The translations under genes and the position numbers were made by a program. A stretch of 64,000 bases of DNA, taken from Limnomonas spitsbergensis. Its lineage: Eukaryota; Chlorophyta; Chlorophyceae; Chlamydomonadales. Positions 1 to 64,000 of the stretch are shown here, one piece after another; the stretch's first letter is position 1; each line of letters starts with the position of its first letter. The DNA lies in contig JAYJMM010000037.1 of the NCBI GenBank assembly GCA_037349105.1, positions 2,852,001 to 2,916,000 on the forward strand, read 5' to 3'. The notes beneath the pieces are model-generated. The model did not search any database, was not told the origin of the DNA, and saw only the letters and a program-made list of their open reading frames with translations.

Positions 1-996
1 GCTGGTATCCTGCGCTCCTGATGGATCGTGAAAAAATCCTCGCAGGATTTCCTTGTGGCTGTCGTCTCTCTGCGTCAGGCTGCTAGATCCCTCCTTGGAT
101 TTCTGCACAGGTCTGCCCACACTGGGCGGAAACCTGGACAGCGGCGTCCCATACACTGTGGATCCAGCTCCTCTTCTGACCAGCACCCTGCGCGGTCGCA
201 GCTGCTGCCGTGGGCGCAGTCCTGTCTTAGACTGCTGCCCCTTCTCTTCTTGAACTGGGTCTGACAGTTCTTCCTCGGATATTTGGTCAGCCCAGGGATT
301 TCCTACCGGCACAGCTGATTTTTCCCTTTCCTTGCCGACCTGCGAGCTCTGCCTGCCCGCTGCTGGCTGGGGCTCAGCTTCCTCGTGTTTGACCCCTGCA
401 GGCATACTCCTGGCCTCCATTTCCTCTGCTTTCATTCGCTGTTTGTCTGGGCAGGTTTTATCACAGCCTGCAACCTCTCTTGGTGCTGCGGCTTCCTCGG
501 CCCTTTGATCCGGCTGACTGGGTTCGTCTTTGACCCGTTGCGCGACCCTGGACACCCTGGGTGGATTCTGCTGGGGCGTGGCCTTGGGCTCGTAGCTCTG
601 CCGCGTGTCACAGCTCTGGGACACCTCTGTTGCTTGATCCAAAATCAGCTCTGGTGTTCCAGCCTGAGTCTGCCACTGCTCGAATTCCAGGCTGCCCCTG
701 AAATCGGCGGGCACTGGACCCCCTCGGCCGATGCCTTTGCGCGTCACCAGCGCTGAGCCGTCTGCCTGCGCCCCTGCCTCTCTGGGCGGTACGCGACCCG
801 GCTCTGGCACCTTGCAGTTTCCAGCGGGCGGTTCCACTGGCCCTGCCAGCTTCGCCGCCACCAACAGTGCTTCTGCAGCCAGCTCATCACTAGCCTCCAT
901 CAGGTTTACACCCGGCTCCAGCCCCCTCAGACGCCCACTTCTCCGTTGGGCGTCAGGGTGCTGGTGCCTATCGGGATTTAGATCTACGTCTGTCAT
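1..996 (-). CDS. Gag-like or hypothetical ORF, truncated by the left window edge
   Basis: Reading leftward from the ATG at 996-994, the frame stays open to base 1 (332 codons); the first upstream in-frame stop lies near 1090. Such an open frame ending exactly at the window edge is easily overlooked. The product is rich in Glu, Gln, Pro, Arg and Ala, with an N-terminal basic patch (RRSGRLRGLEPG), no predicted membrane segment and no zinc knuckle in the visible part. Composition and position next to repeat DNA resemble the N-terminal part of a retroelement gag-type protein, but no signature motif is visible. It could equally be a host disordered protein. Function is unassigned. Confidence 0.5.
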   Translation of the reverse strand, partial: MTDVDLNPDRHQHPDAQRRSGRLRGLEPGVNLMEASDELAAEALLVAAKLAGPVEPPAGNCKVPEPGRVPPREAGAQADGSALVTRKGIGRGGPVPADFRGSLEFEQWQTQAGTPELILDQATEVSQSCDTRQSYEPKATPQQNPPRVSRVAQRVKDEPSQPDQRAEEAAAPREVAGCDKTCPDKQRMKAEEMEARSMPAGVKHEEAEPQPAAGRQSSQVGKEREKSAVPVGNPWADQISEEELSDPVQEEKGQQSKTGLRPRQQLRPRRVLVRRGAGSTVYGTPLSRFPPSVGRPVQKSKEGSSSLTQRDDSHKEILRGFFHDPSGAQDTS

Positions 997-1690
997 TCTA
1001 CAGGCAATTAACGAACCGCACGGTCCTGCAAGCGTGCTGGCGACACCCTCTACAAGATCTGCTAACGCTAGGCTTCTGCCCCCTTGTTCCTACTGCAATC
1101 TGGTGAGGACTTTGCAAGTCAAGATCGGATGGCAGGTACAGCACTATGCAGGAAAGGCCTCGCCTTCCCGCTTTTCTGCTCACTAGTTTCAATCTGGCGG
1201 AATCCTCCTTCGCCCTTTCAGTTCTTCCCACCTTGCTGGCCGGGCTGCTTCTAGATGTCTCACGTCCCGCGTGGATGTCACACGCCCTGCGTGGATGTTG
1301 CCTTTTGCGTAGCGTCCGCTCAGCTCTGCGTTCCTGCGGGGATCCTTTGGCACACCCACAAGATTTCAAACTTGGATGTTCTATCCACAAGTTTACTTCT
1401 GTCAATGATGAGAAATTGGATCCACCTGATCTCAATCCGCAGTCACACAGGGAATTATCTGCTGGGTGTATAAATCCACAGCCAGATCTTCAAGTCACTT
1501 CTGGACTCAACACTAAGCTGCCACGCTCAGTGATTCTCAGAGTTTAACTTGGCAATCTCTCTCTGGAGATTACCACAGCAAAGTGCAGTTCAAACGCTGT
1601 CCAAGGTCGCTTGCATGCAAACAAAATTCCAATTCCGCTGCACAAACACCTTTAGCAGGAATTGGCAAATCAAGCTGATCAGGCTAGATC

Positions 1691-2150
1691 TACTTCGTCC
1701 CTTTCTAAAGGACACGCGATGTGCGCTTCAGGTCCGTGGCGGACTTCTTTCCTCACGGCAGTGACGGACGCCTACGGGCAGGCTCAGTGACTACACACTG
1801 GCTGCGAGTGCTCAGCGAGTTAAGCAGCGTAGCCGGCTATTTGGTTGTATGGCAATTGACTAAGGGTGCACAGGCCTTCTGGCCGTCTGGGCGCGATCCA
1901 GCTGGGCTATGTTAAGGGCACTTACCGCGCGACTCGCGGTGAGGGTGACGTGACGTGGACTGCGTACTTCTTGTTCGGCAGGGTCTCGGGCCTCTTGCTA
2001 GGTACTTGTCTCCAGCTATCTCAGCGGGAGCTGAGCTAGTCTTGACTTGAGTAAAGGTACTGACTTATGTGAACGTAGGAGGCTTCATACACAGATGACT
2101 GCCGGTGCTTGTTACAGATAGAGGTCTGTCCTTTAGAAAGGGACGAAGTA
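1691..2150. repeat. Inverted-repeat-bounded segment (23-bp perfect arms)
   Basis: Bases 1691-1713 and 2128-2150 are perfect reverse complements (23 bp, starting TACTTCGTCCC). The similarity continues outward over GGCTAG after a 2-base offset. The 414-bp interior shows no ORF of note. No flanking direct duplication is visible, so a transposon boundary is not proven. It lies upstream of the leftward gag-like ORF and could belong to the same element. Confidence 0.6.
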
Positions 2151-2265
2151 ACTAGCCAAGGCAATTGCCGGGATACAGGGACCCGGCAGGCCCAATTCAG
2201 AATACGGTACAATCTGTCAAATCAACCGGCGTAAGCGGGTTTCTAGGTCTCAGTTCAAATCCGTA

Positions 2266-2290
2266 GACTCCGCAGAGAAGCTGCGGAGTC
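2266..2290. repeat. Short perfect hairpin
   Basis: GACTCCGCAG and its reverse complement are separated by a 5-base loop (AGAAG). It lies in otherwise non-coding DNA. There is no T-run after it, so a terminator role is not supported. Confidence 0.5.
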
Positions 2291-4370
2291 CCCGAGGCCG
2301 CTAACTGCGGTCTGAACGGTTCTGTCACGTATACTGTAATATACTGTGACACTAACGGCGCCGCAACATGCCATACAAAACTAGTGAAGGCGTTACAACA
2401 ACAGTGTGACTCAAGGGGGCAGGCACAGGCGACCAAATCTAGGCGAGCAATTAACAAAATGAAGTTCAAAACCAGAAAACAACAAGCTTGAAGGGGGTGG
2501 TCGCAGGCTAGCAACTCTAAACGAAAAAACATCAACAAATAAATAACACCAGAAACTGTGGTACCCGCACATTCAAATTTCAGTACGGACTTGGTTCAGA
2601 ACATATGACCAAACCCATTTCAAGTCTGAATAAATAGCGTATCAATAACCTGCAAACGCTATACAACATATCAAAATATGGCATGGCATGTGCTAGGCAT
2701 TTTCCCCAGCAGAAGGGGGCACGGCTGCTGTATAGTTGTTTAGTCCAAGAGCATCACATTACTGCAACTAAGGATCACCGACCTGGGGCTTGTTTGCCTT
2801 TTGTTACTCAACCTCCTTCCTGCTCCTTCCATTCCAAGATAGCTTCATCTTATGGTATAGGCCAGAGCCTCCATGCCACTATATTTCAAAGGCCTCATAG
2901 TGTGGGCTTCATAAAAGCCGGCATGCGCGCCCCGTCTGATCTCAGCCCTCTGCCGCACGTAGCTTGAAAAGGACTTGCAGTCCAGAGCCAGTTTCAAGGA
3001 TTGAGACCACAAGTCGAGACTGCTAGCTTGGATATTACCTGAGTGTGTCCTCATCGGAGCAACTCCAGTAGTCAGCTTGAGATGAACCCCGCTGTCCGCA
3101 GCAGTGCATGCAATGTTGCTGAAGGCAGCAGCTGCACAGTCCTGGGCGCTGGGCTGCAGCTGCACGAACTATAACCGATTCTCACCGATGGCCTCGGCAC
3201 CGGCCTCTTCACACTACTGCCAGCCAGTGCTGACACTGGATGGACTGGAGCACGAGCAGGGCTAGCAAGGTCACCCATCACCACCGCGCTCTGTTGTTGC
3301 TGCAGCTGCTGCATGGGAGGAGTCATACATAGACCTGCAGGCATATTTGAGGGTACGGTATTTAAGCTAAAATTCAACCACATCACAGCCAATAGCCAGA
3401 GGGCCAGGAGCAGCAAGCCCTGCTGCTTGGTACCCCGCCCAAATGCCGTTCAAGATTTGGATCCCATCGGCCCAGTGTTGGCAACCCAGCAGCTGTTTGT
3501 TCAAAGGTGGTGTGGTCAGCACACAAACACAAATAAACACTGAAAATAACACTGTTATACCCGTATGCACTGACCTGTTTCAGGACTGCTGACCTCCTAC
3601 TGTGTTGAGTGATTTTTTGGTGATCTTGGTCTTGACAGTCCTGAAGGCCGGAGGTGCGAACAAAATATCGAGCAGCGCCTCTGATGAGCCCGTGCTGAAA
3701 GAGCTGTGATTAGACGTACGTGTCGGCACCCATGCCTGTTGGGAGGAGACTGAACCTAGCTCCTCATCCCACTCGAAGATCAGCTTTGCTTGCTCGGCAC
3801 TGACGAGCAGATCTATGCCTGGCGGGCATCCAGCCAGAAGGCCTGCAGTGGCTCCAACAGCAGATGTGCCGTTACGGGGCGTGCCTGTGAACAGTGGATG
3901 GAAAGGGAAATCGGATAAGGGTGCGGTACATGGCTCCCATCCTGCTGCCTGGCAAGCTCCCACAGACATGGACAATATTGATGCTGGAAGCCAACACTGT
4001 GGTCACCGAGTTAAGTCTAAACAGTTGCATCATAACTAAGCAATTCCCATCCTGCCTGCCTGATGCATTCGAACACGCTAGGCAAACGGTTTGCCAGATA
4101 GACGTAAATCGTAGGTAACTCGTCCTCGATTGCCAAATCAGCAACAGAGATATCCGCTTGAAATATCGTGGCCATGTCAGCAGATTCCTGAAAACAAATC
4201 AGATCTCAAGCAGCGCGTACACCCCACGTTTCGCTCTCTGCAAAAAGACGGGGGTTTCCAGATTTTACAGTAGTTCGCACCAGAAGATAGACCGCATTGG
4301 ACAAGCATCTAGACAGACTCTACAGGGCCAATGGGGACCAACCCGGCTTGACCAACATACATCTCATTAT
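2291..4370. other. Intergenic, nothing recognised
   Basis: No exon, domain or clean repeat could be supported. A leftward 131-codon ORF at 3580-3975 has a plausible coding look but no recognisable motif. A segment ending in a CAAATAAACACTG-type tail near 3530-3541 resembles the tail of a dispersed repeat seen elsewhere in the window. Confidence 0.4.
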
Positions 4371-4716
4371 GATGCATGGCTGATGTCAGCTGCTCAACGA
4401 ATTTGGGCAGCCCCTACACGGCCTGCAGCCATCAGTCACTGAGTGTTCAACCAGAGTTCAACCCACCTCCTGGACAAATGGAAACTCTTAATCCACAAGA
4501 AAATGATTACCGTTCGTGATCACTACCGGTTATTCATTTTTACCTTCAACTCGCAGATACATCCCAAGATCCCATTATCATGCATAGCTGAGGTCAGCTG
4601 CTCAGTGAAATGGGGCAGCCCCTACAGCCATCAATGCTCAACCCACCTCGTGGACAGGTGGGAACTCTTAATCCACAAAAAAATACATGAGTTATTATCA
4701 CTTTATCACTAAACTC
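4371..4716. repeat. Two-copy tandem repeat, about 200-bp unit
   Basis: The stretch from about 4371 (GATGCATGGCTGATGTCAGC) is repeated from about 4578 with scattered changes. Both copies share TCAGCTGCTCA, GGGCAGCCCCTAC, TTCAACCCACCTC or a close variant, and AACTCTTAATCCACAA. Confidence 0.75.
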
Positions 4717-4734
4717 GCAGTGCACGGCTGCGCT

Positions 4735-4915
4735 GGCGCCATACCACCTTAAGGGGCCGTTAGCGCCTGAGCGGGCAGCCATTTGAAGGCCATTGGGGAC
4801 CAAACCTTCGACAACCTCACTACTACCGGCGGCCCAAGTAGCAGCGTCTCCGGAACGAAGCCCCACCAGAGTGTGGATGAGGTATAGCTGAAGCACCTCA
4901 AAATAAACACTGTGT
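4735..4915 (+). repeat. Dispersed repeat family B copy (AAAATAAACACTG tail)
   Basis: The unit ends with a GTATAGCTGAAGCACCTCAA stretch and an AAATAAACACTG tail. Related tails occur near 60,570-60,620, 62,605-62,650 and 63,790-63,960, and in reverse near 51,800-51,965. The shared 3' tail and variable 5' extent suggest a short interspersed element, but copies are too diverged for firm boundaries by eye. Confidence 0.45.
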
Positions 4916-5750
4916 TGCAGCCTCCATTGCTATGGGAGGAAGGGCGCAGTGACAAGGATCATACATACGAGGCAGATGTGAGCCAGTGGGGGGAGGGGGG
5001 TTGCATACGAAAGTAAACCCCATCATCCAAAATATGTGCAACGATCCCTGGCTGACCCTTCCCCCACTCACCCCTCCGGAACCTAGTCAACCTTCATTTT
5101 CCAGTCAGATCAGAAAATCAGAATTCTGGGGTGTGGCAGTCAGGCAGGGGTCAATTCCAATCAACTTAATCTTCTGCTCCTTGGGGAGCCCCTTGACCCC
5201 CCCCTTAAACTCCTGTGCTGATGGCATATCTCGACACATGCGCCACCGTCAATTGACCAGGGTGGGCTAGTGGGCTGGCTCATTTAAAATTAAAAGCTCC
5301 ACACATAAGGGTGGGATGGTACCCGCAATGCTCATGCAGACGGTGCAAGCCACTGGTCGGTTGGTCCATGGATTGGTGACATTACCCCTTTCAGTAGCCG
5401 CCTGGGCATGTGGGGGGCAAGATCATAATGACATCTTGTAGTTCAGGGGGCAAAGGGGCTTGACTGCCAGCATGCTGTTACTAGAGCCTTTGCCCATGCC
5501 CGTTTTACATTGGTCTGATGCCCGGGCTCCACCCACAACGCCACAGAAACTGCATACCTCAACACCACTCAGCTCCAAGCTGCATGCTTAGTACCGCTGG
5601 GCTCCAAGCTGCATGCTACGCTACTTTGGCGCAGCAGGATGCACGCTGCAACGTGCAATGGCATAGCTGACAGCTTGATCATCTTCCCACAGCCATGAAC
5701 CCTGCACTCCATATGTCAGTATGTTATATGTGCGTCCCCAACTACTGTGA
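4916..5750. other. Intergenic with short direct repeats
   Basis: No gene seen. Around 5568-5625 a phrase containing CTCCAAGCTGCATGCT is duplicated. Confidence 0.4.
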
Positions 5751-6620
5751 AGTTTTGTGAAGTTTTTACAGTCCAGCGGGGCATCACGTTTGATGCATGG
5801 GACTTGTGCCCGTAAACCGGTACAGGCACTGCTTATGGTCCCTGCTCCTGCTGAAGATCCTCCAGCTGCTGGCCATCACAAATTGGCCAGGGCTTGGCAT
5901 CATCGCCTCCGAGGCTTGCAAGCTCTGTGAAGTTTTTTGTGAAGTTTTTACAGTCCAACAGAGCATCACAATTGATGCATGGGACATGTGCCCGTAAACC
6001 GGTACAGGCACTTGATACACTAGGACAGAAAGCGAAAACCAGTGACCCCCCTGGGCAAGCAACTAGCACACAACCACGACAGTGGCGTGGGAATGAACCC
6101 CATAGTGCAGAAGATAAGCCCCAGCCATAAAACATGACGTGGGTGCAAAAGAGTTCGATTGAGCACCGCTTAGAGAGTTAGGGGGGAGACAGGAATTTTG
6201 GCAGAGTTTTGAGATGATTCTCTCTTTTCATCATACACTGAAAGATAAAACAACCAAATTTCTTCCAGAACACATATGCAGAATCCGCTGCATTAAGTTT
6301 GCCCCACACTCCATTTGTGTACCGTTTCATGGCCTCATCCTCGTCCTCTAAGAAATTATGGAAAGTAAGGTTAAACTGAAAACGAAGGTCTGTATAGAAC
6401 GGGCAGTAAATCATGTGAAGCTCATCCTCCCGACATCTGTGGGAACTAAGCTGACATGCTCAAGCTGTGGCGTGACGCTGATGGAAGCTGACCGGGGCCC
6501 CCACCAGCTGGGCATGCAGGCAGCTGAAGATGTTGTCAAGGGTCGACAGTTCGACACCTCGCACGGCGCAATGATATCCTGAGGAGGGTGTTGTGGCATC
6601 TCTAGTGACATTGCGAAGCC
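5751..6620 (-). mobile_element. 5'-truncated LINE-B fragment with duplicated 3' tail
   Basis: Bases 5935-6410 closely match 13,500-13,955, the 3' end of the larger LINE-B copy, in the same orientation. Reading leftward, a C-terminal ORF2 segment (6178-6414, extendable upstream in a shifted frame) contains CREDELHMIYCPFYTDLR. This resembles the His/Cys knuckle region at the end of LINE ORF2 proteins. The tail motif (AGTTTTTACAGTCCA and GTGCCCGTAAACCGGTACAG) also occurs separately at 5760-5830, so the 3' end is duplicated. The 5' limit is unclear, around 6.6 kb. Truncated and inactive. Confidence 0.8.
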
Positions 6621-6639
6621 TATACCACATCACAGGGGA

Positions 6640-8900
6640 GGCTGACGGTCTGCCTCCCCTTCTCTGGATGTCATAGTGACTGCCAATGCCAACCCACAAT
6701 GCCATCCCCTTTGCCATGGCATTGCAAAGAGAATGGCCTTGTGGGCTGGCCGCTGGCATCTTGAGTAGGACACCGACTTTCCCACCCTGCCGCTGATGCG
6801 GGCTTTAGGGTGTCGCCTCAGCAGCAGCTCCTGGCCTTGTTGCTATTGTTGTAAGGGCAACTGTCTGGACGGCAGCAACAGTAAGCGCGAGAGCTGCCGC
6901 TGGAGCCGGAGTAGGAAAGGATAATGTCAATGTAGTTGTGCCCTCTTCTCCTTGGCCAGCCCTTCAGCCCCTGTTGCACTTTCTCCTCTGTTGGTGATTC
7001 CTACTACAACTACTGGGTTGTCTGTAAATTTTAGACCCTTGACCAATGCTCACAGGCAGCCATTCCTTAAATCATAGAGCCACTAAGGATTGCGGTAAAT
7101 CAAGGCGCATATTGAGGTAGGTGCAGCCAGCGGTCTACCATATGGCCTAAGTTGCCTACGCTAGCCGCCGCATTGCATTAGGCCAAACAGTGAGCAGGCA
7201 AAATCATGCACGGTGCTAGCATGATCTTCTCCGATGGGGGCGAAGCCCAAGTCCCTCACACAGTAACACAATAACCAGTAATTAGATCCTAGCGGCTCCT
7301 CGCTTGCTCCGTTCGATTATGGCATGCATGAAAGGGATGGAGCGCCACTGCCCAACAGCCTGGTCGGTCTGTTTGGCAAGAAATCTTAGATTGTGCTGCT
7401 TCGCAACTCGAAAAAGGCATCCTGCTGCTCATGTTACCGGTAGCTTAAAGATCAAAGGATTAGCAGTCGGAACGGTAGGAGGGCCTGACTGCTGCACCCA
7501 GGCAACCACGAGGCAGCAGCAGCCAACTCAAGGGCATGTTCTGCCCGTCCGCAGTATCTTTGCTCGCCAAAGTAGCACGGCTGCATGCTCATGTCATGCC
7601 TTCTGCACCCTACGACAAAGGGGCCATGCCAAGTCCGGCATGGCCATGCAAGCGCACAGCATGAATTATGCAAGCCATGAGCCATGTTGATTGACCGGGA
7701 ACCAGATTGCCAACACCATGCCGCTGAGTTGTTGACTGTCACTGCACACTTGGCGCGAGTTGGGAGTTAAGACCTCATGTCATGCTGCCACCACGTGCTA
7801 CCCACAACATATATAGAAACGCGCCAGCCACCAAATTGGGCGCGTCCTCTGCAGCCAGGCGAGCAATGGGTTTGGCATGTTTGTAGGACGGTGCCAAACC
7901 CATCCGCCTCAGATTTGGAACAGGGTCGCAAATCCTCAAGCAACGAGGACAGATATAGTACGCTGAGGTTGCTGGGCGGTGGCACTGGTAATGAACTTGT
8001 CACTGCATCTTGCTGGCGGGTTGTGGTGTAAGTAGCATCCATGTCAAGCATACAGCCGCGCTCTGACGGGTGACCGAGAAGCTTGCTTGCCGAGCAAGAA
8101 ATGGGTGCAGTCCAAGCTGGCAGAGTGGCAGCTGCTGTGCGTCGCAGCGGTTGCTGACTTAAGCCAGGTAGCCGAGCATGCAGCTGCGCTCAGGCAGGCG
8201 AACGAGCAGCTCACTGAGCAAAGTCGGGTGCAGTCCGAGCTGATGGCAGTGCTGTGAAATGATGAAAGTGCAGTTACAAGACGCCAGCTTTCATTGGTGG
8301 GTAGCTCCAGGCCCTGCTAGATGGCACTGCAGGCAAGCACTTTACATGATACTCTGCTACAGATTCAGTGTCAGCATTCGTCTCGGGTGCCATCATCTGG
8401 ATGCAGATGTTCAGTGCAGTCAACTCTGGGCGGCATTACGTTTAGCCCCTGATTTAGCGATTACTGAGCGCTCCTGCACATTCTCTGAGTAGGCACCACC
8501 TACCTCAACGTGAGTCCCCGTCCACGACTTTCAAAATTACTTACTGGTATATCTACTACCACTGGTATAGTCAAACTGATGAGTAATATCCCCTGGTAAT
8601 ATCTTGCGTAATCATATGGCGGTTTTGAATCTTGCCACCTGTCAGTGTGTCAGCGTGCGTGTCAGTCGGTCTGCTGGAAGAGGCCGACGTTTCCACTCTG
8701 CCGTCTTCACCCACGGTCTTGACCTTCAGGTTTGGAGAGAAATTCCGTCTGTAAATTAATGAAGGATGTCTTGATTCACTGTATCGCATCCACCATCCAT
8801 GCATATTACAATTTACAAAGCACCAGCTCGGTTGATTGATTACTGATATTGGCTGACACATGATGACGTGACCCCTATGGGCGCAGCCGTCAACCGGGCC
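6640..8900. other. Intergenic, nothing recognised
   Basis: No supportable exon or repeat was found. Several 80-130 codon ORFs on both strands overlap one another and lack motifs. Confidence 0.4.
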
Positions 8901-9202
8901 ATGCGAGTTTGTTCGAACAGTCGGGCATATGAATGTGAATGCAAAGCGGCGCAGAAAATGCGAAGTTCTGCCTATTGTGCATGACGTGGCGGGTGGTAAG
9001 TCGAACGCGAGGACGAAGAATGGTGCGACGAAAAAAGAAACGAGGTGCGTTATGCGTGATGTGGCGCGGGGGAGATTCGACACGCCGGACTGGCAAGGTG
9101 TGAACACGATTGACGACAACGAGTCATCAATAAGGCCAAACGTCATGTCTGAGCATTACCTTAATTGGACGGTGCCTGTCGGAACGCGCCTATTGAGACT
9201 CT

Positions 9203-9676
9203 GTGCGTCTGTGTATATTGTGTTCTTCTATACTAGCGTTCCGTATCAACGTTGCATTCGTCACCAGTGTTTGTGGGATGTCACTGTCTTTGAGAACTGG
9301 GGCTCCCGGTCCCGAGCCTCCCTGCTTGGAACAGGCCTGCGTCAGAAAGCACATTGTGCAGCTGCCCGAATCAGACTCTCCTCCCGTCAGTGTCGAGTCT
9401 GGTGCCAGCCGCTGGTACACAATCGTCGAGACCATGAGGGTGCCGTCTTTTGGGCCGCAGCGCGTACAGCAATTGCTCTCGGATGCAGTGGAGGCTGCTT
9501 TGTGTGATGACCACTGGTCTAGCTCTGGCATTATCGAGCTGCTGACTAGATCGCTGGACAGCGCCTGTCGTGGCTATGCCGAGTCGGCGAGGAAAGCTGC
9601 TGTCGGGCTTCTGGATTTCCACCAAGTCGTGCTCAAGTACCGACAAACCGTCGGCTCCAGCGGTGAGAAGCAATAA
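9203..9676 (+). CDS. Unrecognised ORF, possible upstream exon
   Basis: A 157-codon rightward ORF. The second half (from about residue 75) is an even, soluble, helix-compatible sequence with ETMRVPSFGPQRVQQLL and ALCDDHWSSSGIIELL. The first 25 residues look like non-coding read-through. It is followed at once by the larger ORF in another frame (9667-10494). A donor at 9637 (CAA|GTACC) joined to an acceptor at 9725 (CTGTTTTCAG|) would fuse the two in frame, suggesting exons of one gene; this splice is inferred. No family recognised. Confidence 0.35.
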   Translation: MRLCILCSSILAFRINVAFVTSVCGMSLSLRTGAPGPEPPCLEQACVRKHIVQLPESDSPPVSVESGASRWYTIVETMRVPSFGPQRVQQLLSDAVEAALCDDHWSSSGIIELLTRSLDSACRGYAESARKAAVGLLDFHQVVLKYRQTVGSSGEKQ

Positions 9677-10494
9677 GGATTAATCGGGGGCCAGATACTA
9701 GCGAATGCTGCGCACCTGTTTTCAGTCACTGTGGGGCGTTGACATTGGTCTCGGGAAACGTGACGGTGTGGTCATCGCGGGGCAATGAACGCCACGTGCT
9801 TCACCCAGTCGCCCTGCAAACCTTGGGAGAAGAGGAAGATTGGTCTCTCTCCTCACTTTCGCCTTTCCGTCCTCTGTCCCAAACCCCACTGACAGGCAAG
9901 AACAAGTCAACAAACTCGTCCGAGAGCTCCGATGTTAGCCAAGAGTCGGATGGCGCCGGCGCTTCCACCGACACCTCAAACCTGCTCCAGCGTGCCCCCA
10001 GCGACGAAACTATGTTCCAGGTACCATTGTCTCCAGTTGACAGCAATGGCGACAAGGTCTGCCTGCGCAAGCGCCGGCGCAGCTCCTCGGGCGCTGCTGC
10101 TGCTGCTGCTTGCGATATGGACGCACCTGCCATGACCACATGGATAGGCTCTGTCTGCTTCCTTGGAGATGGGACAACGCCGGGTGCAGAGCTCTGCAGC
10201 ATTGCAATGGAGGTGCCGACAGCGGTGCTGAGTGAGTTCCCCGCATCCAAGATGGTCGCGTCAGGCGTTGCTAAACGCTGCGATGTCATGATTCAGGGAC
10301 GGCTTGCATGTCGAACCACAGTCACCTATGCGAGCCCCGCACAGCAGCGGCAGCTGCACCGCATGGCGGAAGCCCAGCTGGTTGCCCTGGCGCCGCTTCA
10401 GTCTGACTGCGACGCTGTGCTTGTCCCATATATAGAGAAGGCGACAGGGGAGGTCAAGGTGGTTATGTTCCTCGCTGAGCTGCTCATGCAGTAG
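9667..10494 (+). CDS. Unrecognised ORF, probable 3' exon of a host or element gene
   Basis: The frame is open from 9667 to the TAG at 10,492-10,494. No ATG lies near its start (the first in-frame ATG is about 90 codons in), so it is better read as an exon than as a complete gene. The N-terminal half is Ser/Thr-rich and low complexity. A basic cluster, LRKRRRSSSG, is followed by an Ala run and looks like a nuclear localisation signal. The C-terminal 120 residues (GSVCFLGDGTTPGAEL to VVMFLAELLMQ) look globular. No catalytic motif or family is recognised. The nearest partner is the ORF just upstream. Confidence 0.4.
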   Translation, partial: EAIRINRGPDTSECCAPVFSHCGALTLVSGNVTVWSSRGNERHVLHPVALQTLGEEEDWSLSSLSPFRPLSQTPLTGKNKSTNSSESSDVSQESDGAGASTDTSNLLQRAPSDETMFQVPLSPVDSNGDKVCLRKRRRSSSGAAAAAACDMDAPAMTTWIGSVCFLGDGTTPGAELCSIAMEVPTAVLSEFPASKMVASGVAKRCDVMIQGRLACRTTVTYASPAQQRQLHRMAEAQLVALAPLQSDCDAVLVPYIEKATGEVKVVMFLAELLMQ

Positions 10495-11900
10495 CCGCGC
10501 AGCATGATTCAATGGCTGAGCTGCTGTTGCATCAACTGCCAAACGTGATGCAGGAGCCATTGATGCATAAGTTACGCTCGGTGACACTTAAGCTAATCTA
10601 CTTAATCAGTTGTTGTGCAACGTCGCACCACTATCCGGTAGACAGCTCACCGATCGTTCAGAACTTATGTTAACTTTTGGGAGGGGAGGGGTCAAGCTTC
10701 TGCCCTCGCCCAATCGGTGAAACTGAACCTGTTTGTGAACCGCAGACCCTGACCATTGCCAAGCTTTTGCTTGCTGGTCCTTTCCCAGGTATTTTTTCAA
10801 CGCTACACAGGTTGGCCGCCAGCCTCCTTGGAAGTTATAAACTACTGACAGTTTATTTTATGCAGTACGCATATATATCAAAGCCCCAACAAAAAATGTA
10901 GGCCTGGTGTCCCAGAAGTTTGTGAGTGGGGCAATTGAAGTGAATGTGGAGAAGTGGTGTCTAATTGTGTCTAAAATGCTTGAGAATTTGGGTTGCAGGC
11001 TGATGAATGTACACCAAAACCGATTTTTGCTTTTGTATTTACTGATAGAAAAGATGCAGCCATCCGTTCCATATGCTTGGAAGGATAACGATCAGTGTTT
11101 GAGAGATTTTGTGGACAGCCATCCGTTCCATATGCTTGGAGGGATAATGATGTGTTTGAGAGATTTTGTGGGGTGGGCTGGGGGGAAGAAAATGTCGTGT
11201 TCAGTGGTGGACGAGTGCCCAAGTTTGACGCGATGACGTAGAAGTTGTTTAATGGTCATGTGCCTTGAAACATGTCAATTTTATTGCCTGTTCTCGTGCT
11301 CCTGGTGGATCTAGGGACGGAAGGATTGATAATTGACTCCATTTATTATGACTGTTTGGTGCAGCACATGGAAGTTGTTGTGCCTCCCCTGCTTCAGAGG
11401 GGGAGCTTGTCTCGTCCGGCTCACATAATTTTCTGAAAAACCAGTTCTCGTTCAAAGAGATCAATCTTGTTACTAAAATATTCACGATATTAAAGTGTTT
11501 TGTACCTGAAGTTTGTCTGGAGTGTTTGCCTACACAGCCGAAGCAGTTGGACTGTGGAGAAGGTTATGGATGATGATAATTAAACGACAATTTTACATCA
11601 TCCGCGGGGTATCCACAGATGTACAAAATGTCCGGATGGTATTTGTGTTCCATCTTTGTTTCGGCAGTCTTGGCATGTGCTAAACAATTGTTATTTTCCT
11701 TTTTGAAGAAGAGAGTATTCCTATGGAAACAGAGAATTTGATAGGATTCGTTTTACCAGGGGTTTACCCCTAGTCGTCTAGTTGTTTGTAACTATTTACG
11801 AATTTGCTCAAGAATCTGTTCCTATGAGAACACTTCAGGACATGTCGATGGCACCGTCTGAAAGGCGTGCCTTGCGAAGTAATAAGGACTGTCATTATGA
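10495..11900. other. AT-richer intergenic DNA with a two-copy 59-bp repeat
   Basis: Composition becomes visibly AT-richer than the flanks. A 59-bp unit beginning CAGCCATCCGTTCCATATGC occurs at 11,057 and again at 11,116. No coding region is supported. Confidence 0.5.
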
Positions 11901-11902
11901 GT

Positions 11903-12400
11903 GGAATGTTAATGACGTTGTGCCTCTGGGCCCAGCCAAAAAGGCTCAGCGGTATGACCACCCATCCCAACTGTCCGGATAGAATGATGGGGGCTGGACA
12001 GAAGAACATGTGTTTAGGGTCGATGACGTTACACCTCCACGTGTTTAGGTTCGAACGAACTTAATGATATTTAGAATGGTGCGTACCCGCTCGGCCCTGC
12101 TGAACGCACGGCCGCGTGGGGCTGGTAGGGAATGACTAAGCTCAATTCCAGCTACCATGCTCAGCCAGGACCATGGTGCAGCCATGCCACCCTCCTTTGT
12201 GAGGGGGCAGGAACATGGAACCAGACGATCTGGACAGGGGGAGAGAGAAAATCGCGTGGCGGGTTCGATCTCTCAACCTCAACGAAGTAAAGGATATGCA
12301 GTCCAAAGATACCCCAGCCCTTGCAGTGTCAATGACGTTACTCCTCTGAGCCATGAACAACTGGATGCCCACGCGGCTGAGACTTCTTGAGCAGGGCCCA
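11903..12400 (-). repeat. Dispersed repeat family A copies with tRNA-like A and B boxes
   Basis: The core GGTGTAACGTCATTGAC and variants occurs here in reverse at about 11,910, 12,020 and 12,331. On the minus strand TGGCTCAGAGG (12,353-12,343) matches a pol III A box. GATCGAACC (12,270-12,262) matches the B-box consensus GWTCRANNC. Spacing between them is about 72 nt, longer than an intronless tRNA but within the range seen in intron-containing tRNAs. A tRNA-derived SINE head is plausible but unproven. Confidence 0.45.
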
Positions 12401-12409
12401 GGGATATAA

Positions 12410-12780
12410 CGTCTCCATGCACAAAGAAAAGGCTTGGCCGCATGGGAGCCCTACGTCCTGGGCTGGATCCATCCCCACTCCCTAAGTTGATCCAGCACGC
12501 TGTGGCTTCGGAAGCATTTATGCAATGCATCCTCCACATGCTCACCGTCTCCCCTAGCTCAACATCGTTTGCAGCGCCGTCCTTGTGTGTCAGCTGTGCT
12601 GACGGCGCCGAGCTGCAGCCTTCAGTTCGTGCACACGCAAGCGCACTCCCTTCGGGTGGTGCTGCCCCTGGCCTGTGCCAGCAGCACGGCGCCCGCCGTA
12701 GACTGAAACCAGGTGCGGTAGGCGTCCGCAGACCTGTGTTTAGTTGCAGAATCTCTGGGGTCCCCTCTGCAGGCCGTGGC
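12410..12780 (-). mobile_element. Inverted LINE-A C-terminal fragment
   Basis: Read leftward, this segment encodes GDPRDSATKHRSADAYRTWF and then a Cys-containing tail. It parallels the LINE-A segment at 16,690-16,930 (GDPRDPATKHRSAAAYRAWF). It abuts the rightward reverse transcriptase at about 12,780 in opposite orientation, so it is either a separate insertion or an inversion product. Confidence 0.75.
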
Positions 12781-12848
12781 AAACTGCATGTGGCCTTTGT
12801 GGATTTCACCAAGGCCTATGACTGTGCGCCACAGGAGCAGCTTTGGCA

Positions 12849-13160
12849 TGGGGATTCTGGCTCTCCAACTTGTCTTGGCCTTAACCGACGGTATCGCTTG
12901 GGACAGGTGCCTGCTTTTTGGTTGAGCAATAATTTCCTGTTTTTCTTTTCTCCTTTTCCCCCCTTTCTGACAGTGGGACGCCCGCGCGGTCGAGTCTTTT
13001 GAGCATGGCCCAGACGTCTTTAGCTTCCGGTAGTTGGATTGGGACTTTTTGTTTTGTTTTTGAGGGGGTCTCTTTCCTCTCTCTCTTTAGTTTCCAACCT
13101 TGCTGTTGGACGCCGACGCGGCCGAGCTTTGCAGCATGGCCCAGTGGTGTAACGTCATTG
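12849..13160. mobile_element. 312-bp short element with 18-bp target-site duplication
   Basis: The insert sits inside the LINE-A reverse transcriptase, flanked by perfect copies of ACAGGAGCAGCTTTGGCA (12,831-12,848 and 13,161-13,178). It contains two copies of the family A module (GGGACGCCCGCGCGGTCGAG near 12,975 and a related copy near 13,107), each preceded by a pyrimidine-rich tract. It ends with GGTGTAACGTCATTG. It encodes no protein. A long target duplication of this kind is typical of LINE-driven retroposition, so a SINE-like element is the likeliest class. Confidence 0.85.
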
Positions 13161-13902
13161 ACAGGAGCAGCTTTGGCAACACCTGTCTGAGCGGCTTCAC
13201 ATGCCTTCATGCTTGTTACGCGCTGTGCAAGCGCTCTACAAAGGTGCAGTCTACACGCTAAAGGACGGCCATAAAAGCACTGCCCCTGTGCCTTGCACCC
13301 GCGGTATCAAGCATGGCTGCCCACTCAGCCCCCTCCTCTTCAGTTTCTATATCAGCGATCTGCTAGGCATGATCGCAGCCCAGTGCCCGGCACAGAGCAT
13401 TATGCTGGGGGCGGGGCGACGACTCTGGTGCCTTTTGTATGCGGATGATCTCACCCTGCTAGCCAGCAGCCCGGCAGGGCTGCAACGCATGCTGTGAAGA
13501 TTTTACAGTCCAACAGAGCATCACACTTGATGCATGGGACATGTGCCCGTAAACCGGTACAGGCACTTGATACACTAGGACAGAAAGCGAAAACCAGTGC
13601 CCCCCCTGGGCAAGCAACTAGCACACAACCACGACAGTGGCGTGGGAATGAACCCCATAGTGCAGAAGATAAGCCCCAGCCATAAAACATGACGTGGGTG
13701 CAAAAGACTTCGATTGAGCACCGCCTAGAGAGTTAGGGGGGAGACAGGAATTTTGGCAAAGTTTTGAGATGATTCTCTCTTTTCATCATACACTGAAAGA
13801 TAAAACAACCAAATTCCTTCCAGAACACATATGCAGAATCCGCTGCATTTAATTTGCACCACACTTCATTTGCGTACCGTGTCATGGCCTCATCCTCGTC
13901 CT

Positions 13903-14568
13903 CTAGGAAATTATGGAAAGTAAGGTTAAACTGAAAACGAAGGTCTGTATGGAACGGGCTCCCCTAGGAGTCACAATAACCGCGTGTTTCAAAAACTCCA
14001 TAGGGACACCATCAACACCCACAGACTTTCCATTCACAGTCTTTTCCAAAGCTTTCACAATCTCGGCTTCCGTAAAAACACAATTTAGGTGCTCTGCTTG
14101 AGAAAGATGAACTTCTAAAGGAAGAGGATATAAACACGCCTGAATACTCTCATCCCCAGCTTTGTGGCAAGGCACATGCTCTGAAGGTTCAAACAGCTTT
14201 TTAAAGTATTCAGTCCAATCCCCCACATCTGTGAGGGGGCTGATCTTCCTGTTACTGCCATAAGCCGACCAAAAATTCTTAGGCTGGCACCGAAGATCTG
14301 ACAGTAGATCCGCTGCTCGTACACCCTCCCATTCACGCTTGATAGCCTGAGTTATTAGTCGATATTCCCTAATGGCCAACTTAACCTCTCCTGAACCAGC
14401 ACCCCCAAACTGGGCAGCCACTAAACAAGTTTTCCTAGCAGCTTTGCACCGGTCATCATACCAAGTATTGCAAGGCCTATCCTGCTTGATAACTTTAGAC
14501 TCATTGGGATAGCAAGCAACTTTACCCTGCGATTTATGTAAATCCATAAGGGCACACTCAATAGCCTA
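13903..14568 (-). pseudogene. LINE-B ORF2 reverse transcriptase, N-terminal part
   Basis: Continues the endonuclease ORF after the frameshift. It carries WYDDRCKAARK, a WEGVRAADLL stretch and VNGKSVGVDGVPMEFLKHA, the typical first reverse transcriptase block that precedes the catalytic palm. The protein then runs through a deletion junction (about 13,955) into 3'-end sequence in a wrong frame. Palm catalytic residues are absent, so this copy cannot encode an active polymerase. Confidence 0.8.
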
Positions 14569-15677
14569 AAGTTTTGGGAGACTTCATGCACTGATGCAGA
14601 AAGGTGATACATAGCTCCAAAATGTTCCGCCACCGAGGCAGACGTACATAAATTTGTAACGTAAAAGTCCCTACTATCCGGGTTCCATCTGTAAACTACG
14701 TCACGAGCCTGCTTCATAGTCACATCGTTTCCCTGCAAGGTTCCTTTTTCCCTCCTAGCAAACGCGGTTGGCTCCAAGGCGGGCCGGCTAACAGTAAGGA
14801 AAATAGGAACATGGTCAAACCTACCCCCATCAGCACGTGCAGGGGTACAAGCACATTGAGATACCTGCATATCACATCCAGGATTGATGGCCCCTGTCAT
14901 ATCAAAAATAAGGGACGGGGTTGATATGAAATAGTCAATGGCACTGCAAGCACCAGCATTCTTGCCATGTTGGAAATAGGTAAAAGTACCTTCAATATCC
15001 CCAGACAACCTTCCATTCAGGATGACAAAACCTTGATCTTTGCACATCTCTATCAATTTTTTCCCATTAGGATTAACCACCCCGTCCTCATTATGTCTAG
15101 GCAGGACAGCGCGCGCACACGCATGCAAATTCATGGCATCACACGGAATAGGCAAATTGGCTGCGCCCATACCCTCCCATTCTTGCATGTCTATGATGTC
15201 GCAGCGAACATCCACGCATGCAGTCCTAGCGTTCAAATCCCCTGAAATCACAACCTCCCCCAGCGCAGAAAATTTGGAAACTGATTGTCTAAGAAAATCA
15301 TAGTGGGCCGCAGCATCCAACCGGCCATTTTCATGTTTGTAATAGGAAGAATTCCCATGAGGCAGGTTACACGCAAAAACATACAGATTGCAGGCAGGAA
15401 TTCTAACCCAGGTCATTCCATATGAAGGGGAATCCTGCACTAAAGACACCGAAAGAGGCTGCCTAGCATAGACCGCAACTCCACCCGACCGTGCATCGTA
15501 AGTCCGTGCACTGCAAGAGACACATGCGAAACCAGATAGGTCAGGGACAACATCAGAGACGCAATGACCGGTGTGAGACAAAATGATTAAGTCTGCTTTT
15601 CCCCATATCTTCTGAAGATCAAGGCTCAGGTGCATTGTGCTAAGATGCCCCCCTATGTTCCAGCTCAGCACCCTCAA
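14421..15677 (-). pseudogene. LINE-B ORF2 N-terminal endonuclease (EEP fold)
   Basis: A 418-codon ORF beginning MRVLSWNIGGHL, the usual start of an apurinic-type endonuclease of LINEs, which nicks the target DNA before reverse transcription. Visible signature blocks are VVISGDLNAR, SAIDYFISTP and RFDHVPIFL near the end of the domain. The block that normally supplies a catalytic Glu reads IILSHTGHC, so that Glu appears lost. A one-base frameshift near 14,567 (within HEVSQNF) sends the last 40 residues out of frame; the true continuation is the ORF at 13,903-14,547. Confidence 0.85.
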
Positions 15678-15738
15678 ACCCTTCCTCTCTCTATTCGCCG
15701 TAGCATTAACGGGTTACGGGTTACCCGCTAGATTGACT

Positions 15739-15926
15739 TCACCTCCTCTCCTCGGACAAATAAGACCGCTTGAAGTAAGCAGGTATCCCTTTCTCCTTAG
15801 CCGCTTTGAACTGCGGCCAGAGCTTACGGTGAACCTCTAGCTCCACCGAGGTCAGGGGGTCCAGAATGGAAACCCCCGTCCGGTACAGCTTCCGCTGGCG
15901 GTTGATCACATCCTCCGCCTCCTACG
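15739..15926 (-). pseudogene. LINE-B ORF1 C-terminal remnant
   Basis: Read leftward from the 5' boundary, the frame gives EDVINRQRKLYRTG, LDPLTSVELEVHRKLWPQF and KAAKEKGIPAYFKRS, ending at the stop at 15,741-15,739, about 60 nt before the endonuclease start. It resembles the end of an L1-type ORF1 nucleic-acid chaperone. The element is 5'-truncated just upstream. Confidence 0.65.
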
Positions 15927-17134
15927 TGCTAGATTCCCTGCCTGAATATGCGGCGGTCAAGCAGCTACAAGTCAACGTTAGTAAGACAGAGATATTGGGG
16001 TTTGGCAGCCGCTTAGCTGCGCACCCTTGCGTGAATGGCCCCGATAGGATGGTGCTGAAGCGTGTCCAGGATATCAAGTTCTTGGGCATCATTCAGAACG
16101 AGAGCGGCAGCATGAGGAAGGCCATGCAAGGCCTTTGGCTGCCGCGTTGCACCGTGTCCGCCTTATGGCCGCCAAGGTGCACCTCCGGCATCATCTGCCT
16201 ACACGCATCCGGGTGGCGTCTGTCTATGCAGCGCATGCGGCCAACTACGGTCATGTGGTGTGGGCCACCGATCACCTCAGGCCGCGGCATTGCCTCAACA
16301 GCAGGATGCAGTCCAGATTCCTTCAGCATTTGCGCCATGCTGCAAGGCTACCTGCGTCCGCTGCCAGCTGGGGGGTCATGAGGGAGTTGCAGATCCAGCC
16401 GTTGCAGCGAGGTTGGTGGCAGTACGTACTTCCCTTCTACAAAGCAGCGGTAACACCAGCAGCACAGCAAGACAGTCCACAAATGGCGGCAGCCATGGCG
16501 GCCGACATGCAACTCGCAGTCCGGTAGGGCACAGGAGGGCGCTATTGGTGTAATGATTTGCTAGGTGCCTTGAAGGAGCTGGAGCTGGGATCAGCCGTCC
16601 CCAGACTGCGTCAGACAGCGACTGACCTGCACAGAGGTGCAAGCATTAGTTTATGCAGCATACCAGCTGGCGCAGCTGGATGCAGCTGGCAGAGGGGACC
16701 CCAGAGATCCTGCCACTAAACACAGGTCAGCGGCCGCCTACCGCGCCTGGTTCCAGCCTACGGCAGGTGCAGGCCAGGGGCCGCACCAGCCGAAGGGCGT
16801 ATGCTTGCGTGCGCGCAAACTTTAGGCTGCGGCTCGGCGCCATCAACTCGGCTGACACTAGAGGACGGCGCAGCGGTCAGCAGCGTGACAGACGGTGCTG
16901 CCAGCGATGTTGGGCTAGGGGAGACGGCGAGCATGTGGCGGACGCATTGACTTAGGCGCCCACGCAAGGGGCGCCCACACAAGGGGGCAGGACAAAGAAA
17001 GGAGGGAAAAGTGGGTAAGAGGGAAAGAGGGAGAAGAACACAAGGAAAGAAATACGCCCCCCCAAAGGAAAAGGCAGCCCGAAGTACCCTTGCCCCTCTC
17101 AAGCCTATTCCCCAATAAGGCAAAGAAAAGCAAC

Positions 17135-17700
17135 ACAACTAGGCCCAGAGGTGTAACGTTATTGACCCGCTGGGCCCTGCTCAAAAGGCTCGGCCTTGTA
17201 ATTGAACCAATATACTCGGATATTTTGACAGATAGGGATATTTGACTACAACGCGAACTAAAACGGGGGGGGGCATTGGGTAGCCGTTATACTGCTGGAT
17301 TCTGAGTGTCTCTCATCTTGTGTTCATTCCTTATAGTTGGTAGCCAGGCACCAGGTTGTCACCGTTGCCGAGCCTTGTGGGGCAAGGCCTGAAGATATAG
17401 TCAATAACGTTACACCTCTGGGCCCGCTCAAAGCTCGGCCGCATGGGCGCCCAACTGTTCAGAAGGGAGTAAAGAAGGAACTAAAAGGAAGAGAGGGGGA
17501 AAGGAACAAAAGGAGAGGCCGGGAAGGCAAAGAGGACCAGGTCCAACACCTGAGTTCCACTAGAGGTTATATATACCCTGAAGATATAGTGATGTTACAC
17601 CCTGCTAACATGGGTTGCGTCAGGGCCCTAGGGTGTAACGTCAAGACAGTTTCAGGGATTCATGCACCCGGTAGGGTACGCAGGCCAGCACGGTGTCTGC
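17135..17700. repeat. Family A repeat cluster
   Basis: Core copies lie at 17,139-17,200 (plus) and 17,401-17,455 (reverse), with a partial copy near 17,585-17,640. Copies share GTGTAACGTTATTGACC and CTCGGCCGCATGGGCGCCCA or close variants. A purine-rich tract separates them. Confidence 0.7.
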
Positions 17701-18955
17701 CTAGACATAGACATTTTCCTTCAAGTTCCTCGGTGAGCCACTGCGCTGGCAGGCACGCTGTGCAACAGTGAAGCAAGTTGTGACAAGGGACGAGCCCTTA
17801 TCACAAGACACTGAACTGACTGACAAGACCAGAGGAGGAAACGCCAGCCAGCACGCGGACACTGTAGTGTAAAAAAGACCCTTACTGAAGGAGATGCCGC
17901 ACTCATTGAGGGGAACTCTTGTTGGCTGAGCCGAGACAGGACCTAAAGAGATACACCCACCAAATCGCAAGCACGGTGTCTTACTCCATTATCGCCCCTC
18001 TGAGTTACCGCACTGACTGATGACCTGATTAGCTGACAAGAACGAGAGAACACCTCAGTCACAAGAAAATTTGGAAGCAATTAAAAGTAGGCGCAAGCTT
18101 TTTCAAGGGAACAGGAGAGAGATCATGGGGCCCACGTCAACCTACCGAGTTCAGTCCTCGCAACCCACTTCCAGTCGGAGCAAGAATATGGAAAAGAGGA
18201 AGCAAACAAAAACTGCGCAGCATGGGCCGATACAAACAAATCAGTAAACTAGCAGGTCAGCATCCAAGCAAGTACGTGTCTATCTGAAAATTTATCGAAT
18301 TGACATTTCCTAAATTGTCACGAATGTTCATGCTGTTAGCAAATCGTGACTCTTGACACATACAATAATGAAAGTGAGGAGTAAAGCAGCTAAGCTTAAC
18401 ATCAGCTGCCCCTCCTGACATAAGCTTGCCGGAGGATTGCATCATCACACAAGTGACGATGCCTCCATTCAGCGGTAATATTATCAGGTTAGTCAGCTAA
18501 GCCCAAACCAATTGAGGTGCGTCTACATACACATGCTGCTGCACAGTTTGTCAGGAATCCTAAATGCCATGTGCCTCGGGCTCACGGTAACAAATAGTGG
18601 CAAGTGAAACTGTGCGTCTTGCTTTGCCGAGATTTGCTCGGTCGTGACGACATAAAATTACTGTAATAGCTCTGAAACCAGGAAACACGAAGGTTGATGC
18701 GCCATACGAACAAAGGTTCAACAACCTTGCTTTTTGACACAACATGAGACCAAAGCTCGCAAGGACACTCACTTATCTATTGCTTTTATCTATAATGCAT
18801 TCTAGGGGCCAATTCGAACATAGTGCCTACTGTATGCATAATAGTTAGTCATGCTACCTACTGTTGTATGAGTTGGTCAGTTATGAGACAATGGAAAGCG
18901 GTCCATGCATGCATGCCCCAGACAAAACATTTCGCCCACCCTGCGAGTACAAGCC
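17701..18955. other. Intergenic, nothing recognised
   Basis: No motif-bearing ORF or clean repeat. This segment would contain the 3' flank of the leftward membrane-protein gene. Confidence 0.4.
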
Positions 18956-18959
18956 AAAA

Positions 18960-19559
18960 TCATTCTTGCTCCTTCAAAGTACTTAGGCCAGGCCCATTGC
19001 CTGCCTTGCTGACATGCTTGACTACAGCCTTCCGGTACTTGGATGGGTCCGGGCTAAATTGGCTGCTATCGCCAGCCTGCCTCATAGCCTTCATACCAGC
19101 AGCAGCAGCAGGCTTACGGTGCTCAGCAGCCTTCGCTGCAGCATCAGCCTTGCGACATTCTGCCAGCGTCTCCTCAGCCTTGCGATCCCAGTGGACATCC
19201 GAGTCGGGGCCTGATTCGATCATTGAGTTTCGGTGACTCACAGCACTTTCTTTTCGCATGGATTCTTTTGATGGCCTCGGTAGTCGCACTGCTTCGATGG
19301 TTTTTTCATGTGCCTGGGCTTCAGCTGCGTCCCGGGCGACGTCCTTTGAGTTCCCTTTGTCAATTACGATCCACGTTCCAATTGATATGGCTATGAGTAT
19401 CGCCGTAACTATGATCATGTAGCCCTCAAAATCGTTGATGTAACAGCCTGTGATGCTCTCCCAACTCGACGCCACCACCCGACCGATTTTCCAGAGCATT
19501 TCGGGCATGGGCACCTGCTCTAAAAAACCCTGCACATCGAACGTATGTAATGAGGGCAT
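18960..19559 (-). CDS. Small single-pass membrane protein, hypothetical
   Basis: A single leftward ORF of 199 codons starting MPSLHTFDVQGF. Residues about 47-66 (YMIIVTAILIAISIGTWIVI) form one clear hydrophobic helix. The remainder is a charged, Ala/Lys/Glu-rich cytosolic-type tail with KAEETLAECRKADAAAKAA, helical in character, and a Pro/Ser stretch near the end. This arrangement (short lumenal or N-terminal part, one membrane helix, long charged tail) fits a type I or tail-exposed membrane protein. No family recognised. No competing ORF of similar quality overlaps it, and the flanks are non-coding. A one-exon gene is unusual beside the heavily interrupted genes here. Confidence 0.5.
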   Translation of the reverse strand: MPSLHTFDVQGFLEQVPMPEMLWKIGRVVASSWESITGCYINDFEGYMIIVTAILIAISIGTWIVIDKGNSKDVARDAAEAQAHEKTIEAVRLPRPSKESMRKESAVSHRNSMIESGPDSDVHWDRKAEETLAECRKADAAAKAAEHRKPAAAAGMKAMRQAGDSSQFSPDPSKYRKAVVKHVSKAGNGPGLSTLKEQE

Positions 19560-19561
19560 GT

Positions 19562-20800
19562 CAATCTTGAACCAAATGAAGAAAACGAATAAGCTTTTTG
19601 AACGAGCTCGTCCCCAAGACGACCCTCACCTGTGGATTCATTTCGTGCACCTGAGCAGACAAAATAGTTCGATGCGTTCAGTGAGCACTATTTGGCAGAC
19701 TTGGCTAATAATAATGTCGTTGTCGCAAGAGGAATCAAGGAAAAGGCAGGCCCGATGAGCTGGACATGAAGGTTTCACGTTATCGACACAGAAATCAGAC
19801 CGTCCTAGAACTTTCAACCACACCAATGGAGCGGAACATGCCGATGTAAGAGATATCAGATATGGGGTCAAGGGTTCATCCCTAAATCCTAACCCTTACC
19901 CCTGAAACCCTGGAGCTGAAGCTGAATCCTGGTGATTTGCAGCACATGGATATCCTAATACAACATGGTTGTCAGTGCATTTGATTCGGCATGGGCCTCC
20001 CTACTTCGAAGTTTGAACAGTCGGACAAAAGAGAAAGAAGCTGTAGCGTTCCTACACCTACACAAAATCTGAGATTACCGATGTACACATTAGCTGTACA
20101 GTATGGACAGTGTAAGGCTTCATGATGAGAATCCTCTAGTGACATAGACAGTAAGAGCTAAGTCGGGGCTCTTAACAGAAGGCAGCACTTCAAAAAATGG
20201 TCAGAAGACTGAGAGTGTTATACAAGCCGTTGCGCTCAGGCGGATACTGCTGCCCGATGTTTGGCTGCTTCCTCAAGCATGGAGCATGGTGGGCACGGTA
20301 GGACTGGGGATGGATGGGCCCACTAGAGTGACATTAGAGAAACTGCGGTCACTGCATGAGGTGTAGGAGTAATGGAAAGTATTGTGGGGGTAGATAAGGG
20401 TTTAAGAGGGGAGAACAGAGGAACTATGGTCACTGCATGGGGTGGAGGGGGACTGGAGGATGATGGGGCTCATGGGGCAAGCTGGAAAGTCTATCATTGC
20501 AACCATTTGGGGGTCAAGGGGAGGCATGCAGCAGCATGAGTTGGACAGGGGGAAGAGATGAGGACGAGGGGGTGGAAACAATTTGTAATGGTGTATACCC
20601 GATGTGCCCTGCCGAAAGCTCGGATGCATGGGGTTGGTAGGGGATGATCTCAGCTACCATGCACAACCAGGACCATGGGGTGGAAAATTGGAAACGATGC
20701 AGCCGTGTCAGATATGGTGTGTGTGATAGGGGGTCGTGATCCCTGAGATGAGAAGAGTAACGGAGCGAGTCAACCTGGGTGGGAGGAAAGAACGGCAACA
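19562..20800. other. Intergenic; G-rich low-complexity DNA
   Basis: Contains a CCCTAAATCCTAACCC-like telomeric-type phrase at about 19,880 and, from about 20,280 to 20,480, a G-rich region with a duplicated CACTGCATG-containing phrase. No coding region supported. Confidence 0.4.
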
Positions 20801-20950
20801 GTCTAGAACAGTGCATACTCGCTAGGCCCTTTCTTTCCTCTTCTGCCTTATCCCTTGACTTTCCTAGATGGTATTTTGTTTGCCTACGTGGCCGAGCTTC
20901 ATTTCAGCATGGCCCCGAAGAGTAACGTCATTCACCCGCTGGACCTGAAC
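20590..20950. repeat. Family A repeat copies
   Basis: Bases 20,590-20,680 match 12,080-12,180 (shared GGTAGGGGATGA-like and CAGGACCATGG blocks). Bases 20,884-20,940 carry the core in plus orientation (ACGTGGCCGAGCTTC to AGTAACGTCATT), preceded by a pyrimidine-rich tract as in the 54.5-kb copies. Confidence 0.65.
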
Positions 20951-21711
20951 GACAACGGTAACTCATACCAGTGGCATGGGAGCAGCGGGAGCGGACAAGG
21001 GAGGGGTCGGGTGATAAATATATGGGCAATACCACTGGGCAATGGGCGGTAAATTTTTGGTCAAGGTTGGGAGAGAAGGAAACGTAAGGAAAAAGGAGGC
21101 AATAAAGAAAGGGCTAAAAGGGAAATGGGAAAAGACAGAATAGGTCGTTATGCTGTATGCTGTGATTGTGGATTGGTGAGGTAGGCAAGGAAAGGGGTCA
21201 GGGAGTCCTGGGATTGGAAGCAGTCACTCACTGGGTCAGGACAATGCACCAGGACACTGGACCAGCAGCGATTGGCGAGGGTGAAGGCATGACCAACCCA
21301 GGAAATGTTAGGGATTGGAGGCGGTCATTGGATCGAGGTACACGGTCTACGGCAGAGGGCGGGTGTGAAGGAGGAAGGATAACCAGGCCGTTCCCAGGCT
21401 GGGAGGGGAGGTAAGTTTAGTGCCCAGGGGGCGGTTTACTTTGAAGATGAGGCAAGGTGGCTGCAGCTTGTGGGAACCTCCATTTGGAGGTGGGGACTGG
21501 ATCTGCATTCGGCCCAGGTCTCATAAACAGACCACTTCGACGCATGTTGGGAGCTACCGTAAATCCGTTTGTAGGTAGGCCGAGTCTTTTTAAGCAGGGT
21601 GTTACGTCATTGACTTAGGAGGTGGGTAAGCCCCGAAGTTTTTGTCAGCATTTCATGCAGAAGGTCTGCGCAAGATGACAGTTGAAGCTCTTTATCTCTT
21701 CAACTATATAC

Positions 21712-21977
21712 AAGGCATGCCGTGGCACTGAAGGCAGGCGGCTTTGGTCATGGCAGGTGAGCGCCAACATGGGCCTCAAGGCGTGCTGTGACACTGTAGG
21801 CGGCAGATTTGGTCATGGCAGGTGAGCGCCAGCATGCGCATCCAGGCGTGCTGTGGCACTGAAGGCGGGCGGCTTTGGTCATGGCCGGTGAGCGCCAGCA
21901 TGGGCCTCAAGGCATGCTGTGGCTGTCAAGGCGGGCGGCTTTCGTCATGGTAGGTGAGCGCCAGCTTAGGCCTCGAG
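21712..21977. repeat. 66-bp minisatellite, four copies, each with a splice-donor-like CAG|GTGAGC
   Basis: Four units of about 66 bp share GGCACTGAAGGCGGGCGGC and GGTCATGGCAGGTGAGCGCC. Every unit carries a GGCAGGTGAGCG or TAGGTGAGCG string, a strong plus-strand 5' splice-site match. In this genome such donor-bearing tandem units arise from exon edges (see the introns of the starch synthase gene), so this may mark the remnant of a plus-strand gene. Confidence 0.8.
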
Positions 21978-22887
21978 AACTGTTTCCGCCTTATTACACC
22001 TGTTTCGTGCAGGTTCATGACGTAACCCCTTCGTGCAGGCATAGGTCATGACATGATTGCACGAAGGCTATGAGGCTGCGAAGAGGCATGACATAGGGGG
22101 CGGACGCCCACGCACATCAGGGCCGGCCCCCCAGGGTTTGCAACGAAAGACACACAGAAGTAAATACTGTGCCATTTAATATTGCGCAAGACCTAGCGAG
22201 ATGAGTCGGTAACCTAAACAATGAAAAGCATACCTGCGAAAAAGGGAGGCAGGCTACGGGTATGCCCCCCTCATTTTGCGGCACATATACAAAAATAAGT
22301 AGAGCAGTGCAGCCTGCTGGCCAGAAGAATTGGGATCTCCCCCAGTCACTGCCTCTCATATCCCCCCCGCTCACTTTCCCCCCCGATCGATGTCCAAGCC
22401 ATAGGCACATGCCCGCCCTTTGGAGCAAGGGAGGGCCTAGAAAAACGTATCTCCTCTCCTCTTGCACCAAATCTTGGGAGGGGGAGCACCATCCCCCGTT
22501 AGCGGTACGGGGGCCTGCCTTCCTCGGCATCGCCCCTGTACCCCATGGAGGCTCCCATCCTTCAAAGACTTCTAATACCTCAGCTGCCTGGCTGACACAT
22601 GCGGCAGTCCCGCGGATGCCAGCAGTCCCTCAGCTCTTCATCCCGCCCGAACACCCCGCGCCCAGCTGCGTCCTGAGCATAGGTAGCCAAGCGGCCAAGC
22701 ACTGAAGTTAATCGTCCTCATCCCGCCACCCGAGCGCTGGCGTTTTTTTCCAGCCCCCCAATTGGGCAGGGCGAGGAATCCTCCAGCTGTAACCGGACGC
22801 CCGCCCGCAGCTGTGAACCGTGCATTGCAAAACCAGACAGGAGCCAGGAGATCCCAGGGCGGTTGTGTTGCTCTGCGTGCGCCTTCT
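21978..22887. other. 3' flank of the starch synthase III gene
   Basis: No gene seen. The starch synthase 3' UTR must lie here. No polyadenylation signal was identified with confidence. Confidence 0.4.
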
Positions 22888-25800
22888 TTATGCCTTCTTT
22901 GCGCCGTGGTAGAGCTCAATGTAGTCCAGGGCCGGGCGGTTCCAGCTCCAGTCCTGCAAGTATGGAAGGGCGCGGGCAAGCAAGGGCACAGGCAAGTAAG
23001 GGCTCAGATCTGGTGTTGGATCACGGACAGATCTGGCTCCGGGCGCAGGCAAGGAATTGCTCAAATCTCCAGTAGCATCACGGCTACATCTGGTTCAGGG
23101 CGACAGGAAGCAAGGGCGCAAGGCATGGACCTGATTCTGCATCGTGGTTGTTTTTCCAGAGGAGTTTTGCGCAAGCAAGGAGTGCTAGTAGTGCCCCTCG
23201 TCCTCCCCCCCGAAATACAACATGATGAAAATAAAATACACGAGAAGCAGAAGAGCAGCTCCTGTAGGAGGAGCGGTCAGCTGCTCCCCCTGCTGTCAGG
23301 TTGTACGGCCCCACGACCCAAACCGTCTTGGTGCCGACAATGCCAAACTCATGCGATCAAAACCATTTCCTCATGCAGTCAAGAGAGCTCAAGCCGATCA
23401 TTGTCAATGTATGCTGTTGTACCTCGCATCCATTGAATTCACTCCAATAACCCCAACCTCCCCCACCCTCTAGAAGGCCCTTCATACCTGCTCCATGACA
23501 CGCTTTTGCAGCCCGTGGAACCAGGCCCTGTCATTGTACCACGCATCGATGGCGCGATTCATTGCGTAGTCCAGGGAGCCCGTATCCATCCCCTGCGCAG
23601 GCAGTGATCAGGTCAAGTGAGCGCCCATGCAGCATCAAGCTACCTGACTACTGGAGAGGGACCCTGTCCATCCCCTGAGTGGACAGTGATGATGTCAAAT
23701 AAGGAATTAAGGACCCACATGCAGTGTGGCGTTACAGAGGTTCAGGAGCGGGCAGTGATGATATTAATTAAGGACCCATGCAGTGTGGCGTTACAGAGGT
23801 TCGTAGAGGGCACCTGTCCATCCCCTCATGAGTGGTGGTGAGGTCAAGTGAGGGACCATGCAGCAGGGAGCTACTCGAGTGCTGGCGAGGGACCGCGACC
23901 ATCCCCTCAATCCACCGAGCGGTGGAGCAAGAGTAAAAACGCCGAAGGCCTCAATAAAAGGGGGACCGAGGTGGAAACTGGTTGTTATTGCGGCGAAAAT
24001 AAGTATACCGGTGGCTCCGACATCCATTTTATTTGGAGCAGCTCGAAAAATGAGATTTCAGCACCCATATGCTGTGTGGAGCCTGCAGGAGCCCAGGACT
24101 GGGCCTGTGCTCATGGTTTGAGTAAGAAGCGTTGATGCACGGCAAAGTGAGGGTTCAGGGCATCTACAGTGTGCAACTGCAGGACCAACGATCGCAGGAG
24201 TGCATGAGAGTGTCTGTATCCACCCCCTGAGTGAGTCATGGTGCATCACAAGCAAGCGAGGGCCCATGCGGCATGGAGCTGCATGGGGTCAAGGATGAGC
24301 ACGAGCTCATGCCCAAACAGACATCATGCGCCCAAGGTGGATCCTTGGCAAGCTTTGGCACAAAAGTCTGTAAAAAGACAGCAAGCAGCCAGATGGATTC
24401 TGGGCATGCTTTCGCCGACACTTCAACTTGAACAGACGGAATCAAGTTCAAGTGAATTGTGGGCATGCTTTCGGCTGGCACTCTGTTTTAACAGGCAGCA
24501 CATACACACACACACACACACACACACGTGGACATGCCTCTGGTGCAATTTTATTGACTCCCACTGTCAGTGTAGCCCTCGTTGCCCCATTAAATGTATT
24601 GACATTCTGTAATGGGTCATTCAGCCCTCAAAATCACATTGATCCCCAAAAAACCGCTGCTCCTGCACCCCGCTGGAGTGCAGGGGGCCTCTGAAGGAGA
24701 CCCGCAGCCCAACAGGACCACGCCGTGAGCCATCTCCGAAGTGCAGTGTTAACCTTTACGGCACCGCCCCGTCACCCACTTGAAAATATAACAACCGTGT
24801 TGTTCACCCATGGCCATGACCCTAGCAATGCGCGCCGTAAGTCACCATGGTGATATAGGGTCCTGAACCTAACACACGAACAGCACTGGGCTAGGACTCA
24901 TCCCCAGAGTCAACAGTCCGAACCTGACACACCCCTACGGCACCGCGCCATTACCCACCGCAAAAGCGAACCCGTTGGTGGCATCGAGTCCGTCCCGCTC
25001 CCAATCCGAGGAGCCGTACACGTCCCAGGCGGCGCGTTCCTTGTCGAAATCAACGTCGAACACGGTATCCCTCAAACCACCCGTGTGCCTCACAATGGGG
25101 ACTGCACGAGATGCCAGGGGGGAAGGGGAGGATTCTAAGGGATAAGGGATAGTGTAATACCGTCATTATGGTGAAAAGGAGGGTGGAAGCTTAAAACGAA
25201 GGTCGAAGTTGAGTAAGCAGGAGTAAAAGAGGGCATCGAGCAATTGATGTCACACACAGTGCACCCCTGAACGAACTAAACAACCAATTCACCCACTACA
25301 ACCAACCAATCAGCTCTCCCTACCTGACCCGTAGCGCATGGCAATCATCTGCGTGAGGCCGCACGGCTCGAACGCAGAGGGCACCACAATCATATCACAC
25401 GCCGCGTAGATCAAGTGGCTGAGCGGCTCGTCATACTTGAAGCAGAAACGCGCCACATCGCCGCTGTATGAGTTGGCCAATGCATCGAACTCAGACTGAA
25501 GGAGGGAGTGGGGGGGGGTTACGGGGTTTGGGGTTCGGGGTGAGGGGTGCAGAGCCCTTGGCACGATTTTTTGCAAGGCAAAGGTGCAAGGAAGCTACAT
25601 CGCCGCTGTAACAGTTGGCCGGTTGGCATTAAACTCAGCCTGCCCCACTCTGGGGGCAGAAGGTCACATGGCAGGTCAACAGCAGGCCGTGAGCTTGCAA
25701 GGAAAGTGGGTGCAAGGAGCAACTCTGCCCACAACATGACGTCCAACCCAACCGGGCTTTTATTCTGAGTGGTCGGCGCACCCCTGACAGCCGTAACCCG

Positions 25801-28800
25801 GAGAGTAACAACCGCGGCCCAGCCGCTGTTGCGGACCACTCTCGCCCATCTCGCCACTGCATCCCCAGCTGCCCTACTCAACTGAATCCCCGAGTCCACA
25901 CACCTGTCCACGCACTTGTCTACACACCTGTCCACACACCCACCCACGCACCTGTCCACACACCTGTCCATACACCCATCCACACACCCGTCCATACACC
26001 CGTCCACACACTTGTCCACACACCTGTCCACGCACCTGTCCATACACCTGTCCACACACCCGTCCACACACGCACTTATCCACACACCCGTCCATGCACG
26101 CACCTGAACCTTGGGATCAGGCGCAGACCCCAGCAGCACAAACTGCCCTCCCCGCTCCACCGTCCGGAAGGCGGCGTGCTTGATAAGCGGCACTCCTTTT
26201 TGGGTCGTCAATCGGCTCACGACGCCCACCACAAACTTGTCTTCCCCCCAGCCACTCAGCCCGATGCGCTCGCGCAGCACCTGCGACCAACAAGGAGAGG
26301 AAGCAGCAGCTTTTGACGTCAGGTGAGGGAGATTGGCTCAGGCCCGGCCACTGCACAGGCTGCGTTGCACGTGCAGTTCCAGCGACGGACAACCAGGTCA
26401 ACATCAAGAGCAGGCGGCAAGTGTGCGCGTGGCAAGGAAGACTTGCCCAGGCTCCGGCCACCACCCAGGCTCCGGCCACCACCCAGGCTCTGGCCACCAC
26501 CCAGGCTCTGGCCACCACCCAGGCTCTGGCCACCACCCAGGCTCCTGCCACCACCCAGGCTCCTGCCACCACCCAGGCTCTGGCCACCACCCAGGCTCCG
26601 GCCACCACCCAGGCTCCGGCCACCACCCAGGCTCCGGCCACCACCCAGGCTCCGGCCACCACCCAGGCTCCTGCCACCACCCAGGCTCTGGCCACCACCC
26701 AGGCTCCGGCCACCACCCCGGCTTCTGCCGACCAGGTAAATTTTGCTTCGTTTTCCACTATTTTGATGGTACTTCCTCAACCAAGTTCAACGTCAAGAAC
26801 AGGCGGCAACTAGGCTAGCAGCAGGGAAGACTGGCGCAGGCTGCAGCCAACACCCAGGCTGCTGCTGACCAAGTTAACTGTGCATTGCCTTTATCCGTTT
26901 CGTGAACTTCTGCAACCAAGTTCCACATAAAGAGCAGGCAGCAAGTGGGCGTGAAGCAAGGTAAATCGGTCCCGGGTCCAGGCCTAGCCGCCACACCCAT
27001 GCCAACTGTTGCGATTTGAACTCCAGAGATCATGCCCCTACCCAGACACTAGGCACACCCAATACGACACCTCCTACCCCATGAACAAAACAGCGTCCAA
27101 AAGAGAGGGCAGGTCCAGGTAGCGACCGACCCTGTTTCTGCTGCAGCCTGGCCCTGTCCAACAAAACTGTTTTCAAAGGTGACGGGTCAAGGTCAAGGGG
27201 GCTTTACACGCAGACAACCTAAACTAGAACCCCAAGTCATATGGAACCCCCATCCTGCCTTGTCCTGTATCACACTCCGTCGTCCCAAATCCCAACCCAG
27301 GGCCCTGAATCGGTACCGAGTCATATAGCACCGACCTTGCGTGCAGCGGCCTTGCCCTGCACAACGTTGTTGGAGTTGTAGCCAAAGGGCAGGAACTGGC
27401 AGTGCTCAGGGTCCCAGAGTTCCGGGTCGATCCCGTTCCGGATGCCAATGAACTTTTGCGTCTGCGCAGAGATGACAGGACTGCCACCTGCAGCAGAAGC
27501 GGTACAGGGCTCGCAGGGGTCAGAGTTCAGGGACCTTGAAGGGAGTTGAGAGCCTCGGAGAGTGCCAGCCGGGGGTACACTGGTGTCAGGGCAGCGGCAG
27601 CAGCAGCAGCAGCAGTAGACAGAAGTTTGTTGTACACAAGTGTCAGGGCAGCAGCAGCAGTAGACAGAAGTTTGTTGTACACAGGTGACAGGGAAGCAGC
27701 AGCAGCAGCAGCAGCAGACTGCAGTTTGTGTACGCAAAGAGGTCAGCAGCAGCAGCAGCAGGCAGCAGTTTGCTTTACACAAGTGTCAGGACAGCAGCAG
27801 CAGCGAACAGCGGCAGTGGGGGGTAAGCAGGGTTTGGGGCTGGTGTAGTCTACTCTGCATCTGACAGTCGGGAGAGGACACAGACCATCGTGACACACTT
27901 TCCATGCCCCTACACTGTTCCCACCTCGATACACACATCAATGTTTTTGTGAGCCCAGTCTCAGTGCAGTGGCTGCCACTGGAGGGTCCAGTGGCAGGCT
28001 CCTGTGGGCTCCCAGTGGCAGCCCCTGGTGGGCCTAGTGGCAAGCTTTGGTGTACATCCCGCAGAGCAGCAGGAAATGTTTGGGAGGGATTCCACTCGAC
28101 TGCCCACGGTCGGAGCGGGGCAAGAGGGTCGTCCCTCGGGACACACGTGCTTAGCCATGGTGTGGCGTCCTTAAGCGGGATGTAAGGGGAGTCCCAGCAA
28201 GCCATAGCCGCAATCCTCGAGCCTCCTACCTCTCTGACCGTCAGACTTAGCTCTGCACTGGCAGGTGTGGACCTCAGGTCACACAAACTCCGAAACCCTG
28301 AATCCTCCCACCCAACCACCAGAGCGTGTGTTGACCTCCGATCACCCGGCCCCCCCTGCCCCCCTCCTTTCCTCTCTTCCTCCATGCTCCTCACCTGTCT
28401 CAAAGGCGTAGGTGGGCGACACTGTTGTGAACTTCTGGCAGTAGTACGCCGCCTCTGAGATCTTCCGCTGTCCGTAGTTAAGGTTGTGGATAGTGAAGAC
28501 CACTTTGGGGTTCCAGAGCCCGTTGGGGTGGTAGTCCTCCCAGTACGTCTGAAAAAAATAAGAGGCAGACAATTAATACATGCATGAGTGGGTGGGACGT
28601 GGGACGTTGTCGTGATGGCACAGTGTTCAAAGCAAGGAGAAAGGCCCGTTGGGATTGTGGTCCCCCTAATACGTCTGGGGGTAAAAACAAAAACATGAAA
28701 ATACATGCACGAGTGTTGTTCTGTTGACTTGTTGGCAGTTTGGCACCGCATCGTAAGCAAGGAGTGAGGCCCGATGGGGTGGTGGCCCAATGGCAGTCCT

Positions 28801-31800
28801 CCCAAAACGTCTACAAAGGAAAACATATACACGGGATTTTTTACATGCATGAGCGGGTGGGCGAAAACTGGGCAAATTAATACGTGCATGAGTGGGTGGG
28901 ATAGTGACTTGTTGGCACAGCATTAAAAGCAAAGGGAGAAGCCTCCTGGGGTGGTAGCCCTCCCAGTCTGGACCCGGCTCTGTAGGGTGGGCGAGTTTTT
29001 TCCATCTATTTGTGACCATCAGCAATCAGGCTTGACATATTTTGGTATTCTGGCCCTCTCCCGAACGATCCGGGCAAGCATGTCAGAATGAAGTATGGGT
29101 GGGGGCAGACTGAGTCAGGTACGAGCTGCGGATAGGGTGCGAAGTGCAGGTATGTGTGTGTTGGGGGGGGGGGCACCCTTCGGGCATTGCTGCTGCAATA
29201 TTAAACCATAGCTGCGTAAACCGTGGATCAGTTTTGGGCATCAGCGGTCAGAGCCCTCTCTATTTGCCCCCCCTCTCTCTCTTGCATACCTCGACTCTTA
29301 TACAATGGACCAGTCTTGGGCATCAGTGGATAGAGCCCTCTCTATTCGCCCCCCCCTCTTTTGCATACCTTGGCTGCGTCTACAGAAGATCAATCGTAGG
29401 CATCAGCAGCGGGTCAGAGCCCCTTGTCTATTCAACCTCCCCCCCCCCTGCTTTGCATACCTTGGCTACGTATGCAGTGGACCAGTCGTGGCAATGCAGG
29501 ATATCCGGCTGGCGGTTGGTCCGCAACAGAAACTCAAGGGAGGCCTTGCAGAAGAAGTCGAATCGGACCTGAAGCAACGCAGCCATTATACTTCATCGCA
29601 CATCATCACAGTAACAGCATGGAAGATAAAAAAATAAACAGAGCACATTCAGAGGATGCAAATCTGGCCAAGCAGCAGAACTTATTATTGTAGCTGCGTG
29701 GGGGCGCTGCTAGAGTATTGGGTTTGCCCTGTGGCGAATCCGGGGGGATCAGGGGGCACTATCGCCTACCACTGCAACCAGGTGTGGGGGTGGTGCCGCT
29801 AGAGTATTGGGTTTGCCCTAGGGCCAAAGCCGGAACGAGGATCAGGGGGGATTGTCGCCCACCACTGGAACCAGGTGCGCATACGCTCATGATTACTTGG
29901 GTCGTTTACTCTTCCAATTTGCTTTCCTTTAAAAACAGCCGTTCATCACACTTCTTCTGAGCTGCATGGCGAGTAATTGGTATTGCTTCACAGCTTAAGG
30001 TTTATTAACTTGGCGTTTAATAAAACCTGCAGCGTTCATAGACTTCTTGTCACTGCCATCATGTATCTACGACAAACCCATCTGAGGGCTGTGCGGCATT
30101 TAAACGTTACAGCTGCACACACAGGTAGTCTACAAACACGACCGCGCCATCATCAACCAAGCGTGAAGTGCTGAAGAGTGAGGGTCGCCAGGAGTACTAA
30201 AGCGGGGCCTGCTGGGCCACCAAACCAGCCCTATCCATTGAGTTGGACAAGATCATGTCTCATTCATGAAGGGTCCATTTGTCCATATGGACAAATGGAC
30301 CCTTCGCCAGTACACCGCCACCGCCGGATCCACCGCTTCTGTCCCATCCTTTTATGTTAATTTCCATCCTCTCCCCCATACCCTCCCCATCTCATGCCTC
30401 CTCCTCGCCCTTCTCTGCCCCTGTCTTGCACCACCTTTTGTCCAATCGACCATCTCCTCCTCTCCTCCTCCTCCATGCCTCCTCCTTTCGTACTCCCCCC
30501 CTCTCCTTCCCTCCCAGTCTCACTCTCTCCCTTAATCCCCCCCCCCCCTTCCCTCCCCCATCCTTTACCTCATCATCATGCTGCCCATACAACAGCTGCA
30601 TGTCAAAGAGGGCCATTCTCGTCCCTTTTACTGCCTCATCCCCTTCCCCCACCCACCTCTCCCTAACCTCATCATCATGCTGCCCATACAGAGCTGCATG
30701 TGGAAGTGGACTTCCTCCAATTCTCGTCTCTTCCTCCTCTCCCCTACCCTCCCCTCATCTGTAACCTCATTATCATGCCGCCCATGCAAGAGCTGCATGT
30801 GAGAGTGGCCATTCTTCGATTCTCATCTCTCCCCTCCCCTCCCCCCATCTCTCACCTCATCATCATGCCGCCCATATACCGATTGCGTGTCGAAGAAACC
30901 GTTCTTGGGTTCAATGAGGAACACCCGCAAGCCCTCCACCACCGCTGACACCACGTACACCTTGGTACCGCCCCAGTCAAACTCGGTTTCGTACTTCATC
31001 TGGCCCGACAGGATCGGGCTCGACTTGAAGAACTGGTACCTGTTTGGTGGGAGGGCGGGCCAGGCGACACTCTTAGGGTTCCTCAAATCATGCAGTACAC
31101 CCGACAATCTTGATCTCTCAACGACGCCGTAACTAAAACATTACACAAAAGGTTGACGAGCCAGGAGCTCTAGCCGGAAGAGAACCTGCCGGACGCAACA
31201 CAAAAAGAGTTGACGATCCATGAGGACCGGCCTTCAGCAACACAAGGGCAGTAGGGTAACTCACATAGGTAGCAGCACTTCGACCAGGTGGCCTTGGTCC
31301 TGCACCGCCCGTCCAAGGGCTGTCACAACATCCCCCAGGCCTCCAACCTGGATGACAGGGATCGGTAATGAGGGGGAGTATGTGTCAACATGGGAGGGGA
31401 TGGTGGTGTGGAATAGTGGGAGCTCATATAGAAAGAGGGGGGAAGGGTCATAGGACTAGGGATCAAAATAGGGTGCGTATGGATCAAACTAGGGGGAGTG
31501 TGGAACTATATATCGACTTTGGAGGGAGCACAGATCCACCAACACAACCATATGATCCTTCAACCCATACCTCTGACCCACATCTCCCTTCCCACATCAC
31601 CCCATACCCCTTGTCCATTATGCCTATCCCCTGGCCCCAATCCCCGTACCCGAGCTAAAATCTCCTAGTGCCTACACCTGATCTTCCAGCATCCCCCCCA
31701 CCCCCCCCGGTCATACAGCTTATCCCCCTGGCCCAATCTGCACCTTGGCCACCGGCGCCATCTCCACAGCGATGTGCACCACATACAGGCTGGGCTCACT

Positions 31801-34800
31801 GACCTGCATCCATAAGTGGGAGGCGGCGTGGGGTAAGCGCATCAGCAACGCGGGTGACATGCAGTTGGAGAGGTCAGTGTGCGCAGATATGCAGCCCCAC
31901 CCATATAGCCATTTCCAGAGTCTCCGGTCTTGAGACAGCGCGGTGAGGGCATGCACAAGCTTGATGGCCAGCATTTCAATAAACGAGCCAGCGTTCATCA
32001 GTGTGTCACAGCAAATAGGTAACGGGTGAGGGTTGGTGGGTTATGTGGTCAGCGTCGGCTTTGATGTGGACATCATTTAGGTTCTGGGGGCAATATGGAG
32101 TTAACGGGAAGGGGGCTTATAAGCATCAGGGTCACACCCACTCGTGAATCCTAGTTTGAGCCCAGCCTTGAGGCTCCACCACTTACAACCACCCGGGGGC
32201 CGACAATCCACGTCCAGGAATGTGGTACAGTTGTGGTAGTCCAGTACTAGTGTAACGTCGGACAAGCAGTGCAGCCACAAATGCGCAAGAATGATTTGTG
32301 TGCGGTACAAGTAGTACATACGGCTTGCAACGCGCAGGCAATGTATCGGTCACGTCTCTATACCCGACACTCACCTTAGACCGCAGGTGATAGCTGCAGC
32401 AGCCACATTTCGCTACACAAGACAGCAAAGCATTCCAGCTATCCTCCCACCCATCATCCCAGGCTGGGGCTCCCATCCCTGCCTGAGATTACCGCTGACT
32501 GCTCCACAGACAGGTTTAGGGTTTTAACCCGACACTCACCGCTGACTGCTCCACAGACAGGTTAAGGGATTTAACCCGGCACTCACCGCTGACTGCTCCA
32601 CTGGCAGGTGGTAGTCGTACCCGCCGCGGTTGTCGTACGTCCCTTCCCCGCCCTCCACGTCTGAGAAGACAAAGTCCATCTTGAAGGCATCCAGGGGAAT
32701 CTTCACGACGGCCTGTGATAAAAATGGTTTGGGTCATGCGAGGGTTTAGGCCACTGTGTGTAGGGCTTCAGGTTCACGCGGGATTTTAGGCTGTGGGGTC
32801 TTGGGTCGCAGGGTTCAGGGTCACGCAGTTGAAGGCTGCAGGGCCTTGAGTCGCAGAATTCAGGGTCATGCAGTTTAGGGCTGCAGGGTCTTGGGTCGCA
32901 GGGTTCAGGGTCATGCAGTTGAAGGCTGCAGGGTCTTGGGTCGCAGGGTTCAGGGTCATGTAGTTGAAGGCTGCAGGGTCTTGGGTCGCAAGGTTCAGGG
33001 TCATGCAGTTGAAGGCTGCAGGGTCTTGGGTCGCAAGGTTCAGGGTCATGCAGTTGAGGGCTGCAGGGTCTTGGCCTCCAGGAAGTTAGGCTGCAGGATC
33101 TTAGGAGCTGGAAGCTTGTCACAAGATATAACGTTTCGTCAGACCCCAAGAGTGTTGAGCAGGCCCCTCAGTGTACCACGCTCTGCAGAGCTGTTCCCAC
33201 AGGCGCCCCATGTCCTGATACTCAATCCTGCATGCACCCGCTCGTAAAATATAAATACAAGCGGCACCGAGTTTTAAATTTGGGGGGCCCCAAACCCGCC
33301 CCCTCCCCTGTCACGGCCCTCACCGTGAAGTGCGACTTGCCCGGGGCGGGTGCCGTCATCTCGATTGGGCCAAACGGGCGCGGGTGGCTCCACCTGTGCA
33401 GGTTGCAGGGAGAGAGGAAATATATAAATAAATCAATACACCCTGGGGCGTGAATTAAGAGAAAGAGGAACAAGAACTCTTTGGACCGGAAAACTGATTT
33501 ACTGAATATTAAAAAAACAGATTGCACCCCCTTGCTATGCGGTGATCAGTCAATCCTCCCCCCTAGTCCCTACCTCGCTTTCCCTCTCCATTTATCTCTC
33601 CCCGAGCCACCTCCGATCCTCCCTGCCCCCACCTGTTTCATCTGCCCTTTACACATGGTATCCCGCCCATCAAGCAGCCCACATGTTGTAGTTCAACTTG
33701 ACATCATAATTCCCCACCCCCTTTCCTTTCCCTGCCCTCCCCTCTCCCCACCTGTTCCACCCGCCCTGGATGAATACGCGCTCCCGCCTGTGGAGTGGCG
33801 TATTGTCCCAAATGTTGTCGTTCAACTTGACATCATAATTCCCTCCCCCTTCCCTTCCCCTGCCCTGCCCTCTCCCCACCTGTTCCACCCGCCCTGAATG
33901 AATACGCGCTCCCGCCCGTGGAGTGGCGTGTTGTCCCGCGGGTTGTAGTACACCTTGACCTCACTCCCTGCAGTCACCACCTCGGGCTCCGTGTACAACA
34001 CGTGGCGGACCTACACAGCATACCAAAGATATACCGGTTGGAAAAAGTGTGACAAGAGTGAACACTTCGGGCTCCATGTAAAGCATATAAATATCCTGCA
34101 CAGGATGGCCCCGTGAGAAGGGCTGGGTGACAAAGCGTAGATAAGGATAAGTCCTTCTGCCATTGGCAGGTAGAGGCAATGCTTTTGGTCTGCGAGTTTG
34201 GTTGTTTTGGATTGAGAAGTATTTGGACAGGACAGAAAAGCATAGGAATGACAACTGGGGACCAAATCAAGCACCTCAGGCTCGGTGTAGAGCACGTGGC
34301 GAGCCTGCACAGAGAGGCACATCAGTGTACGACCTGTACCACCACACAACCATCAATGTGGGACGAGGCATACGTGGGTGGGACGAGTGGTGGACACACG
34401 TGGAAGGGGATGACGGGAACAACAGGGGTGACAGTCACGGCTCACAAGGAACTGGGTGGCAGGAACGACAAAAACAAACAGGTGACGCTTAACACCGCCC
34501 TGTGACATCCTCTTCTCCTCAGGAGTTAGCAGAACAGCGGACAGATGCTATACCGCCGCATTCCCCCCTCCCTTGCTTCCCCACCTTGCGTCTCTCCACA
34601 GTCTTGACGAGCGCCTGCGCCTCCCGCCGCTGGGCCTGCCGGAATTCTTCTTTGCGCCGCTCTTCGCTCTCTGAGGAGCAGGTAAAAGTCCAGGGTTCAT
34701 GTCTGGAGTCAGGGTTCATGGCTCCGGAGTCAGGGTTCAGGGCTAGGAAAAAGAAGGGCTGCGGGTGAAGGGTTATGCATCGCACCTCTGGGCCTGCCAG

Positions 34801-37800
34801 GCATCAAATTTGTCCACTCCTCTCTCTCTGAAAAACAGATAAGAGTAACCCGGGTTTATGGGTCCAGGTTTAAGCTATGAGTTTCAGGGTTTCAAAGGGT
34901 TTCATGAGGTGTAGAGCTCGGGCTTAACAAGAGGCCAAGATTGAGGCCAGAGAGGAGGCTAGTCCAGCAGCATTGCACCCTGCTCGTGATGCCCATGCCC
35001 CATGCGTGAGGGAGATGAGACAATGGTGCATGAAAAGGGGAGGAGGCAGAGTCCAGAGGTGCGGCCGAGATCTAGGGTCTCAAACGGTGCCCCAAGACTC
35101 CCCAATGGGTTGCAGGAGTCTAGAGCTCGAGGATAAGCGTATTTGGTCTTGCGACTGACGTAGAGGGCGGCATGCCATATTGAATACTCTCAGTGAGCTA
35201 TATCTCTCTGTACCACTCACCCAGCCATGTTCCCCCTAAACCCATAACCCGGCTTTGTTTCCAAGTTCCCTCCTCTAACCTCCTTTCCCTCCAGAGCTTT
35301 CCCTGCACCCCTTCTCCAGCTTGCTACCCTGTATATTCACTCCGGGGGTGCTGCCCTTTCCCAGCTCTGTATCCTCCCTCAAGGCTTGCTATCCCTATAT
35401 TCTCCATCTGGCTATGTATCCCTGTATCCCTCATCCAGCTATGTTTCCCTGGATTCTTGATCCAGAGATGTATCCCTGGATTATCTTTTCACCTGTCATT
35501 CTCTGCATCCCTCATCCAGCTATGTTTCCCTGCATCCCTCATCCAGCTATGTTTCCCTGGATTCTCGATCCAGCGATGTTTCCTTGTCCCTCATCCAGCT
35601 ATGTTTCCCTGGATTCTCGATCCAGCGATGTTAACCTGCATCCCTCATCCAGCTATGTTTCCCTGGATTCTCGATCCAGCGATGTTTCCCTGGATTATCT
35701 TTTCACCTGTCATTCTCTGCATCCCTCATCCAGCTATGTTTCCCTGCATCCCTCATCCAGCTATGTTCCCTGCATCCCTCATCCAGCTATGTTTCCCTGC
35801 ATCCCTCATCCAGCTATGTTTCCCTGCATCCCTCATCCAGCAATGTTTCCTTGTCCCTCATCCAGCTATGTTTCCCTGCATCCCTCATCCAGCTATGTTC
35901 CCTGCATCCCTCATCCAGCTATGTTTCCCTGCATCCCTCATCCAGCTATGTTTCCTTGTCCCTCATCCAGCTATGTTTCCCTGCATCCCTCATCCAGCTA
36001 TGTTTCCCTGCATCCCTCATCCAGCTATGTTTCCTTGCATCCCTCATCCAGCTATGTTTCCCTGCATCCCTCATCCAGCTATGTTCCCTGCATCCCTCAT
36101 CCAGCTATGTTTCCCTGCATCCCTCATCCAGCTATGTTTCCTTGTCCCTCATACAGCTATGTTTCCCTGCATCCCTCATCCAGCTATGTTTCCCTGCATC
36201 CCTCATCCAGCTATGTTTCCCTGCATCCCTCATCCAGCTATGTTTCCCTGCATCCCTCATCCAGCTATGTTTCCCTGCATCCCTCATCCAGCTATGTTTC
36301 CCTGCATCCCTCATCCAGCTATGTTTCCCTGCATCCCTCATCCAGCTATGTTTCCCTGCATCCCTCATCCAGCTATGTTTCCCTGCATCCCTCATCCAGC
36401 TATGTTTCCCTGCATCCCTCATCCAGCAATGTTTCCCTGCATCCCTCATCCAGCTATGTTTCCCTGCATCCCTCATCCAGCTATGTTTCCCTGCATCCCT
36501 CATCCAGCTATGTTTCCCTGCATCCCTCATCCAGCAATGTTTCCCTGCATCCCTCATCCAGCTATGTTTCCCTGCATCCCTCATCCAGCAATGTTTCCCT
36601 GCATCCCTCATCCAGCTATGTTTCCCTGCATCCCTCATCCAACAATGTTTCCCTGCATCCCTCATCCAGCTATGTTTCCCTGCATCCCTCATCCAGCTAT
36701 GTTTCCCTGCATCCCTCATCCAGCTATGTTTCCCTGCATCCCTCATCCAGCTATGTTTCCCTGCATCCCTCATCCAGCTATGTTTCCCTGCATCCCTCAT
36801 CCAGCTATGTTTCCCTGCATCCCTCATCCAGCTATGTTTCCCTGCATCCCGCATCCAGCTATGTTTCCCTGCATCCCTCATCCAGCTATGTTTCCCTGCA
36901 TCCCTCATCCAGCTATGTTTCCCTGCATCCCTCATCCAGCAATGTTTCCATGCATCCCTCATCCAGCTATGTTTCCCTGCATCCCTCATCCAGCTATGTT
37001 TCCCTGCATCCCTCATCCAACAATGTTTCCCTGCATCCCTCATCCAGCTATGTTTCCCTGCATCCCTCATCCAGCAATGTTTCCCTGCATCCCTCATCCA
37101 GCTATGTTTCCCTGCATCCCTCATCCAGCTATGTTTCCCTGCATCCCTCATCCAGCTATGTTTCCCTGCATCCCTCATCCAGCTATGTTTCCCTGCATCC
37201 CTCATCCAGCTATGTTTCCATGCATCCCTCATCCAGCTATGTTTCCCTGCATCCCTCATCTAGCTATGTTTCCCTGCATCCCTCATCCAGCTATGTTTCC
37301 CTGCATCCCTCATCCAACAATGTTTCCCTGCATCCCTCATCCAGCTATGTTTCCCTGCATCCCTCATCCAGCTATGTTTCCCTGCATCCCTCATCCAGCT
37401 ATGTTTCCCTGCATCCCTCATCCAGCTATGTTTCCCTGCATCCCTCATCCAGCAATGTTTCCCTGCATCCCTCATCCAGCTATGTTTCCCTGCATCCCTC
37501 ATCCAGCTATGTTTCCCTGCATCCCTCATCCAGCTATGTTTCCCTGCATCCCTCATCCAGCTATGTTTCCCTGCATCCCTCATCCAGCTATGTTTCCCTG
37601 CATCCCTCATCCAGCTATGTTTCCCTGCATCCCTCATCCAGCAATGTTTCCCTGCATCCCTCATCCAGCTATGTTTCCCTGCATCCCTCATCCAGCTATG
37701 TTTCCCTGCATCCCTCATCCAGCAATGTTTCCCTGCATCCCTCATCCAGCAATGTTTCCCTGCATCCCTCATCCAGCTATGTTTCCCTGCATCCCTCATC

Positions 37801-40800
37801 CAGCTATGTTTCCCTGCATCCCTCATCCAACAATGTTTCCCTGCATCCCTCATCCAGCTATGTTTCCCTGCATCCCTCATCCAGCTATGTTTCCCTGCAT
37901 CCCTCATCCAGCTATGTTTCCATGCATCCCTCATCCAGCTATGTTTCCCTGCATCCCTCATCCAGCTATGTTTCCCTGCATCCCTCATCCAGCTATGTTT
38001 CCCTGCATCCCTCATCCAACAATGTTTCCCTGCATCCCTCATCCAGCTATGTTTCCCTGCATCCCTCATCCAGCAATGTTTCCCTGCATCCCTCATCCAG
38101 CTATGTTTCCCTGCATCCCTCATCCAGCAATGTTTCCCTGCATCCCTCATCCAGCTATGTTTCCCTGCATCCCTCATCCAGCTATGTTTCCCTGCATCCC
38201 TCATCCAGCAATGTTTCCCTGCATCCCTCATCCAGCAATGTTTCCTTGTCCCTCATCCAGCTATGTTTCCCTGCATCCCTCATCCAGCTATGTTTCCCTG
38301 CATCCCTCATCCAGCAATGTTTCCCTGCATCCGCCCTCTGGCTCATCCCTAACGGTCCCAACCCTACCTGCCGCCATACGTGTGTGGTACAGCTCCTCAA
38401 AGAATTTCTCCCCCAGGAAGTCTGCCCAGGCGCCTATATTCATGCCATCGGGAAGGGAGATCTGTCCAGGCAGAAGGAGGGGGAGGGGAATAATCACAGT
38501 GTTACTATGTGAAGCTAGTTTCAAGCTTTATAAAACAAAACTCCCCCGCCTGAGGTCTTGGTGGTTGATGGAATAGAAGCAGCCGTATCTCCTTCATAAG
38601 TATTTCATATATGATATCATGACAATGGGACACTGAAACACTTAATGGCATTCGAGTTTCCTAGAAAAGACAAACCTGGCTCACTCACCATCAGGCCTTT
38701 TTCTTTCCCTCATGAACGCACCTTCATTGTGTAGTCCTGATAGTGGATGAAATGCAGGCAGCCCTGTTTTCTTATCGAGTATGTCATGCAACATGTGATG
38801 ACCGGTGGACAATGAATCTTGGATTATTTTTTAATGAACACAAACTGGACTGATGAACCATTCCCGGCCTCTCCCCGCCCCTCTGGCATCTCCCGGTGGT
38901 TGATGGCAACTATTTTTCCCCTCAGTATTTCAAACTTGATCTCCTGACTGGTAGACACAGAGTCTTGAAGATTTTTTAACTACCATATCCAACTCGTTAA
39001 TCCTTCCCAACCTCTCCCCCCCCCCTCTGGCATCTCCCGACTCCCCAGGCACGCGCCTTCATCTTATGGTCTTGATGGTTGTTGTTGTCGTAGTTCTCAT
39101 AGTAGTTGATGACGAAGTCAATGGCCACCGCCTCGACCGGAACATCGATCTCAGCAGTCCACCAGTCCGAACCGGGAGCAGCCTGGAAATAGGGATAGGG
39201 AAGGGTGTAGGGGAGGGCGGGCAAGTCTTATGCCGAGGGGAACCCAGATTGAAAATCGACCCTGCAGTATCTCGAGGGCAGGCCATCATGCAGCGAAATC
39301 TAACATCTTGTTCTTTCATGTTTAGCTTGGCTTATGGTCGGGGGCGTCTGAGACCATTGGCGAAGGATTACGGAGGGTACAGATTGAAGGCCCTAACCCT
39401 GTCGGACAAAAGACGATGGGCGTGCAACACACATGTTCAAAAGCTACAGCAGGGAAATGTCATGCTTGACACCTCATAAAGGGGCCTGTCACTAGGGGGG
39501 TCGGACTAGTCCCCCGGCACCCCCCCAACTGATAATGCGACCCCATGGTTTGCGCCTTGGCAAACGGAAGAATCGACTGGCGTCCAGGACTTAAGCCATG
39601 GAATACAAAATGGAGCACCGATTTTTTTCCTCGTCGATTCTTCCTTGTGCTAAGGCGCCAACCGGGCATTTAAATCCCCTGTTTTGGGGGACTGGTCCGA
39701 CCCCCCTAGTGACAGGCCCCTTACCTCATACCCCTTCAGGCAAAACAGTCTGGAAATGGAACGGGCATGTTGAAGCTATATGCAGCATAACTACCATCCA
39801 CACATTTTGAAGTGGCCCCACGGCCCCCACTCAGCCTGAAGCCCTCGCTTTACCCCCATTTCTCTACCTCAAACGAGTTGCTGCAATCTCTACAACCGCC
39901 AGCCCATCCTACCTCTCTAACCTCCCCAACCATACTACAAACCCTGAACCCTCCAGCCATATCCTCTCTCCTTTTCTCCCATGGCCTCCCCCCACTTCCC
40001 CACCCGTGTCCCCTCCTCTGCCTGCACTGCAGCTGAATTTCAGAAAACAAATAGAGCCAAGCAATTGCGCCGTAAAACAGAATCAAGGAGGTCATTATGG
40101 TTTTGGTGGTTTTGTTGTTGTCCTAGTTGTCAAAGTAGTCGATGACGAAGTTAATGGCCACCGCCTCGACTGGAACATAGATATCAGCTGTCCACCAGTC
40201 CGATCCGTAAAAGTAGCTAAACTTGCCTTGAAATTTCGGTGTTTGAATGCTAAGCTCCGTAATCCACTCACCGTTATCAGCACAGCACTGAAAACACCCC
40301 CTCTCACCTTCGATGCTGCCGCGTCCCGCTTCAGCTCGGCAACTGATGCCTTCTGCCACGCATTGAATCCGTACCGCAGCGTCAGAGTCTGGTCGGCGGG
40401 GATACCCATGTTGGCCAGCGGGCCAACTACACTGTTGTACTGCAGCTTCACCTGCAGTACATGCAGTACATCCTGCGTCAACACCAAACAACCACCCCCA
40501 GAGTTATGCATGCGCCCTGGGATTGAAACAGGTCAAGGCAAGGCCTGGCATTTCACTACACGAGCATGGGCTTAACCCCAGCCCTTTTAATACCTCACAC
40601 GCGTAGTCAGGTGCACACACTCGCGACAGCTAGACCCCGTCAGTCGGCCCCATCCCCCCGCATGGCCCCTCCATAAGGCGCACATCAAATACCCACCCAT
40701 CCATACACTGCTGCAGGAGGTCCCCCGCACCTTTGTTCCTGCCTTGGGTTCAGCAGGCGACGCCTTCCACAGCACGGGCTGGTTGCGGTCCCCGTTGACA

Positions 40801-43800
40801 TGCATGACCGTGACGCCGTGAGAGATAAGCCCCTCGTACGCCCCCTTGAGGTCTACGAGTGGGGCGGGGCATTGAACCAGGGTTTAGGATCAAGACACGG
40901 ATATAGAGTTCAGGACCACGACATGGGCTGGCTCGGGTCCCCTTGACGCGTCACAGTATTGAAGACAAGGCCCTCGTACGCCCCCTTCGACGTCTGCAAG
41001 TGGAGCAGGCATGGATCCAGGGTTGAGGAACACGACAAAGGCTGGTTGAAGTCTCCATTCACGCACGACCATGACACAATTGGAGACATGCCGCTCCTAT
41101 GGCCCCTTGAGTTCAGGTTCAAGTCAGATGGGGCATCTTTCTAGGGTTTCGGAGCACAACGCGGGCTCATTGCAGCCTTCATGCACACGTGCACACATGT
41201 TGTTGGAATCAGGCCCCTTGTATGACCCCTTGAGGTCAGCACGGCGAAAAAGTGGGGCGGGGCGCAGACCAAGGGTTTCGGAGCAGGGTCAGGATCTGCA
41301 CTCGGGGAGGGTCGAGGTGCAGCAGCAGCAGCAGGCAAGACCCTGCCAACCTCCCCCCCCCCTGTCTCCCTCGCTGCAACAAGTCATATGCATGGGCTGC
41401 TGGGCTGCGCTGCGCTGCCTTGGGCCCTTCCCCCCCTCACCTGTTGCTCACCCCCCCCCTCCTAAAAGCGAGGAACCTGAACCCACCTCATGCACGCTTG
41501 TACCTGTGGTCCTTATCTGTGTCCCTTCTGCCCCCTGACCTCCCCCTCATCCCCCCCTACGCTGTTCACCCTCCTCTTGCCCTGTCACCCTCCTGCCTGC
41601 CTGCCCCCCTCTCCACCCCGTCTACAGAGCTCACAATCCTTTTCCCCCTTTCTCATTGCTCATCCCCTCTTCCCTCCTTTATATGCTGTTGACACCCCTC
41701 TTACCCCCTTTCCCATTGCCCCCCCCCCCTCTGCACCCCCCTCTCGCCCCCTCTCACCCTGTGCGCGTTTGTATCCGTTATCCTTGTCCTGCTGCTTCAT
41801 GGCCACTTGCCGCTGCCGCTCCGCAGCCTCCGCCGCCGCCTTCTCAGCAGCTGCCTTAATGCGCGCCGCCTTGATTGCCCGCTCCCCAGCCTGATCGATC
41901 CAGGTGTCATAAGTGATCCCGGCTGCTGGAAGGAGACAAGGAAGAAGCGAGTAGGAGGAGGATGAGAGGGGGGGGGGGGAGAAGAGGAGGAAAAGTACCG
42001 CCTTGGCTGCCTGCTTGCGGCCTGAATCATTCAGGTGTTTAGGTCATCCCAGCCGCAGGGAGGAGGCAAGGGGAGGAAGTGGGAAGGAGAGGGGGGGCAG
42101 AGGGGAGAGGAGCCATGGGGGGAGAGGAGTCAAGAGGAAAAGTACCGCATTGGCTGCATGCTTGCCGGCATGATCGATCCAGGTGTCATGGGTGATCCCG
42201 GCTGCAAGGATCAGGTGGGTGGGAGGTGAGGGGGGGGAGAGGGGGACAGAGGGGAAAGCGGGGGGTGGGGGGGGCAAAGGGGGAGGAGAGCAGGAGCAGG
42301 GTGCAGGAGAGGAGGTCAGGGGCAAGGAGAGGAGCGGGGAAACGGGCAAGGTGAGTGGGGAAGCCAAAGGTTTTTAATTATTAATGAAGCAGGCTTCCAT
42401 TGGGGCAGGTGGTCAAAAGCACCAGAGGCCAAAGCATGGATAGGGCTAGAAAACAGGGACGGAATCGGCAGTTGAAGCAGACGGTCCTATCCTGGTCCTC
42501 GGCTCTCTGTTCCCCAATGTAGTGGAGCCAACTGAAGCATTTTGCCCTTCAACCCTTTGATTGTGTGTTTGAAACCCTGCACCCCTTTGATTGTGTACAC
42601 GAGGTCCAGCATAAGGTTGTTTTCAAAGCTGCCCTCCCCGTCACGATACAATGTAAAATTCTTCCTCACACCTTTGACCGTGTCCATGAAATTATTCCCA
42701 CACCTTTTGAGTGAGTACGTGAAACCCTTCACACCTTTGAGTGAGTACGTGAAACCCTTCACACCTTGGACGGAGTACATGAAACCCTTCAAACCTTCGA
42801 CGGTGTCCATGACATTATTCTCTCACCTTTGACAGCGTACATCAAACACTTCACCCCTTAGATTGGGGACATGGAACCCTTCGCACCTTTGACTGGGTAC
42901 ATAAAGTCCTGCGTTAGGTTGTTCTCAAAGTGCCCTTCGCCATCATCTAGAACGAAGTTCAACTCAAAGCTGTCCGTGGGCACCTGACAGATCCACGGGG
43001 AGTAGAATTTATAGTTTAGGGCTTAGGTTTCAGGCCTATGTTAGGGTTTAGGGCCTAGGTTGCAGGCCCAAGTTAGGGTCTAGGGCCTAGGTTGCAGGCC
43101 TAAGTTAGGGTATAGGGCCTAGGTTGCAGGCCTACGTTAGGGTCTAGGGCCTAGGTTTCAGCGGTAGTTAGGGTTAAGGGCCTAGGCTGCAGACCTACAT
43201 TAGGGTCTAGGGCTTAGGATTCAGCCGTAGGTAGGGTTTAGGGCCCAGGTTGCAGACCTAAGTTAGGGTATAGAGCCTAGGTTTCACGCATAAGTTAGGG
43301 TCTAAGGCCTAGGTTGCAGACCTAAGTTAGGGTTTAGGGTCTAGGTTGCAGGCATAAGTTAGATTCGATTTCAGCCGTAGTTAGGGTGTAGGGCCTAGGT
43401 TTCAGCCGTAGTTAGGGTTAAGGGCCTAGGTTGCAGGCCTACGTTAGGGTGTAGGGCTTAGGTTTCAGCCGTAGTTAGGGTTTAGGGCCTAGGTTGCAGG
43501 CCTATGTTAGGGTTTAGGGCCTAGGTTGCAGGCCTACGGTGGGGTCTAGGGCCTAGATTGCAGGCCTAAGCTAGGGTCTAGGGCCTAGATTGCAGGCCTA
43601 AGTTAGGGTTTAGGGCCTAGGTTGCAGGCCTACGGTGGGGTCTAGGGCCTAGATTGCAGGCCTAAGCTAGGGTCTAGGGCCTAGGTTGCAGCCTTAGTTA
43701 GGGTTTAGGGCCTAGGTTGCAGCCTTAGTTAGGGTCTAGGGCCTAGGTTTCAGCCGTAGTTAGGGTGTAGGGCCTTGGTTTCAGACATAAGTTAGGGTCT

Positions 43801-46800
43801 CGGACCTAGGTTGCAGGCCTAAGTTAGGGTTTAGGGCCTAGGTTGCAGGCCTAAGTAAGGGCTTAGGGCCTAGGTTGCATGCCTACGTTAGGGTTTAGGG
43901 CCTAGGTTGCAGGCCTACGTTAGGGTTAAGGACCTAGGTTTCAAGCATAGGTTAGGGTCTAGGGCCTAGATTGCAGGCCAAAGTTAGGGTGTAGGGCCTA
44001 GATTGCAGGCCTAAGTTAGGGTGTAGGGCCTAGGTTTCAGCCGTAGTTAGCGTGTAGGGCCTAGGTGTGAAGCATAGGTTAGGGTCTAGGTTGCAGGCCT
44101 GAGTTAGGGTCTAGGGCCAAGATTGCAGGCCTAAGCTAGGGTGTAGGGCCTAGGTTTCAGGCCGAGGCTGACGTGTACCAGGCGATGGATTGCAGAAGGG
44201 GGGAAGGCTTCACCGGGTTCAGGTTAAATGGGTGAAAGGGTAAGAGCTATGTCATTTGTCCCCTTACGCTCAATATTGCCCCCTCCCCCCCCTCCCCCCC
44301 CCCCTGCTCTGCTCGCCGTCCCACTTTGATGCGGCACGACCAAAAGTCCGCGCCTTGATCCTTGGTGATGGCAGTGGGCGACAGCTGCGCCTTGCTGCCC
44401 TCCTCGGGCTTCAGCTCCCACTTGTTGAAACCGTAGGACAGGTTGATTTGAGGGCGGCCCCTGCGAGGTCAGAGCAACAGAGGAGCAGGGCGGATCATTG
44501 TTTAAGGGTGCCTCTCTTGCTCCGTCGCCTGGAACAAAAAGTGGTAGACTTTAAATACCGGTATTGCACAAGTACCGCACTTCCTTGTCTTCTCTCCAAA
44601 GTTACACTACCCTATTCGAGGATCTTTGGATCAAAGCTTGTCACTCATTAGACACCCCCAAGCGTACTGCCGGTACCTGCGCACTTCATCATTGATTCAG
44701 ATGCAACATCAAAAACAAAACTTGGTAAACTACCGGGACGTTAACAACTTTTTTTTAGAAACAATTGCATACTGTTTGCATGCTATTTGCACACACACAG
44801 GTCTCAGGCGCCTACACTCCTACAGCATGCCACATACAGATATACTGTTATAGGATGATGTGTATTGTGTAGATATGTCATCTGCTTATAGAATCTAGAG
44901 AGGCAGGTGTGGATATGTGCCATGTATACATGTATGGCCCTCTGTTTGCATGCATATCGAGACAAGTGCGTCCCTCGTCGCCCCTCCACCCCACACCCAC
45001 CTACAACAGATCATGTCCAGCTTTGGTTCACACTATCCCTGTCCGCCCCCTGCACTCGGTCCTCACCTCAAAGACTCGCTCGCGTTGCGGTTGAAGTAAA
45101 TGATGAGTTCCTCCCCAGCCACCGGCTCCTCCGGTGTCATAACGATCATCCAGTGGTGCCTGTCAGCCACCGCCTCCTCGGGGAGCAACGTCAGCGCCTT
45201 TCGGGCAGCAATCCGCTCGGGCTTGAGCTGAAGAAAGAGACGCAGCGGGGAGGGGTGGGTTTGGGTGACACTAAGAGGCGCCACAGAGGGCGGATAGGAA
45301 GGAGGAAATCACGAAAGTCCAGTCAAGTCCAATCAAGTCCGGTGATATCCGTCAGCCACCGCCTCCTCAGGAGGCACTATCAGTGCCTAGTGGGCACCAA
45401 TCCGCTCGGTCTTGGGCTAAAAGGAGAAGGAGCAGGAGACGGTGTGAAAAAGATCGGGAGGGAGGGGAGAGGGTAGGGAGGGTGGTGGTGGTAGGGCGGG
45501 CGCATAGGGGACCGTCAGAGGGGGGGGTGAGTGAGTGGGGGAGAGTTACAGAGAACCATGAGGTCTCAGGGTCTCATCAGGGGAGACGTTGCGCAGGATC
45601 CAGACATGGACACTGGGAAAGATTGACAATGGACCCTGACCGCCTCAGTAAGGTAGGCATCACCCTTTGCTTGGCCTCGTACACCACAGCCGTCGGAGGA
45701 ATTAATCACGGGCAATACGGAATACGTGCTTTCTCAAGTGACTTGGTTTTCATTGCAGCATGAGCTGCTTGTAGTTTCCGCATCCTCTTGGCAGGTAGCA
45801 AGAAAGAAAACTACACCCCGCAGGGGCGTGATGGTGAAGGAGACAGTGCAGCATGGGTCGAGGGCCTCGTCAACGCCATTACCATCAAAAGGGGACACGT
45901 TAAGGCGAAACTCACAATATCATGCCCTCAAGGCCCCGGCTTCCCTATCCTCCCGTCTCACCTCTGCTTCCACCCTGCTCTTGGCCTTGGGTTCCGGAGC
46001 CCGGTAGATAGGAGGGGGCGGTGGCGCTAAGTCCTCCGGGCATGGCGCATCCTGCAATGAGGAGGCGGTACGCTATGAACGCCACCGTGAAGGGGATCCC
46101 GGAGGGTCAAGAAGCTACATGGAAGCTCATAGAAGGGGGTGGGGGTCGAATGGGGACGGTTCGGAGAAGGGAGGGTTTGGAGAAGGGAGGGCTTATAGAA
46201 GGGAGGGCTTAAAGGTTCAAGAAGCTACATGAAAGCTTGTAAATGGGGGTGGGGGGTCGAATAGGGAGGGCTTTTAGAAGGGAGGGCTTGGAGAGGGCTG
46301 ATAAAGTGGGAGAGAAAGCAGGTTTAAAGGACGGTCCTAGCCTCCATTAGCAGAGCTCCATCAACATCCTGGCAACGCAAAACACACACAAAAGGGCCAA
46401 TCTCAGCCTGCCTTTGCAACAATTGACTCGGCCACACTTGGCCACTCAGCTTGCGTTCACAAAACACCACGGGCCATGTGACCACCCGTCAGGAATCAGC
46501 ACATCCAAGGGACGTACCCAAGCCAGCGCCTCAAAACACCTTGCCTAAGTCTTGGTCCACCAAAAGGATGCCCCCGGCTCCCCCTGGTCTGGTAGGTGAT
46601 GGCAAACACCATACCCGGCGCCCCTTCTCCTCTATCACACCCTCCTCTTCTTCCCCCTTACCCCCCTGTCTTCCGCTCCCTCTTCTACACAACTTCAGCA
46701 CCCCTACTGCCTGTCTTCCGTTCCCCTTCTTGCTGCCCGCCCACGTAGCTCCGTATCTCCAGGTATACTGAGAGTGACATGATGTCTTGCTGCTTCCACC

Positions 46801-49800
46801 CCCCGCCACTTCCCTTCTCCAAGTACCCCACATCCCTGCCCCCCCCCCCCTCCTCTCTTCTCCACTTACCCCAAATCCCTTCCCCCCCGCCTTCCCTTCT
46901 CCACTACCCCACATCCCTTCCCCCCCGCTTTTATTATCCCCTGCTTTTCTTCTCCCCTGTCCTCTGCTTCCCTTCTCTCCCGTGTTCAGTTCCCCGCCCC
47001 CATCTCCTCATGCAGGTCCCAAGTCTCAAAAGAGGTTCACTATGTCCCCTGCTACTCTGATCTCATAGCCTCCGTTCTCCTTCTTCCCTCTCTCCTCTGC
47101 ACCCCCATCCACTGCTCCCTTTCCCCCCCTCTTCCGCTCACCTTCCCCTCTGTCCACCGCACCCCCTCCTGCCCCTGTCTTCCCCTGCTCTCATCTGCCT
47201 TCTGCTCCCTTCCTTCCATGTCCACCGCACCCTATCTCCACAAACCACTGGTCCCTCTCTCTCCCGCCTTCTGCTCCCTTTCTTCCCTTCCCCCCTGTTC
47301 CGTCCAGCGCTCCCCTTCCGCCCATTCCACCGCTCTCCATCTCCTCCATACCCCATTCCTACATCCTCTGCTCTGCCCTCTACCTGCTTTACTTACCAGA
47401 TCGGATCCACCAAAAACTTGATAATGTCACCTGCTTTCCTTCCTCCCCGCTCCCTGCTCGTACCTCCACATCTGGGTCCAGCTCCACCGCGAGATTTATG
47501 ACCTACGTCAGGCCCGCTCGTGCGCTCAATCTGCCCCGCTCTCCCCCCTCTCTTTCATCCTGCCTACAGCTCCTCTGATCCCCGCCCTTACCTCCACGCC
47601 CACCAAGAGTTTCAAGATGGCCCCCTCTCTCCCAGCTCCCCTGCTCTCTTCCCCCTCCTCACCTTTCGCTCCTCTTCTCCCCGCTCGTACCACCTTATCC
47701 AGGTCCACCAAGAGGTTCATGGTGCCACCCCTTCTCTCAGCACCCCAGCACACCAGCTTCCCTTCTCCCCGCTCGTACCACCTTTTCCAGGTCCACCGAG
47801 AGGTTCATGGTGCCCCCCCTTTTCTCAGCACCCCAGCACCCCAGCTCCCCTTCTTCCCGCTCGTACCACCTCATCCAGGTCCACGGAGAGGTCCATCATG
47901 TCTCCAACCACCATATCGGACCATATCCTGCTCCCTTTCTCCCTGTTTGAAGCTCCGTTGCTCCCCTCCCCCTGCCCTCACCTCCTTATCTGCATCCAGG
48001 TCCACTGAGAGATTAATAATGTCCATAAGATGGCCATTGCTATCAATCTCCCCCAATCCCCGCTCCCCTGTCATCCCATCAACCTCACCCCTGCCCTCAC
48101 CTCCTCATCTGGGTCTAGGTCCACCGAAAGATTAATGATGTCCATCAGATAGCCCTTGCTATCAACATCCCCCACTCCCCACTCCCTGCTCCCTTTCATC
48201 CCATCTACCTCACCCCTGCCCTCACCTCCTCATCTGGGTCTAGGTCCACCGATAGATTAATGATGTCCATCAGATAGCCATTGCTATCAATATCCCCCAC
48301 TCCCCACTCCCTGCTCCCTTTCATCCCATGTACCTCACCCCTGTCCTTACCTCCTCATCTGGGTCTAGGTCCACCGATAGATTAATGATGTCCATCAGAT
48401 AGCCCTTGCTATCAACATCCCCCACTCCCCACTCCCTGCTCCCTTTCATCCCATCTTCCTCACCCCTGCCCTCACCTCCTCATCTGGGTCTAGGTCCACC
48501 GAAAGATTAATGATGTCCATCAGATAGCCCTTGCTATCAACATCTCCCACTCCCCACTCCCTGCTCCCTTTCATCCCATCAACCTCACCCCTGCCCTCAC
48601 CTCCTCATCTGGGTCCAGGTCCACCGAAAGATTAATGATGTCCATCAGATAGCCCTTGCTATCAATCTCCTCAGAAACCACCTGCGGCCCGCTCCTGGCT
48701 ATCATGGACGGCGGGGCGGAGCTGGTCCATCCAGGGGGCTGGTTCCTCAGCCCGCTGGAGGTCGCCTTGGAGGAGCTCCCTACAGGTGGCACCAGGCGCG
48801 AGAGAAGAGGATGGGATAGGAGATGTAGGTTGGACTCGGGGCCTAGGGTTCAAGGTTAAGTATCAGCATCAGGATGGTCAGCATCGTCATGGCAGCGTCT
48901 AAACCCTGCCTCGTGCAAGCAACTCGGCCAAAGATGTTTCGCTTTGGCACAGCGCCAACGAGTCGCTTCGGGACCACCCCCCTCCCTCCCCCTCCTCCCT
49001 TCCCCCCTCCCTTCCCCCCTCCCATCCCCCCCTCCCTTCCCCCCCTCCCTTCCTCCCTCCCTTCCCCCCTCCCTTCCCCCCTCCCTTCCACCCCTCCCTT
49101 CCACCCTCCCTTCCACCCCTCCCTTCACCCCTCCCTTCCCCCCCCCCCTTCCCCCTCCATTCCCCCCCTCCATTCCCCCCTCCCTTCCCCCCCTCCCTTC
49201 CCCCCCTCCCTTCTCCTCCTCCCTTCCCCCCCTGCCTTCCCCCCCTCCCCTCCCCCCCTCCCTTCCCCCCCTCCCTTCCTCCGTTCCCTTCCCCCCTCCC
49301 TTCCCCCCCTCCCTTCCCCCCCTCCCCTCCCCCCCTCCCTTCCCCCCTCCCATCCCCCCTCCCTACATTTGCTCACCCCCTCCCTTTCCTCCTCCACTCC
49401 CCCCCTCTAGACCCCCCCACCCTTTCAGATGTGAGTTCATCAGCAGAGATCTCCCCGATAGCTCTCCCCCTCACCGAGCTTGGAAACATCTGTCGCTACG
49501 TCCTTAATATTGCCAAAAGCCTGGGGACAGGGAGGCAGGCCAACACAGGTCGGCTCAGCAAAAGGAGCAAGCAGGGGGGGGGGCAGGACAAACCAGGGCA
49601 AGTGCATGCAGCCCTTATCACCCTTCTCGTTTCCAGCTACTTTCAATACCCTGGAAGGAGTTGGAATATACGTCTTTGCTAGTTCAGGGGGTAAATTCTG
49701 ACTCAGGGGCTCTCATAGGTCAGAATCCTCCCTCGTTATGCTTCTCATCAGCTTCCTCTTCCATACTTCCTAAAACGCCTAGCCCACACCAGCTCTGGAG

Positions 49801-52800
49801 TCAGGCTTGAAGGTTCCCTCTGGGCCTCTGGGCATCCCCCCTCCTCCCCCCCGCTGAGAGCACCACGCAAGATGCAGAGGGCACTAGGGCAGCATCAGAT
49901 CCTTAGATCCAGGACACAGCCCAACTAGATCCTCAGATCCAGAACACAGCCCAGGTAGATCCTCAAATCCAGGACACAGCCCAAGTAGATCCTCAGATCC
50001 AGGACACAGCCCAACTAGATCCTCAGACCCAGGACACACCCAGAGTAGATCCTCAGATCCAGGACATCCCCCCAAGTAGATCCTCAGATACATGACAGAT
50101 CCAAAGCACATCCTCAGATCCTAGCAGATGCTTGGGAAGCAGATGCGTGTATTCCGGATATGTTTCAAGATGGCCATCAGCAATCATTCACTCTCATAGA
50201 AGAGCAAGGCGTGATGCTTTGTGAGGATGGACGGGGCCAATGGCGCGGGCTTGCCCCACGTTGCGCGCAAGATCTGAAATCAGCCTCTGCGTCAGCACCA
50301 GGGCAGCCTGCTGCTCTGAAGGCCCCAACATCCATCAGGCCATGCTGTCCAACAGAGAGAGCATGGCAGCCGGAGAGCGGGACAGCGGGGCGGCGCGGAG
50401 GGGAGAATGATCCGCCTGCCGCCACATGCTCGCTGCTGTGCTGAATAAATAGCGCACAAGGCTATCTTGGGGGGACCGCTGGCCGGCCAACGCAGGGCTG
50501 CTAGGGACCCAACCCCTCCCAGCCTCAGGAGGGGCCCAAGCAGGGTAGCATGCACCCCAATGCCCCTACGGGTCCATGGCCATCGGCCCGATATAGCTGA
50601 ATTGTGGCGGAAGGTCCCTAAAATTTGCAGAGCTGTCCTTTAGGCACCTGCTCGCGACATGGCCATGCAGCGGGGCGCACACGGCGATGAGGAAGCTGAC
50701 GCCACATGGACAGCCAGCTCAATGTGGGCCATGGTCCTAGTCCTGGTCACGGCCAAGACCCGGCTGTTCATGATTGCCCCTTTCATGGCTTCGAGGCCAC
50801 CACAGACTGGCCCACGGCCACCTCCCTTGCCTCGCCCCGCAGCTTCTTCAAACCAGATTTGGACCACATCTAGACTGGTCTTCAGCCAGAGGCCCATGCA
50901 CCATGCCTAGCCCCTCCTGGGGCCTCATGCCGGAGGCCAGAGTAGAGCTGGCATGTAGCTGAGTCACAAGAAAAGGAACGCTGGTAAAGACATCGCCATG
51001 CTGCTTGCCGCTGTTGACGGAGACAGACGTGTCCGTGGGCTATTTTTCAGGGCATTGGACACCCCCAGGATTCTATGCTAAGCATGGGGGCCTGTATGCG
51101 CTGGCCCCGCTCTCATGCGGCCTGGGGCCGGTGGAGCCAATGCAACCAGGTTTCGTTTTTGGATCCAGAGCCAAAGTCACCCGGCCGCCCCGAGACCACC
51201 CAAGGCCCGATAAGGATCAGACCTGGACATCCGTATGGTGGGCAGCCGAAGCATCATGGCTGTGTCAGCTAAACATATACACCGGAGGCAGCCCAGCGCC
51301 TACCTTGGGCCTGGGCGGCGGCGGCGGCACCCCCGGGGCGGACGCAGATCCTCCAGGTAGGTCCAGACCAACCCCCCTCGCGGACTTTGCAATCGCATCG
51401 TACTCCTCGGCAAATATCTTTATTTTCTCTGGCTCGATCTTCTGCGCTGACTCTGACATGACCTACACGCCATGCATCCATGCATGTGTTTGCGATGAGA
51501 GCTTGCCAAGCGGTGAGGTTCGTGTCCTCGGGATCTTGGTCCCTCGGCACATGGGCGCCACACCCACCATCCGCCGCCCCCCATGTGTTGTACAAAGCTC
51601 TGACGCTAAGCGCGAGCCCATCAAGCAGGCCCCATTCAGTGTCCAATTCCAACAGTTGCACAAGTGGGTGTAACGGTGCATACGGGCTTGGTCGTCAACA
51701 CTAATCTGCATGCACGCGTGGCCCGTTAAGTTTTTTGTCTGTGGAGAATTGGAGATGCATTGGTAGAGTGGTGAGCGGACGTGGTCAAGGCTGCTCACAA
51801 GTGTTTATTTTACTGGGCACAAGACCACGCTAGTCAGACCGCTGGGTTGCCACCACGGGGCAATGAGTGACAAAACTGGCGCGGCCTGCTGCCCAGTTCC
51901 CAAACAGGAGGGGTTGCGTAATCAGCCCCCCCGCAGGCCATTGTGTAGCTGAATTGTAGCTTAAATCGTGTCACTCACCTCTTAAACCCTCATTTCAGTT
52001 CCATGGGCCAAGGCAGTCCACTGAAGGGAAACACAGCAATAAAGAAACGTGCCTGGCACACCTGTCGTGTGCATGGCTCTTCCACATGTGCCATGCAGCA
52101 TGGGCCCCCCTTTTCGGGGCAGGCCCATGCTATGGGCAGCTTCTGCCATGCGCCCCCCACCCCTCCCTCCCACATTCAGTCGACACACGCCGCACCTTTT
52201 GCAGACGGTCGTTCTCCTCCTGCAGCCCCTGCAGATCTTCCTGCGATGGGTCTTCGGACACCTAAATATCCAGATAAGGGGGTATGGGGTCAGGCTCTGT
52301 ACGGGACCTCCCACCTCCCCCCTCATCTCCCGGTGCTGTCTCGACACACTCATCTCGGCGGAACAGACAGGCAGAGAGGAACATAGAGCGGCAAGCGGTA
52401 GCGGCCTGGACGGGCACTACGCGGGTCACAATCGCCTTCACGGCGGAAGATCCCCCTCCCCACCCCTGCATTGTCCCGTTCGGAGGAGTATCCACTTGGG
52501 CCGAGATGCACAACTGGTTACAATGAAGCAAGACTATTACAAACCTTCATGTTAGGCTTCTTGGCTTGCGCGGCCACATTCGTCCTCTTGCTAACCGATG
52601 ATGAGTATCTCCTCCCACTACTAGATCTCAGAGACGATCGTCCTACAGAGCCCAGCAACGCAGCACGTAGGGACACAACAAAGCACGTTGTCAGGACAAA
52701 TCAAATGCCGAGACGACCAATTTTCCACCGTTGCTCGGGATGATGATGGTGCATCGAAGCTCGTCTCACCACTGATGGAACCAAGCGACGATTGGTGCTG

Positions 52801-52833
52801 CCCTCCCAGCAGGGCAGTGCGCGGATTCACCAT
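22888..52833 (-). CDS. SS3: Soluble starch synthase III, 30 exons
   Basis: Elongates alpha-1,4-glucan chains from ADP-glucose in the plastid. Exons, 5' to 3' (all minus): 52770-52833, 52545-52642, 52196-52261, 51304-51462, 49475-49520, 48601-48779, 45962-46051, 45067-45227, 44325-44460, 42887-42983, 41758-41925, 40731-40852, 40308-40451, 39057-39182, 38368-38461, 34585-34670, 33880-34010, 33324-33393, 32587-32712, 31744-31803, 31265-31347, 30856-31039, 29461-29568, 28395-28548, 27336-27487, 26104-26280, 25324-25495, 24959-25101, 23488-23592, 22888-22953. Sum 3567 nt: 1188 residues plus stop. All introns are GT-AG except intron 14 (apparent GC donor). Phases match throughout. Domain order is that of plant SSIII: leader, coiled coil, three CBM53 modules, GT5 catalytic domain. 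Exon 1 uses the only ATG before an upstream in-frame stop. The N-terminal exons are supported by phase and splice signals, not by motifs. Confidence 0.95.
23593..24240 (-). repeat. Intron 28: tandem decaying copies of exon 29's 5' edge
   Basis: The exon start (CCATCCCCTG on the plus strand, with its acceptor) and about 80 bp of adjoining intron recur near 23,663, 23,820, 23,900 and 24,215. They are linked by shared GTGATGATGTCAA-like and AGTGAGGGACCATGCAG-like phrases. Copies further from the exon are more diverged. Confidence 0.7.
24502..24529. repeat. (CA)n microsatellite
   Basis: An uninterrupted run of CA dinucleotides in starch synthase intron 28. Confidence 0.95.
25893..26103. repeat. 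12-bp-based minisatellite adjoining exon 26 donor
   Basis: Units of 12 bp (TGTCCACACACC and variants) run for about 210 bp and end exactly at the donor of exon 26 (26,104). On the minus strand each unit reads GGTGTGTGGACA, so GTGxG donor-like strings repeat along it. Confidence 0.85.
26449..26718. repeat. 18-bp minisatellite, 15 units
   Basis: Fifteen units of AGGCTCCGGCCACCACCC with T substitutions at two positions, in starch synthase intron 25. Because 18 is divisible by 3, all frames stay open and generate spurious repetitive ORFs of 140-210 codons on both strands. Confidence 0.95.
27594..27815. repeat. CAG-repeat minisatellite
   Basis: In intron 24. Four (CAG)4-8 runs are separated by a conserved spacer (AGACAGAAGTTTGTTGTACA and variants), giving a compound repeat with units of roughly 50-60 bp. 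Confidence 0.85.
28640..28985 (-). repeat. Intron 23: copies of exon 24's 5' edge
   Basis: The exon start with acceptor (plus strand GTAGTCCTCCCAGTACGTCT) recurs in degraded form near 28,660, 28,790 and 28,950. The intron phrase that includes TACATGCATGAGTGGGTGGG travels with it. Confidence 0.8.
29195..29460 (-). repeat. Intron 23: copies of exon 23's 3' edge
   Basis: The exon end with donor (plus strand TTTGCATACCTTGGCTACGT and the following GTGGACCAGTC) recurs at about 29,360, 29,280 and 29,210. Spacing is 80-100 bp, with similarity falling with distance. Confidence 0.85.
30268..30305. repeat. 38-bp perfect palindrome
   Basis: A spacer-less perfect inverted repeat centred on GTCCATATGGAC, in starch synthase intron 22. 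It could extrude as a cruciform in DNA or fold as a 19-bp hairpin in pre-mRNA. No flanking target duplication seen. Confidence 0.95.
30565..30855 (-). repeat. Intron 22: three copies of exon 22's 3' edge
   Basis: The exon end with donor (plus strand CCTCATCATCATGCCGCCCA) recurs near 30,770, 30,670 and 30,570, about 98 bp apart. Each copy also keeps an AGAGCTGCATGTG-like stretch. Exon 22 proper ends at 30,856. Confidence 0.85.
32491..32586 (-). repeat. Intron 19: two near-exact copies of exon 19's 3' edge
   Basis: CACTCACCGCTGACTGCTCCAC (donor plus last codons, plus-strand view) occurs at exon 19 and again 47-48 bp and about 95 bp further left, almost unchanged. The decoy donors keep the full GCG|GTGAGTG consensus at least once. 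Confidence 0.9.
32780..33075. repeat. 45-bp minisatellite, about six units
   Basis: Units share GCTGCAGGGTCTTGGGTCGC and GGTTCAGGGTCATGCAGTTG, in intron 18. The 45-bp period keeps frames open and produces an artefactual repetitive ORF on each strand. Confidence 0.92.
33610..33800 (-). repeat. Intron 17: copies of exon 17's 3' edge
   Basis: The exon end (plus strand CCCACCTGTTCCACCCGCCC and GAATACGCGCTCCCGCC) recurs at 33,747-33,830 with high identity and again near 33,625 in a more decayed form. Both copies are linked by GTTCAACTTGACATCATAAT. Confidence 0.88.
34035..34315 (-). repeat. Intron 16: copies of exon 17's 5' edge
   Basis: The exon start coding [10 protein letters not shown] recurs near 34,265-34,310 (still translating to [11 protein letters not shown]) and more weakly near 34,045-34,095. 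Confidence 0.85.
34780..34845 (-). repeat. Intron 15: degraded copy of exon 16's 5' edge
   Basis: A CTGGGCCTGCC to CTCTCTCTGA stretch followed by ACAGATAAGAG parallels the exon 16 start and its acceptor region at 34,630-34,690. Confidence 0.6.
35400..38331. repeat. 2.9-kb minisatellite array of 27-bp units
   Basis: Roughly 105 head-to-tail units containing CATCCCTCATCCAGCTATGT, with a few 21-26-bp variants at the left end and recurring CTATG/CAATG alternation. The array fills most of starch synthase intron 15 and begins about 30 bp after the exon 15 donor. The 27-bp period yields long open frames in several registers (up to 1127 codons on plus, 375 and 323 on minus). These are repeat artefacts, not genes. 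Confidence 0.97.
38525..38990 (-). repeat. Intron 14: copies of exon 14's 3' edge
   Basis: Degraded copies of the exon end lie near 38,555, 38,718-38,760 and 38,890. The copy at 38,718 reads, on the minus strand, HYQDYTMK followed by GTGCGT, i.e. a canonical GT donor where exon 14 itself has GCGCGT. Confidence 0.7.
39479..39722. mobile_element. Foldback MITE with 8-bp target-site duplication
   Basis: A 244-bp element in starch synthase intron 13. Terminal inverted repeats of 37 bp (39,479-39,515 and 39,686-39,722) match at 36 positions and start AAGGGGCCTGTCACTAGGGG. Imperfect complementarity continues inward (GAAGAATCGAC in both arms), so nearly the whole element folds back. It is flanked by perfect ACCTCATA duplications (39,471-39,478 and 39,723-39,730). 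An 8-bp duplication fits hAT-like, or less likely P-like, transposases. It encodes nothing and is non-autonomous. Confidence 0.92.
40090..40205 (-). pseudogene. Dead duplicate of starch synthase exon 14
   Basis: Minus-strand reading gives [20 protein letters not shown], nearly the same as exon 14, but then an in-frame TAG (DYFDN-stop). It also lacks a clean acceptor and donor. It sits in intron 13 between the real exons 13 and 14, as an intronic exon duplication that has decayed. Confidence 0.9.
40860..41270 (-). repeat. Intron 11: three decaying copies of exon 12
   Basis: The exon start with its acceptor and most of its body (GAYEGL, then a Gly-Asp-x-x-Gln-Pro block) recurs near 40,930-41,000, 41,060-41,115 and 41,150-41,240. 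Identity falls with distance. The nearest copy still has a good acceptor (CACTTGCAG|ACGTCGAAGG). Confidence 0.88.
42010..42230 (-). repeat. Intron 10: two copies of exon 11's 5' edge
   Basis: The exon start coding [14 protein letters not shown] recurs at about 42,150-42,210 ([18 protein letters not shown]) and, more diverged, at about 42,015-42,060. Each is followed by the same purine-rich intron DNA. Confidence 0.88.
42540..42880 (-). repeat. Intron 10: expanded copies of exon 10's 3' edge
   Basis: 30-bp units (GAGTGAGTACGTGAAACCCT and variants) run leftward from the exon 10 donor. An embedded larger copy at about 42,595-42,665 still translates to DGEGSFENN, matching DGEGHFENN of exon 10. 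Confidence 0.9.
42887..45227 (-). other. SS3: SS3 CBM53 starch-binding module 1 (exons 8-10)
   Basis: Residues about 265-365. Visible landmarks of the family are [14 protein letters not shown] (beta strand with Tyr-x-Asn), [23 protein letters not shown] and [16 protein letters not shown], ending TQDFMYPVK. In plant SSIII these modules bind amylopectin and amylose and hold the enzyme on the granule surface. Confidence 0.9.
43005..44165. repeat. Telomere-like minisatellite, about 31-bp unit
   Basis: About 35 or more units containing TTAGGGTTTAGGGCCTAGG and GCAGGCCTAAG, filling most of starch synthase intron 9. The TTAGGGTTTAGGG core resembles plant/algal telomere repeats, but every unit is interspersed with a fixed non-telomeric half. 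Confidence 0.93.
45345..45421 (-). repeat. Intron 7: copy of exon 8's 5' edge
   Basis: TCAGCCACCGCCTCCTC to CCAATCCGCTCGGTCTTG repeats the exon 8 start at 45,155-45,227 with about 10-15 percent change. Confidence 0.85.
46130..46310. repeat. Short tandem repeats, AGAAGGGAGGGCTT type
   Basis: A GAAGGGAGGG-type unit and a larger AAGCTACATGGAAGCT unit are each repeated in starch synthase intron 6. Confidence 0.75.
47380..48600 (-). repeat. Intron 6: at least ten tandem copies of exon 6's 3' edge
   Basis: Starting from exon 6 itself, ATTAATGATGTCCATCAGAT lies at 48,631, 48,506, 48,381, 48,256 and 48,131, an exact 125-bp period. A copy follows at 48,012, then shorter, more decayed copies near 47,880, 47,790, 47,700, 47,595, 47,470 and 47,405. 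Each near copy keeps the coding sequence ([21 protein letters not shown]) and the GAG|GTGAGG donor, but none has a convincing acceptor. Confidence 0.95.
48975..49370. repeat. Polypyrimidine tract, CCCCCTCCCTTC units
   Basis: About 400 bp of almost pure C/T (minus-strand purine) in intron 5, with 12-13-bp periodicity. Such tracts can form triplex DNA. ORFs here are composition artefacts. Confidence 0.95.
49905..50125. repeat. 30-bp minisatellite, about seven units
   Basis: Units contain AGATCCTCAGATCCAGGACA and CAGCCCA, in starch synthase intron 4. Confidence 0.93.
51304..52833 (-). other. SS3: SS3 N-terminal region: transit-peptide-like leader, coiled coil, Pro-rich linker (exons 1-4)
   Basis: Residues 1-50 are rich in Ser, Arg, Ala and Gly with almost no acidic residues ([11 protein letters not shown] to [14 protein letters not shown]), as in chloroplast transit peptides; VAAQA|KK is a possible cleavage point. 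Residues 55-95 ([15 protein letters not shown], then [16 protein letters not shown]) have heptad-compatible spacing, matching the coiled coil that precedes the CBM region in plant SSIII. Residues 110-129 are Gly/Pro-rich. Exon 1 to exon 2 joining (G|GA) rests on a GTGAGA donor and a CTGTAG acceptor. Confidence 0.75.
51800..51965 (-). repeat. Family B repeat copy
   Basis: Begins AAGTGTTTATTTTACTGGGC, the reverse complement of the family B tail, and includes GGCCATTGTGTAGCTGAATT. Lies in intron 3. Confidence 0.5.
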
Positions 52834-53990
52834 TCCCAATATTCCTTCCTGTCGAGGAAATCCTCCCCTGCTTCAGCGGTGGGGGCAGCCTGGAGGATAA
52901 GGGTTTCCGGTCCGAGGATCGCACCCGTAGACAAAGTTCTTCAGCTTTCCAGGACAGGGGCAGAGTGGATAGCTTTAAGCAGGTCGAGGTCTGCGATCTA
53001 GGGGGAATGCAAAATGCTGACCGTCCCTCCAACTAGGGTAGGGTTCGGGGTGCTCCCGGAGAATTCGTTGGGAATTGGATGTCGAGATATTTCGGTCACG
53101 AGAACTCTATGGCGCCGATTGGTTTTTCGGAAGAGCCCCCCCAGGCGGCCATACTAGACAGTGCCACCTTCAACTTACTCATGCTGCTGTGATTACTGAC
53201 GAGTGTAGCTGTCTTTTAGAACACGCAGATTTTCTGGCTCCCACCAACTACCACCAACTCACCAGTCACCACCATGCACGGCATGCCAAATGGGCATTGT
53301 CCCTGGTGTTACAAACTGCCGGTTCGTCCAAGATTTAGACTCAACCATTCAGATACCACTGCCACGCCTTGGAGGTAGTAAGTCAGGGATACCGGTATGG
53401 GGTCCGTCAAAAGTACCAGTATGTGGCATTCGTAGTGGTTACCTGTACCGGTATATATTCATTCGAAATATACTGTCAGGGGGAGCTCAAAAGCTTAGCT
53501 AGCGCTACCATTGAGCCTAGCTAGCACTCTCATTGTACCTATCTAGGCCTCTAATTGAGTGGCTACCTATTCCTTAATGTGAAGGGGGGATCCTGCCTGC
53601 TGCCCCTCGGTATAGTTGCATCCGATAATTCAATAATTGTACCACAACATCAGTTGGATTTGGTGTCACTAAGATATGGGAGCCCATGAGGACGCCATAA
53701 TGAGTTATGCAAGCATCAAGCCTGTCACACTGCAGGATAAAGACCACGTTTTCTGTTGACACGCTTCAGCCACACTTCACTTCAGCCGCCGGGGGGACCT
53801 GGTGCTACATGCCCGACTGCTTGGGCCACCTGCTGGGACAGGTGAAGGTTTGGTCCCCATGGGCCCAGTGGTGGCCGCCCAGTGGCCCCTGGAGGTGGTC
53901 TAGCGCCCTCAAATGAGCACTGATCACGTTCGAACTAATCCTCCATATGTTCACCTGATATGAATGCATGAATCCACTGATGTGTTGCAC
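52834..53990. promoter_or_regulatory. 5' flank of the starch synthase III gene
   Basis: The promoter and 5' UTR of the leftward gene must lie here, as no other gene is seen. A TATATATTC stretch occurs at about 53,453 and there are several CCGG/GGTACCGGT-like phrases, but no element can be assigned. Bases 53,770-53,915 resemble the family B repeat (AGTGGTGGCCGCCCAGTGG). Confidence 0.3.
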
Positions 53991-53999
53991 AGCAGCACA

Positions 54000-54230
54000 A
54001 GTTTGCGGCCGCCTTCCTAGCTAGTTCCATCCTACAGCGGCCACTTTGCTGGCTCATGCAAGGAGCAGCGCCAGCGAAAGGGCATGTGCTCGCGTAGGCA
54101 CAAACTTCAAGCTGCGACTCGGCGTGGTCAGCACAGCCGACACTAGAGGACGGCGCAGCGGTCAGCAGCGCTAGACATGCTGCTGACAACGATGTTGGGC
54201 AAGGGGTGATTGCGAGCGTATGGTGGGTTT
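54000..54230 (+). mobile_element. LINE-A C-terminal fragment
   Basis: Shares GGACGGCGCAGCGGTCAGCA and neighbouring sequence with LINE-A at 16,860-16,930 and with the inverted fragment at 12.5 kb. Internal stops and indels make it non-coding. Confidence 0.8.
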
Positions 54231-54439
54231 GCTTCATGTTTGCTCCAAATGCCCTTCCGACAAGGAGAAGCAAAGGGAGCGGGTGGGAAGGCCGTTCTGA
54301 TGGCGCCAAGGTTTTCCACCAGTTCTACTGCAGCAGGCATGGATGTGAGGCCCTGGCCTTTGTAGAAGATGCAGTTGCACTCGTTAAAGGCAGAGGATAC
54401 GGTTTGCCTGACCATTTTGTTGTTGTTCTTGTTGTTTTG

Positions 54440-54870
54440 AAGGTTAACTTGCTTTCCTTTCTTCCTCTTATGCCTTCTCCCTTGAGTTCCTAGTTGACTT
54501 TTTGTTTGCCGATGTGGCCGAGTTTTATTTAAGCAGGGCCCAGAGGTGTAACATCATTACCTTGTTTAGGGCTAGACGCTTGAGGGGCCGGATAATTGGC
54601 CTTCCTTTTCTTCCTCTGAGGGTTGAGTTATTTCGTTTTCTTTTACTTCATTTCTCTTGTTCAATCTCTTATATCTGACAGGACAGTTGTACTGCCATCG
54701 CGGCCGACTGGCTTAAAGCATTTTTTAGAGGGGCCCCGAGATGTTACGTCATTGAATGATGGTAATCAGGTACCCATTACATCGCTTAAACTTCTTACTG
54801 ACAGTTAATGACGTTACACCTCTGGGCCTAGCTCAGAATTGAAGCTTGGCCACGTCTGCAAAAAAGTCTG
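54440..54870. repeat. Family A repeat cluster
   Basis: Two plus-oriented cores (54,508-54,560 and 54,700-54,755) about 190 bp apart, each preceded by a long pyrimidine tract ending TTGAC or CTGACAG. One reversed core lies at 54,804-54,860. The paired layout resembles the 312-bp insert at 12.85 kb. Confidence 0.75.
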
Positions 54871-54879
54871 TAATCTTAC

Positions 54880-55800
54880 AACTTTCTTCCTGGTTTTTAC
54901 CGAGGGGGGGGGCAAGTTATGACTGGAAACACCCCATCCTCCAACTTTGTAGAGCTGAATGAGACCTTGCCAAAACTGGCCTCAACATATGATTTGGCCC
55001 AAAGAGGGGGTCGAAAAGGGGTAGCAAAGTTATAGGGGGGAGAGGGGGTCTGAAAAATATCCATGTTTTCGAAAAATCACGTCTTTTTTTCTAGGTGCCA
55101 GTTGACGATGAGAGCTACGCCATTATTTTCCTTGTGTCAAATGCAGTTCATTGACATCATGAAATGTGGCATGAATAAGTACTGACCCCCTCCCCTGGCA
55201 TGGGAGTGGGATGCCAACTCCACAAACTCAAGCTTGGCTGTTGTTTAGACTATTGCTCCTTGAAGTTGCTAATTAAACTAATTAATATTAGTATGCTACG
55301 GATGATCAGACTATACGCGAGGTTTGTGCCAAAGTCTGAATTTACATAAAGAGTGCAAACCACTGGCCTAGGAACACGCCTTGAAACGGCAGTGAACAAT
55401 GGTATCCTTCTTTACATCCCTCTTTGTCTCTTGCTTCTCTTTCTGTCGCTGATTTCATTATTTCCTGATTTCCCGTACCGGCGCCCTGAGTTTCTCAAGC
55501 ACTGATATCTTGAACACCATTATAAATCCCGAGTTTCAGATGTTTCCTGAGTATGGGTATCCGCCGGTATCCTGATTATACAGAGGGCCTATTTTGTTTC
55601 ATTATATTCACCATTTCATGTTTTTGAACCACTTGTTTAATAGATATACCAGTAGGAGCGCACTGTCAAGCTGATTGGAACGGACCACCCTCATGAATAT
55701 TGTTTGTACTGAGAAAATTAAGGTTTTACTGGGTCTCGGACGCGGGGGGGGGGGGGGGGGGCAGCCAAATAAATTAAATAATGTTATTTTAAGCAGGTAC
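54880..55800. other. Intergenic, AT-richer, with a poly(G) run
   Basis: No gene supported. A G run of about 18 bases sits at 55,744-55,761. Confidence 0.5.
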
Positions 55801-55814
55801 CAACCAGACGATTG

Positions 55815-55905
55815 GGGGCCCATGCGGCCAAGCCATTTTAAGCAGGGCCCTCAAGTCCATGATGTAACACCCCTGGGGCCTAGGCCCTGCTAATATTTGG
55901 CCAAC
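55815..55905. repeat. Family A repeat copy
   Basis: CATGCGGCCAAGCCATTTTA, then GATGTAACACCCCTGGGGCC. Diverged member with both half-modules close together. Confidence 0.65.
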
Positions 55906-56397
55906 TGTAAATTGCTCAGTTCAGTTGAGAAGTGCTTGCATCTAGTTTCAAGGCAAGTGGATGGCACACAATCACACATCGTCACATCCCATGTACTGGG
56001 ACCAGTAGATTAGGGGGGGCAGTTCTTAGTTTCGTTAAACATAAAAAATAAAATGCGAAATTCGTCATGCCGCAGCGGAGCAGCATCACTTCAGGTGGTC
56101 CTCAACCACACACAAAGAAACTTAGCCTCCATCCGCATCACATGCCGTCCAGAGGGTCCGGAATCCTCCAAGATTAAAAGCTCAACTAGGCTTGTCACTC
56201 AACGCTACTCCAGCATGTTGGCCCGCGATGCATGCAGATCAACCCCTAAAAAGCAAGCAGACACTGGCAAGCAGATACGGTTGGTAGTGATTCAGGGTGT
56301 CAGCAGGTAGGCCTGCTGATCCCAGAACTGAAAAGCTTGGCCCTGGCTGAAAACCGCGGGCCAGGGCCAGGCAGCTGTCTTGAGGCGGCTGAGCACT

Positions 56398-57450
56398 TCA
56401 TTTAACTGCAGCAGCAGCGGCCGCCGCCTTCCTTGCTAGCTTCTCTTGCAACGCCTGAGGGGGAAGGTTATGTACTTTCGTGTCATACAGTAGCCGGATC
56501 CTTATAATCATAATTGGGCTTGCCGCAGCCTGTTAGGCCTGGCGGTTCACAGCACAGAAAACTTGGGGTCGGGTGCGATGATGTGCAGGCTGAAAAAGGA
56601 TTTGACAATGACATCCGTGCTCAGCTCGAGGTTGTAAAGGACCATGCAAAGATCAGTCGATCATTCGTTCATGCACTGGGCAGCATCAGTTGATCAGTAC
56701 AGGAATAGAGTAATAGACGCGCGCTCACCCAGAATGAGCGAGTGCTGTCCAGGCAACTCCCTGTCATGGCCACTGTTTCTTTTAGCGTGCTTCTGCTACA
56801 ATTCACCTACATCATGACCTACGGCCGATGGGGCCTGGTGCAGCAAGCCCGATATATATTAGAGCCATCGTCTGTGCACCGCACAAGGTTTGCTCTGCAT
56901 TCCCCACAGGACGGCCTCCTTAAATTTGTCCAGCATGTAGTAGCCATGTAGTGAGAGGGAAAACGGTGGTCGTGGCATGCCTCAGCCCGCGACTTCGGAC
57001 TTAAAAGGCTGGACGACTCACGACTGGTCCTGCCACTTGATGCAATTATGCCGACTACACCTGGGTACCGTAATTAAGCATTGCCATTTCTTCGTATAAA
57101 GCGTGGCGTGCGCACCTTTGCGTCTCGAGCCAGACGTTGGTCTTTGGACAGGCCGTCTTTATCACTTTGACTTCCCTTCCCGTTCTGCAAGCAGAAAATT
57201 TCCAAGTTGGAAAATAATTCCCCCGGATAGTACAGTGGAGACCAGTAGGCCTGCTGGTCAACCTAGGTAGAGAAAAACGGCAACGACATACAGGCAAACT
57301 ACACTTTTGTAGAACATTCTAGATCGGTCAGCCCTGTCAGTCAGTGTCATGCAACTAGTTGAAAGCAGGGGTTGGAAGATGGAAACGCACCTTTTCAACT
57401 CGAGCAGCAGCCTTGGCGCGGTCCAGCTCCCTTTGGTTGCCGCGTGTCAT
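56398..57450 (-). CDS. SERF/4F5-family small protein, copy 1 (3 exons)
   Basis: Exons (minus): 57391-57450, 57116-57184, 56398-56454; 186 nt, 61 residues plus stop, all introns phase 0 with GT-AG ends. The start MTRGNQRELDRAKAAARVEK carries the MTRGNQR(D/E) signature of the 4F5/SERF family. It is followed by NGKGSQSDKDGLSKDQRLA, where DGLS/T-x-x-Q-R is the family's second block, and an Ala/Lys-rich tail. SERF proteins are small, highly charged and disordered; in animals and yeast they bind nucleic acids and promote amyloid formation by other proteins. The role in algae is unknown. A second copy lies 1.6 kb away in the same orientation, so this is a tandem pair. The family call rests on the N-terminal signature and length. 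Confidence 0.88.
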
Positions 57451-57459
57451 TTTGGTGGC

Positions 57460-59030
57460 GGGAAGCTGGCCACCCTGCTAACCACGACATGGGCGACCTC
57501 GGTTACCACAAACTCCGACATGAAAAATTCACATTTATGTCTGAGTCTAGGGGGCAATACGTACCTGGCTGCTTCTCGACGAAATCGGAATTTGGACGAG
57601 CGCTCTGCTGCCGTGACCAATTTCTAGGAAGCGGCCTGGCAAGAGTACGGTCGAGAACATTCCCCACTCCCCTCCATCAAAGGAAGTCCAAGACGCTCGT
57701 CTGTCAAACCGCCTGAACCATCCCATGCACTAAATTCCTTGCTCCAGGTGGTCTGGTGGTGTGCTCGCCATCTACCCGCTCGGTGTTAAAGCTGTCTTCC
57801 TGCGTCGTGCGACTGACGCCAAAGCTGGTGCAGAACACTCACACTCAGACACCGAGGTGGATCAAGAGTACCGGTAGTGGGACATTTCTTTAGGGTAAGT
57901 TTCCGCCGGTGGGGCACATCTCACTATATATCTCAGCACGCAGGGGCATTCCGAATCTTATGTGATACTGCACAGATTGGCATGCATTGGACCAACATAC
58001 CGGCACCTGGATCAAGTCTCGGGACTCAAATGCTCTTGGGCATTCTCAGTCAATCTTGTCCGGACACATTGTTATTCAGTGGCATGGTGCAGTGGAGGTC
58101 AGAAAAATGGAGATAACCAGACTCAGATGCTAGAAGAAATTTCTCTTCCTAAGGTCAGCATCATAGTTCGCATTGACATTTCCCGCCTGAGCACACCATG
58201 CGGGTCATGTTCAATTTTAGTACGGTATGGTGCTCTATCACCTAACAGCAGTGGCAGCCCCCTTGTTGTGGGAGCGGCCAGCTGATGCTATTTGTGTACC
58301 ATTCGCTTGTGATTCTAGGCTGTGGATACAGTGCGGCGCAACCTTCAATGGTGAAGATACTGGCAAACATGGTCGAGATTCTTCCTGCCATTCGGGCGTA
58401 TTCATTGCCAATCGAACATTTTGGGGGAGGCATTATTGGGCCAGGGAAGCAATACCAAGGAGACAGCTTGCCTCCCAGTACTAATGTATCCTCCTCTGCA
58501 CTAGAGTATCAGTTGTAGTCTGGACCATGTGCAAGGTCCTGAATGCCATCCGAGGCAAGGTCCTGTGGCCGTCCCGGGTGTAACATGCGATGGTCGGATG
58601 CTGCTTGTGAGGCACTGCTGCTATCAGGTCAATCACGTGACAGCCATTCTTCACAGGTAGATTTCGGCGGATAGAGTGGCACTAGCGTGTCTGTGCCAAT
58701 CTACCCGCTGAAAGGAATCCATAACAGGACTCATCTGTGCGACTTTTTCTCTTCTCAGAGGGTACTGGATGCCATATCAGAGCTAACAATATGGGGCATC
58801 TACATGACCTATGCTACCAGATGAGCTTCGGATCAGCGTCGCATGCAAGGAGACGAAGCTGTATTACAAACTAACTTTATTTACATTTTGCACGAGTTGG
58901 GTGAATGTGATGCGCTTGAAAGCCTGACATCTAACCTACGCCATGGGCATGAGAGTCGTCAAAGCTGTTCCACACCAGCTTCCTTCTTTTGGGAGCGTGA
59001 TGAGGTTTCCCCATGCAACTTCTTCACAGG
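57460..59030. other. Intergenic between the two SERF genes
   Basis: No exon supported. The 3' end of copy 2 and the promoter of copy 1 must share this 1.6-kb interval. Confidence 0.4.
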
Positions 59031-59036
59031 ACCAAG

Positions 59037-59649
59037 TTACTTCGCCGCGGCAGCAGCGGCAGCTTCCGCAAGCTTCCTTGCTTGTTTTTCTTGCAATGCC
59101 TTCAGGAAGAGAGAAATAGATCAGAAGTTCAGATATGTCAGGGATTATCAGGCATACTTATCCACGGCATTCACTCAGTGTCTTCTCATTGGCCTTGAGT
59201 CTCTGTACATGCATGATGTGGCCTGCAATCTAAGACGAAATGCTCAATTTATCAGCATATTCATATAGCAACCCAGCACCATGGCAAACACTGTTGTATC
59301 GCCCTTCAAGCTGACCCACAAGAACTTGTTAAGGAGTGAGCGACCAAGGGTATATGATCAGCAGATTCCGTACATGGACAGCATCTATTCCACCAAGACC
59401 CGGCAAGACCAGGTAAGCGTTGGCTAGTGCACTCCGATGCCATACCTTCAGGTCCCGGGCTGCACGCTGCTCCTTGGACAGACCGTCCGCATCCTTGCCA
59501 TTCTTGCCGTTAGCCTGCGACACCCAGGCTCATGCATATAAGTTCCAAGTTTTCAATCGAGGAGCGGCGGAGGTAGGCAAATGTCACACCTTCAGATCCC
59601 GAGCTGCCGCCTTGGCACGGTCAAGATCACGCTGATTCCCACGAGTCAT
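59037..59649 (-). CDS. SERF/4F5-family small protein, copy 2 (3 exons)
   Basis: Exons (minus): 59590-59649, 59446-59514, 59037-59099; 192 nt, 63 residues plus stop. Starts MTRGNQRDLDRAKAAARDLK, then NGKDADGLSKEQRAARDLK, then ALQEKQARKLAEAA with a seven-Ala run and a final Lys. Intron positions and phases are identical to copy 1, showing a gene duplication after the introns were in place. Exons 1 and 2 both end AARDLK here, but not in copy 1 (RVEK and RDAK), hinting at sequence transfer between exons of this copy. It is divergently transcribed from the Trm10 gene, 281 bp between start codons. Confidence 0.9.
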
Positions 59650-59930
59650 TGTAAGCTGTGGCTTCAAGGGAGGTAAGGAAGCAGGAGCGGTGTACCTGCC
59701 TCGTTAACCTGCAAATTGAGAGGGCAACGAGGGGGAGGTCATTATGCACGTCGATACTTAAAAAAGCTAAGTCGGCACGCACCTGGCTTGGTGTCCACAG
59801 TATTTTCAAACTGCACGAAACTGACAAGTGACGACGTATATAGGAGGCCACGGCAGGCCTGCCACTTACGTTTTACTCGCCACTGGGTCGTCTAGAATCC
59901 GGACAGAAGGAGGGTCGCATATAGTTAAGT
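59650..59930. promoter_or_regulatory. Divergent intergenic region between SERF copy 2 and Trm10
   Basis: A 281-bp interval between two outward-facing start codons. A GTATATAGG TATA-like string lies at 59,836-59,845, reading toward the Trm10 gene about 90 bp before its ATG. No other element assigned. Confidence 0.45.
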
Positions 59931-62900
59931 ATGGATGAAAGCATTGTGCCAAGCAGTGTCATTGAGGAAGTCAAGTCACAGGTGTGAATGTGTCTTGTGG
60001 CGGTGACGTTGGCATAGCTGCTGAGACAAGGAAGCCCCCGTCGACCTTTGCGCGTGCCCTCTATGCAGGATGATGCCAACGAAAATGCCGGAATGTCCAA
60101 GAACCAGATGAAGAAAACGAAAAGGTTGGCAAGGTGAGAGCTGAGGGCCGCATGGCAAGTAGCAGGACTCCACTCACAACAGCACAAACTCATGTCCATG
60201 CCCATGGGCAACTGACGAGGCCATCATTTGCATGAAAAATTTGATTTTTGTGTCTGACAGGATGGAGGAGAGGAAGGCTGAAAGACGAGCCGAGGAGAAA
60301 ACAGCCAAGAAGAAGCAGAAACTGGTCCGCAAGGAGGAGATTGACAAAAAATTGGAGCTTATGTCTGCAGAGGAAAAGGAAGCCTTCCGTAAGGAACGGC
60401 AGGTATGCCACATGAAGGGCAGGGGTTGGGAGTGAGGGAGATCAAATTATGATGAACCCTACGCACAACTGCACAATGCACGATGCTCTGAAGGGTGAAA
60501 ATTCCGTGGTATTATGTAACAGTAGGGCTTGCTGAAACCTGACCCCTCAGCCATACGCTGTGCATCCTGTGATGTAGCTGAATTACAGCTGACCTACCCT
60601 AAAATAAATAGTGGCCCTGGGCAGCCAAGCTGTCCTAAGCCCTCCCCCTCCAACATTGAAGGGACAGCCATATGTCTAGACCTACCAACACGGCTATATC
60701 CAAGTCTTCTCATTCCATTGATCCTTCAGAAGACAGGCACCCTGCTCCTGTTGGATCGGCCTGATTGAACTCCTACTACAGTACCCCAACTTACAGATCT
60801 GTGACTGATGCAGGACGTTTTGGAGGAGAGGCGGGGAGACCACGTCAATAAGCGCGCCAAACTGGAACATGCCCAGAAGTCCGGACCTGACCTCGTGATT
60901 GACCTGGACTTTCAAGGCCTGATGACTGCCAGCGAGCTCAAACACCTCTGTCAACAGGTAGCGGGCACTGGGCAGTGTAGAAGCAATGGAGGGCAACAGA
61001 GGATATGGGTCAGAGGGGTCAGTCGGGTCACGCACCTCTCTTCAAGTGGGGAGGGGAGGGGGAGGGGTCACCAACATGGCTGCGAGGGAACTCAAGCACC
61101 TCCGCCAATATGGTGCGGACAGTGTTGAGACACCAGGGGGCAACAGAGGGGATGATTCAAAGGGGTCAGGCATCTCTCTGCAAGTGGCGGGGCTGCCTGC
61201 TGTGAGGAGGGTCACTGACAGGGCTGCCAGGATTCTCAAGCACCTCTGTCAACAGGTGATCTGTGTTGGGGCACCAGGGGGAAGCAAAGGAAAAAACGTC
61301 ATAAGGGCCATGCACCAGTCTGCAAGTGGGGGGGGCTAAGGGAGAAGGGTCACAAACATGGCTGCTAGATAGCTCAAACCCCTTCGTCAACAGGCAAATG
61401 ACAGGGCCGGGGCAGCAGGGGAGAAGAATGAGTCTGACAGTATTTCTTCAGTGCGCACCAGACCACCCTAGACAGGCGGCTGGGCAGCCATCACTGGCCC
61501 CCCTCAATCATAGCTTCATTGGCCTTGATACAGCTGTATTGTAGCAGGAGTGCGCTTACATCAAGTGAGGTTGGGCTAATGTCTGCTATGTGGTGGGGGG
61601 TCTGATAATTGGTGGGCAGGGACGTGCAGATATCAGGAAAATGAGTGTATGATTGAGGCCCGTTTGCAAAAGGGCTAAATATCCCGCAAAAAAATGTATG
61701 AAAATAGACCCTACAAAACCAAGATTAGGGGCTTGAATGCCGATGCATTTGAGCAGGCAGCCTGCTGCTCAGCCCCCGCTGCCCCAGTGCACATCCGCAT
61801 GCACCTTGGTTCCTAGTGTAGCTTAGTGTACGAGTTCCCTGCCATCAGCCAGAACACTCAACACTTGATTTGGTCTTCTAAAAGCATGGAATCCCCTGCC
61901 TCTTAGCCCCTTCGTTGCAGGTGCAGGGCTTTGGCTGTTACCAAAGGGTTCAACTAAAACCTGGACCCTTTATCCTCAGTCCAGGATAAACGCATGGTTA
62001 CCGGTATATAACCTGAAAGTCTACCCACGCCTGGCGGCTGACATACTTGGCGGTTGGGGATAAGATATACTTTGAACCCTAGACCTGGGATAAAAACTTC
62101 GTTGTCGACCTGACGACCTTAGAAGGCTTGCATCTTCTGGAGGCCCACCTGATCTCCTATGGGCGGTGCAGCTTGTCATTTTGTGCTCTGCCAACATTTC
62201 GGCCGCCTGCTGCCCGTGCAGCTAAGCTATTCATACTCTGCCAACATCAAAGCTCCGAAGCCATGCCACCTGCACCTGGTTGGGTACAAGGGAGATGTCA
62301 AGGCGATGGGGGATGCACAGATCTCAGGTGTGAATGAAGCGAGGGGCAGATCTCTGGTGGGAATAAGGTGGGGCAGATCTCAGGAGGGAAAGAGGTGTAG
62401 AGCATGCCTGTCTGAGGTGAGGATCAGCGGCATATATGATGACGCAGAGCAGGCGGCAGTGCTTATTTATAGCGCTTCCGTCTACCTTTGACAGGTCGCT
62501 GAAAAGCCACCAATGGGCCCAAGGGGATGAAACCTTGACACCATCATGTCGGGTTACACAAGTAGCAGTGGTTACCGCTCCAGGCCCTCACGTGTGTCGG
62601 CCGCCATGTAGCTGACTTGTAGCTGAAGCATGCTGAAAATAAACAGTGGCATGATTCTGATCCGTCGGCAATGCTCGACTGGAACAGGGGGTGTCCGTGG
62701 CCGAGAGGAGGATAAGGAGGGGGTCTGAGTCCAGGCTATACTGACCAGGGGCAATGAACCCTTGTATTTGAACCCATGGTGCGGTGTGTGAGTCCCACAC
62801 AATGCTTACATGGTTTGAAATGCAGCAGGTAACTTCTCCGAAGTCACCCTTGCTCATTGGCTCATTACTGAGTCTTCGTTGTTTTGTGCTGAGGTCACCC

Positions 62901-64000
62901 TTGCTCATTGGCTCGTTGCTGAGTCATTGATGTTTTGTGCTGAGGTCATCATAGCTTGTTGCCGAGTCACCATTGTTATTTGCGGATGTCACCTTAGCTT
63001 ATTGCTGAGATATCATTGTTTTGTGCTGAGGACATCATAGCTGATTTCTCTGCCACGATGAGAGCAAGGGCAGGCCCTTGATTGGAGCGATGCCCTCATT
63101 TCCTTTGTACCATTAAAATTAAATTTTGAATACCTTGCGTTTGCAGGACTCCCCAACTGGGTGGTGACTCAGACAGCCAGCACCTATGTGGAGCACTTTG
63201 CTGCCCGGCGGGACAAGATCGTTTATTTGACGGCGGACTCGGAGACCGAGCTTGATGAGCTCCAGGATGACAGCATATACATTATCGGCGGTCTGGTGGA
63301 TCACAACCGGTGAGCGAGACGGGCGGTTTTTCGTGGATGCGGCTTTTGTTTGCGTGGCTTGTTGTTGCTGTTGCTTTTGGTGGCGCGATCGGCGGTTTGG
63401 TGGACCACAACCAATGAGCAGGGCGCTGCTGCTTTTTTTTGCTGTGGCTTTTGGTTGCCGCTGTTTTTTATGGCTGTATCTTCAGGTGACTGCGGCTTAT
63501 CGTTGGCCTGGTGGTCCACAACCAGTGAGCCGAGTGAGGATGCTTTGGTGGCATTAATTTTTGTTAGAGGACCAGAACTGGTAATCGCCGTTGCGCTTGG
63601 TTGCTGTTGCTTTTGGTTGCTGTAGCTTTTGTTGGCCTGGCGGACTCCAACCGGCGTGCAGGTCTTTGGTGGCAGTTATTTTGTTGGACAAAGACTAGTG
63701 AGCGCTGTTGTTTTTATTGCTGTAATTTGTTAATGCACGAGGACCCTCCTAAAGCAACAAAGGTGCACTATTTATTTGACTTTGCTTCAGCTACAATTCA
63801 ACTACATCACGGCCCTTTGGCCGTGGATGCCTGGTGCAGAAGGCTTTGCTGTCCGGACTAGTGGCGGCAGGCTTGTCACCGTTTTTTCTCCAGGAGCACA
63901 GTGGTGGCCGCTCGGGAACCTCCAAAAGGTGGTCCGCAGTGCACTGAAATAAACACAGCTGAGGTGATTTTTTTCGGCTGTTGCATCCGACAGATACAAG
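59931..64000 (+). CDS. TRM10: tRNA (guanine(9)-N1)-methyltransferase, Trm10 family; 3' end outside window
   Basis: Methylates N1 of G9 in tRNAs using S-adenosylmethionine (SPOUT fold, nucleus/cytoplasm). Exons: 59931-59981, 60069-60133, 60261-60402, 60814-60957, 62222-62327, 63147-63309; 223 codons plus 2 nt, continuing beyond 64,000. All phases match. Landmarks: MSKNQMKK and a long Lys/Glu-rich N-terminal helix (residues 25-85), DLVIDLDFQGLM opening the SPOUT domain, LSYSYSANIKAP, ISGLPNWVVTQ, then KIVYLTADSETELDEL and IYIIGGLVDHNR. The GGxVDxNR Asp is the residue implicated in catalysis in yeast Trm10. Exon 2 could instead end at 60,124 (three codons shorter, same phase); the downstream AAG|GTGAGA donor is stronger. 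The C-terminal part of the SPOUT domain is missing only because the window ends. Confidence 0.94.
60958..61400 (+). repeat. Trm10 intron 4: three copies of exon 4's 3' edge
   Basis: The exon end GAGCTCAAACACCTCTGTCAACAG|GT is re-used at 61,089-61,113, 61,228-61,255 and 61,371-61,394, about 140 bp apart. The second keeps a perfect CAACAG|GTGATC donor; the third has CAACAG|GC. Intervening intron DNA (GGGGCACCAGGGGG-like) is copied too. Confidence 0.93.
62125..62221 (+). repeat. Trm10 intron 4: copy of exon 5's 5' edge
   Basis: GTGCAGCTTGTCATTTTGTGC followed by CTCTGCCAACATTTCG (62,166-62,200) repeats the exon start and its acceptor (GTGCAG|CTAAGCTATTCAT to CTCTGCCAACATCAA) about 53 bp further upstream. 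Confidence 0.85.
62328..62420 (+). repeat. Trm10 intron 5: copies of exon 5's 3' edge
   Basis: The exon end GCACAGATCTCAG|GTGTGAATG recurs as GGCAGATCTCTG|GTGGGAAT and GGCAGATCTCAG|GAGGGAAAG at 22-30 bp spacing. Confidence 0.85.
62835..63050. repeat. Tandem repeat, about 50-60-bp unit
   Basis: TGCTGAGGTCACCCTTGCTC and ATTGATGTTTTGTGCTGAGG-type units repeat three to four times in Trm10 intron 5. Confidence 0.8.
63310..63710 (+). repeat. Trm10 intron 6: at least three copies of exon 6's 3' edge
   Basis: The exon end coding IIGGLVDHNR with its GTGAGC donor is repeated at 63,384-63,419 (still IGGLVDHN, donor AATGAGC), 63,493-63,530 (IVGLVVHNQ, CAGTGAGC) and 63,625-63,655. A remnant lies near 63,690. 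Period is about 107-110 bp. Confidence 0.92.
63785..63962 (+). repeat. Family B repeat copy
   Basis: GCTACAATTCAACTACATCA and GGTGGCCGCTCGGGAACCTC, with an AAATAAACACAG tail. A related 5' part occurs at 56,797-56,850 (GCTACAATTCACCTACATCA). Confidence 0.5.

What the first reader, a model, noticed from the sequence alone, without database searches (positions are those of the whole stretch)
22888..63710. Introns grow by tandem duplication of exon edges, splice site included
In two unrelated genes the DNA next to an exon is a ladder of copies of that exon's own end: last or first codons, the donor or acceptor, and some intron. Examples are SS3 exons 6, 8, 10, 11, 12, 14, 16, 17 (both ends), 19, 22, 23, 24 and 29, and TRM10 exons 4, 5 (both ends) and 6. 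Copies always lie on the intron side. They are most similar beside the exon and decay with distance, as if new units are added at the boundary. Periods range from about 22 to 200 bp. This is seen directly and recurs too often to be chance. I know of intron gain by tandem duplication of AGGT-containing segments, but not of a genome-wide polarity of this kind. Inference: a replication- or repair-linked process acts at exon/intron junctions, or selection tolerates only duplications outside exons.
Basis: partly seen in the sequence, partly recalled or inferred. Interest (0 to 1): 0.93.

Follow-up and report, generated by a model that had tools for sequence, protein, structure and literature searches.

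The report
Duplicated exon edges inside algal introns
In a snow alga, introns carry many head-to-tail DNA duplications, and because these fall almost anywhere, about three in ten of the exon ends examined have a copy of themselves, usually with the splice site, in the neighbouring intron.

Summary
The exon-edge copies are real. Using homology-supported gene models, 47 of 157 exon ends in 16 genes carry a recognisable copy in the adjacent intron. Controls are near zero: inverted intron 1 of 157; other introns 1 of 540 tests on 135 of those ends. The genome fits Limnomonas spitsbergensis.

The polarity is not established. Intron positions have copies nearly as often: 568 of 2213 (0.257) against 0.299 at junctions; strict scoring 0.199 against 0.210. 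Nearest copies are not reliably the best (14:10). A junction-blind simulation, its rate set by hand, gives a broadly similar profile.

Best explanation: tandem duplication is frequent throughout introns. Duplications straddling a junction leave the exon intact and put the extra copy in the intron, where it is presumably spliced out. A 1.2-1.5-fold junction excess remains at the relaxed threshold, unresolved.

The surprising part is tolerance: at 18 of 109 ends a copied splice site scores at least as well as the genuine one, and copied splice dinucleotides are no more eroded than flanking bases. No RNA was available, so splicing was not tested.

The parts
22891..45227 (-). SS3 (starch synthase III-type) gene, 23 modelled exons; further 5' exons probable upstream
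   Evidence: Spliced alignment to P0002, exons 39182..22891; ab initio extension (coordinates); Pfam starch synthase catalytic domain and CBM53
42735..42788 (-). Copy of SS3 exon 3 end + donor (edge 42887); a second copy at 42555-42610
   Evidence: identity 0.76 and 0.71
42029..42087 (-). Copy of SS3 exon 4 start (edge 41925); second at 42175-42210; splice dinucleotide not intact in either
40963..41022 (-). Copy of SS3 exon 5 start + acceptor (edge 40852); further copies 41084-41136, 41213-41275
40186..40207 (-). Distant copy (about 1 kb) of SS3 exon 7 start (edge 39182)
   Evidence: the open frame around it resembles exon 7
38706..38749 (-). Copy of SS3 exon 7 end + donor (edge 39057); the copy has GT where the modelled genuine site reads GC
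34809..34859 (-). Copy of SS3 exon 9 start + acceptor (edge 34670)
34275..34312 (-). Copy of SS3 exon 10 start + acceptor (edge 34010)
33722..33781 (-). Copy of SS3 exon 10 end + donor (edge 33880), identity 0.93, unit 128 bp
32510..32554 (-). Copy of SS3 exon 12 end + donor (edge 32587), identity 0.93, unit 47 bp
30545..30785 (-). Ladder of three copies of SS3 exon 15 end + donor (edge 30856), identities 0.90, 0.92, 0.89: no decay
29267..29397 (-). Two copies of SS3 exon 16 end + donor (edge 29461)
28645..28677 (-). Copy of SS3 exon 17 start + acceptor (edge 28548); farther copy of the exon part at 28947-28967
25608..25642 (-). Copy of SS3 exon 20 start + acceptor (edge 25495)
24752..24798 (-). 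Copy of SS3 exon 21 end + donor (edge 24959)
23657..23703 (-). Copy of SS3 exon 22 start + acceptor (edge 23592)
60261..63309 (+). TRM10-type tRNA methyltransferase gene, three modelled exons 60261-60402, 60814-60957, 63147-63309; model incomplete, gene continues past the window
   Evidence: sequence, splice-site scores, Pfam PF01746 on the stitched exons
61082..61429 (+). Ladder of three copies of a TRM10 exon end + donor (edge 60957); the second copy is more similar (0.84) than the nearest (0.72)
63388..63551 (+). Two copies of a TRM10 exon end + donor region (edge 63309)

Best explanation
Introns of this alga lengthen to a large extent by frequent tandem duplication of segments mostly some tens to a few hundred bp long, placed with little regard to splice sites. 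When a segment happens to straddle an exon/intron junction, the tandem product is exon-edge|intron followed by a second exon-edge|intron. The exon-proximal splice site stays in use, so the mRNA is unchanged and the extra exon edge is spliced out with the intron. Duplications inside exons change the protein and are removed. The result looks like a ladder of exon ends on the intron side. Shown here: the copies, their direct orientation, their frequency in 16 genes, near-equality (within about 1.5-fold) of junction and intron-interior rates, absence from exon interiors, higher frequency in longer introns, no extra erosion of copied splice dinucleotides. Inferred: that the exon-proximal site is the one used (from protein homology, not RNA), and that the duplications arise by ordinary slippage or unequal exchange.
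For: Direct copies at 30 of 87 ends (29 of 87 in the rerun), inverted 0 of 87, other introns 1 of 348. Kinesin genes chosen by Pfam match: 6 of 48 ends, inverted 0 of 48, introns of other genes 0 of 192. Random-stretch genes before any extension: 14 of 38. Profile over 157 ends: exon -100 nt and deeper 0 of 276, -60 9 of 148, -20 38 of 157, junction 47 of 157, intron +60 to +420 between 0.22 and 0.30. A junction-blind simulation with full acceptance gives 0.34 at the junction, 0.27-0.31 in the intron; half acceptance gives 0.17 at the junction (rate set by hand to match the intron level). Ends with copies by intron length: 2 of 26 (<350 bp), 9 of 50, 13 of 31, 10 of 26, 13 of 24 (>1300). Splice dinucleotide identity in copies 46 of 54 donor and 63 of 69 acceptor bases, against 0.83-0.85 for flanking exon bases and intron bases from the seventh on. 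Assembly from PacBio reads with L50 33 kb plus Illumina polishing.
Against: Paired within introns, junctions exceed intron positions at the relaxed threshold: 0.329 against 0.224, 95% interval of the difference 0.029 to 0.179; the simulation gives -0.01. At the strict threshold 0.231 against 0.171, interval -0.012 to 0.131. A modest junction preference is not excluded. The simulation reaches deeper into exons than observed (at -40 nt 0.15-0.28 in three full-acceptance runs, against 0.13) and makes fewer multi-copy arrays at junctions (0.07-0.13 of ends, against 19 of 87). Rates differ widely between genes (0 of 6 to 6 of 8 ends), so introns are not all alike.
Confidence: 0.75

Rival explanations
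1. Junction-targeted duplication: a process tied to splice sites (for example co-transcriptional R-loops or breaks at exon/intron borders) adds units at the exon edge, so the boundary is a hot spot and copies are youngest next to the exon.
For: Paired junction excess 0.329 against 0.224 at z>4; in introns of 350-600 bp, 9 of 50 ends against 42 of 692 intron positions; nearest copy best in 12 of 18 multi-copy arrays in the first set. Tandem repeats were reported more often toward intron ends in 31 plants and algae, especially in two green algae (PMC3887541, passages and one section read).
Against: Unpaired strict count 0.210 against 0.199; near-flat profile; ordering by distance not significant with all 157 ends (14:10); intron interiors about equally rich.
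Confidence: 0.15
2. The copies are functional: alternative donors or acceptors, or splicing regulators retained by selection.
For: Many copies keep an intact splice dinucleotide (88 of 105 copies counted, at most 12 per end).
Against: Retention is like that of neighbouring bases, as expected without selection; offsets show no preference for multiples of three (34, 32, 39 for remainders 0, 1, 2; copies within an array are not independent). No RNA was available.
Confidence: 0.06
3. Remnants of intron gain by duplication of AGGT-containing exon segments, or of introner-type elements.
For: Tandem genomic duplication is an accepted source of introns (PMC3443670, passages read).
Against: Most copies carry exon end + splice site + adjoining intron, a segment that spans an existing junction, not an exon segment with AGGT. 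Units were not shared between introns in 540 random pairings, one excepted; this is a limited sample.
Confidence: 0.03
4. Assembly artefact.
For: Tandem arrays can be mis-assembled; raw reads were not available here. Some arrays outside the window have near-identical units (GCP and HisD extensions).
Against: In SS3 and TRM10 the copies are 0.71-0.95 identical over the aligned part, so not simple duplicates of one read; PacBio reads with L50 33 kb and Illumina polishing; copies at junctions on nine contigs.
Confidence: 0.01

Closest known systems
Intron gain by a tandem duplication that crosses an intron-exon boundary, potato RdRp gene (PMC4974935; abstract read)
   Same: A tandem duplication spans an existing intron/exon junction and copies splice signals and exon edge
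   Different: There one event gave a new intron; here many events appear to leave the exon set unchanged and only lengthen the existing intron
Tandem genomic duplication of AGGT-containing exon segments (review PMC3443670; passages read)
   Same: Tandem duplication supplies duplicate splice-site sequence
   Different: The source segment there is exonic and the product is a new intron; here the source spans an existing junction and no intron gain was seen
Tandem-repeat enrichment in introns, highest in Chlamydomonas reinhardtii and Volvox carteri, with more repeats toward intron ends (PMC3887541; passages and one section read)
   Same: Green-algal introns rich in tandem repeats, more near intron ends
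   Different: The parts read do not mention exon-edge copies or duplicated splice sites; in this alga repeat content is near flat along the intron
Minisatellite polarity (human minisatellites; recalled, not read)
   Same: Array with a fixed end and claims of directional growth
   Different: Directional growth could not be confirmed here

Membership tests
Passive tandem-duplication lengthening of introns | Copies in direct orientation | tested here: met
   Direct 47 of 157 ends; inverted 1 of 157 (0 of 87, 1 of 22, 0 of 48)
Passive tandem-duplication lengthening of introns | Duplication frequency at junctions no higher than at random intron positions | tested here: inconclusive
   Unpaired z>6: 0.210 against 0.199, z>4: 0.299 against 0.257; paired z>4 excess 0.105, interval 0.029-0.179; paired z>6 interval -0.012 to 0.131
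Passive tandem-duplication lengthening of introns | Longer introns carry more duplication | tested here: met
   Ends with copies 0.08, 0.18, 0.42, 0.38, 0.54 by rising length class; intron positions 0.15, 0.06, 0.33, 0.24, 0.47, so not strictly monotonic
   14:10 at junctions, 129:143 in introns, Fisher p=0.39; the first 87 ends alone gave 14:4 and 13:5
Intron gain by AGGT tandem duplication | Duplicated unit is exonic and the intron lies between two AGGT copies | tested here: not met
   Most units include existing intron sequence beyond the splice site (median intron part 21 nt in 47 arrays)
Introner-like mobile introns | Same unit shared between unrelated introns | tested here: inconclusive
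   1 of 540 random pairings matched (1 of 348, where the other intron could be of the same gene; 0 of 192); no all-against-all search
Alternative splice sites | Copies used in transcripts | not testable with these tools
   No RNA data held

The most novel reading that the evidence does not exclude
In this alga tens of thousands of exon ends (extrapolated from small, partly biased samples) are followed by copies of their own splice site, many as strong as the genuine one, yet duplication of a splice junction carries almost no fitness cost; the splicing machinery must therefore choose the exon-proximal copy by exon-side context rather than site strength, at donors and acceptors alike. In addition, junctions may be mild (1.2-1.5-fold) hot spots of duplication.
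Probability: 0.25. Interest if true: 0.75.

Novelty: new variant of a known kind. Interest (0 to 1): 0.5.

Why it matters
It offers a natural experiment with many replicates on how the spliceosome chooses between two similar sites tens to hundreds of bases apart. It also shows a simple route by which introns can lengthen (tandem duplication that is then spliced out) and a trap for gene prediction: in two genes my ab initio models took a copied exon edge for an exon (pyruvate kinase, a kinesin). If junction-spanning duplication is really tolerated without cost, duplicated splice sites are a large standing supply for new alternative exons.

Tried and rejected
Junction-targeted growth as the main cause: rejected on the near-flat profile, with a small excess left open. 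Directional decay: the 87-end set suggested it (14:4 and 13:5), the 157-end set did not (14:10). Selective loss of decoy splice sites: not seen (copies whose alignment does not reach the splice site are not in that count). Shortage of long exon parts in the copied units, as a sign of selection or targeting: exon parts are shorter than in the simulation (median 27 against 42 nt), but intron parts are shorter too (21 against 38) and the exon share is 0.60 against 0.52, so probably an effect of indels on ungapped extension. A first simulation under-sampled long exon parts and was replaced. Rfam and tRNA scans of the window: nothing. Paper searches showed no report of pervasive exon-edge copies in introns; only the listings were scanned, six papers were opened in part, and the library is open-access only.

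Rows dropped or chosen by hand: the first two blocks (tiny, spurious); short or unsupported ab initio exons, the upstream SS3 candidates included; L002 (AT-rich), L004 (virus-like) and L015 (retroelement-like) as gene sources; L014 genes other than the TRM10 exon; L005, L009, L012, L017, L018, L019 (which overlaps L003 by 3 kb) and others without clear models; the TRM10 last-exon acceptor; the first two exons and the acceptor before the third in kinesin L023; the donor of the first L027 exon was moved by hand and the start of the first L026 exon is uncertain. Four of 52 kinesin ends had under 150 nt of target and were not tested. The HisD and GCP extensions (L020, L021) were chosen after those genes had shown many copies, so they bias upward (11 of 22); the kinesin set was chosen for compact genes, so it biases downward (6 of 48); random-stretch genes alone give 14 of 38 and the window's two genes 16 of 49. 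HisD and GCP count once each in the 16 genes. In some searches two TRM10 edges were 1 nt off; corrected from then on. Offset-0 lines are self-matches. The gene predictor was trained on SS3, so its recovery of SS3 exons is not an independent test.
Full report
IDENTITY. The window is G000:C37:2852001-2916000 of a 260.2-Mb assembly in 124 contigs. Contig C41 has 10,736,355 bases. The published Limnomonas spitsbergensis genome has 260.248 Mb, 124 contigs and a longest contig of 10.736 Mb (abstract, passages and two sections read). The total differs by about 21 kb, so the name is an inference, a strong one. It is a snow alga of the Chlamydomonadales, assembled from PacBio reads (L50 33 kb) with Illumina polishing.

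GENE MODELS. An ab initio predictor trained on them returned 15 of the 17 exactly with final settings (not an independent test) and extended the gene to 45227; starch synthase catalytic and CBM53 domains confirm the identity. TRM10 exons were read from the sequence; Pfam gives tRNA (guanine-1)-methyltransferase. In random 10-kb stretches on other contigs the predictor gave genes with Pfam support: mitochondrial carrier, gamma-tubulin complex component (GCP), b561, histidinol dehydrogenase, AMP-binding enzyme, bile-acid symporter family (8 of 10 proteins matched a family) and pyruvate kinase. Seven kinesin genes were added by Pfam hit. That makes 16 genes.

TEST. For every exon end a 40-base probe centred on the junction was aligned to up to 600 bases of the adjacent intron and compared with dinucleotide shuffles of that intron. 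30 of 87 ends score z>4 and 20 of 87 z>6 (29 of 87 at z>4 in the rerun). The same probes against the inverted intron give 0 of 87, and against other introns 1 of 348. Extending two genes gave 11 of 22, with 1 of 22 inverted. Kinesins gave 6 of 48, with 0 of 48 inverted and 0 of 192 against introns of other genes. Together 47 of 157: window genes 16 of 49, random-stretch genes 14 of 38, extensions 11 of 22, kinesins 6 of 48. Both window genes and 8 of the 14 others have at least one such end.

IS THE JUNCTION SPECIAL? The probe was slid from the exon through the junction into the intron. Rates at z>4 over all ends: -100 nt and deeper 0 of 276, -80 3 of 122, -60 9 of 148, -40 21 of 156, -20 38 of 157, junction 47 of 157 (0.30), then 0.22-0.30 from 20 to 420 nt into the intron. 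Summed over intron positions from 60 nt on, 568 of 2213 (0.257) at z>4 and 440 of 2213 (0.199) at z>6, against 0.299 and 0.210 at junctions. Paired within each intron (143 ends), junctions give 0.329 against 0.224 at z>4 (interval of the difference 0.029 to 0.179) and 0.231 against 0.171 at z>6 (-0.012 to 0.131). In the kinesin set alone, junctions 6 of 48, intron positions 40 of 504, exon interior 2 of 189. So tandem duplication is a property of the whole intron; a 1.2- to 1.5-fold junction excess remains possible. Part of it may be detection, because the exon side of a junction is conserved and older copies stay recognisable (inference).

SIMULATION. A model with uniform tandem duplication, deletion and substitution, exons conserved, wholly exonic duplications rejected and junction-spanning ones accepted gives 0.34 at the junction and 0.27-0.31 in the intron; its duplication rate was set by hand to reach the observed intron level. 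Accepting half gives 0.17. A second parameter set gives 0.25, 0.13 and 0.06 at the junction for full, half and one-fifth acceptance, with 0.21-0.27 in the intron from 100 nt on. The observed near-equality of junction and intron fits full acceptance. With observed intron lengths the simulated paired difference is -0.01, below the observed one. The simulation overshoots inside exons and undershoots multi-copy arrays, so it is a sketch and not a fit.

POLARITY. On 87 ends the nearest copy scored above the second in 14 of 18 or 13 of 18 decided arrays. With all 157 ends the count is 14 to 10; intron arrays give 129 to 143. Correlation of identity with distance is weakly negative in both (median -0.26 in 17 junction arrays, -0.17 in 246 intron arrays). 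The claimed decay is not established.

INTRON LENGTH. Ends with copies: 2 of 26 in introns under 350 bp, 9 of 50 at 350-600, 13 of 31 at 600-900, 10 of 26 at 900-1300, 13 of 24 above 1300; intron positions 0.15, 0.06, 0.33, 0.24, 0.47. A longer intron offers a longer target, up to 600 bases, so part of the trend in the shorter classes is mechanical, and the trend is not strictly monotonic. The mean of the 81 introns is 783 bp, against 788 bp published.

DECOY SPLICE SITES. 41 of 109 ends have a junction-spanning copy; 38 of these keep GT, GC or AG in at least one copy, and at 18 of 109 a copy scores at least as high as the gene's own site on a matrix built from the same genuine sites (kinesins not included, and the two repeat-rich extensions are). 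Copied dinucleotides match the original at 46 of 54 donor and 63 of 69 acceptor bases, like the flanks (87 ends). Donors and acceptors are hit alike (21 and 20). Offsets show no codon periodicity, so use of a copy would usually break the frame. Which site is used was not tested; the contiguous protein alignment of SS3 favours the exon-proximal one.

LITERATURE. A boundary-crossing tandem duplication is reported in a potato gene, where it made a new intron (PMC4974935, abstract read). AGGT duplication is the classic tandem route to introns (PMC3443670, passages read). Introns are the most tandem-repeat-dense regions in two green algae, with more repeats toward intron ends (PMC3887541, passages and one section read). 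The nine searches listed under Tried and rejected showed no report of pervasive exon-edge copies.

VERDICT. Real, recurrent and far above chance; mostly explained by indiscriminate tandem duplication plus the removal of introns by splicing. The tolerance of copied splice sites is the part worth following.

Noticed in passing
35411-38332: A 27-bp unit repeated about 109 times (93% matches) fills most of one 3.7-kb SS3 intron.
   Followed up: no
43014-44163: About 36 copies of a 32-bp unit containing TTTAGGG-like motifs inside an SS3 intron; may be degenerate telomere-like sequence (resemblance recalled, not tested).
   Followed up: no
39057 (SS3 exon 7 donor): The modelled genuine donor reads GC while its intron copy 335 nt away has GT; the ab initio model chose another donor there.
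   Followed up: partly
L004 (G000:C14:500001-510000): Long open frames without clear introns and almost no tandem duplication (1 of 60 probes); looks like integrated large DNA virus sequence (from recall). Two of three frames searched match lectin-type Pfam domains and none a virus-specific family.
   Followed up: partly
L002 (G000:C3:500001-510000) and L007 (G000:C23:500001-510000): Tandem throughout (60 of 60 probes each); L002 is only 36% GC against 54% for the genome.
   Followed up: no
L013: A second pyruvate kinase gene seems to start just downstream of the first: two tandem copies (by reading the predicted proteins).
   Followed up: no
L026 reverse strand 2660-2744: The gene predictor called a kinesin exon that reads as a copied exon stretch in an intron, an example of how these copies mislead gene prediction.
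   Followed up: partly
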